Shown here: positions 1 to 64,000 of the stretch, one piece after another
Numbering within the stretch: position 1 is the first letter of the stretch
Layout: the number at the start of each line of letters is the position of its first letter
DNA from: Xestospongia bergquistia
Taxonomy: Eukaryota; Porifera; Demospongiae; Haplosclerida; Petrosiidae
Direction: 5' to 3'
DNA: 64,000 bases
Assembly: GCA_963965975.1 (NCBI GenBank)
Contig: OZ014425.1
Span: forward strand, 1,687,501 to 1,751,500
Translations under genes and position numbers: made by a program
Notes under the pieces: model-generated
Told to the model about the DNA's origin: nothing
Databases searched by the model: none
The model's input: the letters and a program-made list of their open reading frames with translations, nothing else

Positions 1-3000
1 TGTTGATATTTGATAAATGAAAATATCTCATTTTTATTTTTTCTGTTGTACATATACACTCCATCAATAACACATCCTTTATCAATAAGATGCTGTATAA
101 TGTCTACATTTCCAGACCGACATGCTTCATGAAGTGGTCTCTCCTTGATAGTATTCTCAGCTTCAATGTTACATTGAGGGTGATTAGTTAGTATTTTGAC
201 AATTTCAAAGTGACCCTTTCCACATGCTATGTGTAATGGAGTGTTACTACAGTCATCTTTAGCAGTAACATCACAGCCTTTCTCTAGCACAAGATGTCGT
301 ACAATGTCTACATTTCCAGACTGACATGCTTTACGAAGTGGTCTCAGCTTGCGATTATTCTCAGCTTCAATATTACATTGAGGGTGATTAGTTAGTATTT
401 TGACAATTTCAAAGTGACCTTTCTCGCATGCTATGTGTAATGGAGTGTCACTACAGTCATCTTTAGCAGTAACGTCACAGCCTTTCTCTACCACAAGATG
501 TTGTACAATGTCTACATTTCCAGACTGACATGCTTTATGAAGTGGTCTCTGCTTGTGATTATTCTCAGATTTAATATTACATTGAGTGTGATCAGTTAGT
601 ATTTTGACAATTTCAAGGTGACCCTTTCCACATGCATCATGTAATGGTGTGTCGCTATAGTTATCTTTAGCAGTAACATCACAGCCTTTCTCTACTACAA
701 GATGTCGTACAATCTCTACATTTTCAGACAGACATGCTTCATGAAGTGGTCTCTGCTTGTGATTATTCTCAGCTTCAATATTACATTGAGTGTGATCAGT
801 TAGTATTTTGACAATTTCAAGGTGACCCTTTCCACATGCTATGTGTAATGGAGTGTTACTACAGTCATCTTTAGCAGTAACATCACAGCCTTTCTCTACC
901 ACAAGATGTTGTACAATGTCTACTTTTCCAGACAGACATGCTTCATGAAGTGGTCTCTGCTTGTGATTATTCTCAGCTTCAATATTACATTGAGTGTGAT
1001 CAGTAAGTATTTTGACAATTTCAAGGTGACCCTTTCCACATGCTATGTGTAATGGAGTGCCATTAAAGCCATCTTTAGCAGTAACATCACAGCCTTTCTC
1101 TAGCACAAGATGTCGTACAATGTCTACATTTCCAGACTGACATGCTTTACGAAGTGGTCTCAGCTTGCGATTATTCTCAGCTTCAATATTACATTGAGGG
1201 TGATTAGTTAGTATTTTGACAATTTCAAAGTGACCCTTCTCACATGCTATGTGTAATGGAGTGTCACACCAGTCATCTTTAGCAGTAACATCACAGCCTT
1301 TCTCTACCACAAGATGTCGTACAATGTCTACATTTCCAGACAGACATGCTATATGAAGTGGTCTCTGCTTGCAACTATTCTCAGCTTCAATATTACATTG
1401 AGGGTGATTAGTTAGTATTTTGACAATTTCAAAGTGACCCTTTCCACATGCTATGTGTAATGGAGTGTGACGCCATTTATCTTTAGCAGTAACATCACAG
1501 CCTTTCTCTACCACAAGATGTTGTACAATGTCTACATTTCCAGACTCACATGCTTTATGAAGTGGTCTCTGCTTGTGATTATTCTCAGATTTAATATTAC
1601 ATTGAGGGTGATTAGTTAGTATTTTGACAATTTCAAAGTGACCCTTCTCACATGCTATGTGTAATGGAGTGTTACTACAGTCATCTTTAGCAGTAACATC
1701 ACAGCCTTTCTCTACCACAAGATGTCGTACAATCTCTACATTTTCAGACAGACATGCTTTATGAAGTGGTCTCTGAATGTAATCATTCTCAGCTTCAATA
1801 TTACATTGAGGGTGATTAGTTAGTATTTTGACAATTTCAAAGTGACCCTTCTCACATGCTATGTGTAATGGTGTGTATGATGTGTAGTGAGAAAACATAT
1901 GAGTACTAGTTTGAAGGTTAATATCAAATATTCCAATATTAACAAGATATTTGGTAATATCTAGACAACTCAACTTTATAGACTTATGTAGTGGATAGTC
2001 ATCAGCAATTATATCTCTTAAAACAGTGTCGTTACTAGAGAAAGTTGGTTGATCTTCAAGTCTCCTTGTTAGATATTCCTTGATACCAATCTTTCTAACT
2101 AACAGTTCAATCATTGATCCTGGTACTTTATCTTCTACTGCTGACTTGATACATTGATGTATACCATCAACACTAACCTTTTCTTTCAGGAACATAACTA
2201 TTTCTTTATGTTCCTGACAAAGTGCATAGTGGAGTGGTTGCCTTCCTGTATTGTCTAATACTTCAAGATTACACTGTAGTTTAGAAGATAGATATTCTAC
2301 TACTGCTAAATGACCATTATTACATGCATTATGTATTGGAGTGTATCCCTTGTCATCTGATACATTGATATCACAACCTCTTCTATCAAGAGCCTTGATA
2401 ATTTCTAAATAACCAAGCTCAGTAGCATGATGTAATGGATACATTCCACAGTTATTACTTCTAGTCTCACAGTTACATTGAGGTTGACTGAGGAGATATT
2501 GAACTATTGGTAGATGACCATACTCAATAGCTCTATGTAGAGGAGTGTATGCCTCACTATCTAAACCATTTACATCACATCCTACCTCATTAACAAGGTA
2601 CTGTACTATATCTAGATCACCTGATATAGCTACTTGATGAAAGAAAGGAGAACTACTGTCTTTCCATTGAATAGTAGTGCTAGCTTTAAAAATTTGTTTT
2701 GCTAAATACACATGCTTTTCTTGATGTACTCTAGTCATGAAATCATTAAATGATATTGCTCTCAATAATATTGTCATTATATCCCAATTTGGTGCCACTT
2801 TAATACACTGATATATATCATCAGGATCCAATATATAGTCAGGATTAGTACATATCAATGATACAATGTTACTGTGACTATTTTTACTGGCAAAATAAAG
2901 AGGAGTTTCCCCTCGATAATTAAACAAGCCAAATATGTCATTATATTGACCCTGTACTAGAAATTCCACAAACTCTTTTTTTCCAGCACCACACGCCAAA

Positions 3001-3239
3001 TGAAGTGGTGTAGAACCTTCGTTATTATGTAGATAAATACAACTTACAATTTCAGAAGCGCCAATAAGATACTGTAATACATCTAATCCACAATGGGAAG
3101 AACTACAACACAAGTGAAAGAGTGTGTTCCCTTGATCATCACGTACCCAAGGAGACCAATCTCGTGTGATAAGGCTCTTAACAAGATCTAGATCACCTTT
3201 AGAACAGGCGTCACAAATCTCTACTGTTGACTGTTCCAT
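1..3239 (-). CDS. ANK-ROCO gene copy 1, N-terminal ankyrin part (3' end outside window)
   Basis: One uninterrupted minus-strand frame runs from an ATG at 3239 to the window edge, about 1,079 codons. It opens with MEQSTVEICDACSKGDLDL, matching copies 2 and 3, which fixes the start. Ankyrin repeats (TPLHIAC...GH.EIVKIL pattern) fill it. The first ~450 residues are diverse repeats with spacers; the rest, encoded by about 97-1870, is an array of almost identical 68-residue double repeats. The left-edge residues (DKGCVIDGVYMY...) equal the stretch just before the GTPase P-loop in copy 2, so a Roc-COR GTPase region should follow outside the window (inference). Ankyrin arrays bind proteins; a signalling or immune-like role is inferred from architecture only. 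The gene is head-to-head with the FHA gene at 3326. No stop or frameshift seen. Confidence 0.85.
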   Translation of the reverse strand, partial: MEQSTVEICDACSKGDLDLVKSLITRDWSPWVRDDQGNTLFHLCCSSSHCGLDVLQYLIGASEIVSCIYLHNNEGSTPLHLACGAGKKEFVEFLVQGQYNDIFGLFNYRGETPLYFASKNSHSNIVSLICTNPDYILDPDDIYQCIKVAPNWDIMTILLRAISFNDFMTRVHQEKHVYLAKQIFKASTTIQWKDSSSPFFHQVAISGDLDIVQYLVNEVGCDVNGLDSEAYTPLHRAIEYGHLPIVQYLLSQPQCNCETRSNNCGMYPLHHATELGYLEIIKALDRRGCDINVSDDKGYTPIHNACNNGHLAVVEYLSSKLQCNLEVLDNTGRQPLHYALCQEHKEIVMFLKEKVSVDGIHQCIKSAVEDKVPGSMIELLVRKIGIKEYLTRRLEDQPTFSSNDTVLRDIIADDYPLHKSIKLSCLDITKYLVNIGIFDINLQTSTHMFSHYTSYTPLHIACEKGHFEIVKILTNHPQCNIEAENDYIQRPLHKACLSENVEIVRHLVVEKGCDVTAKDDCSNTPLHIACEKGHFEIVKILTNHPQCNIKSENNHKQRPLHKACESGNVDIVQHLVVEKGCDVTAKDKWRHTPLHIACGKGHFEIVKILTNHPQCNIEAENSCKQRPLHIACLSGNVDIVRHLVVEKGCDVTAKDDWCDTPLHIACEKGHFEIVKILTNHPQCNIEAENNRKLRPLRKACQSGNVDIVRHLVLEKGCDVTAKDGFNGTPLHIACGKGHLEIVKILTDHTQCNIEAENNHKQRPLHEACLSGKVDIVQHLVVEKGCDVTAKDDCSNTPLHIACGKGHLEIVKILTDHTQCNIEAENNHKQRPLHEACLSENVEIVRHLVVEKGCDVTAKDNYSDTPLHDACGKGHLEIVKILTDHTQCNIKSENNHKQRPLHKACQSGNVDIVQHLVVEKGCDVTAKDDCSDTPLHIACEKGHFEIVKILTNHPQCNIEAENNRKLRPLRKACQSGNVDIVRHLVLEKGCDVTAKDDCSNTPLHIACGKGHFEIVKILTNHPQCNIEAENTIKERPLHEACRSGNVDIIQHLIDKGCVIDGVYMYNRKNKNEIFSFIKYQ
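97..1870. repeat. 204-bp tandem repeat inside ankyrin array of ANK-ROCO copy 1
   Basis: The anchor words ACAATGTCTACATTTCC and close variants start at 97, 301, 505, 709, 913, 1117, 1321, 1525 and 1729, an exact 204-bp period. Each unit encodes 68 residues, that is two 34-residue ankyrin repeats (RPLHKACQSGNVDIVRHLVV then TPLHIACGKGHFEIVKIL). Differences cluster at the variable loop codons (DDCSN, DKWRH, DGFNG, NYSD), while the rest is nearly identical in DNA. This indicates recent unit duplication or conversion. Confidence 0.95.
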
Positions 3240-3325
3240 TGTCTTGAGAGAGCGTGGTCACTTTAATATTCTCTTTATAATGCCCACCTGATTAAGTTGA
3301 CCCTGCAAACTGCAAAAGTGCAAAG
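3240..3325. promoter_or_regulatory. Divergent start region, module 1
   Basis: Only 86 bp separate the ATG of the minus-strand ANK-ROCO gene (3239) from the ATG-equivalent of the plus-strand FHA gene (3326). The same spacer is conserved at 17930-18008 and 26192-26280. Each transcript's 5' leader must overlap the other gene's first exon or lie in this spacer, so a shared bidirectional promoter is inferred. No TATA box was identified with confidence. Confidence 0.55.
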
Positions 3326-6300
3326 ATGTTTTGGACGTTCTCGTAGTCTTGGTGAGACAGCTCTGAAGACACAATTAAATATTGCACAACAATGAATATT
3401 TACATTAGAAGACTACATACACAGTAGAGAGAGACAATATCAGGTAAGACTACTGGTACATTGTCTGTTATGTCGATATGATCAGAGACCATAGGGGTAG
3501 GAACCAGGGGGGCTAGGGGGGCTTTAGCCCCCCTAATGTTGATTAAAGGGGGGCTTAGCCCCCCTAATATTGTTAACAAAGTAAAGTTACATGGAGATAT
3601 ATTCATCTGTCATCAACTTTGACAAGCTGGTGAACCAACTTTAAATACTTCAAGATTTTGTCTGAGTAAGTATGGCAAGCCAAGGGATAAAAAAATTACC
3701 AAGGTCAGCACAATGTGTGAAGTAATGTACATTAGCGACTTAGGAAAATCAATATTCACTGAGGTACACAAGCTTTTAACCGTTTATTTGACTGTGCCAA
3801 TGACATCCGATACAACAGAACAAATGTTCTCTTCACTTCGAAGACTGAAGAATTATTTAAGGTCCACAATGACTCAAAAGAGACTTAATAATGTAGTATA
3901 AATGCACACACACAGAGAGCATATTGATAGGGTAAATTTATTAAGTATCGCAAAGGATTTTGTAACCAGCAATGAGAGACGTGTAAACTATTTTGAACAT
4001 TATTAACATATTTTATTAGGTCATGTACATATATGTCATTTCTTTAATTCAGTCATAATTATCTGTTATCATTTAACATTTTTACAAGGTTTTCAAACTA
4101 AAAACATCTGGGAATGCAACCCCCTGCTCATAGAAGAGTTATTACTACTGATAATATTTTAGCCCCCCTAATCCCTACTATCTTCTTACCCCTATGTCAG
4201 AGACTGTTTCTTGTTGTAGACTACTATATCTCATCTTCATGGAGAACGTAGAGAATCACGTGATCACTATTCATCTGGTGTAGGTCAGTTTATCTCTCAA
4301 CGTAGAAGACGTGTTGGTAGAACACATGATATTATTATGTCTATGAGAAGTGTTGGATCTACATCATTTGAAGAAGGAAATGAAGTAGAAAATGGTAAGT
4401 AAAAGACAATTATCTATTGTAATGAGATCTACTTATAATCTACTGCTCATATTAACATTTAATTTCTAACAATATTTCAGCTTTAAATTATAATATACGA
4501 AATACTATGATCTGATTGGTCAATTGCAGTTTTTGAATCCCATACTAAACCTCTGAATTAATTTTGTCCATAACAATATCATTTGTCATATCATCTAATA
4601 ACTTGTAGTAACAATTATATTATTATTATATCACTAATATTAGTAACAAACAATATTAACAATATATTATATTAGTAATTAATGGAGTACATAGTGTTTG
4701 GTACTTCAAAGTTATTAACAACATAGCTAGTTAGGTTTTAAAGTTTGTATATGTGTATATATTATTATAAATACTTGACTTGTTATAATATTATAACATA
4801 TACAAACTATATTATAATGTACATATATTATAATGTACATATATTATAATGTAATATAGTTAGTAATATAGTGGATGTTTCTCTTATTATTTAGAGAATC
4901 TTCAAGCACCTCTTGGTGAATTCATCAGCCTTAAGTTAGTTAAAGCTCTTGAACCTGATGAAGCCACACCCATTCCATTTGTTATCCGACGTCTAGTTGG
5001 GTGTGTCGATCATGTTGGTCCAGAGGGTGTCACTCTGGGTACCTCTCCTCATTGTTCAGTAATATTACCAGCAGAGGCAGAGATCCAAAAAGAACATTGT
5101 CAAATTATATGGAGAGATGACAATGATAGTAATGATGACTTGGAAAGGACAGAAACAGGCAGACATTTATCTCGACAAAGGAGAGTAGGAGATGGTGGCC
5201 ATTTTATATTGAAGGATCTTACAGCTGGTACTGGTGTGTTTTATATCAGTCATGTGACACATCATGTGACAACACCTATTGATGAAGAAGAAATACCCAG
5301 TAGTGAAGAGTCTGTTGCCAGAGAAACAGATACTGTAGAAAGTGACAAATTTCCTATGGTATTAAGTTATGGTATACATTTTGTTACTGGTATATTAGTA
5401 TGGGAACTATCTGCTTTATCTCCTAGTGAAGTATTAACTGCTAAATTGTTCCATTTGGCTAAACAAAGGGATCTAGTACAACTTAAGGAACAAATTAATA
5501 AAATGGAGTCCTCTACTTTAAATGTTCCTACTCTTACAATTACAGGTTTGTTAAATCAATATATAAAATATATAATTGTAAAAATAACTTTATCAATAAC
5601 TTAATATCTTATTGTTTGTAGTTGATATTACTTTATAACTTTAGTCTCATCTTCATCCTCACATATCCCCAGGAAATAAATGACTTATCTTAGTTACAAT
5701 AATAACATTTAACTAGAAACATTAAGTACATAATCTACTATAATATCATATATAACATTAGGTCATAATAATTATATAAATCATATTAACAATATATTGT
5801 AACTAATGTATTAAACACATACTATATTATAATGATTTGACTCAAGTGTTGTTTATTAGTATTATACACATATAACTGATCTAGTTAGGACTTGTTCAGA
5901 CTTGTCCTAAATATATAAATTATAATACACATATTGTATTGTAGTGATATGACTTAATTGTTTATAGAATGTTTTAATTAATAGGTACTGAGGATAATGA
6001 ACAGAGTTCTATAAAGTTTTCAATTGACTCAATATTTTCAACTCCAATTCTTCCTTTAACATCTTATGATATTAATACTGAATATCAACCACCATCATAT
6101 GAAGGAGATGATAAATTTAATGCTTTATTTGCTCCTCGTAAATCATTTGGTATTACACAGTTCTCTCTTAACACACCCTCTACTGCCAATATTCGTCAAG
6201 TGCCACGCCTCCTACTTCATATTGCTATTGATAATAGTGATATAGAAATGGTAACTTATCTCTTATCAAGAGGAGCTAATGTAAGTGGGTGTGGTCATCA

Positions 6301-9300
6301 CTCTAGTCATTATTGTCTTTTGTTCTAATATAGGTTAACAAAGCAGCTAGTGAATTCCAATATACTGCTGTCCATTTAGCAGCATTACGTAATGATGATG
6401 TCATTATGACACTATTATTAAAATATGGAGCTGATGTAGAAATAAGAAATGCTGAACATTTAACTCCATTAGCTATGACAACTAATTACAGTGTTAGGTA
6501 AGTCTCAACCACACCCACTAATTATGTTCAAATATATTCTTTTAGAAAAATGTTACTGAACTCAGTTTTGTTATGTGCTGCAGCTGATGGTGGTGATATA
6601 TCAGAAGTGACACGCCTCCTGACAACCACACTCATTAGTCCCAATGTAAAGGGTTTAAGACATAAATGTGCACTCCATCTTGCAGCTGCCAAAGGATATC
6701 GAGAAATTGTTGAATTTCTTATATTGAATGGAGTAAGTTTGATTACATGATCCTTGATAGTGATGTGACAATCATGTGATTTTAGGTTGATGTTAATATT
6801 AGAGGAGGTAGTCGTCAACGTACAGCACTTCATTATGCCAGTTTAGGAGGTTATGCTGATGTCATTCAAATCTTATTAAGTGCAGGAGCTCATGAGTTTA
6901 CCAGAGATGCCGGAGGATATACTCCTCTTAATCTTTGTCAAGGAGATGCTTGTCGTCTTTTACATACTGTATGTCTGTTAATATATGTATGTATTTTATT
7001 ATTGTTGCTATAGAAACCAATGTCTCTGTGTCTAGCTGTACAAAGTGGTAACATTGATCAGGTGAAGATAATACTTGAACAAAGAGAATGTCATGAAAAT
7101 AGAGATGATGATGATGATGTTATTAATCTACGTAATGATCAGACACATGCTCCATTACATTTAGCATGTATTCTAGGATCTATGTAAGTATAATTCATCT
7201 AATTATACATCAATTAATACATTTATTATTTGATACTTGTTATCATTCATCCATTTTGAAAATATGGTAGAAGAAAATCCTGTATAATTAGGAATTGAAA
7301 TCAGGAGCTTTAGAATACTTACTTGTCTTGAATTCAAATCATTACAATTCTTTATTTATAATAAAGTTATTAACATTTTATCATTTAGGGATCTAGTACA
7401 GTTGTTAGTTTCATATGGTGCTCAAGTAGATATTCATGGTGGTAGTGATTCATGGACACCCTTGTTTTATGCTGCTATGTCAGGTGATTATCACATGACT
7501 AAAGTACAAGTATCATGTGACATTTTTATATATACATACAGGTCACATTCATTTAGTGAAATTTTTATTATCAGTTGGTGCTAATCCTGAAGTATGAGAT
7601 ATAGTGTAATGATATAGTATATGATTAGATGTATCTTATCACTATAGGAGGAGGACAGTCAAGGTAGTACTGTGAGGGAGAGATTGATAAAGGCAATAGA
7701 AGAGACTGAAGAATGTATGACACGTCTTAAACAACGAGAGAGATCAGCTGTTAGTTTACACTACCTATATACTAATAGATTAATATTGTTTGTTAATAAT
7801 TATTTAAAATATGTTATTAAGATCTCTTATTTTATAAGTAACTTTCAAATATTAGTTTAGTATCTCATGTTATCATTGAGTATCTTCTTTCTATCTTTTA
7901 GTCTGTTGTAGATACTAACCTTATTACAAGACTCTCTGTTAATATGTTAAGACAGGTATATAAACACTTATATCTCATTGTAATTATTGATTTTAATTAC
8001 AGGAGAGTTCCCCATCTTGTTCTGTTGAAAATGAATTAGAATGGCAAAATTTAAAACTCACAAAATTAAAGGAGGTCTTGTCTTTGTTGACCACACCCAC
8101 CGAGAAACTTCTGTCTGCTTTGAATGACAAGAATCTCTCAGAGTTTGTGTAAGACACTTCATATCTACCAGTATCTATTTTTACATAGTCATCCATTTTT
8201 TGTCTTACCATTATCTTTCCATCTATCTAGTTCTCTATTGGAGTCAGGCACAATATCACCTGATATATTACTGGGTAATAGACCAGTTTTAGTACAGATC
8301 TGTGAGGATGGATTATATGGTTTTGCTAAAGTTTTATTAGATCATGGAGCAAAAGTAATTTATTTGTAATAATACATTAACATGTACATGTACATGTAGG
8401 TGTGTCTAGATGGTGCAGCCAATGAAATCCCTCTTATAGTAGCAGCCAGTAATGGGGATGTCCCTTTATTAAAGTTATTAATAGAATATGGAGCTAATGT
8501 AAATGTCCAGGTTTGTATATTACATTATATTAATATATGATATCTATCTCTTTATAATGTAGAGTTGTGATACATTAAATACTGCATTACATGAAGCAGC
8601 ATCTACCAATGATATTGAAGTTGTTAACTATTTATTATCTGTTGGTGCTGATATAACATTAGTTAATATATCTGGTGAACAATCCTTTGATTGTACTACT
8701 ATATCAGAGATACGCAAGTAAGTAGACTGTCTGTTCATCCATTAATACTATTATCATTTAATTAATAAAATTAGTTAATTATATTTAATCTATTTTATTT
8801 AATCCATTCAGTTTATTTGTTTATCCTTTGTATTCATCCATTCTCCCATCTATTGATCCATTCATCTCATATATCCTCCCATTTATTGATCCATTCATCT
8901 CATCTATTGATCCATTTCATAGACTATTAGCTACTGGTAACAATAGATTATTGGTTGCTGTTATGGAGGATGACCAAACTGTTATATCTCATCTTGTATT
9001 AGAAGAGGGTGTGTCAGTTAATACAGAATATTATCATAATGGTTATACAGCATTACATCAAGCATGTGAGGAAGGATATGATGAGATTACACAATTACTA
9101 ATTGAACTGGGAGCTGATATTAACAAGAAGGTATGATAGTCATGTGATTTGTTTTGTCATCATGTGATTGTCACATGATTGTATGGTATATAATTAAAAC
9201 CTCTAAAGGCATTCTATATTAAGGATACTTTCACAATAAGGATAGTGGTTCAAAAGTGTTAGATGTTTCATTATACAGTATCACATGATTATCACATGTT

Positions 9301-10104
9301 TGTATTCTACATAATATTTGTTTATAGGGTGGACTGTATCTACAGACTCCATTACATATAGCTAGTCAGGGAAACCATCTTGAAGTGGCAAAGGTCCTTT
9401 TAGAACATGGAGCTAGAGTTGACATTAAAGACTCTGATGGCCAGGTACAACTAGTCAAACCTGTTTTATCAGCTAGTTTATATGTATGTATTGTACAGGT
9501 ACCCTTTGAAATTGCCTCAACAAACCAAATGCGTAAAGTACTTGTAGAAGCTCGTCAACTCCACCCTCCTCCCCCTCCACCATCATCCTCCTCAGATGAG
9601 GGGGTGGAGTCTGAAGGCAAGCTGTGTCTAATATGTATGGACAAAGTTATCAATACCATCATTTTACCATGTGGACATCAGGTTAATAATTACTTGTTTG
9701 GGGATTGGTCCCTATAATATTTGTTATCACAATATACTATTATTATAGACAGTAATAATAATGATAATTAACATGATAGTTACCTTGTTATATGATATGT
9801 ATTTAGTATTACATTGTTATGTTAACAAGATAGTTAATACATTAGATATGTGTTCATATAATATAGTACTATTATATTAACAAATTACTATAGACTATCT
9901 GAAGGTCAATTCAAAAATAGATCATGTTTTACTAATTATAGCAGCCCCTAGATTAATATAATAATATTAACTGTTTACATTAATAATAAAGTTTATATGT
10001 TCATTTTTCTTATGTAGGCATTCTGTATTGACTGTGTAACTCAAATTACACAATGTGCATTGGATAGACAATCTATTAGAGAAGTCATTCCTATTTTTAA
10101 ATGA
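3326..10104 (+). CDS. FHA-ankyrin-RING protein, copy 1 (exon 1 frameshifted)
   Basis: It is collinear with the intact 20-exon copy at 26281-33088 and very similar in exons and introns. Exons begin 3326-3443, 4220-4394, 4895-5545 and continue to a TGA ending at 10104. Exon 3 carries the FHA-like segment (LGTSPHCSVILP... then KEHCQIIWRD), exons 4-18 hold ankyrin repeats, and the last two exons hold a RING finger (CLICMD..., CGHQAFCIDC). The start exon has one extra T (ATGTTTTGG instead of ATGTTTGG), giving a stop after six codons. The other exons keep phase and I saw no further lesion. A later in-frame ATG in exon 2 (MSMRSVGS) could rescue it, or the copy may be dying. A hAT transposon lies in intron 1. 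The likely role is a ubiquitin ligase with protein-binding repeats; this is family inference. Confidence 0.75.
3490..4196 (+). mobile_element. Internally deleted hAT DNA transposon in FHA copy 1 intron 1
   Basis: The 707-bp insert is flanked by an 8-bp target duplication TCAGAGAC (3482-3489 and 4197-4204). Terminal inverted repeats are CATAGGGGTAGG on the left and CATAGGGGTAAG (reverse complement) on the right, with inner G-rich inverted blocks (GGGGGGCTTAGCCCCCC-like). Plus-strand residues near 3713-3901 include TTEQMFSSLRRLKNYL, the hallmark of the hAT C-terminal dimerisation domain, and a second block follows after a frame change to about 4006. The rest of the transposase is missing. Copies 2 (18163-18170) and 3 (26433-26440) retain the empty TCAGAGAC site. 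Confidence 0.92.
4395..4894 (+). other. Intron 2 of FHA copy 1
   Basis: AT-rich intron with no coding signal. It contains short repeats of TACATATATTATAATG near 4815-4850. It lacks about 720 bp present in the same intron of copy 3 (about 26951-27670). Confidence 0.7.
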
Positions 10105-10569
10105 ATTCCCCAATTTTTAATAATAAGTAATTTTTGACAAATGTTTTTGGGTTCTAGTTTTTTTTTTTAAACAATAAGTATCATTTTTTTGATAGAAGAT
10201 ATGAGAACAAGTAGGTGTGACTAATTGAGAAGAATTAACACAATTATTAATAGCAATGATAGGAGGTATACACATTATGAAATGAGGAATAAAGAATGAA
10301 ATGAAAATAGCAAGTTTATTGGCCAATAACACAAAAAACAATAACAATAGTACATTTACAGTAAACACATGTAATGATACATGATGTACTCATGTATGGT
10401 ATATAACATTAAACTTATAAATGATAATAATAAACTGAATAATTAAAGAAGCTGTGCCAATCATTTGCTAATACCAGGGGGAATTCACTACTTTATAGCC
10501 ACATTGGACTATTTTTAATTAATTGGATTTCAGCTGGAGTCTGTAATGACCATCATTTGACAGACCAGT
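10105..10569. other. Convergent 3' spacer between FHA copy 1 and KANSL1-like copy 1
   Basis: No gene seen. A plus-strand AATAAA at 10288 and a minus-strand AATAAA at 10315-10320 are candidate poly(A) signals for the two converging genes. The same spacer is present at 33089-33532 in module 3. Confidence 0.6.
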
Positions 10570-13240
10570 TTACAAAACTTGTTTGGTCAATTTAAGGACA
10601 ATACTGGGTTGCTGAGTAAAACTTTTCATTTGAGTGTTGACAGTCCATTGGGCAGAATTTGTAAGAGGGCACTCATCTGATGCATCTACAAGAGGTGTAG
10701 TAGACATTGTGGGACTGGAAAGGGGTGGAGCTGATAATCCAAGGGGCGTATGCACTGAGTGAGGTGGTATAGAGGTGTGTGATGAGTGAGGAAGTGGGGA
10801 AGGTGAAGATGAGGAACGTGAATAATCCAGAATGGGAACATATTGGATGACTTTTTTGGGAGGTGCTGTTGGATGAGTTAGAGCATCCATGTCTTTTTCA
10901 GCTAGAGGGAAACGCCGAGGTGGCCATGGTAACACTTGTGTCACAACCTCTTCCATTTCCATTCCTATACCAGGAAGTGGAGGAGAAGCTGAATGAGATG
11001 AATCAGGAGTTGATGATAGTTGAGGTGGGCGTGGTCTTTTACGATTGCCAGTAATAAAATTGAGGTATCTTTTTCTTTCCTTTGCCTCACATCTGTTGTG
11101 TCTATCAGCAAAAATTAGATCACTATCATCCTATCAAAATAAACAAAAAACATAACTTTGTCCTAAAAAATATAGTAATTATAACATTAAGTTAACCAGT
11201 AAGTAGTAAACATATGAAGCCACTATATACATGTAGATACATGTACATGTGTGTGTGTGACTGTACCTCTTCTTCATCACTGTCATCTATATCTCCATTG
11301 ATTTTTATCCCTTGATCAAGTTTTCTGTTCACATGATGAGAATTGAGTCCTGTCTCCTTCCCTTTATCAGTATCACCATTAACAAGGGGAACAGTGTCTA
11401 GTCCCATATTCTCTTCTACCTTGCGCCATTTTGGTGTAATGATTTCTTTGTATTCTAGCTTTTCTAGTCGAGATATAGATATAATGGATTGAGGTATAAC
11501 AATGTTGTCAATGTCGTATTGAGGAGTTGTGACACCTTTCTTCTTCTTAGATAACGAGGTGGGCGTGGCCGGGTGTGAGGAGTCTTCACAGTAGGCAGAA
11601 GTGTTAGCAGAGTGTCTTTTACGAGGCAACCCTAATTACCAGACATTATCATAATTGTATTATCAATATGTTGTGTACATAATTAACTTGGCTCAATATA
11701 GAGATGAGTCATTCTCAGAATGTCTAATCCCAAAATGTCTAATCCCATAATGTCTAATCCCAAAATGTCTAATCCCATAATGTCTAAAGGTGATAACTGA
11801 GGTGTTAATATAACAGAGTATTTCAAGAGTTCTTTTTGCAACAAGATGGTGATGCTGACAAGATCCTTATTTTTGCAACAAATAAGAACCTTCATCTCTT
11901 AGCAGAAGCAAACTCTATTTATGTGGATGGTACTTTTGAGGTTTGTCCAAGGCTTTTCTTCCAAGTATTCACAATTAATGCTTTTATTCAAGGCCAACAG
12001 TTCCTCTTTGTATGGTTTACTACCTGGGAATAGAAGCATTGAATCATACATTTCTGCAATTAGACACTGTGTTGTTTCATTTGATTTTTAAATATAGCTT
12101 TTCAGATTAGACAATCAATTCATTAACACCTCAGTTATCATGTTTAGACATTATGGGATTAGACATTCTAGGATTAGACATTCTGGGATTAGACATTTTG
12201 GGATTAGACATTCTGGGACGTTTCCATAGAGATAACATACAAATACATTTGTTTTCAAAAGGAAATAAATATAATTAATTCATATTAGACAATAAATAAC
12301 AGTTTATTATAAAGTATGACTATTTTATTAGTGATAAATTTATTACTGACCTTTGCTGTTCTGTCAGTGGGTGTGTCCAGTGGTGATGGAGAAGGTGAGA
12401 ATGATTTGCTCCTCTCTAATCCTATAACATTATAGTAACAAGATGATATTAGTGTAATGAATACACTTACTTAATAAAGGTCTGTTCAGTGGTGTGTGGT
12501 CAAATGGAGGAAGATAACTAGCAGCCTTTCTTCTCTTGGAAAGTGGAAGAGAAGCATAAGAATGTTTCTGTAGTACTTGATGTATTGCAGTATCTAACCA
12601 GAGACTAGATGGAATATCTAAGAGAGACAAACACACAGTTATTAACATGGGATGTGTTTTCAATTGTCACAAGTTGTTATAAATAAACTACAACATTACT
12701 ATAGATCTATTGTTATATAAGTACATCAGGTAAGTGATAATTAACATAATGTCACACTACAGTTAAGACTGTACACACAGCAGCTAACATATATTATACT
12801 ACCATTATAACTCAATAACCTATTAACATCCTTTATTAAAGGAAGAACATCTTTAGATCAAACCAATGTAGGAAGATAACACATTCTACAACATAGTATC
12901 CTGTTAATAACATTACCTGATGGTTGTGATAAAAATGGATGATAAGATGAATCCAATTGAGTTTTATCATTCTCCTCTCTCCTTGTTTTTTGTTTTCTCT
13001 CTTTTCTCATCTGTACAAGTTCCCTCTGAGGGGCATGACGAAGACCTCGAGTTCTTGCACATGTATTGTTTCCTTCATCCATTAATAGAACTGGGAAGGG
13101 GTACCCTAAAATATCTCTGACTTGTAATGGATGTGTCATCAGAGAGGGGTTTTAAAGAAGCATCTGTCGCACTTGACAGTGACAAGGTGTACTAGATATA
13201 CCATTAGATGGAACCTTAGATGACTTTAAAAGAGATACTG
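10570..13240 (-). pseudogene. KANSL1: KANSL1 3' fragment, 5'-truncated duplicate
   Basis: It matches exons 2-6 of the complete KANSL1 at 33533-38488: part of exon 2 (to about 13240), 12471-12617, 12351-12415, 11267-11631 and 10570-11130. The PEHE region is recognisable ([22 protein letters not shown]). Exon 1 and most of exon 2 are absent; similarity stops near 13240, where sequence of the ANK-ROCO copy 2 tail begins. Two lesions separate it from copy 3: a TAA in exon 2 (MLL-stop where copy 3 has MLLS), and exon 4 is 65 instead of 66 nt (GACAGAACAGC versus GACAGAAACAGC), breaking phase into the PEHE exons. A MULE-like element sits in the intron between exons 4 and 5. Probably a non-functional duplication by-product; it might still be transcribed. 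Confidence 0.85.
11706..12225 (+). mobile_element. MULE-like (Mutator superfamily) element with transposase fragment
   Basis: The 520-bp insert is flanked by an 8-bp duplication ATAGAGAT (11698-11705 and 12226-12233). The ends are inverted repeats built from a tandem 14-bp word AATGTCTAATCCCA: AGAATGTCTAATCCCAAAAT occurs in from both ends, preceded by about 11 less similar terminal bases. A plus-strand reading frame at about 11836-12033 contains YVDGTFEVCPRLFFQVFTI, typical of the first catalytic block of MULE transposases (the D of DGTF). The rest of the enzyme is absent, so the element is non-autonomous. Copy 2 (19779-19786) and copy 3 (34663-34670) keep the empty site. Confidence 0.85.
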
Positions 13241-13292
13241 GCCTAAAAATTGTTTCACCTTGTATGTGAACATATCTCAGTTAGTATCATAT

Positions 13293-13600
13293 TCATTGAG
13301 ACATAGGGAGGCCTAGATGTTTACGTATCTCGTTAGCTTTTGTTTTGTTTTTAACAATACCTCCCTCAATAGCAGTAATTATTGTCTTCCAATTAACAGG
13401 TAATGACTGTGTAGTTAACCAGCTGTGAATGACTTCAGAAAGTTTAACAATGTTACTATCTTGACTTTGTTTTAAACCATTTAAAATATTGTGAGGAACT
13501 TTCAAGGATAAACCGATTTCATGCCATTTGTCATCAATATCAGATAATAGTTCAAGTAGTATGTATTCATTAGGAACAGTATTTAATATATCTGGAGTAG
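13293..13600 (-). other. Death-domain exon of ANK-ROCO copy 2
   Basis: The 308-nt terminal exon has acceptor TATAG|CTACTCC. With the phase-1 G of the preceding exon it reads ATPDILNTVPNEYILL..., then the death-fold pattern W..IG..L.V....L, I.KL..VI..WL, LPVNW.TI and A..I...LG, ending in LGLPMSQ-stop. It is the last exon of the copy 2 gene if the donor at 14086 is used. A fragment of the same exon lies at about 19930-20010 downstream of copy 3. Confidence 0.75.
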
Positions 13601-16600
13601 CTATAAAATAGAAAATATATACTAACAATACTCTAGTTACAAATGTACAGTATTCTTGATGTTATTATAACTGTCATAGTTCTAGTAACTTCGACTATAA
13701 TCAAAAAAGCTTCAACATAATTTTCAAGAGACATTATGTCATACAAATCTATACCAAGTACTATTGTGAAATAAAAAACTCTTTACATGGTGATCTGTAC
13801 AATAAACCTTTCATTGGATGGGTAACTGTATAATATTACTAGATATTGGATTGATCTTGATAGTATTTGATTCGTCATTTGGACTCACTCAAATACAATA
13901 CACACTCGTCTAATATACAGCCATATTGGACAGTTATTCATCCAATAACATATTTATTAGTTCAGGAGAACTAGTCTGGTAGTATCCTCTTCAATAAACT
14001 ATTTATATCGCCAGCTGTCAAATGTTACTTACTTAATACTGAAACTTGTTCACTTGATACCAATAACATTATATTTAAGGTCTACCTCCTGCTGATTTCT
14101 TATCACGTGGTCTAGCTGATTGGTCATGTGACTCTAATTCAATGTCATGTGACTTTGGACATTGTCGTTTAGTAATACTAATAGTATTATTATCATCATA
14201 GTCAGAGTTATCCTCCTCATCTGTTCTCTTTCTCCTGTGTTGTCTTCTCTCTTGTCTCTGACTACTAATGGAGGATTCCCTACTACTTCTCTCATCATTT
14301 ACTTCATCTCTGTTAGTTGATCTCTTACTGGAGGGTGGAATAGATGATGATTGATCACATGATCTCTTATTAAGTAGACTTCTCTCTGTGAGATCAGTAA
14401 ATCTATGTAAAAAGTAACAGTGTTGTTTCTTACCTAATATATCTGTAATGATCACTTCATTCATACTATCATTAACTTCAGTTACATTAGAGGACTCTAT
14501 TAATGATAATACTCAATACTACTATATAGTATATTAATAAGTAATACCTTGAGATTGAGTACATAGTACTTCACTTGATACACTAGTAGTAGTGAGCTCT
14601 GATATCTAGTAAGTGTTACATAATATGTAATGAATACAAGGGAAGAGACAATATACCTTTGTTGACCACACCAGGTGTCTTCTCTCTTGTAAGCACATAA
14701 CATAATCAGTTAAGAAACATTTTGCAGCTAAATCATTCTTGACAACCACAGCAGGATGAGGAGAATGTGAGTGACACTCAGGACAGCAACAAGGAAAGCC
14801 AAAGAAATGATGAGATTTGTAAGTGTAGTGTAATGATTGTGTGACTGTCTCTAGACCTCTGTGTAGTGTGGAGATAATTTGTTTACAGAGAACATCTAAT
14901 GATAGCTTTGGAGTCAACTGGTCAACCCAAACTTCAAGATAAGTAGCTCGACTAATAAGAGTAACACGATCATGATATTCCCCAACATTAAAAGAAATCT
15001 TGTTATGATGATGAACAGTTTTATCAAGTAATTTCCACTCTAGCTCTGATTTAGATGTTTCACTAAGGAGATAAACTACTAGACAACACAACATACCCAC
15101 AGGAGTATAACCACACTCAAAATAGATTATCAAAGGAGCAGGACAAATGGACTGATCTCTTTGATCCTCTTCAACTCGAGCTGGTTTTAAAGCACAAGGC
15201 ATAAAGTAATAGTTCTCAGTCTTATGACCAACTTTGATCTTCATAGGACCAGCTACAATATGTAGATGTTTCAATAGTGATACTAGTCTGGTGGGTGTAA
15301 GAGGGTCTCCTTTCCTGGATGAAAGTTGTTTTACATGTGACTCACTAAATCGGCCATTATCACGAAACTCCTTTTCAGTTGAGGCACTTCCTAACTCTTT
15401 AAAAGTAAAACATGATGTGATGAGTTGTGTAATTCTATCAAATACAAGTTGGAGGTCAGTGATCACAATATTTCCTAGTCCCTCTACCTCTGGATAATGC
15501 ATAATAACACCCACTCTGTGATGTAAAAACCAGAGAACTGACTTAAAATCTTCTCTATCTTTGATTCCACACTCTTGAGCCATTTTATAACATGTATCTA
15601 GTAGATGAACAGGCTTTTTACTCTTTCGTAATTTTAAACTAAAGGCACACCAAGAAGCAGGAACAGGTAACTCATGAAACTTCTTAGAAATCACTCTGTG
15701 GAGTAGAGAACGTAACTCTTCTATTTCCTTTTCATCATTTCTTGTGTCAAGAGGAAAAATGACTTGATCTGGAGTTGAATATTGTACAAGATCTTCACTA
15801 AACAGTTCAGCACTGTCCTGTATCTTCAGTTTAAGATGATTGTTGACTGAATCCACTTTAGCTTGAGCTTCAGTTTCATTCGGAAAACAGTCTCTGTGAG
15901 TAGCTATGAGGAATGCAGCAGGTTCTGACTCATCCTTCAATGGTACTTCATCAAAACTCCATCCAATAGTATTTTGTCTCAAACAAGCTATACTAGCTAG
16001 AGAACGAAAGATGACCTCTTCATGAGTGAGGGATGTTTGATAAGGTTTAGAATCACCACTAGATGATCGATATGTAATTTCATAACGACTTGTCAAGTCT
16101 ATTGTTAGATCAAAAACAAGTAGATTGATAGCTGGACCAGTGATAAGAGCTGGTAACATTTCATGGAACTCAGGTTGTCCTCCAGTATCAATGATATGTA
16201 ACATGGCATGACTGTCTTTGGTGGTTTGTTGAGATCTCTGTTCATAAACCCATCTTTTGGTGACTGGAATACTTTTTACAAATTTTGAGAGAGAATTAAT
16301 GCCTAATTTGATATGTTCTTTTCCAGTGTTTTCATCCTTTTCCTTAAACTCCTCCTTGTTATCTTCAATCCCTCTTTCTTCTCCTTCTTTAACAATTTCC
16401 TCTGTGTCCTCTTCTACTTTTGTTGTGTTCTCCTCAATATCACCATAATTATCACTACAATCCTCTTCCAATCCAAATCTATTGTCACATCTGATGACAC
16501 TTTCATTGCTTGCTTTAACTGATGTCACAGTACTTGAAGATGCACTGTTGTTGAACTGAATGGTTTCACTACTAGTATGAAGACAATGACTTGTTGTAGA

Positions 16601-17929
16601 ACCATTCTTTTCTTCTTTTCCCTTAAATCCTTTGTTGTTGTCTTCATTCTTCTCCTCTTCCAGTTCTTCATTCTTTTCCTCAGTTTCATTTTGTCTCTCC
16701 ATTATGTTCACTTCAATATCACTATAACTGTCACTACTTTCTCCCTCAAATTCATCTGTGTAGTCATTTTTGATGTCGATTTCTGTCATGACACTGGAAG
16801 ATACATGTTCAATGCTGTCACTACTAGTAGTAGGATGATGACTTCTTGAAGTGTTTGTTATAATATTCTCATATATTAAAACAGCTTCTTCATAAAGATC
16901 TTGTGTCCTCCATTCTGTGGTAACTACTGCATTATGTTGTTGTAGTTTACGAAATGAGTTAACTTGTATGGCTGCATCAACCACACCAGTACTAAGAGAA
17001 GGTTCTGTAAGAGACTCATTGAGTAATCTCTTCTTCAAAGTACTCTTACCAGCACCTGGTGGTCCTGTTAGGATACACTTGACAACACATAACATTGCCT
17101 CTCCACTAGTACAAAGTGCTTGTTGATATTTGATAAATGAAATGGTCTCATTTTTTCTTTTGCTGTACATATACACTCCATCAATAACACATCCTTTATC
17201 AGTAAGATGTTGTATAATGTCTATATTTCCAGATGCACATGCTTTATGAAGTGGTCTCTGCTTGTCATCATTTTCAGCTTCAATATTACATTGGGGGTGA
17301 TGAGTTAGTATTTTGACAATTTCAAAGTGACCCTTTCCACATGTTATGTGTAATGGAGTGTCACTACAGTCATCTTTAGCAGTAACATCACAGCCTTTCT
17401 CTACCACAAGATGTCGTACAATGTCTACATTTCCAGACTGACATGCTTTATGAAGTGGTCTCTTCTTGTTATTATTCTCAGCTTCAATATTACATTGAGG
17501 GTGATTAGTTAGTATTTTGACAATTTCAAAGCAACCTTTACTACATGCATTATGTAATGGAGTTTCATTATATTTATCTTTAGCAGTAACATCACAGCCT
17601 TTCTCTACCACAAGATGTCGTACAACGTCTACATTTCCAGATTGACATGCTTTATGAAGTGGTCTCTGCTTGATATTATTCTCAGCTTCAATATTACATT
17701 GAGGGTGATTAGTTAGTATTTTGACAATTTCAAAGAAACGCCTTTCACATGCTATGTGTAATGGAGTGTTACTATAGTCACCTTTAGCAGTAACATCACA
17801 GCCTTTCTCTATCACAAGATGTCGTACAATACCTACATTACCAGACTGACATGCTTTATGAAGTCTCTTAACAAGATCGATATCACTTTTAGAACAGGCA
17901 TCACAAATCTCTATTGTTGACTCTTCCAT
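13293..17929 (-). CDS. ANK-Roc-COR-death domain GTPase, copy 2 (N-terminal deletion)
   Basis: Predicted ROCO-type GTPase of 1,333 residues in five exons: 14657-17929, 14548-14605, 14434-14496, 14086-14385 and 13293-13600; all joins keep phase. It starts MEESTIEICDACSKSDIDLV. Then come about seven ankyrin repeats, a P-loop GPPGAGKST (about residue 289), a long acidic insert, DTGGQPEF (about 580, switch 2), ATHRDC (about 672, the G4 motif; LRRK2 has THLD here), a COR-like region, a Ser/Arg-rich linker and a death domain (DKWHEIGLSLKVP...LPVNWKTI). The donor GGAG|GTAGAC before the last exon is weak; without it the protein ends at a TAA at 14075 with no death domain. Relative to copy 3, residues after DLVKRL jump directly into a later repeat, an in-frame deletion. 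All GTP-binding motifs look intact. A signalling or death-pathway role is inferred from architecture. Confidence 0.82.
13808..13955. repeat. Possible short inverted-repeat element (MITE-like)
   Basis: Inside the last intron of ANK-ROCO copy 2. The left arm CATTGGATGGGTAACTGT (near 13814) and the reverse complement of the right arm, TATTGGATGAATAACTGT (near 13935-13952), match at most positions, followed by a shared AATAT. No clear target duplication was found. The rest of the intron (13601-14085) shows no coding signal. Confidence 0.4.
16240..17000 (-). other. Acidic low-complexity insert between GTPase motifs G1 and G3 (copy 2)
   Basis: About 280 residues separate GPPGAGKST from DTGGQ, where a small GTPase has about 40-50. 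The insert is rich in Glu, Asp, Ser and Thr and holds two diverged copies of one block (SDSYSDIEVNI... with EELEEEKNEDNNKGFKGKEE, then SDNYGDIEENT... with GEERGIEDNKEEFKEKDE). Copy 3 has a shorter insert of similar composition, containing KEKDVEDDNEMN and KEKEIEDDNEMN. Confidence 0.8.
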
Positions 17930-18008
17930 TGTTTTGAGAGGGAGTGGCTTCAAATTTAATATTCTTTTTATAATGCCCACCTGACCTGCAAACTGCAAAA
18001 GTGCAAAG
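17930..18008. promoter_or_regulatory. Divergent start region, module 2
   Basis: A 79-bp spacer between the ATG of ANK-ROCO copy 2 and the start of the broken FHA copy 2. It is homologous to 3240-3325 and 26192-26280 but lacks a short segment (TTAAGTTGACC) present in both others. It presumably still drives the minus-strand gene. Confidence 0.5.
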
Positions 18009-18360
18009 ATGTTTGGACGTTCTCGTAGTGTTGGTGAGACAGCTCTGAAGACAATTAAATATTGCACAACAAAGAATATCTACATTAGAAGACTACATAC
18101 ACAGTAGAGAGAGACAGTATCAGGTAAGACTACTGGTACATACATTGTCTGTTATGATATGATCAGAGACTGTTTCTTGTTGTAGACTACTATATCTCAT
18201 CTTCATGGAGAACGTAGAGAATCACGTGATCAATATTCATCTGGTGTAGGTCAGTTTATCTCTCAACGTAGAAGACGTGTTGGTAGAACACATGATATTG
18301 TTATGTCTATGAGAAGTGTTGGATCTACATCATTTGAAGAAGGAAATGAAGTAGAAAATG
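18009..18360 (+). pseudogene. FHA-ankyrin-RING copy 2, remnant of exons 1-2
   Basis: Exon 1 equivalent 18009-18123 is 115 nt instead of 117: a CA is lost (CTGAAGACAATT versus CTGAAGACACAATT), shifting frame to a stop before the exon ends. Exon 2 equivalent 18186-18360 is full length. Intron similarity continues to about 18500 and then stops. All FHA, ankyrin and RING exons are gone. The junction is followed by unrelated sequence and then a KANSL1 scrap near 19675, so one deletion/replacement removed most of both genes. Confidence 0.9.
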
Positions 18361-18499
18361 GTAAGTAAAAGACAATTATCTATTGTAATGAGATCTACTA
18401 ATAATTAATAATCTACTGCTCATGTTAATTTAAAACTGATTGCTCTCTAACAATATTTTCAGCTTTTAATAATGGAGCAAAATACTGCAATACTAATGA

Positions 18500-19670
18500 G
18501 ACCAGCAGAATATAATTCAGCAGCTACTTCTTCAAAGAATGTTTTTGGCAGATTGATTAAAGCAACGTAATGTTTATTGAGAATTCTCATAATTAGTATC
18601 TTCATTTCACTGATTTCAATATCTGAAATGTACAAATAATTATACATAATATTAATAATGTGTATATTAAAGTATCTAGATGCTAACAGGAAGCTCATAC
18701 TTTGCTGTAAAAGTAATGTATTGTTTATATTGGTTTTACAATGTTAGTACATTAATAATACAATCATTGGATTAATTATCATCACATATACAATCGTAGA
18801 ACTACTAAAGAAAAGCAATACATTGGTTTTAGAATGTTAATACATTAATAATACGATCATGGATGCTTGGAAGAAATGTGGAGAATACAATGTTACTACA
18901 TTAATATTACAATCATTGGATATAATTATATTCATGATACAATGTTAAATCAATGATGATACAATTGTTGGATTTTTTTTCTATTGATTGTAATATAAAT
19001 ATTACAATCATAAGATTATTGTTAGATATTTTTATCACTTCTATTGTATAATTGTAAAATTTCATCTAATAAACCATCAATATTATATTCAGTGGTAAAT
19101 TTGCATAGATATATAGTAATACAACTAATATAAATATATTATTTTCCAAATGTCGTAAATAGACTTTTTTCCCTGTGTGTCAATTTTTAATTGTTAAAAT
19201 TAACTATACAATGAATTTCTTGCTAGACCTATAATTGCCGCATTGACATGGGGATATAATTATGATGGCTACTGTAAACAGTTTGATTGCTTGGAAGAAA
19301 TGTGGAGAATATTAAGTCTATCGAAATATATGGAATCTTACCACAAGGTTGATGATGGAGAAAACAGGACTATACTGTTTGGTGAATGTATGTACTACAA
19401 TGAAATTTATATTGTATATATACATTTTAATGGTTCATGAATCTTAGCTTTGATTGATCATCAAAAAGTAGTCACAATAGGAAGGTCGAAATTTTGGAGA
19501 AAGATTTTAAGAACTTTTCTGAATACATTACATGAAAGAAAGATAAAAAATAACATGTGCTTTGTCAATATTCTTCTCAAACTACTTCAAATAGACAAAT
19601 ATAACAATACTATTACTATTACAACAAAGCAGGAAAGAATCAAACCATGACTGGATATAAGACTTTCCAG
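18500..19670. other. Unassigned 1.2-kb segment replacing FHA/KANSL1 in module 2
   Basis: No counterpart in modules 1 or 3. The very AT-rich left half repeats a word like TACATTAATAATACAATCAT (near 18750, 18840 and 18898). GCTTGGAAGAAATGTGGAGA occurs twice (about 18867 and 19291). The right half has two short plus-strand open frames (about 19228-19440 and 19450-19650), the first beginning after an acceptor-like TTGCTAG and containing TWGYNYDGYCKQFDCLEEMW. I do not recognise them; they may be a gene or transposon fragment. Confidence 0.4.
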
Positions 19671-19672
19671 TA

Positions 19673-19840
19673 GGTAGAAGTATATTATCAGAGTATCTTT
19701 TACGAGGCAAACCTAATTACCAGACATTATCATAATTGTATTATCAATATGTTGTGTACATAATTAACTTGGCTCAATATAGAGATAACATACAAATACA
19801 TTTGTTTTCAAAAGGAAATAAAATATAATTAATTCATATT
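19673..19840 (-). pseudogene. KANSL1 scrap in module 2
   Basis: About 170 bp match the 5' end of KANSL1 exon 5 (TTTTACGAGGCAA) and its upstream intron as in 11590-11705 plus 12226-12290, and 34560-34720. It contains the empty MULE site ATAGAGAT at 19779-19786. Nothing else of KANSL1 remains in this module. Confidence 0.8.
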
Positions 19841-19919
19841 GTTATACCTTTCTTATCTATCAATAGAAAATCAGTGTTAGGAAGACTGTACAAAATATTT
19901 CAGTTTGATAAGGTAAGTG

Positions 19920-20015
19920 TATCTCAGTTGTCTCATATTCATTAAGACATATGAAGGTCTAGATGATCGTGTATCTCATGAACTTTTACTTTGTTTTTAA
20001 CGAGTAGTTTTTGTT
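19920..20015 (-). pseudogene. Fragment of the copy 2-type death-domain exon
   Basis: About 90 bp resemble 13260-13350: ATCTCAGTT..TCATATTCATT.AGACATA and TCTAGATG..CGTATCTC continuing to TTTGTTTTTAAC. This covers the last ~20 codons and stop of the death-domain exon of copy 2. Upstream homology is lost, so the exon is dead here. Copy 3 instead splices to a different death-domain exon at 20378-20662. No gene was seen in the rest of 19840-20377. Confidence 0.65.
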
Positions 20016-20377
20016 TCACCACCATCACTAGTACTGATCTAAATGAATTGATAATTATTATTTTCATCTCTAAAACAAGTACAATGTATTATAAACTAGT
20101 GGCTTTTGATAATGTTACATTTTGTATTATATAATAATTTGTGTTAACTGTCAATCAATAGGTAGATATTCTCACAATAATTGTTATATCAAGCAAAAGA
20201 CAATGTATCACAAACAATATTAAGACAAATGGTACACTGTGTACTGAGCAAAAACTAGAACAGCGTACCATAACACATCTTTATATAATCACATATTAAT
20301 CACATATACTGACAACAGCTGATATACACAGAAAATACATTTGAAATACTTAAAGGTGTAGTTTTAAATATGGGGTC

Positions 20378-20662
20378 TTAACAGAATGAACTAACCAATG
20401 TTTCCAGATAATCTTCATATTTCTTTGCAACATTATTTTGATTAATAGTTCTTAAAGAAGATAATAAATTTCTTCTTGTTGCATTTTCAGCCTTTTCTTG
20501 AATCCATAAGTTATACACACGACTTAAATCACCATTACATCCATTAAGATTTATGTTGTCCAGTTCTAGTTGTGTTCCTAATTGAAACCACTCTGAAGTT
20601 CTGGCATGGGTATTTAACTCTACCAGTGAAGGTTGTTGGTTCAAAAGTTGATCCCACGATTG
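20378..20662 (-). other. Death-domain exon of ANK-ROCO copy 3
   Basis: A 285-nt phase-0 terminal exon encoding QSWDQLLNQQPSLVELNTHA then the death-fold pattern W..LG.QLEL....L..., VYNLWIQEKAENATRRNLLSS and NVAKKYEDYLETL, ending SSFC-stop. Its acceptor lies directly after a CT-rich microsatellite. It is not the same exon as the death domain at 13293-13600. Confidence 0.8.
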
Positions 20663-23600
20663 CTAGAGAGAGAGAAAGAGAGAGAGAGAGATAACAAGTG
20701 AGATATGTACACTTGTCTAAATGTACATTTTTTATATAACAAATGAAATTAGTTGCAACACAATTAATTACTATAACTTTTAACTTGTTCAATGATAGTT
20801 TTAGTTATCAAACAGGTAAGATTTAACTTAGGTTGAAGACTTGAAAGTTGTCAGTATAGCTACAGTGAGATTTTCTTAAGTCACATAGTAATTTGTACAA
20901 ATATAATAACACAATAGCGCACTTACTATAGGAGGTCTTATTGATCTTTGTGAAGTAGTGTTATGTCTATGAGATTGTGACTCTAATTCAATGTCATATG
21001 ATGGTCGTTTGGTAAGACTAGTAATATTATCATCATAGTCTGAGTTATCCTCCTCATCTGTTCTCTGTCTCTTTCTCTCTTGTCTCTGACTACTAATGGA
21101 GGATTCCCTGCTACTACTCCCATTGTCTACTTCATCTCTGTTAGTTGATCTCTTACTGGAGGGTGGAGTAGATGATTGCTCACATGATCTCTTACTAAGT
21201 AGACTTCTCTCTGTCATATATAGATCCATGTAAAAAAGATTACATTAAAGCTGTTTCTTACCTAATATATTTGTAAGGATCACTTCATTCATACTATCAT
21301 TAACTTCAGTTACATTAGAGGACTCTATTAATGATAATACTCAATACTACTATATAGTATATTAATAAGTAATACCTTGAGATTGGGTACATAGTACTTC
21401 ACTTGATACACTAGTAGTAGTGAGCTCTGATATCTAGTATGTGTTACATAATATGTAATGAATACAAGGGAAGAGACAATATACCTTTGTTGACCATACC
21501 AGGTGTCTTCTCTCTTGTAAATGCATCATTTCACAGGTTAAAACACATTCTGCTGCTAAATCATTTACATCAACTATAGCAGGATGAGGAGGATATGAGA
21601 TACACTCAGGACAGCAACAAGTAAAACCAAAGAAGTGACATGATTTATAAGTGTAGTGTAGTGATTGTGTGACTGTCTTTAGACCTTTGTGTAGTGTGGA
21701 GATAATCTGTTTACAGAGGACATCTAATGATAACTTTGGAGTCATTTGGTCAACCCAAACTTCAAGGTAAGTAGCTCGACTAATAAGAGTGACACGATCA
21801 TGATATTTACCAATGATAAAGGTAATCTTGTTACGATGATGGACAATTTTATCAAGTAATTTCCATTCTAGCTCTGATTTAGATGTTTGACTGAGGAGAT
21901 AAACTACTAGACAACACAACATACCCACAGGAGTGTAACCACACTCAAAATAGATTGTCAAAGGAGCAGGACAAATGGACTGATTTCTTTGATCCTCTTC
22001 AACTCGAGCAGGTTTTAAAGCACAAGGCATAAAGTAATAGTTCTCAGTCTTATGACCAACTTTCATCTTCATAGGACCAGCTACAATATGTAGGTGTTTT
22101 AATAGTGATACTAGTCTGGTGGGTGTAAGAGAGTCTCCTTTCCTAGAAGAAAGCTGTTTTACATGTGACTCACTAAATCGGCCATTATCACGAAACTCCT
22201 TTTCAGTTGAGGCACTTCCTAACTCTTTAAAAGTAAAACATGATGTGATGAGTTGTGTAATTCTATCAAATACAAGTTGGAGGTCAGTGATCACAATATT
22301 TCCTAGTCCCTCTACCTCTGGATAATACATAATAACACCCACTCTGTGATGTAAAAACCAGAGAACTGACTTGAAGTCTTCTCTATCTTTGATTCCACAC
22401 TCCTGAGCCATTTTATAACATGTATCTAGAAGATGAATAGGCTTTTTACTCTTTCGTAATTTTAGACTAAAGGCACACCAAGAAGCAGGAACAGGTAACT
22501 CATGAAACTTGTTAGAAATGACTCTGTGGAGTAAAGAACGTAACTCTTCTATTTCCTTTTGATCATTTCTTGTGTCAAGAGGAAAAATCACTTGATCTGG
22601 AGTTGAATATTGTACAAGATCTTCTCTAAAAAGTTCACCACTATCTTGTATCTTCAATTTAAGATGGTTGTTGACTAAATCCACTTTAGCTTGAGCTTCA
22701 GTTTCATTCGGAAAACAGTCTCTGTGAGTAGCTATGAGGAATGCAGCAGGTTCTGACTCATCATTCAGTGGTACTTTATCAAAACTCCATCCAATAGTAT
22801 TTTGTCTCAAACAAGCTATACTAGCTAGAGAACGAAAGATGACCTCTTCATGAGTGAGGGATGTTTGATAAGGTTTAGAATCACCACTAGATGATCGATA
22901 TGTAATTTCATAACGACTTGTCAAGTCTATTGTTAGATCAAACACAAGTAGATTGATAGCTGGACCAGTGATAAGAGCTGGTAACATTTCATGGAACTCA
23001 GGTTGTCCTCCAGTATCAATGATATGTAACATAGCATGACTGTCTTTGGTGGTTTGCTGAGATCTCTCTTCATATATCTTCCGCTTTTTGGCTGGAATAT
23101 TCTCAACTAATTTTGATAGAGAATTAATACCTTCTTTATGTTTTGCACCAGTGGTCTCAACTTTTTTTCTAAATCCTTTTTCTTTCTCTTTTTCCAATTC
23201 TTCATCTATTTCCTGAGTGCCTTCTTGTTTCTCTAGATCTGTTTTGTTCATTTCATTGTCATCTTCAATCTCCTTTTCTTTTTCCTCTACAAATCTTTTT
23301 TCAATCTTATTTTCAAATGTCTCAGTGATGTCTTCACTTATGTTCATTTCATTGTCATCTTCAACATCCTTTTCTTTTCCCTCCATTTTGTATTCCGGAT
23401 CCAATTCAGCTATATTTTGTAAATTGCCCTCTTCGTATGTCATAGCATTTGCAATTACACTTTTGCTTTCAAAATTAGTGGCATGATGACTTTGTGAATT
23501 ATTAGTTGCAATTTTTTCTAGCACTAAAACAGCTTCTTCATCTAGATCTTGTTTTCTCCATTCTGTGGAACCTTCCTTTATTAGACCAGGGACTACTACA

Positions 23601-26191
23601 CTTTGTTTTTGTAGTTTACAAAATGAATTAACTTGTATGGCTGCATCAACCACACCAGTACTAAGAGAAAGTTCTGTAAGAGACTCATTGAGTAATCTCT
23701 TCTTCAAAGTATTCTTACCAGCACCTGGTGGTCCTGTTAAGATACACTTGACAACACACAACATTGCCTCTCCACTAGTAAGCATTGCTTGTTGATACTT
23801 GCAAATACTTGTTTTCATTGATGTTAACTTACCAAACTTGTCTTTAGCAGTGATCTTGCTGCAGCCTTGCTGAACAAGATGTCGTACAATGTCTGCATTT
23901 CCAGACTGACAAGCTAATTCTAATGGTCTCAGTCCGTCAAAATTCTCAGTTTCAATATTACATAGAGAGTGGTTAGTTAGAATTTTGACAATTTTAAAAT
24001 GACCCTTTTCACAAGCTATATGTAATGGGGTGTTGTCACCATAAAAATCATTCACATTACACCCAACGTCTTCAACAAGATGTTGTACAATCTCTACATT
24101 TCCAGAATAACAAGCTAAATGGAGTGGTCTCTGTTGATAATCATTCTCAGTGTCAATATTAGCTTGAGAACACTTTGTTAGGATTTTAACTTTTTCAAAA
24201 CAACCCTTCTCACATGCTATATGTAATGGAGTGTTGCTAGATTGACTCTTAGCAGTGACATCACATTTTTTCAATTCAACAAGATGTTGTACAATATCTA
24301 CATTTTCAGATTGACAAGCTATATGAAGCGGTCTCTTGTGCTGTTTATTCTCCACTTCAATATTACATGAAGGGTGGGCAGTTAGAATTTTGACTACTTC
24401 AGAATGACCCTTTTCACATGCTATGTGTAATGGAGTATTGCCATAACAACATTTTACTGTAACTTCACAGTCTTTCTCTTGAACGAGATGTATTACAATG
24501 TCTAAATTCCCAGATTCACATGCTTTATGGAGTGGTCTCTGGTGATGAGTATTTTCAACTTCAATATTACATCGGGGGTGAGCAGTTAGAATCTTGACTA
24601 TTTCAAAGTGACCTTTTTCACATGCTACATGTAATGGCGTGTCACTAAAGTTATCTTTAGCAGTAACATCACAGTTTTTTTCTACCACAAGGTGTCGTAT
24701 AATGTCTATACTTCCAGATTGACACGCTAAATGGAGTGGTCTTTGCTTGCAATCATTTTCAGCTTCAACATCACATTGAAGATGAGATGTTAGAACTTGG
24801 ACCATCTCAAAATGACCCTCATTACATGCTATGTGCAATGGACTTCTGTCAAGAATATATCGCTTACTTTCAAGAATAAAAGTCCCTATTCTAACAAGAT
24901 ACTGGGCAACATCTACACATCTCAATTCTACTGCCTCACAAAGTGGGTAGTCTGACTCAAAAATGTAGCTCACATTAGTGTCCTTGCTAATAAAAACAGG
25001 CTGATCTTCCTGACGTCTCTTTTTTAAATATTCCTTGAAGCCAATCTTACTAACTAACATTTCAATCATTGATCCTGGTACATTATCTTCTACTGCTGAC
25101 ATGATACATTGATGTATGCTATCAACACTAACCTTCTCTCTCAGGAACATAACTATTTCTTTACGTCCCTGACAAAGTGCATAATGGAGTGGTTGCCATC
25201 CTGTATTGTCTAATACTTCAAGATTACATTGTGGTTTAGAAGCTAGATATTCTACTACTGCTAAATGACCATAATTACATGCATTATGTATTGGAGTGTA
25301 TCCTTTGTCATCTGATACATTGATATCACAATCTCCAGCAACAAGTGCATTAACTATTTCCAAATAACCAAGTCTAGCAGCATGATGTAATGGATACATT
25401 CCACAGTTATTACTTCTAGTCTCACAGTTACATTGAGGGTGACTAAGGAGATATTGAACTATTGGTAGATGACCATACTCAATAGCTCTATGTAGAGGAG
25501 TGTATGCCTCACTATCTAAACCATTTACATCACATCCTACCTCATTAACAAGGTACTGTACTATATCTAGATCACCTGATCTAGCTACTTGATGAAGGGG
25601 AGGAGAACTACTGTCTTTCCATTGAATAGTGACACTACTTTGAAAAATTTGTTTTGCTAAATACACGTGGTTTTCTTGACGTACTCTAGTCATGAAACCT
25701 CTAAATGATATTGCTCTCAATAATATTGTCATTATATCCCAATTTGGTGCCACTTTAATACACTGATATATATCATCAGGATCCAATATATAGTCAGGAT
25801 TAGTACATATCAATGATACAATGTTACTGTGACCATTTATACTGGCAAAATAAAGAGGGGTTTCCCCTTGTAAAGTAGGAAGGCCAAAATCACAATGATG
25901 ACTGCATATTAGATACTCCACAAACTCTTTTTTTCCAGCACCACAAGCCAAATGAAGTGGCGAGGAACCTTCACTGTTACGCAAAAAACTACAACTTACA
26001 ATTTCAGAAGCGGCAATAAGATATTGTAATACGTCTAATCCACAGTGGGAAGAACTGCAACACAAATGAAAGAGTGTGTTCCCTTGATCATCACGTACCC
26101 AAGGAGACGTACCACTCATAACAAGTCTCTTAACAAGATCGAGATCGCCTTTAGAACAGGCATCACAAATCTCTATTGTTGACTGTTCCAT
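20378..26191 (-). CDS. ANK-Roc-COR-death domain GTPase, copy 3 (complete; P-loop Ser to Asn)
   Basis: Five phase-consistent exons (21485-26191, 21376-21433, 21262-21324, 20927-21210, 20378-20662) give about 1,798 residues. It starts MEQSTIEICDACSKGDLDLV; the frame is open further upstream, but that part crosses the FHA gene's first exon and is not needed. About 800 residues of ankyrin repeats come first, then the nucleotide-binding P-loop GPPGAGKNT (about 820), a Glu-rich insert, DTGGQPEF (about 1060), ATHRDC (about 1152), a COR-like region (PASWCAFSLKLRKSKKP...WFLHHRVGVIMYYPEVEGLG), a Ser/Arg linker and a death domain in the last exon. The P-loop has Asn where copy 2 and nearly all P-loop GTPases have Ser/Thr, the Mg2+ ligand. 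Binding or cycling should be altered, as in Ras S17N (inference). Complete otherwise. Confidence 0.88.
20664..20691. repeat. (AG)n microsatellite forming a polypyrimidine tract
   Basis: AGAGAGAGAGAAAGAGAGAG on the plus strand is (CT)n on the transcribed strand, ending directly at the CTAG acceptor of the copy 3 death-domain exon. The remainder of this intron (to 20926) shows nothing else. Confidence 0.8.
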
Positions 26192-26280
26192 TGTTTTGAG
26201 AGGGAGTGGCTTCAAATTAAATATTCTCTTTATAATGCCCACCTGATTAAGTTGACCCTGCAAACTGCAAAAGTGCCAAG
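26192..26280. promoter_or_regulatory. Divergent start region, module 3
   Basis: An 89-bp spacer between the ATG of ANK-ROCO copy 3 (26191, minus) and the ATG of the intact FHA gene (26281, plus). This is the only module in which both genes look intact, so it is the reference for the shared promoter arrangement. Confidence 0.6.
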
Positions 26281-29200
26281 ATGTTTGGACGTTCTCGTAG
26301 TCTTGGTGAGACAGCTCTGAAGACACAATTAAATATTGCACAACAAAGAATATCTACATTAGAAGACTACATACACAGTAGAGAGAGACAATATCAGGTA
26401 AGACTACTGGTACATTGTCTGTTATGATATGATCAGAGACTGTTTCTTGTTGTAGACTACTATATCTCATCTTCATGGAGAACGTAGAGAATCACGTGAT
26501 CAGTATTCATCTGGTGTAGGTCAGTTTATCTCTCAACGTAGAAGACGTGTTGGTAGAACACATGATATTATTATGTCTATGAGAAGTGTTGGATCTACAT
26601 CATTTGAAGAAGGAAATGAAGTAGAAAATGGTAAGTAAAAGACAATTATCTATTGTAATGAGATCTACTTATAATCTACTGCTCATGTTAACATTTAATT
26701 TAAAACTGATTGTTTGCTAACAATATTTCAGCTTTAGATTATATGAGAACAAAATACTGTAATCTGATTGGTCAATCGACACTTTTAAATCCCATACTAA
26801 ACCTCTGAATTAATTTTGTCCATAACAATATCATTTGTCATATCATCTAATAACTTGTAGTAACAATTATATTATTATTATATCACTAATATTAGTAACA
26901 AACAATATTAACAATATATTATATTAGTAATTAATGGAGTACATAGTGTTTAATTATAATTAAATAGTTGTTAATATCTTCAATATCATCATATGTTGTC
27001 TATTATAGAACAGTTAGTAATTACATGTTCTTTAGAACTTCAGATCTTTACTTTTGAATTATTATAATATAAAAACTTTAGATATTGTGTTCCCTCATTT
27101 TTATATGAACTGTGAATGCATATCTAATTAATGTTGGGGGTGGAGCCTGAGGTTATTAGTATTTCCATGATAGTTTCATTACATGTAGTACAGTATCTAT
27201 TTTACAGTATTAGTATGAACTTTGAATATCATGTTTGATAAATAAGTGTTTGTTAGTTAGTTTACAATAAACCAAACTATTCTCATCTCAAATACAAATA
27301 TCTACTAATTTTATAATATTAATGATAATATACAAACCAAACTGTTCTCATCTCAAACACAAATACTGTAAATTAGGAAAGTTTCATCATGAAAAAAGTC
27401 TGAACATTGGACATTGTATTAAAAATAAACACACTAACATTATTATACATTGAAATATATATAATAGTAATATTTATAGTATGTAATTGTGTTAGAAATG
27501 TGTTCAACATATTAATTTTTTACTTGAAACTTTCTTAACACAAAGGTTCCCAATCTATGATATATCTAGTAATTTTATAATAATAATGATAACTTATAAA
27601 AACATGAAAACTTAACACAATAAGTTAATATGTATATTATAATAATTAAAGTATTATATTGTAAGGTTTCCTTTGGTACTACAAAGTTATTAACAACATA
27701 GCTAGTTAGGTTTTAAAGTTTGTTTATGTATATATATTACTATAAATATTTGATTTGTTATGTTATATACAAACTATATTATAATGTACATATATTATAA
27801 TGTACATATATTATAAATTAATGTACATATATTATAATGTAATATAGTTAGTAATATAGTGGATGTTTTTCTTATTATTTAGAGAATCTTCAAGCACCTC
27901 TTGGTGAATTTGTCAGCCTTAAATTAGTTAAAGCTCTTGAACCTGATGAAGACACACCCATTCCATTTGTTATCCGACGTCTAGTTGGGCGTGTCTACCA
28001 CGTTGGTCCAGAGGGTATCACTCTGGGTACCTCTCCTCATTGCTCAGTAATATTACCAGCAGAGGCAGAGATCCAAAAAGAACATTGTCAAATTATATGG
28101 AGAGATGACAATGATAGTAATGATGACTTGGAAAGAACAGAAACAGGCAGACATTTATCTCGACAAAGGAGAGTAGAAGATGGTGGCCATTTTATATTGA
28201 AGGATCTTACAGCTGGTACTGGTGTGTTTTATATCAGTCATGTGACACATCATGTGACAACACCTATTGAAGAAGAAGAAATACCTAGTAATGAAGAGTC
28301 TATTGCCATAGAAACAGATACTGTAGGAAGTGACAAATTTCCTATGGTATTAAGTTATGGTATACGTTTTGTTACTGGTATATTAGTATGGGAACTATCT
28401 GCTTTATCTCCTAGTGAAGTATTAACTGCTAAATTGTTCCATTTGGCTAAACAAAGGGATCTAGTACAACTTAAGGAACAAATTAATAAAATGGAGTCCT
28501 CTACTTTAAATGTTCCTACTCTTACAATTACAGGTTTGTTAAATCAATATATAAAATATATAATTGTAAAAAGAACTTTATCAATAACTTAATATCTTAC
28601 TGTTTGTAGTTGATATTACTTTATAACTTTAGTCTCATCTTCATCCTCACACACCCCCAGGAAATAAATGACTTATCTTAGTTACAATAATAACATTTAA
28701 CTAGAAACATTAAGTACATAATCTACTATAATATCATTATAATACTAGGTCATAATAACTATATAAATCATATTAACAATATATTGTAACTAATGTATTA
28801 AACACATACTATATTATAATGATCTGACTCAAGTGTTGTTTATTAGTATTATACACATATAACTGATCTAGTTAGGACTTGTTCAGACTTGTCCTAAATA
28901 TATAAATTATAATACACATATTGTATTGTAGTGATATGACTTAATTGTTTATAGAATGTTTTCATTAATAGGTACTAAGGATAATGAACAGAGTTCTATA
29001 AAGTTTTCAATTGACTCCGTATTCTCAACTCCAGTTCTTCCTTTAACATCTTATGATATTAATACTGAATATCAACCACCATCATATGAAGGAGATGATA
29101 AATTTAATGCTTTATTTGCTCCTCGTAAATCATTTGGTATTACACAGTTCTCTCTTAACACTCCCTCTACTGCCAATATTCGTCAAGTGCCACGCCTCCT

Positions 29201-32200
29201 ACTTCATATTGCTATTGATAATAGTGATATAGAAATGGTAACTTATCTCTTATCAAGAGGAGCTAATGTAAGTGGGTGTGGTTATCACTCTAGTCATTAT
29301 TGTCTTTTGTTCTAATATAGGTTAACAAAGCAGCTGGTGAATTCCAATATACTGCTGTCCATTTAGCAGCATTACGTAATGATGATGTCATTATGACACT
29401 ATTATTAAAATATGGAGCTGATGTAGAAATAAGAAATGCTGAACACTTAACTCCATTGGCTATGACAACTAATTACAGTGTTAGGTAAGTCTCAACCACA
29501 CCTACTAATTATGTTCAAATATATTCTTTTAGAAAAATGTTACTGAACTCAGTTTTGTTATGTGCTGCAGCTGATGGTAGTGATATATCAGAAGTGACAC
29601 GCCTCCTGACAACCACACCCATTAGTCCCAATGTAAAGGGTTTAAGACATAAATGTGCACTTCATCTTGCAGCTGCCAAAGGATATCGAGAAATTGTTGA
29701 ATTTCTTATATTGAATGGAGTAAGTTTGATTACATGATCCTCGATAGTCATGTGACAATCATGTGATTTTAGGTTGATGTTAATATTAGAGGAGGTAGTC
29801 GTCAACGTACAGCACTTCATTATGCCAGTTTAGGAGGTTATGCTGATATCATTCAAATCTTATTAAGTGCAGGAGCTCATGAGTTTACCAGAGATGCCGG
29901 AGGATATACTCCTCTTAATCTTTGTCAAGGAGATGCTTGTCGTCTTTTACATACTGTATGTCTGTTAATATGTGTATGTATTTTATTATTGTTGCTATAG
30001 AAACCAATGTCTCTATGTCTAGCTGTACAAAGTGGTAACATTGATCAGGTCAAGATAATACTTGAACAAAGAGAATGTCATGAAAATAGAGATGATGATG
30101 ATGATGTTATTAATCTACGTAATGATCAGACACATGCTCCATTACATTTAGCATGTATTCTAGGATCTATGTAAGTATAATTCATCTAATTATACATCAA
30201 TTAATACATTTATTATTTGATACTTGTTATTATTCATCCATTTTGAAATATGGTAGATGAAAATCCTGTATAATTAGGAATTGAAATCAGGAGCTTTAGA
30301 ATACCTACTTGTCTTGAATTCAAATCATTATAATTCTTTATTTATAATAAAGTTATTAACATTTCATCATTTAGGGATCTAGTACAGTTGTTAGTTTCAT
30401 ATGGTGCTCAAGTAGATATTCATGGTGGTAGTGATTCATGGACACCCTTGTTTTATGCTGCTATGTCAGGTGATTATCACATGACTACAAGTACAAGTAT
30501 CATGTGACATTTTTATATATACATATAGGTCACATTCATTTAGTGGAATTTTTATTATCAGTTGGTGCTAATCCTGAAGTATGAGATATAGTGTAATGAT
30601 ATAGTATATGATTAGATGTATCTTATCACTATAGGAGGAGGACAGTCAAGGTAGTACTGTGAGGGAGAGATTGATAAAGGCAATAGAAGAGACTGAAGAA
30701 TGTATGACACGTCTTAAACAACGAGAGAGATCAGCTGTTAGTTTACACTACCTTTATACTAATAGATTAATATTGTTTGTTAATAATTATTTAAAATATG
30801 TTATTAAGATCTCTTATTTTATAAGTAACTTACAAATATCAGTTTAGTATCTCATGTTATCATTGACTATCTTCTTTCTATCTTTTAGTCTGTTGTAGAT
30901 ACTAACCTTATTACAAGACTCTCTGTTAATATGTTAAGACAGGTATATAAACACTTATATCTCATTGTAATTATTGATTTTAATTACAGGAGAGTTCCCC
31001 ATCTTGTTCTGTTGAAAATGAATTAGAATGGCAAAATTTAAAACTCACAAAATTAAAGGAGGTCTTGTCTTTGTTGACCACACCCACAGAGAAACTTCTG
31101 TCTGCTTTGAATGACAAGAATCTCTCAGAGTTTGTGTAAGACACTTCATATCTACCAGTATCTATTTTTACATGGTCATCCATTTTTTGTCTTACCATTA
31201 TCTTTCCATCTATCTAGTTCTCTATTGGAGTCAGGCACAATATCACCTGATATATTACTGGGTAATAGACCAGTTTTAGTACAGATCTGTGAGGATGGAT
31301 TATATGGTTTTGCTAAAGTTTTATTAGATCATGGAGCAAAAGTAATTTATTTGTAATAATACATTAACATGTACATGTACATGTAGGTGTGTCTAGATGG
31401 TGCAGCCAATGAAATCCCTCTTATAGTAGCAGCCAGTAATGGGGATGTCCCTTTATTAAAGTTATTAATAGAATATGGAGCTAATGTAAATGTCCAGGTT
31501 TGTATATTACATTATATTAATATATGATATCTATCTCTTTATAATGTAGAGTTGTGATACATTAAATACTGCATTACATGAAGCAGCATCTACCAATGAT
31601 ATTGAAGTTGTTAACTATTTATTATCTGTTGGTGCTGATATAACATTAGTTAATATATCTGGTGAACAATCCTTTGATTGTACTACTATATCAGAGATAC
31701 GCAAGTAAGTAGACTGTCTGTTCATCCATTAATACTATTATCATTTAATTAATAAAATTAGTTAATTATATTTTATCTATTTTATTTAATCCACTCATGT
31801 CTATCCTATGTATTCATCCATTCCTCCCATCTATTGATCCATTCATCTCATATATCCTCCCATTTATTGATCCATTCATCTCATCTATTGATCCATTTCA
31901 TAGACTATTAGCTACTGGTAACAATAGATTATTGGTTGCTGTTATGGAGGATGACCAAACTGTTATATCTCATCTTGTATTAGAAGAGGGTGTGTCAGTT
32001 AATACAGAATATTATCATAATGGTTATACAGCATTACATCAAGCATGTGAGGAAGGATATGATGAGATTACACAATTACTAATTGAACTGGGAGCTGATA
32101 TTAACAAGAAGGTATGATAGTCATGTGATTTGTTTTGTTATCATGTGATTGTCACATGATTGTATGGTATATAATTAAAACCTCTAAAGGCATTCTATAT

Positions 32201-33088
32201 TAAGGATACTTTCACAATAAGGATAGTGGTTCAAAAGTGTTAGATGTTTCATTATACAGTATCACATGATTGTCACATGTTTGTATTCTACATAATATCT
32301 GTTTATAGGGTGGACTGTATCTACAGACTCCATTACATATAGCTAGTCAGAGAAACCATCTTGAAGTGGCAAAGGTCCTTTTAAAACACGGAGCTAGAGT
32401 TGATATTAAAGACTCTGATGGCCAGGTATAACTAGTCAAACCTGTTTTATCAACTAGTTTATATATATGTATTGTACAGGTACCCTTTGAAATTGCCTCA
32501 ACAAACCAAATGCGTAAAGTACTTGTAGAAGCTCGTCAACTCCACCCTCCTCCCCCTCCACCATCATCCTCCTCCTCAGATGAGGGGGTGGAGTCTGAAG
32601 GCAAGCTGTGTCTAATATGTATGGACAAAGTTATCAATACCATCATTTTACCATGTGGACATCAGGTTAATAATTACTTGTTTTGGGGTTGGTCCCTATA
32701 ATATTTGTTATCACAATATACTATTATTATAGACAGTAATAATAATGATAATTAACATGATAGTTACCTTGTTATATGATATGTATTTAGTATTACATTG
32801 TTATGTTAACAAGATAGTTAATACATTAGATATGTGTTCATATAATATAGTACTATTATATTAACAAATTACTATAGACTATCTGAAGGTCAATTCAAAA
32901 ATAGATCATGTTTTACTAATTATAGCAGCCCCTAGATTAATATAATAATATTAACTGTTTACATTAATAATAAAGTTTATATGTTCATTTTTCTTATGTA
33001 GGCATTCTGTATTGACTGTGTAACTCAAATTACACAATGTGCATTGGATAGACAATCTATTAGAGAAGTCATTCCTATTTTTAAATGA
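26281..33088 (+). CDS. FHA-ankyrin-RING protein, intact copy 3
   Basis: Twenty exons joined in phase give about 1,125 residues: 26281-26397, 26456-26630, 27883-28533, 28972-29267, 29321-29484, 29533-29719, 29773-29955, 30001-30170, 30375-30469, 30529-30578, 30635-30736, 30889-30942, 30990-31135, 31218-31341, 31387-31497, 31550-31704, 31904-32111, 32309-32425, 32480-32665, 33002-33088. The N-terminus (MFGRSRSLGETALKTQL...) is helical and basic. Exon 3 has an FHA-like fold signature (TLGTSPHCSVILP, KEHCQIIWRD, FILKDLTAGTGVFY), a phosphopeptide-binding domain, with Thr replacing the usual Arg after the first Gly. Ankyrin repeats fill exons 4-10 and 14-18, split by a coiled-coil-like stretch in exons 11-13. 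The C-terminal RING has CLIC, CGH and CIDC with final CALD. Probably an E3 ubiquitin ligase; substrate unknown. Confidence 0.85.
26951..27670. other. Extra 720 bp in FHA intron 2 of module 3
   Basis: Flanks CATAGTGTTT and GGTACT(A/T)CAAAGTTATT are adjacent in copy 1 (near 4700) but 720 bp apart here. The insert is AT-rich, without open frames, inverted ends or an obvious target duplication. It is either an unidentified insertion or a deletion in copy 1. Confidence 0.5.
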
Positions 33089-33532
33089 ATTCCCCAATTT
33101 TTGACAAATGTTTTTGGGTTCTAGTTTTTTTTTAAAACAATAAGTATCATTTTTTTGATAGAAGATATGAGAACAAGTAGGTGTGACTAATTGAGAAGAA
33201 TTAACACAATTATTAATAATGATAGGAGGTATACACATTATGAAATGAGGAATAAAGAATGAAATGAAAATAGCAAGTTTATTGGCCAATAACACAAAAA
33301 ACAATAACAATAGTACATTTACAGTAAACACATGTAATGATACATGATGTACTCATGTATGGTATATAACATTAAACTTATAAATGATAATAATAAACTG
33401 AATAATTAAAGAAGCTGTGCCAATCATTTGCTAATACCAGGGGGAATTCACTACTTTATAGCCACATTGGACTATTTTTAATTAATTGGATTTCAGCTGG
33501 AGTCTGTAGCGACCATCACTTGACAGACCAGT

Positions 33533-36500
33533 TTACAAAACTTGTTTGGTCAATTTAAGGACAATACTGGGTTGCTGAGTAAAACTTTTCATTTGAGTGT
33601 TGACAGTCCATTGGGCAGAATTTGTAAGAGGGCATTCATCTGATGCATCTACAGGAGGCGTAGTAGACATTGTGGGGCTGGAAAGGGGTGGAGCTGATAA
33701 TCCAAGGGGCGTATGCACTGAGTGAGGTGGTGTAGAGGTGTGTGATGAGTGAGGAAGTGGGGAAGGTGAAGATGAGGAACGTGAATAATCCAGAATGGGA
33801 ACGTATTGGATGACTTTTTTGGGAGGTGCTGTTGGATGAGTTAGAGCATCCATATCTTTTCCAGCTAGAGGGAAACGCCGAGGTGGCCATGGTAACACTT
33901 GTGTCACAACCTCTTCCATTTCCATTCCTATACCAGGAAGTGGAGGAGAAGCTGAATGAGACGAATCAGGAGTTGATGATAGTTGAGGTGGGCGTGGTCT
34001 TTTACGGTTGCCAGTAATAAAATTGAGGTATCTTTTTCTTTCCTTTGCCTCACATCTGTTGTGTCTATCAGCAAAAATTAGATCACTGTCATCCTATCAA
34101 AATAAACAAAAAACATAACTTTGTCCTAAAAAATATAGTAATTATAACATTAAGTTAACCAGTTAGTAGTAAACATATGAAGTCACTATATACATGTAGA
34201 TACATGTACATGTGTGTGTGTGTGACTGTACCTCTTCTTCATCACTGTCATCTATATCTCCATTGATTTTAATCCCGTGATCAAGTTTTCTGTTGACATG
34301 ATGAGAATTGAGTCCTGTCTCCTTCCCTTTATCAGTATCACCATTAACAAGGGGAGCAGTGTCTAGTCCCATATTCTCTTCTACCTTGCGCCATTTTGGT
34401 GTAATGATTTCTTTGTATTCTAGCTTTTCTAGTCGAGTTATAGATATAATGGATTGAGGTATAACAATGTTGTCAATGTCGTATTGAGGAGTTGTGACAC
34501 CTTTCTTCTTCTTGGATAACGAGGTGGGTGTGGCTGGGTGTGAGGAGTCTTCACAGTAGGCAGATGTGTTAGCCGAGTGTCTTTTACGAGGCAATCCTAA
34601 TTACCAGACATTATAATAATTGTATTATCAATATGTTGTGTACATAATTAACTTGGCTCAATATAGAGATAACATACAAATACATTTGTTTTCAAAAGGA
34701 AATAAATATAATTAATTAATATTAGACAATAAATAACAGTTTATTATAAAGTATGACTATTTTATTAGTGATAAATTTATTACTGACCTTTGCTGTTTCT
34801 GTCAGTGGGTGTGTCCAGTGGTGATGGAGAAGGTGAGAATGATCTGCTCCTCTCTAATCCTATAACATTATAGTAACAAGATGATATTAGTGTAATGAAT
34901 ACACTTACTTAATAAAGGTCTGTTCAGTGGTGTGTGGTCAAATGGAGGAAGATAACTAGCAGCCTTTCTTCTCTTGGAAAGTGGAAGAGAAGCATAAGAA
35001 TGTTCCTGTAGTACTTGATGTATTGCAGTATCTAACCAGAGACTAGATGGAATATCTAATAGAGACAAACACACAGTTATTAACATAGGATGTGTTTTCA
35101 ATATTCAGTAATTATTACAACAAGTTGTTATAAATAAACCACAACATTACTATAGATCTATTGTTATATAAGTACATCAGATAAGTGATAATTAACATAA
35201 TGTCACACTACAGTTAAGTCTGTACACACAGCAATGTAAACAGTTAATAACCTATTAACATCCCTTATTAACCCTTTATATACGATAGACATTAACAAAC
35301 CTCATGTAATAATATCCACATTAATATGGTAGATGTATTTTTAAATCCAACAAGTTTGCTCTCTGTTTTAGCAGAAATCTTATAGCTAGTTTACTCAAAT
35401 TTTATATTAAACAACTATAAGGTATAGTAATATAAATTATACAGCCAATAGTTATTTCTTGCTACTACTGAGCCTGAGCACGTGTTTCAAGTTGATGGAA
35501 TCCTTATCTTTTCTACGAATGTCCAAAACATAGTTTTCTCATCTTCGTACGTTCTAGCAACCTGTAAAGGGTTTTAACTTCTATGGGAGAATTTTTTAAC
35601 TTAGATAATGGTCAGAAGTTGTTATTCAAACATAAAGGCTATAATCTAACGAACATACTTACCTCAAGCGCTCGTGAACTAGAAATGGTTCTTCAAGTAT
35701 CCAATCTATTATAAACACCTAAATGATCTTAATAGGACAAGTATAAAGCTTAGCATAGCAACAGAAAACACTCTAACACAACAGAGGCAAAACTTTCCAT
35801 GAAGTTTCCTCAGGCAATTTTTAATTTAGTATTACCAGGCACACCACCAATAATTAATTTCGTATATAAAGGGTTAAAGGAAGAACATCTTTAGATTAAA
35901 CCAATGTAGGGAGATAATACATTCTATAACATAGTATCCTGTTAATAACATTACCTGATGGTTGTGATAAAAATGGATGATAAGATGAATCCAATCGAGT
36001 TTTATCATTCTCCTCCCTCCTTGGTTTTTGTTTTCTCTCTTTCCTCATCCGTACAAGTTTCCTCCGAGGGGCATGACGAAGACCCCGAGTTCTTGCACAT
36101 GTATTGTTTCCTTCATCCATCAATAGAACTGGGAAGGGGTACCCTAAAATATCTCTGACTTGTAATGGATGTGTCATCAGAGAGGGGTTTGAAAGAAGCA
36201 TCTGTCGCACCTGACAGTGACAAGGTGTACCAGAGATACCATTAGATGGAACTTTGGATGACTTTAAAAGAGATGCTGGCCCAGAAAGAGTCGATCCATT
36301 TCCTCGTTTATGAGTCTCCAATGTATGTCCATTTTGAAGTCCACACACACAAGGTACTGTGAATGGATTATGAGCCATAAATTGAACAGTTTCTTTGGGT
36401 GGTTGTGACTGGATTAATGAGTCTAACTGAAATAGCTTTTGGTTAAGAGTGGTGATCTGATGACAGAGCCATGCCCACTGAGACCCTAACTTTGTACGAT

Positions 36501-38488
36501 CAGTTTCCCATTGTTGTTTAAGAGCTTCTCTCCTACAGAGAATTCAATAGATAACAACATGATAACACCAATTGTAAATCCATTGAGACTATATAGGAAT
36601 AGATTCATTAAAGACACAGAACATGAGATCATGTTATCAAAGTAGTGGGTGTACATTTTATATGACTTGACAACAGCATCCTACACTAAGTGATATATGG
36701 ACATAGGATTGTACAACCATCTCTGTATATCATTCCATTATACCCATCAAAATACATGACCCAATTCACAATACACAAACAAACTACTGGGAGGTCATAG
36801 ACAACACACTATGAATACCTAAATTGGTAGGGGGAGCTGGGAAGAAATACACAAAGGATAATTTATATTTAAATATGATACAGAAAGCCTTATAAAGTAT
36901 CAATCTTATTCCAGAACATCTGTTCTAACATAGTAGGCCTCTAGTGTAACTCATTATGAAAACAAAGGAGCCTACATAACAGCCACCTGTAGAATATTGA
37001 AGACCTAGGATACTATTATGAATATCTCGGGTCACTCTAAAGAAGGGAGTTATGAATGTCATGTGGTTAATCAAGTGCACACTATGAATACGATTATATT
37101 AATATGTCAATACTGTATACGTGGCAACAGGAAGTTAAGCCTATTTAGCAATATGTAATAATACAAGATTCATAGTTGTAGTACAGAATGATAATGATAT
37201 ATCTATAATACATAATAATACTGTCTCCCAAACATAATATATTCAGGCAACAATAGATGAGGCATGTTATAAATAATTCAAATAACTAGTTAACAAGTAT
37301 AGATACATAACAGCTTTAATATAAATGAAGTGGTTGTAGTCAGGGTTGTATGGGGTCCATATAAAGCTAAGTAAACATTACTCTTAAAACACTATCATAG
37401 CCAATACTATACAAATTTATCAACCTATATATGACACATGCTAATAATCCTATTATTAAAAAGTACATTGGCATTCTTAAGAAAATGAGAGGATTTCCCA
37501 AGACTGAAAATTGCATTGAGAAACTAAATGTGGTCATAACAATAATGAATCTAGAACTCCTCCTAAAAACATTACTATTTGTATGTGGTTTGGTGGTGCT
37601 AAGTGTTGCACTTTACAAAAAGTGGCCTCACTAGTGCATTAATAATAGATGATGATGCAATAAGTCACTTAATACATTTATAACTGATTAAGTGACAACC
37701 AATCAATTGACAAGGTTATTTAATGCCTACTTTGCATGCTTCTCATTTCTATTTTTATGGCGTCTCTCTACTATCTCCTCTTCTTCATCAGAGCTACTAC
37801 AGGTAACATCCTCATCTACAAATGACTCCAGACATTGAAGATGTTGTTGGAGTGAATTTGATATCTCTGCTGGACTGGGTATCTCAGGAGATGAAGGGGC
37901 AACAGTCATATTTGTAGATGATAACATTGTACTACTACAAGAGTCTAGACTTGTATTGTTACTGTCGACTGAAGGTGTTACATTTTCTTCTATCTTTTCT
38001 GTGTTGGTGATGCATTGCCCATTTTTATAACATTTGATTTGTGCTGTGGAGTGGGCACGACTAAGATCAAGTTGTTGGTGACGTAGATTTTGTAAAGAAT
38101 TTTTCAGTCTCTGTTCTAAAAATGTTTGTGTACTCAATAAACGAGTTGAATTGGTTTGAATAATTGATGAACAATGTCGATTAATAAAGCCTTGAGCTGA
38201 AGTAAGGGGTAAAGGGTGGGCGGTACCGGTCTGTTGGTTAGAGGGTGTAGCCTCCGTTCTTGTTTCTTTAGGCTCAGTATGTGAATGAATGGTTCCATTT
38301 TTACGATTCAACTTTCCCTTTAATGTAGACTGGGTTAGAGTCTTAGTCAAAGATGCCAAACGTACTGCCATTTCTGGTACTACTACACCATTTAATTCAT
38401 TTAAATCACTTTCCTTCACTTGTTTATGGTTCTGGTTGACAGGCAGGGCAGTGCATACCATGCCAGAGAGTTTTCCAACTGCTTGCAT
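33533..38488 (-). CDS. KANSL1: KANSL1, NSL histone acetyltransferase complex scaffold (complete)
   Basis: Six exons in phase: 37731-38488, 35955-36532, 34909-35055, 34788-34853, 34232-34596, 33533-34093; about 824 residues. KANSL1 scaffolds the nuclear NSL complex (MOF/KAT8) that acetylates histone H4. The diagnostic C-terminal PEHE region is clear: [12 protein letters not shown] and [15 protein letters not shown] near residues 550-575 (human: FDINNIVIPMS, QYKEILTPSWREV), then [13 protein letters not shown] and WPPRRFPL. A mid-protein segment [22 protein letters not shown] matches the coiled region of the family. Exon 1 ends CATGCAAA|GTAGGC, spliced at phase 2 to REALK. It is shorter than human KANSL1 (~1,100). 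Intron 2 contains a piggyBac-like MITE. This is the only full copy; the exon 1 start at 38488 is the first ATG of the frame. Confidence 0.88.
35272..35873. mobile_element. piggyBac-like MITE in KANSL1 intron 2
   Basis: The 602-bp insert is flanked by TTAA (35268-35271 and 35874-35877) with 14-bp terminal inverted repeats CCCTTTATATACGA. The corresponding site in copy 1 has a single TTAA (12836-12839). No transposase frame was seen, so it is non-autonomous. TTAA duplication and CCC-starting ends are diagnostic of the piggyBac superfamily. Confidence 0.9.
36533..37730 (-). other. KANSL1 intron 1
   Basis: A 1.2-kb intron between exons 1 and 2. I see no second gene or transposon end in it. It lies outside the duplicated segment: the truncated copy near 13240 already lost homology within exon 2. 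Confidence 0.6.
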
Positions 38489-39077
38489 GATACAGAGAAG
38501 ACTCTATGGGACAGAGAGACACGTTCGCACCACTCGAGGGCTCCTATTTTGATTTGTTTACGTGATAATATTTGCCACAAATAGCCTTTACGATACGCCA
38601 CAGTAGACCATAACGCTCTTTCAAACTTCAATACTAGTCTGTGCGTTCCTTACTCTAACTTTAAAAAGGCTATATCAGTAATGAAGAGTAAACGAATCCC
38701 GCTCGAAAGGTATAAAGTTTATCGCCAGGTGCTTGACACATAAGTAGAATACTGTATCAAAAAGATTACGGAGACACTTTCGGATCTTTTCTCTATGCAG
38801 TCAACACTTCAAAAAGTATTACAGACTAAAACTGTACTCAGTAAAAGACGATAAACATCGAGGGAGAAGCCGACGACTCCGTCGTACGTAGAGCCATGTG
38901 CTTCAAGGTCATACAGTCAACATCAAGCCCGCTAATGGACTTCCTTATAAGGTTGGCCTCCCCACCCACCACGTGAGTAGTTATTAACTATGACCTCATC
39001 ATTATTAGTTTATAAAACCTTTTGCAGCCATTTCTGTACGAAGATATTGTAGTCAAAACTAATTTGTGCTTGAAGTT
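38489..39077. promoter_or_regulatory. Divergent spacer KANSL1 / ALIX
   Basis: 589 bp between opposite start codons, more GC-rich than the surrounding introns (CGAGGGCTCC, CGGAGACACTTTCGG, GCCGACGACTCCGTCG). Probably holds both 5' leaders and promoters. No named motif was assigned. Confidence 0.5.
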
Positions 39078-42000
39078 ATGGCTGCTCAATATTTAATAGC
39101 TTTGCCTGCAAAGGCCACGAAGTCAGTAGATTTCACAGAGAAGCTCCCACGATTTATTGCCAACAACTATGATGATGAACCTGGCAAATTTAGAGAAGCA
39201 ATTAAGGAGCTTAATGGACTCAGAGAGGCTTGTGTTATCAAATCACCAGACAAACATGATACTGGTTTGGATCTCATGATCAGGTCTTAATATATTTCTC
39301 TCTTGTCTGATTTTTTCTACATTGTTTTTTATATAACACAATCTAATTTTAATAATAATAACTGTTATTTCCACCATTTTTATCCATCAGATACTATGAT
39401 CAACTTGTAGCTGTTGAGAATAAACTCCCGATCACTGAAAACCAGGTACATAGTTAATTATATGGGTAGTGGTCACCTGGTGGTTACGCCCCCTTGCCTT
39501 GTAATGTAAAGAATCACATGTTTCTCAAATGACATTGACATAATTGACACTAATAATACAGGACATAATAATATGACATCATTATTATGTTACTAATAAT
39601 ACCTCATCTCTCCTTAATAGATTCACATTAAATTTCATTGGAATGATGCATTTCAGACTGGACTCTTGAGTTCTAAAAGTGCTTGTAAGTCATTATGTCA
39701 ATTATTATTTTATAAACAAAAAATATTATTTTTGTTTTTAAGCTTACATTGAAATTAACACATATCCTGTAAAAAAATGTTAAAATAAGTGTCAGTTAAA
39801 TTAAGAGCGTGATATATGGAAGCTAGCCCACTGGAACAGTCCATGGTCAATACAATATGATACTGATCTCCATTCCCAATGATATAGGCCTTTGAAGCTT
39901 GGATTGTCATACATCCCACTGGGTTTCCGTAGTATTAGATTATTGTGATAAAAAGTGAGGAAGGGTTACATTTTGAACAGATATATGAAATACATAAGGT
40001 GTTAGTTTCTAGTGTAGTAGAAGTCATCCAAACTAGAAAGTAAGATAAAATTATATAAGTTATAATAGGACTACATCTCAGTCACTCTCTATTATTTATT
40101 TCTTAGCATTGGTATCTGGTGTCTATGAGAGATGCTGTGTCTTGTTCAATATTGCTGTCCTACAATCCCAAATTGCCAAGTCACAGAATTTTGATAGCGA
40201 TGATGGTCTAAAGAATGCTGCCAAACACTTCCAGGTACATTAAGCCAACATATACTACAAATGATATGGTAGTAATCAATTATCAATTATGACTAACTCA
40301 TGACATGTCATGTGATACATAGTGATGATACAATCAAAGTTTGTCTTTATTTTTTTAATATACAAATCAATGTGTATGTTACCAAAACACACATTGTAGG
40401 TCTGTTACAACAACATTTCCATTGCTATTAAATTGCTTTCATTTTGTTTTCTCTTTTTAAGGGTGCTTCAGGAACTTTTCAACTACTTCGTGAGCAAGTC
40501 TTTGCTCACCTCCAGACTGCTCCGACCCCAGACCTGTCAGCTGAATCTACCACAGCACTATCAACCCTCATGCTTGCACAGGCTCAAGAAGTGTTTGTAT
40601 TCAAGGCATTCAAAGGTAAGTGAGAAGCAGAAAAACATTTATTTATTTATTATTTTTTAGACAAAATCAAGACTCCAATTATTGCTAAACTAGCTATGCA
40701 GTGTGCTGACCTGTATTCTGAGGCTTCAAGTAATATGCAGGTGGCTTCTGTACGTGGACAATGGGAGAAGGGATGGCTTGCTATTGTAGCTGGCAAAAGT
40801 CATTATTTCCATGCTGTGGCTCAACACCATATGGGTTTAGTAGCTCAGAGTAATAAGAGTTTTGGTGAAGCTGTTGCTAGGATGAAGGTAGGGAGTGACT
40901 TGTTTATTTGTGGTTGTCTGTAGCATAATAAGTCTAATTTTTTGTTAATTACAGTGTTTGTTTATCTTCATAGAAAGCAGTAGATTTGTTAAAAGATGCT
41001 GAAAGAAAGGGAGAAGGGTACTTTAAACCTTATGTAAGTTAGCCTTGTCATGGATACTGCTTATCTAAACAATATAGGAGTTGACATCCACTCTGAAACG
41101 GGATGTTGAAGCTGTGGAAAAAGACAACAACTTTATCTATAATGATCGTGTTCCTGACTTTGGTACTTTAGAACCACCTGGAAAAGCATCTGTTGCCAAA
41201 ACAATTCAGTTCCAGTCACCAGCTTCAAATTTCCTTGACTTGTTTGCAACACTAGTTCCTTTACCAGTCAGTCGTGCTTTGTCAGCTTACAATGGAAAGA
41301 AAGATACCTTAGTTAATGAAGAGTTAGAGAAACTTAGAACTGCTACTTCTAAATTGAATGAGTAAGCTACTCAACAATGAAATAGGAAGAAATACTGAAT
41401 ACAATACATTAGCTTAATACATAACATGTACACATTGCTATTTCCTCTAGAATGCTTGCTGAAAGAAACTTACCAGCAGCTATTGAGGATCTTGGTGGCG
41501 ATCGAGTGCCTGAGTCAATAAAAGAAAAGAGTGACCAAATTCGTACACAAGGTGGTATCCAGTCCTTAGAACAAGATATTCACAATCTACCGGAACTTCT
41601 TCAGCGTAATAGAGAGATTCTTGATGAGGTACTTAAAATATCTTATACTTGTTTGTTGCTATCTTTGATTTAGACTCAGCGCATGCTTGATGAGGAGGAG
41701 AGAGATGATCGTACACTTAGAGATAGATTTAAAGACAAATGGAAAAGAACAGGTTCTAATGAATTAACTCAGAGTATCAGAGCAGAAGTAGCCAAGTTCC
41801 AAGGGATTGTTGAAACTGCCACAAAGGTATGAAGAGGATATAATTTCACAATGTGTCTATAAAGGTGTCATGTGTATCGGTCATGAGTTTAGGTTAATAT
41901 TACCATATATGGACTGTGTTGACACTTATGTCTCAACTGATTAGACAATATTATGTACATATTAATAACATTGCACAAGGATCAAAGTTCAATTAATGTC

Positions 42001-43736
42001 CTGACAGTATCTTTCTCCTTATCAAAGGCTGATCTTACTGTCAAAGACAAGTTTGAAAACCATCGGTCTGGTATGGTTACTCTCACAAAAGATGAAGCAG
42101 ATCTTGAAGCCTCTCTACCTAAGGCAGGAGCTATGGCTGCAGTTTTATCTGGCAGTTCTGTAAGATATGGTAGACACATAATCTCTTATTATATTTTTGG
42201 TTAGTCTGTACAGGAACTACGTCAATTAATGGAGGATGTCAAAACTATTAAAGCTGAGAGAGAAGTGTTGGAGCAACAACTCAAAGAACCTGTATCTGAT
42301 ATAAGTAAAGACAAAAACTATGAGATTTAAGATATTACTCAATTTCCTAGCTCCCAAGTTTCTGCAGTCTCTCAAAGAATTAGGAGATGTAGATGAAGAA
42401 GCTATTTCTGAGGCTCACCTGCAAAGCGAGTATGGCAAGCTTGAAGAACAGGTTTAACTTAAACACAACAATGATTTATTGACTATAGCTGTGACTTACT
42501 AGGTTGCAGAGAGCATCCAACGTCAAGAAGGTCTAGAACGTTGCATTGAATCTGTTTATAGTAAATTCCAGCAAGAGACTCAACAGCATGGAACAACTGC
42601 TCGAGATAATATGTTAAAAGAATTGGCAGCTGCCTATGATGCTTATATGGAGCTAAAGAACAACTTAGCTGAGGGTTCTAAGGTATAGTGAATGGCTTTG
42701 ATTATCACTTGTAGACACACTTTGTTTCTTTAGTTCTATAATGATCTTACTCCATTGTTGGTCAAAATACAAGGCAAAGTGTCAGACTTTGTCTTTGCAC
42801 GCACGACTGAAAAAGATGATCTCCTAAAGTAAGTATAACCAAATACATATAGGTGAAACTTGTTATGGGTTCTTGCACTAGTTCCATACGTTAATACTTT
42901 AGTGTGTTATTCAACCCTCAGTAGAAAGGTTTCTATCAATTTTATAGCTTGAGTAGCACTAATAGAACACCTGATGAACTGATATCTCATTCTTTAGGGA
43001 CTTACAACGCACAATAGCAGGAGCACCTACAACACAACCTCCTCAAAATCCTCAATATCAACAAAGTCTGTTATCACAATAATATGTTGACCAAAAGATT
43101 ACTTATTATTTCATTTATAGATCAACCCCCATCTAGGCCTCCACCACCAACTCAACAACCTCCTGCACACCAACAACCTCCCCCTGCACACCACGGGCCT
43201 CCTCAGGGAGGTTATGCCCCTCCTCCAGCTTCTGCTCCTCCACAAGGATATTATCAGCCACCTCCACCACAAGGTAAAAAAAAACAAGTACTTCAAATCT
43301 CATTCTCATCGGATTATTAGGTTATGCACCTCCATATGGTTATGCTCAAGCTCCACCCCCTCAAGGTTATTACCCACCTCAGGGATATGGTCAACCACCA
43401 CCCCAGGGATATGGTCAACCACCACCTCCTCAGGGATATTATCCCCCAGGTACTGCTCCACCTCAACCTTATGGTGGTGGCTACTATCACCCACCTGGTA
43501 AGTCTACCATTGATCATAGCTAATTGACACTTAATGCTAGAATTATAAATATATACTCTCGTAATAATCACCTCAATTTTGATGATAGTAAATGCCTCCA
43601 TAATCTTATTAAAATACAACTAAATAAGACTGTCATTAACCAATGTTGTGAATTCTACATTGTAACAATAGCCAATTAAAATTCTCCTTTTGTAGGTTAT
43701 GGGCATCCCTATCAACCACCACCTAACAGGCGATAG
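39078..43736 (+). CDS. PDCD6IP: ALIX / PDCD6IP, ESCRT-associated Bro1-domain protein
   Basis: About 19 short exons from ATG at 39078 to TAG at 43734-43736 encode about 845 residues (human ALIX 868). ALIX recruits ESCRT-III (CHMP4) via its Bro1 domain for endosomal sorting, cytokinesis and membrane repair. Bro1 covers exons 1-8: [71 protein letters not shown]-shaped coiled domain follows (exons 8-16, e.g. [20 protein letters not shown]). The C-terminus is a Pro/Gln/Tyr-rich tail with [12 protein letters not shown] repeats over three exons. The donor after NPQYQQ (CAACAAA|GTCTGT) is weak. No frameshift seen. It is transcribed divergently from KANSL1 and converges on HEXIM. Confidence 0.93.
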
Positions 43737-44351
43737 AAGACTGAAATAACTGGAAGCTAGTAAAATTCTTTTGACTGCCTATAATAATTCTTGTTGTACT
43801 TTATGATAATAATATTGTGTGTAGTTAAATTACAAATATATATTTCTGATAGCCCCGCCTCTCAGCCCTTGTGGTCTTTATTGGTTCATGAATTTTATTA
43901 AGATAGGTGTCGATAATCCAAACCATTTATTACACACACAAGTGATAACAATCATGTTTGTTACTAAGTAATACTAACAAATACACCCAACCATATAGAA
44001 AGCATTATGGTGTCCTCAATGTACGACTGTTCATCGATCCAATGTATCACAAGACTTCCATCTTTCATATCAGCAGCACTTCATAGCTGAATGGGCAAAA
44101 TGGCATTGAAAAGTCACTTAGTTAACACACAAGTTTTTTTATTACAATAACGTATATTATTATAATAAGTGAAACATGATCTTTTGTTAAACAATTGTTA
44201 TAAGAAACTAACATTATAAAGATGAGGAATTACCTGTCCCCATGTTTAGGGGAAGGACGTAAGGTGGGAAATAGATGATCAGAATGTTCCGACCTGGGAT
44301 ATGAGAGGGAAAAAAGAAAAAAAAAGACAGCTATATTATACAAGGTATCAT
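43737..44351. other. Convergent spacer ALIX / HEXIM
   Basis: 615 bp containing both 3' UTRs; no gene seen. It is AT-rich with a purine run (GGGAAAAAAGAAAAAAAAAG) near 44310. Confidence 0.5.
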
Positions 44352-45131
44352 CTAATGACTAGCAAGGGCACTCTTTTTAAGTTCACTGTTCTCTTCCGTT
44401 AGTTCTCCATTAGTTTTTTGTAGATCATGTAACTTTTCTAGTAGTTCTATTTTTTCTTGTTCAATAGCTGAAACTCTGTCCTCTAAGTTGTAGCACTGGT
44501 CAATTAAGTCCTGTTTGGTCATCCCTTCCAGTCTATCCATCCTTAGCTGAATGTACACTTGATCAAAGTCTGCTGTTAAAAAGGCCTCTTGTTCTTGAAG
44601 ATCTTCATCTGACGGATCATACTGGACTTCATCACCTAAACGGATAAGAGGAAAAAAAGGGATAGGAGAGAGACAAGTCTCAGAGTCTGAAGATGGAGGA
44701 GTTAGAAGGCCAGCCACAAGGACATGACCACTTACCCCACCTGATGAAGAAGAATCATAGGAGATGGTCCTAGCCAGATGTGAGGATGGTGGGGTCCTAA
44801 CTTGAGTCTCGCCTCTGTCATCCATTAGAAACTGTGTGCTATTAAAAGGAGCTACAGGTCTCATAGATCGAGCATTGATCTCTGCTTCTCTTTTAACTAC
44901 TCGGTCAGCTTCCCATTCATCTAGTTGCTTTCTCTCCTCAAGAGTCATTTTTGAATATGGTTTCCATTTCGGCCGGTTACGCTTTTTACCCCGTCTGTGT
45001 TTCCTTTTTAAAGCATTATCATCTAGTTGCTGCCTTGGCGACCTGTTTTCTTCTTCGCTAATACTTGCACTGGATCGATCCATCTCCTCGTCTTGATATG
45101 TAGTGAGTAAAAACAAACTATCTAAATGCAT
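44352..45131 (-). CDS. HEXIM1: HEXIM, 7SK-dependent inhibitor of P-TEFb
   Basis: An intronless 259-codon gene, as HEXIM genes are in vertebrates. HEXIM dimers bind 7SK RNA and inhibit CDK9/cyclin T, restraining transcription elongation. Basic RNA-binding stretch at 42-60 (KRKHRRGKKRNRPKWKPYS); P-TEFb inhibitory motif at 92-105 reads PVAPFNSTQFLMDD (human PYNTTQFLMDD); acidic patch 166-193; leucine-zipper-like cyclin T-binding coiled coil 196-254. The start could be Met1 (45131) or Met17 (MDRSSASI, 45083); residues before Met17 are unlike the family, so Met17 is plausible. The neighbouring C3Hc3H gene is divergent, 342 bp away. Human HEXIM1 is 359 residues; the difference is mostly at the N-terminus. 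Confidence 0.93.
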   Translation of the reverse strand: MHLDSLFLLTTYQDEEMDRSSASISEEENRSPRQQLDDNALKRKHRRGKKRNRPKWKPYSKMTLEERKQLDEWEADRVVKREAEINARSMRPVAPFNSTQFLMDDRGETQVRTPPSSHLARTISYDSSSSGGVSGHVLVAGLLTPPSSDSETCLSPIPFFPLIRLGDEVQYDPSDEDLQEQEAFLTADFDQVYIQLRMDRLEGMTKQDLIDQCYNLEDRVSAIEQEKIELLEKLHDLQKTNGELTEENSELKKSALASH

Positions 45132-45473
45132 ACTACTTGTGAGATACTTTGATAAAAGATAACTGGAGTTTGAGTTTGTAGTGAACTGCTAAACTCCTTT
45201 CATGTATTAAGCCGAGAAACCAGACACTGAAGGACCGACTAACTGAACACGTTAGTAAGACGCAATAGTCAACTGATTAAAACAAAGGAACTGACGTTTC
45301 TTTTATAATCCTCGAGGTGCTGAAACAGCTATATCGTGTCTACGACGTTTTCCATTGGCCAGTTTTAATTGTCGTCATAGAAACGTTCAATTGCGACCGT
45401 AAATGTGCAATAATACGGATTACGGATAATGTTCTATTTAGTCGTGATAAATCATTTCTTTCTGATGTAAGAA
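45132..45473. promoter_or_regulatory. Divergent spacer HEXIM / C3Hc3H gene
   Basis: 342 bp between opposite start codons. It contains CG-containing stretches (ATCGTGTCTACGACGTTTTCC, ATTGCGACCGTAAATG) unlike the AT-rich introns, consistent with a bidirectional promoter. No specific factor site was assigned. Confidence 0.5.
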
Positions 45474-46912
45474 ATGAGTGGATCTTGTAGATTTCCAGAA
45501 GGAAGGAGATTAGATGGAGTATGTAATTTCATTTTGAGTAACGCAAAATTAAGATCACAAGCAAAAGATATTGTTGATGATTTTCTATCAACAAATAAAG
45601 GTCAACCATTATTATTATGTACAATAGCGTAGTGTTATGTTTAATTTAACAGATCTAGATGATGTGTCTTGGACAAGACCTCCTATTAGTCATGTCATCA
45701 ACACAAGGTTAGTCAATATAAAGTCATAACATTATTGATATGCCTATTTTAAGACCTGATTGTTCCTGGAGTGAAAAGTCTGAACTCTTAAAAGATGAGC
45801 TTGTTAAGCAAGTGACATCTCTTAAAAGACAAGTACTGATTAATGGACAGGATTTACACCAAAGAAAACATGGTTTAATGAAATTCATGAAATTAGTGAA
45901 GACAAACTCTTTGTTAGCTGCTGACTTGTTACACGAGGGCAAAGAAGGGGTGTCTGGTAGGCGTGGTCTCTGGATAAAACGGAAAAAAGTGAGATGCTGT
46001 ATGGTCACTAACGAACAGCAATGTACAGAAACAGCCGTGTTATATTCAAAATATTGCTTAGGACGTAAGAACTATATGGTACAATATTGAGAGTATAAGT
46101 GCTTTCTCTTTGTAGATATCGCTGCAGATAAACGTCAGGTATTATATCAGACTTGCATTGCATTGGACAGTGACACATTGTTGCGGTGTAATCGACCTGT
46201 ATTGGAGCTGTTACAGGATAAACCATATTGTCGTAAACATGCTTCAATGAAAATTGAGGTACATACTTGATAGCTAACTATTATGCATTTCTTGCAATAT
46301 TTTTATGTCCAGACTAAGACAAAGACAGCTATTAAACTTGCTCCTCCTGTTAGAGCAGGAGGACGAGGAGGAAAACGTAAAATCTCCCCAGGACGACAGA
46401 AAATCAAAGTAAGGATATTATCATGTTACTCAAAGACTTCCTGTCTGCTTGTGTCAGGAGGCAACTAAAAAATCAGTAGTATCTCAATCACCTTCTCTAA
46501 TTACACCACCTCTTCCTCCACCTCTACTTACACAATCTCTTCCACAACCTTTACCATTGCTACCTTCCCTTGGCCCTTCATGGAGTTCACCTGAAAGTGA
46601 AGAAGGTGAAGGTAAACACAGACAAGGTAAACCAAAGAGATGATGATAGACATGTGTTACAAATGGTATATATTATTAGAATATTCTTCTGAAGTAGGTC
46701 AAGGTCTCTCTCCAACTAAAATGATTCCTCCTTTGTTGTCACCTGCTAACCAAATGGGTGAAGCAAATGAGCAACTTCAATTGTTGCCTTTTTCTCCAGA
46801 CCCCACCCATCCACCTCCTCTCACTTTATCCACACCTCCTGTTCTCTTATTGCCCCCAGGACCAACCCTTGGTAGTTTCTTGGATGACAGCTCTTCAAGT
46901 GAAGATAAATAA
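45474..46912 (+). CDS. C3Hc3H zinc-finger protein, KANSL2/INO80D family
   Basis: Seven exons in phase (45474-45600, 45653-45707, 45754-46064, 46116-46258, 46313-46408, 46458-46611, 46698-46912) give about 366 residues. Two C3Hc3H zinc modules are visible: RCCMVTNEQQCTETAVLYSK then YCLGH, and TCIALDSDTLLRCNRP then PYCRKH. A degenerate N-terminal CRFPEGRRLDG echoes the first module of KANSL2/INO80D. A basic patch (GGRGGKRKISPGRQKIK) and a Pro/Leu-rich acidic tail follow. The family comprises chromatin-complex subunits: KANSL2 in NSL, INO80D in INO80. I cannot decide which; the gene is shorter than either human protein. An alternative donor at 46626 would add five codons in the same phase. Confidence 0.75.
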
Positions 46913-47095
46913 TCATATTTGATTTATATGTACAGTATATTATTGTGTGACTTTGAATTATATCTGGATGATTCTAGTGAATCAATAAAGTAATTAAAAC
47001 AAGGCCAATATGGCCAAACAAAAACAGTGATAATATTCTTGCTACAGTTGATATAATAAACTTTATATAATAATTATAAATAACAATATTTACTA

Positions 47096-48685
47096 TTAAT
47101 GTACTACAGTGGATAGCTGAATACGAGAAGAGTTTGCATACACTCTGCCAGTACATTTGTTCTTATAACCTTCAATTTCATGTTGAAGTGAGAGGGCCTT
47201 CAAAGCAAGCCGAGCTTTTACTCCTTTCAGTCGATCAACTTCCTGCTGTAATCCTGATAGCACATCTAGTTTGCGTTGGCGACAGTGCTTTGCAGCCATC
47301 TTGTTCTTGCCTCTCTTACGAATGGCTTTCATCTGGTCTTTGTCTCTCTCTGAAACAGTATTGGAATCTAAAATTTTCTTGAATTCATAAAACGGCATTT
47401 TGATAATGTCTGTCTTGTTTAATCCGATGACTGTATTTGGCATATCAGGTGACCCCAAGTCTTTGGAAAACTCGCTGTCAGGATAGTCTGTAGTGATACT
47501 ACTGGTTGGACTTGGGATAGGGTAAGTGGGAGATGGGGATGAACTACGTTGATCTGTTTGTGATCCTCTGTCAGTGTTATGTACAAAGTCATTACTCCAT
47601 CCACCACCACCTAATCCTTCACTAGTGGCTAAAGTGATAGAATAGTCTGATAAAGTTTGTGGTTTTGTATACAAGTCTGTTAATAAATGGTTGCCATGAG
47701 GTTTTGCTAAGTTCATAAAGGTTGTAGGAGTTGCCATCATGTTACTTGTTGGCGTAAACTCTCCTGTAGTTGAACCAATAGTTCTATGAGGTAGACTAGG
47801 TAAGTTGCTTAAATCAATAAATGATTTTGTGTCTTTGTTATCGTTTTGAATCATTGAGCATATCAATTCAAGATCACTATTGCTGTGTAAATCACCGTTA
47901 ATGAGAGAAGATGGTTCAAGAGAAGGTAATGGATTAGTCACATGGTAGTCATGTGACCTTGTAGCTAGTGTAGTGGATGATGACATAGATGAAACTGGAC
48001 TAGGTGAGTGGACAGGAGAAGTATAATGGGGAGAGAAAGATACAAGTGGAGTGGGATTACAGATGGGAGGGGAGGTAAATGGAAGATCATAAACACTATC
48101 AATATCTGAACAAGATGTAACAGGAAGATGAGCTTCACTTGCTTCCATGGCAACACCTTGGTCTAGTTCAAAGAGTTCGTCAACTAGAGATACACCATTG
48201 GCCATAAAGACATCTCCTTCACCGATCATATCGAGAGGGAAAAAGCCATCCAGGCCTGTAGTGTTAATAACATTTAGAGGGATGCTACTGCTGTCAGCCA
48301 GACTTGGATCAACGTCTCGTTGAAGGGCACTATCTTCGTCTTCAAAACAATCTATATACAGAATAATAAAAACGGTAATGCCAGTCCATATATCACACAC
48401 AAAAAGTTATTCAAAAATAGTCTGTTATCGCACAACTTTACCTTCAAAGCCTTCGTCCTCTTCTCCACCAGCTTCTCTATCAAGTTTGATTTCTGGTAAC
48501 AAGTTTATGCCTGGCGAAGGAGAAAGATCGTTCAAATTGAAATACAAGTCAGGGATGTCGTTTGAAGTCTCTTTAACTGTATCTAACAGAGAGGTTAATA
48601 TATCCTCGTCGTGTAGATAAAGTGGAAATACTTCTGCAGACTCCATTTCAAGCCTTTTTAAAGAATTTATTTGTGAAGTCACCAC
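47096..48685 (-). CDS. CNC-bZIP transcription factor, NFE2/NRF-like
   Basis: Two exons (48442-48685 and 47096-48351, phase 1 junction D-C-F-E) give about 499 residues. The C-terminus has a CNC-type region (MPFYEFKKILDSN...SERDKDQMKAIRKRGKNK) continuous with a basic domain MAAKHCRQRKLDVL and a short leucine zipper (LQQEVDRLKGVKARLALKAL). NFE2/NRF proteins have RGKNKVAAQNCRKRKL, so the assignment is firm. They bind antioxidant/MARE elements with small Maf partners. The N-terminus is acidic (DEDILTSLLD, EEDEGFEG) and Ser/Pro-rich mid-region follows. I see no ETGE or DLG Keap1 degron. Met1 (48685) or Met14 (48646) may be the start. The gene converges on the C3Hc3H gene with 183 bp between stops. 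Confidence 0.88.
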
Positions 48686-48881
48686 TTGACTTAAAATCCT
48701 GAGTCATTCTCATAACGCCAATCCTTTTTATACAGCCTGTTTCTATTTTTAGAAGTAACGTCATTATAACGTAATTCTAAAAATAGAACTACTATTTTTA
48801 TGGTTTTGTTCCTATTTTAGTGTCAAATACCACGGAAATTAAATTAAGATCACGAGAACATGTTACTAAAAATAGCATAAC
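48686..48881. promoter_or_regulatory. Spacer between CNC-bZIP start and separase 3' end
   Basis: 196 bp. It contains near-palindromic copies of CTATTTTTAGAA and TTCTAAAAATAGAACTA (near 48747 and 48776) surrounding GTAACGTCATTATAACGT. ACGTCA is a CREB/ATF half-site core, an attractive candidate regulatory site for the bZIP gene (inference). The separase terminator must also be here. Confidence 0.4.
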
Positions 48882-51800
48882 TTATTTACTATACACAGGT
48901 AACCCATAAACAACAGGACTGGCTCCGATAAGATACTTAAGTTTACAGCTCCCACGAGCTTGAGTCATATGGTATAGTAAATCATCATGAGTTCTTTGCA
49001 AGCTATCAGGTTCTGTGAGCCAGTTTTTGACAAGACTTGTACAAAACCGATCGATATCTTGATCTGTAACATCCCATAAATTAGCTACAAGGAAAGGACT
49101 AAATAAGACAGATAAAAACAAAAAAAGTAAACATTTCTTTTTCTACTACTTACCAACCAGACACAAGAAAATTTAAAGCCATACCCTGTGGATCCAACAT
49201 ACCTATCATCTTAAAGAGCGAAAGGGAAATTGAAGGCATAGTTATTAAACATAATATGTACCTGTAATTTCCCAGAGCTACATCCCATTTGTAACACAGT
49301 AGCACGAGTGTTGAGTTCTTGTAATCTCTGATCACTACCTAAGTATTCTCTGGCCTTACCATGACCGCAATATCTAAAACAATATTAAAATTAACAGCAC
49401 TACAACAAAGTTATCATACATAAATGTGTCGTGGTCCTTTAGTCCGTGAACAAATTCTTCTGTTGTGGGGCATCGTCCAACTACACCACTCCAACCAGTT
49501 TCTCTACTAAACCAAGTTGCAAATGCCTTTTCAGTATTACAAAGATCTCCAGATGGATTGATCATGTAATATGTACAATGAGGATCAATATGCGTTTGAC
49601 TTTTAGCTTTGTGTAGGAGTATGTGGGCAGATAAAAAAGAGAGAGAGGGCATTCGAGTCACTAATTGATTATATAGTAATGGTATATTTTCAAAAGGAAG
49701 TGTTTGAAGAGGATGTGACAGTGAAAGAATGAGAGGATGGGATACAGAGGGTGGAATTTGAGCTACCCTGTCATTAATTAGATGCATGACCTAAAGAGAT
49801 AGATATTTAAGCTGGTATGTAATGATAATGTACACTGACTTTAGTGATTGTAGAACTATCTCTTTTATCCATCAAAGAATGTAAAACAGTGTTTATTTCT
49901 TGAGTTGTCAACTCTTGTGCCGCACATACTAAGAGTTCTGCCCATGTGTTGCTATTATACACACCATATTGACTCAATAGAGTGGCAAGATCAGAAGAAA
50001 AAGATGGAATAGTTGATTGTAATAGAAACCTCCATTCTTTTAGCCAAGTTGACTGTATTTTTGACAATAAATTCTACAAAAAATGAACATGTGAATCTAC
50101 CTCTTATGCTGCTAGTATCATGTTCCATTACAGTCCATTATGTAATAGTTTAAACAGAGGGTACATTTGAGGTACAGCTTATGGTAACAATATCCATTTA
50201 TGAACATGTAAATGCATTTTTGGCATACATACAGATATGGGCTTTGGCTGTGTATTCATAGTTGTTTTAGTACATATCTCAATACATACATGTACATAAC
50301 AACCACAACCCCTGCTTACATATACACGCAAAACACAAGTCATGAATATTATTTGACTATGTCACCTTAAGTTGCTTGTCTAATTGTCTTCTTTTTGTCC
50401 ACCATTGTCGTTTGTCTGTTAAAGTAGTACTGGTAGAACTAGCTGTCATAATATCATTAAACTCCTCTATTAAGTAGCATGTCTTAGAGTCAGGTGACTA
50501 TAGAGAGGAGAGAGTACACATATCATGTGATATTGTGAACGAAGCCTTCTATATATTACATGTGTGTGTGTGTCAACAAACATCTTTATTGTTCACAATG
50601 TCATTGTTACAAATCGTCTTCAAAAGAATGCAGAATAAATGCATATCACATAACATAGGTCAAGCATCATTATCTCTATCGTTAACTACATTGTTAACTT
50701 CACTAGTATTAAAATACAAAATGTTCTTTTCATGGGAATGTTCATGGGATCTGACACTTTGTGGTAACTGCCACAGGAGGAAATACTACCAGATCATCAA
50801 ACATGTTATTGTTATGATAAATGTAAGTAGACAACTGGAAAATATAATATTACATGAGAACACAATGTTTTGATCAAACAAACAATGTTATTAATATTTG
50901 TAATAGAATCATGCTATCCACTATACATAACTATTGGAAAAATTCTAATTGATGATAACTGCTATCTGATAAAATAATTTCCAGCTGACAATTGTCCAAA
51001 CTTATTTAAGCAAACAACCTGTTTACGTGATGTCAGTATAACTGCCAATAACATACTGATATTCAGTTAACTTCTTTAGGGTTTCATTTGTCAATTAGTA
51101 ACCTAACATGTAACATTTTATACAAACACATGTGTACTATATAACCTAATAAACTTTCACTACCTCACTAGCAGATGAGATTGGTATCTTTACTATCACA
51201 TTCTCTCTCCCATTTCTCACTCTCACGATGACCAACACTTTTTCCTTCTCCACTCTCTCAATCAAGTGTACACTACAGTAAATCCAATCTTCAGGGAGAG
51301 TAGCAATCAAGTGTTGTGTATAGGCCAATGGCAAGGGGTGTGGTAATGGATATAGTATTGATCTAGCCTTGAATAGTGGAGTAGTGTAAGAAGTGTAGGA
51401 AGAGGAAGTGAGGGTGGACAACATGTTTGATACAATAGATTTAGATGAGGAGCTGTTTTGTTCTCTCCTAAATATAAAACAATAAAAAAAATATATATTA
51501 TATAAAATCATGACTACCTTATTTTCTTGCCAAACCAGTATACAGTCTCTAGATTAAGAGTAACAGATGAAGACAAGAGGAAAAAATGGCTAGCCAGATC
51601 ACTCCGCCAAACTGATAGACATGTTCCTAGCAACTGATAAACATCTCGTATAAGTATGGCTGATAATGTGAGTGGAGACAAGTATTGACATGCTGTGAAG
51701 AGATGAGAGAGAAGAGGTTCAAGATCTTTGGGAATTGATTGATTTAGCAAAGCCATTTTCCCTTGTTTAAGACACGTTTCCTTATCATCATCTTCATCAC

Positions 51801-53642
51801 TGTCACTGGCAATTCTTCTAGCTCGAGTCCGTTTCTTTTTCTTGGTATGTCCACTCAAATCATTAGTAGTCTTTTTCGTTACATGAGATGTGCGACCAAT
51901 ACCTTGCCAAATGTCATTACCTAATGTTGGATGTGTTTGATGAAGACTTAACAAGACAGCTTTGGACATGGCAAAGTGTAATGCAGCTAATGGTACTCTT
52001 AATGTGGCTAAGTGAGTATACTGGTCTATATTCAATTGTTCATGACCCACTTCAATAGCTTCTGTTAGTTTAGACAAAGCCAATAGTACAGTCACTTTTA
52101 GATATCTACTCCACACAACATAAGGTAACACTATTTCATTATACAAGGTGTTGTCAATTTGCTTTTTCCTTCTCTTCCCTGACTTAGTAGTCGTTTTACA
52201 GCTCACAAACTGATGTATTTCTTCTTGTACTTTATCCCATCCATTAGTTAACAGGTGGTTCATGTGATCCAAAAGTATGAGAACAGTACTAGTATTATTA
52301 CAACTGAGTTCATGTTGACTAGTTACAACAAGAAGAGACAGAGATAGGATATACTGGTGGGTGTGGTTAAAAGGTCTTTCTGTAGTACTTATAGTGAGAT
52401 GTTTCATGCTTGCTATAAGGCTGCTTTCATTGTCTTCTTGTTGCAACAATGTCATCATTTCACACTCCATACCTAACACCTGACTAGCTTCAGTAACACA
52501 ACCATGTGTTGATGAAAAATCAGTCATTAAGTCTTTAATTTTGGCTAGTTGTAAAAGAAACTCAGCATACCTACATGTACAAGTAAACAAGGTAAATACA
52601 TGTAAACATAACTTTAGGTTACAACTGACCACAATGTTAGATGTAATCTCTTTGACAACTCCAATCCTTCTTTAGTGAAATGTTCTGACTCTTTTCCCAT
52701 GCCATGAGCAAGATAGAGCTGAGCTACTCTAAGGAGAGATTCTAACAACATCAATACCAGCTCCCATGTTTTATAAGATGGTGTATATAATAGCAGTTTA
52801 GTACGTGGTTCTTCTTCAGCGTCATCGACTAACATTGCTTCATCTAAATTTGTATTACTTGGTTCTGGGTGTGGTTGGTGAGGGTGGTCTTTATGTAATA
52901 GGCTGTATGTTAGGCCTCGAGTCAATTTAAGTGCATCGAGCGCTGTCTCTAAATCTGTTAGTCTCAATGACTTACAGGAATAATTTCCAATTAAGTCTTG
53001 GCAAGGACATCTTTCTAAACCACATCCTTTATATTCTGTATCACTGCTACTATTACTTATGTACGTTAAAAAGTCATCATTGTTAGAAAGTGGTTTTCCC
53101 AAACACTGTAGATAATGTGATGTGAGGATAGCACTTGAAGCTATCAAGTGATGAACATATGTAAATTGAAGCGTGAGGACAGAATGAGACAAGACATGAC
53201 ACAAGTGAGTATGACATTCTTCCACCTACAGTGTACATAATGATAATATGATGATTATTATTGACAATTTTATCTACCTTTCCACTTTGTAGGAGAAAAG
53301 CAGCCAAAGCTAATTTACATTGTAAGTAAGCCACATACTCCTTCTCATTGCCATCAATGGACTCCTTCTGTTCACTCTTTTGAGCAAATTTTGTCACTAA
53401 AGACAAGTCCTCACTGGTCATATATTTTACACCATATACTGCTAATATTACTTGTACTTTTATAACTAATCCCTGACATAATATTACAGGATCACTTTGA
53501 TTACACCATAAAGAGAGAGAGATAAGAAGGTTTAGAGTTTTGAGAGTCAAATGAGGCAAAAGAAGAGCATGAGTGAAAGAAGCACAGAGGAGAAGATGAT
53601 TTAGGGTAGAAGAAAAGTCAAGAAAACATTTCTTATAGTTAG

Positions 53643-53693
<51 letters not shown>

Positions 53694-56497
53694 AAAGGGA
53701 ATATCTGACTACTTATATTGTTCAAACTAACTTGATTGATTTTATTTTGTTGAATATTTAGCCATGTTTTACTCCAATAATCAATAGCAGTAGTTAAAGT
53801 TAACGCACAATCTTGACATTTCTCAACAGTTGGACATTGGTCCAGTGAGCCACTACAGACAATACACAAATGATATATCACATACGTAGTAAAGTTACAT
53901 GTTAGATACATTTAGGACTGAATCAACAAATCATTCAGCTACTATATCATATATAAGAATGTGTACATATATAATACAGGTAAATTACCTAACATGAGCT
54001 TCATGTAGACATATTCCCTTCCATAAATAGGCCAAGCCCAATAGATCAAATGTCAGACAAGACTCTTCACTACAGCTAGATTCACTAACTAGTGACTCAA
54101 GACTTTTAACAGCATCAGATAGACTATGAAAAGAGGTGTGGTCAGTGTTATTGTTAAACCTATGATGGAGTGAAGCTTGCTTGATCAAAATCCAGGCATA
54201 CTCATGTGTCGAGTGCGAGGAGAGAGAGAGCAGTTGATTAATTACAGTTAATTGCCAGTCATCTGTCTTCTGTTTAACAAGTTCATATGTCTTGAGTTCT
54301 TCTTGTAAGCATAATAATTTCAGTGCGTTGTCATGACAACCACTCAACAGATCATACGATGTCCTTTAAAAGTTAAAAAGAAAGTATATAAAAAGAATTA
54401 AACAAACTGTCAATTACTTGTTGATCAACTCTTTATTAGAGCAACCTCCTCTCTTTCTCATAAGACACTTTGCCTTCACGAACTGTGAAATAAAAAAGGA
54501 AATTTCCTTCTTGTCTGATGAAAATGACATAATTAACTTTGATATGGTTTCCATGACAACTTCATATTGTTCTGAATTAAGCAGACACTCAATAAGCAGG
54601 CTGTATTTCTTGGAGAGTCTTACCTATGTAACATAATAACTACATCATTGTAAGAGTACATAATGAAGTTCATAAGTACAAACTAAGTTAGAATGTTAGT
54701 AAACTTTAAATGTTGTTATATCATTCTACTAAGTAACCAGAATGTTGTTAGTTTAACTTAAATGTACATCAGTATAACAGTACATTAGACTAAACAGTGA
54801 AAAGAAAATTTAGAACACTTGTTCTAGTCCCATGTTAATACTTTGGTGTATTATCTATACTAAAGGCTGATTCTAACACTATAACAATATGTAGTGTATT
54901 ACCTCTTGTGTTTTGTCTTTGTTTTGTAGTTGACAGTAATAATCTAACTGACTACAAGCTATTTGAAGTATTGGAACAGCATCATAAGGCAAACCCATTT
55001 GATGAAGCGCCAGACCAAGATTGTATGCGCTCACGCCAATCCAGTGATATTCCTTTACAGGTAATGAGTGGGCGGAGTCTAATATATCACACGATTCACG
55101 TAGTAGAGGTAGACATTCAGTGACAAGATTAGCTTTTGGATCATTGTCATGGTTACTCATCAATAACTCCAGTAAGACATCAGTAAGTATATTCATTGCT
55201 GATAGCTGTCTTGACTTTCCGGATACTTTGATGGTATCAGTGGGTGTGGTCTGGACTTGTACTTTTATTAAAGTATCCACACATTGAATATAAAATAGAA
55301 CAAGGGATTTAAGTGGCTGGAATGAATTAGATTGGATCAGACAAACTCCCTTATTAGACTTCTGTACATTTCGTATCATTGTTGTAATGGTCTCAATACT
55401 TTCCAAAAGTGGAGAGAGTTGTTGAGGAAGAGAAGATAGATCAACATGTGGTATCATAGAAACGGAGAGTGTTAGTTGATCTTGGAAGTGAGACAAGGTA
55501 GGAGAGAGAAGTTCTAATCTTAACTTATAAAGTGTTACCAATAAATCATGTAATGAGTGTTCTTTTACTGAACAGAATTGTTCATGAGACAATCTGAAGT
55601 CATCAATCAAATTGATATAACTTTTAACGTCCTTTTGACTAGTATGGTTGTCATGACGACTAGCCAGTAGCAACCAGTCCAATGTAAGCGTAAAGGACTG
55701 ACATTCTCGTGGAAGGTAGCCTGCTAAAGCATCCAACATATGACTATTATGAAGGAGAGATTGATGAAACTCGTGGAGTGTAGACTGACTCTTTTTCCCA
55801 TTACATTCAGCCCTAATAAACAATGCATCAGTTTTAATAGCTCGCTCTATGGCCACTAACATCTGAGATGGTATACAAAGAAGAGTTTCAATTGAAGAAT
55901 GACGTAAGGTAAGTGCTTCTTTTGATCTTTGTTTATGTTTAGTTCCTCCTTCTAGACTAATTGCAGCTTTCCATAATATGTCTACTACACCTTTTAACAG
56001 ACTATCTGCTTCTTGTTTCCGTCTCTTATCTTTATGAACTGTAACCAGCCTCTCTTTTAAAATATTGAAACAGCGTATGACAGTATCTATTTCAATCACT
56101 TTCATGGCTTGGTTAGCCAAATGGAGAAGGAGTTTCTCAAAACTAAATATCCCCAATTTGCTGTCATCAACATTGGGCTGGTTTTGCAATAATGTTACAC
56201 ATACCTCAGCCATTTCAAATAAAATACTGCTGTGAGTAGTTGTAGGTAGCTGTTGTATGATAAGCTTTAAACATTTTAGAGCAAACAGTTCATACTTCGA
56301 GACATCACTTGTTCTGGTAGTTTCTTTACGTCTTTTGTTGGTGCTTTGTAATGGATAAAGATACGCCTGAATACAACAAAGATACAAAATGTAAATTAAA
56401 TAAAATCACAAAAAATGAGTACCTTTAAATCAGAGACTATCTCTTCTAATGTCTTGTCTTCCTTGATTGTTTTTAAGATTCTCTCTCCCTCCATCAT
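48882..56497 (-). CDS. ESPL1: Separase (separin), cohesin-cleaving cysteine protease
   Basis: Fifteen exons in phase, from MMEGERILKTIK at 56497 to the stop at 48882, about 1,893 residues (human 2,120). Separase cleaves the cohesin kleisin at anaphase onset and is held by securin. Most of the protein is helical repeat superstructure (56366 to about 50366). The C-terminal clan CD protease domain carries the catalytic His in YCGHG (exon 49262-49373) and catalytic Cys in MGCSSG at that exon's end, followed by GMLDPQGMALNFLVSGCPFLVANLWDVTDQDIDR. An acidic/basic linker (IASDSDEDDDKE, KKKKRTRAR) is near 51770-51850. Exon limits from the 5' end: 56423, 54903-56366, 54418-54623, 53989-54363, 53732-53852, 53278-53643, 52630-53225, 51518-52570, 51164-51467, 50366-50497, 49840-50073, 49420-49790, 49262-49373, 49154-49209, 48882-49098. 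Confidence 0.92.
50498..51163 (-). other. Separase intron 9
   Basis: A 666-bp intron, long for this gene. A plus-strand open frame at 50535-50873 covers about half of it but shows no recognisable domain and is AT-driven. I see no gene here. Confidence 0.5.
53646..53695. repeat. (AG)n microsatellite at a separase splice acceptor
   Basis: On the transcribed strand this is about 24 CT units, ending directly in CAG|TCTAACTATAAG at the start of exon 6 (53643). The repeat itself is the polypyrimidine tract of that intron. Confidence 0.9.
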
Positions 56498-56677
56498 GAA
56501 TTTTTCCCGCGTAAACTTATTTAATATTCATATTTTAGTAATTAAGTTAATTAAAATGGGCCGAGCGGACTAGACTAGTGAGAGAGAGAGAAGTTGATAA
56601 AAATTGAAAGTAGGCGGTAGAGCTAATTCTAGAGAAGTCTTTTGTTACTAACTAGAGAAAAGGCTCCTAGGAGGAGT
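56498..56677. promoter_or_regulatory. Divergent promoter separase / CLASP
   Basis: Only 180 bp lie between the opposite start codons. TTTCCCGCG directly upstream of the separase ATG (56508-56516) resembles an E2F/DP site (TTTSSCGC), fitting cell-cycle expression. GGGCCGAGCGGAC is near 56557 and a GAGA run at 56579-56591. Functional assignment is inference. Confidence 0.65.
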
Positions 56678-61698
<5,021 letters not shown>

Positions 61699-64000
61699 GT
61701 AAGTACTGCTTAGTAAATGTTGTATTACATTACTAAACAATAATGACATACAGTGATATATATTGTACGTTATATTTCAGTGATACTCTCTATACTAAAT
61801 TTGTTTGTGTTAGTGTCACTGCTCTGAATTACATAACATCATCAATCACTAACAAATATTTTGCATTTTATTAGCTAAATTGTCTGCTATTATTTGTATA
61901 TTTTGTGTGATACTATATACATATTGTATATAAAGGCAATGAAGACAAAATTGTCAAAAACAATACGTTATTTTACTAATAACTTCATGTCTGTACTCAT
62001 GACAGTGGAAAGTATATTTCTTGGTTGGTGTGTTCATTAGCTCTATGTGCAAGAGTTTAATTTATTTGCTAACTTTGATAATCCCTTACAACAACAATGT
62101 AGACATTAGTCAGTGTTAATTCCTCCTGGCATGCTTTGCGCATGCCTGGCGGTCCTAAGATTGTTTTAGAGTGTGTGTGTGTGTGTGTGTGTATTAGTAT
62201 GCCCATTATAATCTATTGTTAACTTGTGAGAGCAGTGAATAAAATTAACCTACAATAAGTAACTGACAATGTACATAGCAACCAATGAATATTATTACTT
62301 TGCTACAAACACTGAATTGGGCGTGACTGACTGAACTTTCTCTTCATTGAGCAGTTCCATTGTTTCTGCCAACTATGCTGTCTTAAAACTTAGTAATAAT
62401 GCAGTCTCTTACAGAAATAATGGTACCATCAAATAATCTTAGGATAATTTTTATAATTACAAACTTGTTTTTAAATCAAATTCAACTTATATGATTTTAA
62501 GCCATGTGTTTTGTTCTTGATTGCTATGCCATATTGTAGGACAATAAAGACTAACACTATTAGTGTTATACAAGAATTGGAAGAGTATTATTTTGATGTG
62601 TTGTGTGTATATTATGTATAAAGCCACTAGAAGGGAATGAATAGTGTGCATATTACAGTGGCTGTATTATGTATCCCAAGTTTCATTAGATTTTGACAAA
62701 AGAGTAACTCTATATGTATCTACTATACATTAGTAACATTGCCAGTATCTTAATGAGGCAGACTCTTTCATAGAACAATGTAGTATATAATTGTTGTACC
62801 CAGTAGCCAAATCTGGCTTGCCAATACTAAATTTTATCTTAGTATCCAGACCTATTCCTAGAATATTGCACTATGTTGTTGCCAGCCAAAGTCTGGTGAG
62901 CCAATACTACAATTTACAAATCTAAGTATGTACTTGGTATATTCATTGAGTAATATAGACAATACAAAGTAAGGCTTGTGTCACTAGTTGGAATCCACTA
63001 ATAAAAGTCATGTTGTCCTTTTTTGATTAAATGTTTCAATCAAATATAAATGACTTTGTTGAAGGATATTGTGTTATGACCACATAAGTCATTTAATTTA
63101 ATGTGGTTTAAATTTCTTTCACACAACCACATTCAATACTTTTCTTGAATTGCAATTCCTTGTACATTTCTAACTACATTGCTGCAATACATTGTGCATC
63201 ACATCATAGATAAAAATAATCATGATGAGTATGGTCGCATAGTATGTTTTGTCCCACAATATGGCTGACTAATTAACACATGGTAGGTGTGGTTTCAAAT
63301 CTTATGAATAAATTAATACTGACAAGTCTATTTAATTTTTTAAAAATTGTATTTGTAATTAGCCACAATTGTGTACCTCAAGCAGTAAATGTGTATTTGA
63401 GCTATGACATCATTATTATAATATATATATATTATAATTTAATTTCTCTTTAAAAGAGATATATTAAACTATCAGGATGTTTTTGCTACTAACACTCAAA
63501 TTAAATTGTTGTGACAGCATAAATTAAACTTCATTCTCACAATCCTTGTTAGCTATTCACTAATACTAATATATACCTATATTAGGAGAGGACAGCTTCA
63601 TTGATAATTAATGTTAACTGTTGCTAAGTTTACAAAGGTGTGAAATCAACATAGACTCACACATATATATATATAGAAATACTAAGAATGTTGTGTAGTA
63701 TCCTGTGATGAGAAAAGACTTGTAGTTGACCTGTTGACACATGTTTCTTAGGCAAATGGAGTAGTGTTAGTTATAGTAACTGATATTACATGTACTGACA
63801 GTGAGATTATTCATTTTGTGGTGACACCAGCTGCTCAATAATTGTCTACCTACCACCTGGTTCTGTAAAGAAGGCTCTTTTGGCTCTTTTAGACTTTGTT
63901 CTGGTTACTTATCCCTCCTTTTCATTAGTTTAGTTTTAATAACAAATTTCTGGCTACTTGTGGGTTTATTTCAATAGAGAGAGAAATAAAGAGATATCTC
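61699..64000. other. CLASP intron and unassigned 3' region
   Basis: 2.3 kb after the donor at 61699 (CCTATTACA|GTAAGT). No open frame or exon with CLASP similarity was seen. It contains a (GT)n run near 62172-62192, ATATAT runs near 63420 and 63665, and a repeated phrase around 62815-62905 (AGCCAAATCTGGCTTGCCAATACTA and AGCCAAAGTCTGGTGAGCCAATACTA). Probably a long intron; the next CLASP exon lies outside the window. Confidence 0.55.

Follow-up and report, generated by a model that had tools for sequence, protein, structure and literature searches.

Within the window, a stretch of 64,000 nucleotides of the Xestospongia bergquistia genome (C15:1687501-1751500; the genome comprises 146 Mb in 21 contigs), a ROCO gene and an FHA-ANK-RING gene diverge from one another at three junctions (Table 1). 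We labelled the ROCO copies R, the copies of the FHA-ANK-RING gene F, and those of a KANSL1-like gene K, each with the number of its module. The head-to-head orientation given in the original prediction is present at all three sites, and the spacers, put there at 79-89 bp, measure 86, 79, and 89 bp from ATG to ATG. A fourth junction, R0/F0, with a spacer of 86 bp, lies 12 kb to the left of the window (window positions -12069/-11982). Alignment revealed that the modules are copies of each other, so that their agreement is not independent evidence and a reading as three independent conserved pairs is ruled out. A genome search with the start of R3 plus its spacer returned 12 matches. The full query was matched at four places, all within this cluster, while at the ROCO paralogues R4 and R5 the match covers no more than bases 1-70 or 1-71 of the query, in which the ROCO start codon is base 69, and at six places on contig C4 it is limited to the first 48-51 bases. 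R4 and R5 carry no FHA head, as homology to the query stops no more than two bases from the ROCO start, and their upstream open frames (at least 90 codons) run in the same orientation rather than divergently.

Table 1. Features of the ROCO and FHA-ANK-RING modules in window coordinates
Feature	Positions	Strand	Details
R1, ANK part of ROCO copy 1	1..3239	-	open frame of 1906 codons, window -2460 to 3257; ATG at 3239
Divergent spacer 1	3240..3325	.	86 bp, junction 3239/3326
F1, FHA-ANK-RING copy 1	3326..10104	+	20 exons, splice sites conserved, +1 nt in exon 1
K1, partial KANSL1-like (PEHE) gene copy	10573..13243	-	alignment to 33536-36281
R2, ROCO copy 2	13293..17929	-	Roc and COR-A with a shortened ANK array; Death-like tail exon at 13293-13600
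Divergent spacer 2	17930..18008	.	79 bp, junction 17929/18009
F2, FHA gene remnant	18009..18360	+	exons 1-2 of 20, 2-nt deletion in exon 1
R3, ROCO copy 3	20378..26191	-	ANK, Roc, and COR-A in one large exon (21485-26191), then small exons; Death exon at about 20378-20662
R3 P-loop codon AAT (Asn, residue 827)	23711..23713	-	AGT (Ser) in R0, R1, and R2
Divergent spacer 3	26192..26280	.	89 bp, junction 26191/26281
F3, only intact FHA-ANK-RING gene	26281..33088	+	20 exons, 1125 aa, model
F3 exon 3, degenerate FHA-like stretch	27883..28533	+	Pfam, motif comparison
F3 exons 19-20, RING finger	32480..33088	+	exons 32480-32665 and 33002-33088
K3, KANSL1-like (PEHE) gene region	33536..36543	-	K1 alignment to it ends at 36281

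The R genes, on the minus strand, consist of one very large exon that contains an ankyrin array, Roc, and COR-A, followed by small C-terminal exons. Pfam recognized all three domains in R2 and R3: COR-A scored 37.8 and 36.3 bits, respectively, against a cut-off of 35.3, and Roc scored 31.1 bits in R2, above the 27-bit cut-off, and 24.8 bits in R3, below it. The Roc-COR GTPase core of R1 lies outside the window, to its left. All four R copies appear in the list of COR-A matches of the genome, and the large exons of R0-R3 are open across Roc and COR in every case (4/4). With Roc followed by COR, the R copies qualify as predicted ROCO GTPases. The proposed ANK-Roc-COR(-death) architecture is borne out for ANK, Roc, and COR-A in R2 and R3 and for the Death domain (PF00531; cut-off 22.6 bits) in R0 and R3, which scored 28.5 and 22.9 bits, but no Pfam Death match was found in the tail exon of R2 or in the scanned part of the R1 tail. 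The R2 tail is 27% identical to the Death region of the A. queenslandica protein P0208, to which the R0 tail is 45% identical. Among themselves, the Death-type tail exons share 19% protein identity (R0/R2 and R2/R3) or give no match (R0/R3), unlike the cores of these copies, whose DNA identity to R3 is 92-94%. The ankyrin units of 204 bp show turnover, and exchange or rapid divergence of the C-terminal domain together with this turnover would fit a receptor-like family. Named relatives make up 9 of the 100 matches to the ROCO core; all are from A. queenslandica, with identities of 44-62% across 35-100% of the core, and some are labelled 'Death domain-containing' or 'COR domain' proteins. Among the best 60 matches listed for R3 in the PDB, ankyrin-type chains were found.

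The R copies share ANK, Roc with a P-loop and DTGG, COR-A, and, in R0 and R3, a C-terminal Death domain with known ROCO GTPases (LRRK1/2, DAPK1, MFHAS1, and sponge ANK-ROCO-Death proteins). They differ from them in the distance of 229-282 residues between the P-loop and DTGG, which holds an acidic insert, in their very high copy number, in the absence of a Pfam kinase match in R2 or R3, and in the P-loop of R3. The motif GxxxxGK[ST] is kept in R0, R1, R2, R4, and R5, and GKS is also found in P0121, whereas R3 reads GPPGAGKN. Asn at the Ser/Thr position is the analogue of Ras S17N, and by this analogy R3 may bind GTP poorly. R3, with its Asn P-loop, is the partner of the sole intact F gene.

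The F gene, on the plus strand, has 20 exons, and its product carries a short N-terminal part ahead of an FHA-like stretch, numerous ankyrin repeats, and a RING finger. An FHA-ANK-RING gene had been assigned to all three modules; we found F1 frameshifted, F2 reduced to a two-exon remnant, and F3 alone intact, and with F0 the damaged copies number three of four. The first ~700 residues of the F3 model are backed by an apparently spliced homologue, P0001, which has no relative in the scanned genome-contig and viral-contig collections. In F1, the 1-nt insertion turns exon 1 into a six-codon frame (MFWTFS-stop), and an in-frame ATG is left in exon 2. In F0, exons 1-2 and 9-20 remain, their splice sites clean and exon 1 open, but the stretch that matches 27856-30259 is missing, and with it exons 3-8, among them the FHA exon; judged from exon lengths, its exons 2 and 9 differ in phase. 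Exon 2 differs from that of F3 at 1 (F1), 2 (F2), and 2 (F0) of 175 positions. With all 13 candidates scored, exons 1-4 gave 12 matches in the genome, all within this cluster, with exons 1-2 present in four copies and exon 3 at two places only. Exons 1-2 were also considered as a separate small gene, which was rejected because P0001 joins them to the FHA exon.

The FHA-like stretch is degenerate. Its Pfam scores of 17.3 bits in F3, 18.8 in P0001, and 13.9 in P0229 all fall under the cut-off of 20.7. Canonical FHA domains carry the motif residues GR, S-R-x-H, and N/H-G-T; here, GT replaces GR in all eight sequences that cover the motif, the His is retained, and the Ser is found only in P0001. 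The strongest FHA match of the genome, L028 (67 bits), does have GR. The predicted folds of the F3 FHA exon and of P0229, with mean pLDDT of 36.8 and 39.5, were too poor for a fold search. A PDB search with alignment A1 was discarded, since its ankyrin-type chains only reflect the P0001 repeats in the profile, and the trimmed FHA piece gave two weak, unrelated matches in the PDB. The score below the cut-off and the missing canonical arginine make phospho-reading doubtful, and the idea that this domain reads a phosphorylation is not upheld; recognition of phospho-threonine by F3 is unlikely as judged from its motif. The RING finger of F3 is well recognized (zf-C3HC4_3, 44.0 bits; cut-off 27). 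Its final ligand position is Asp (C-x2-D), and RBX1 likewise has Asp at the last RING ligand position. CHFR and RNF8 are FHA-RING ubiquitin ligases. With these and with the ankyrin-RING ligases of the XBAT/XB3 type, to which F3 has a weak Pfam match, it shares an FHA-like stretch, ankyrin repeats, and a C-terminal RING; F3 differs in its FHA score below the cut-off, the missing canonical Arg, and the order FHA-ANK-RING.

A third gene was copied along with these two. The KANSL1-like gene is copied in three modules, and the fourth has a 0.18-kb piece. K0 holds an inverted piece of 178 bp. The PEHE match, examined on K3 only, reached 27 bits with an E value of 7e-6, under the 34-bit cut-off. Since K was copied in three modules, co-copying is not special to the ROCO and FHA genes. 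The copied segment comprises the ROCO gene (ANK-Roc-COR, in most copies with a Death-type tail), the divergent FHA-ANK-RING gene, and the KANSL1-like gene, and its copying gave four ROCO-FHA junctions, with the ROCO frames open and the FHA gene intact in one copy only.

These genes were not multiplied in step. Between F1 and F3, exons 2-20 without exon 10 hold 18 synonymous and 22 non-synonymous changes (dS 0.025, dN 0.0089, ratio 0.36), and the overall divergence is 2.0% in introns, 1.3% in exons, and 1.8% in downstream DNA. The ROCO cores (four copies, 1533 bp, six pairs) have a dS of 0.11-0.16 with dN/dS of 0.21-0.43, and are thus about five times more diverged at synonymous sites than F1 and F3. 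This could mean that copying of the FHA-K block came after that of the ROCO gene, or else that conversion has evened it out. The description as a co-duplicated pair is correct in that the junction was copied, but it is too simple, given the unequal dS values and the copying of the K gene as well. In a tree of ROCO cores, the FHA-headed copies do not form one clade (R1+R4, 99/94; R0+R2, 100/97), with 9 of 21 inner branches open. The tree is probably blurred by gene conversion and for this reason does not allow the pair to be dated with any confidence; the low dN/dS among the ROCO copies may in part have the same origin.

We then looked at the pair in other assemblies. The 10 FHA-exon homologues found are all entries of the sources ena and lgn. 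For three of the five close ones (P0221-P0225, 83-94% identical), the contig is identical in size to one that carries a ROCO homologue: P0224 and P0121 (98% identical) at 1538468 bases, P0223 and P0128 (75%) at 98872 bases, and P0225 and P0126, P0131, P0132, and P0198 (68-75%) at 335303 bases. The contigs of the remaining two, at 1355 and 1336 bases, are too short to tell. In one relative assembly, the ROCO genes are 68-75% and the FHA exon 83-86% identical. P0132 begins with MLNLKPLPLKT-MEQST, which corresponds to the R2/R3 spacer translated in frame (NLKPLPLKT, then MEEST or MEQST); P0122, P0124, P0125, P0129, and P0207 start with a different leader. None of the five distant FHA homologues (44-46% identical; longest contigs of 8472, 9198, 35579, 848452, and 12631 bases) lies on a contig whose size matches any of the 100 ROCO matches, a weak negative because only the 7986 best candidates were scored, 100 of which passed, with one contig, the longest, kept per cluster. 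The expectation that other sponges carry the pair receives support, as far as contig sizes go, from three of the five close homologues, and the linkage seems to be present in other assemblies. The shared contig sizes and the spacer peptide of P0132 suggest that the junction predates the split from the relative that carries this protein. The pair thus appears to be older than at least one separation of species, which makes co-regulation testable.

The pair is a small part of the ROCO complement of this genome. We counted at least 146 COR-A loci, at least 105 of them above the Pfam cut-off, all more than 2 kb apart and distributed over 14 contigs; the count is a lower bound, as the best 150 of 171 candidates were scored, and it refers to loci that may include pseudogenes rather than to checked genes. 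Eighty of these loci sit in 15 clusters of three or more, and an FHA partner is found at 4 of the at least 146.

The most likely explanation, in our view a good one though by no means certain, is tandem duplication of a ROCO gene with its bidirectional promoter in a compact sponge genome, the FHA gene being a passenger. The ROCO promoter would lie within the spacer and overlap the first FHA exons, each retained ROCO copy would thereby keep its FHA head, and the junction would persist while the FHA gene is mostly carried along. The ROCO proteins are probably intracellular receptors with ankyrin arrays, from an NLR-like, repeatedly duplicated family, in which Roc-COR would act as a GTP-dependent switch and the C-terminal Death domain in recruitment. 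For F3, the probable role is that of a ubiquitin ligase whose ankyrin repeats recognize the substrates, independently of the ROCO protein or only loosely linked with it. With one intact ligase gene among four copies, the locus resembles a set of co-copied neighbours more than a dedicated two-gene machine. Against the passenger explanation, the linkage seems to have been retained in other assemblies for longer than a recent accident needs, and the clean splice sites of the retained F0 exons count in the same direction. In addition, F1 may remain under constraint, using a later start, as suggested by the lower divergence of exons than introns and the dN/dS of 0.36.

A related reading, which overlaps with the preferred one and to which we give a little under an even chance, is that the two genes form one regulatory unit with no partnership of the proteins: a shared bidirectional promoter would drive co-transcription of unrelated products. 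The 79-89 bp between the start codons leave little room for two promoters, making a shared divergent promoter region plausible, though each gene could start distally or internally; a bidirectional-promoter pair is defined by transcription start sites no more than 1 kb apart. A study of A. queenslandica places 45% of its genes head-to-head, with almost a third appearing to use bidirectional promoters (PMC4773876), so that for a sponge such an arrangement is by itself nothing unusual.

A functional partnership, in which the GTPase would sense and the ligase act, had been the central proposal. Under it, R3 and F3 would be dedicated, co-expressed partners in a shared pathway, as in plant receptor pairs. 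RPS4/RRS1 is one plant head-to-head NLR pair. Another, CHS3-CSA1, resembles the present locus in consisting of divergent, linked genes, one from a duplicated receptor-like family, and reports on such co-regulated immune pairs provide a precedent (PMC11298796, PMC9528088); unlike in the plant pairs, the partner here is ligase-like rather than a second receptor, and its copies decay. The short homologous spacer across four junctions, the apparent linkage in other assemblies, and the NLKPLPLKT-MEQST peptide of P0132 are consistent with partnership. However, paired receptors call for both partners intact together, whereas here the FHA gene is broken in three of four modules and the ROCO gene open in all; the FHA head is missing at 142 of the at least 146 COR-A loci, the FHA motif is degenerate and without its Arg, and, as a weak point, the distant FHA homologues do not match ROCO contig sizes, even with one contig of 848 kb. 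On these grounds the functional partnership is unsupported; a dedicated one is unproven and on balance unlikely, and we hold the R3/F3 version to be improbable.

Still less probable is that F1 and the heads of F0 and F2 continue to be expressed, yielding either truncated proteins or antisense leaders that control the ROCO genes: the open exon 1 of F0, the near-identity of exon 2, and the fourfold presence of exons 1-2 would agree with this, but exon 1 is frameshifted in F1 and F2, F0 exons 2 and 9 are out of phase, and the copies may merely be young. Equally remote is the boldest version, in which R3/F3 would be the animal counterpart of plant paired receptors, with a shared divergent promoter, kept through speciation, a hypervariable ANK-ROCO-Death receptor with a ligase partner, an FHA-like fold that docks, its phospho-binding having been lost, and R3 as a constitutively inactive, Ras S17N-like regulator of its GTP-binding sisters.

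With tandem duplication as the preferred explanation, the pair mostly exemplifies co-copying of neighbouring genes in a compact genome, and it cautions against taking agreement among duplicates for conservation. Of greater interest is the ROCO repertoire. In the open-licence literature, we found no paper on a ROCO/FHA-ANK-RING pair or on a ROCO expansion in sponges. With over half of its loci clustered in tandem and Death domains in some of them, the repertoire is a candidate NLR-like receptor set in an early-branching animal, and it amounts to two to three times the largest ROCO number per species found in print. That number, at most 47, comes from a brown alga in a paper that claims the record, and that paper describes expanded LRR-ROCO genes with repeat arrays, mostly dispersed in the four algae studied and proposed as variable receptors (PMC11378527); here, in contrast, the arrays are ANK, the loci number at least 146, 80 of them in 15 clusters, and some carry Death domains. 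An expansion of Death/TRADD-N proteins is already known in Amphimedon (PMC8195603), and sea anemones have Roc/COR combined with Death and TIR domains (PMC5094078).

ROCO-type loci are numerous in this genome, where at least 146 loci match the COR-A domain (105 of them exceeding the cut-off) and 80 lie in 15 tandem clusters. A Death-domain match on the same strand, no more than about 3 kb downstream, accompanies at least eight COR-A loci, with 150 of the 983 Death candidates scored.

Among the ROCO copies with an ankyrin-Roc-COR architecture, the 204-bp ankyrin tandem units reach their maximum in R1, with 8.8 copies at 92% matches, and these units point to a recent expansion of the array. The cores of the copies are 92–94% identical versus strongly divergent Death-type tail exons, and the match of R1 to the tail of R3 spans only 24 residues. 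The P-loop of R3 carries an Asn where all six other sequences compared have Ser, namely R0 (left of the window), R1, R2, the paralogues R4 and R5, and the homologue P0121; this substitution of Ser by Asn may have arisen recently or be polymorphic.

R4 and R5, which lack a divergent FHA head, are both preceded by open frames; these frames are alike and oriented as the ROCO genes, and a Pfam scan of one piece of them returned no matches. The first intron of F1, the FHA-ANK-RING gene head-to-head with R1, holds an insertion whose open frame may, by motif, be hAT-transposase-like. To the right of the cluster, Pfam identified ALIX-like, HEXIM, bZIP/Maf and CLASP_N-type genes.

Coordinates of the features (window positions unless a contig or locus is named; negative values lie left of the window)
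Feature	Position	Remark
R3 P-loop Asn codon	23711-23713	AAT
COR-A clusters	C11:6.37-6.47 Mb; C12:5.39-5.54 Mb; C10:1.40-1.65 Mb	examples; others too
R4, R5 with upstream open frames	L026:1266-2765; L027:1032-2534	ROCO paralogues
Ordinary right-hand neighbours	41425-48406; 59297-59743	Pfam
Insertion with open frame	3490-4192	F1 intron 1
204-bp ankyrin tandem units	87-1876; 17204-17864; 23873-24842	
Death-type tail exons of ROCO copies	13293-13600 (R2); 20378-20662 (R3); -17079..-16499 (flank)
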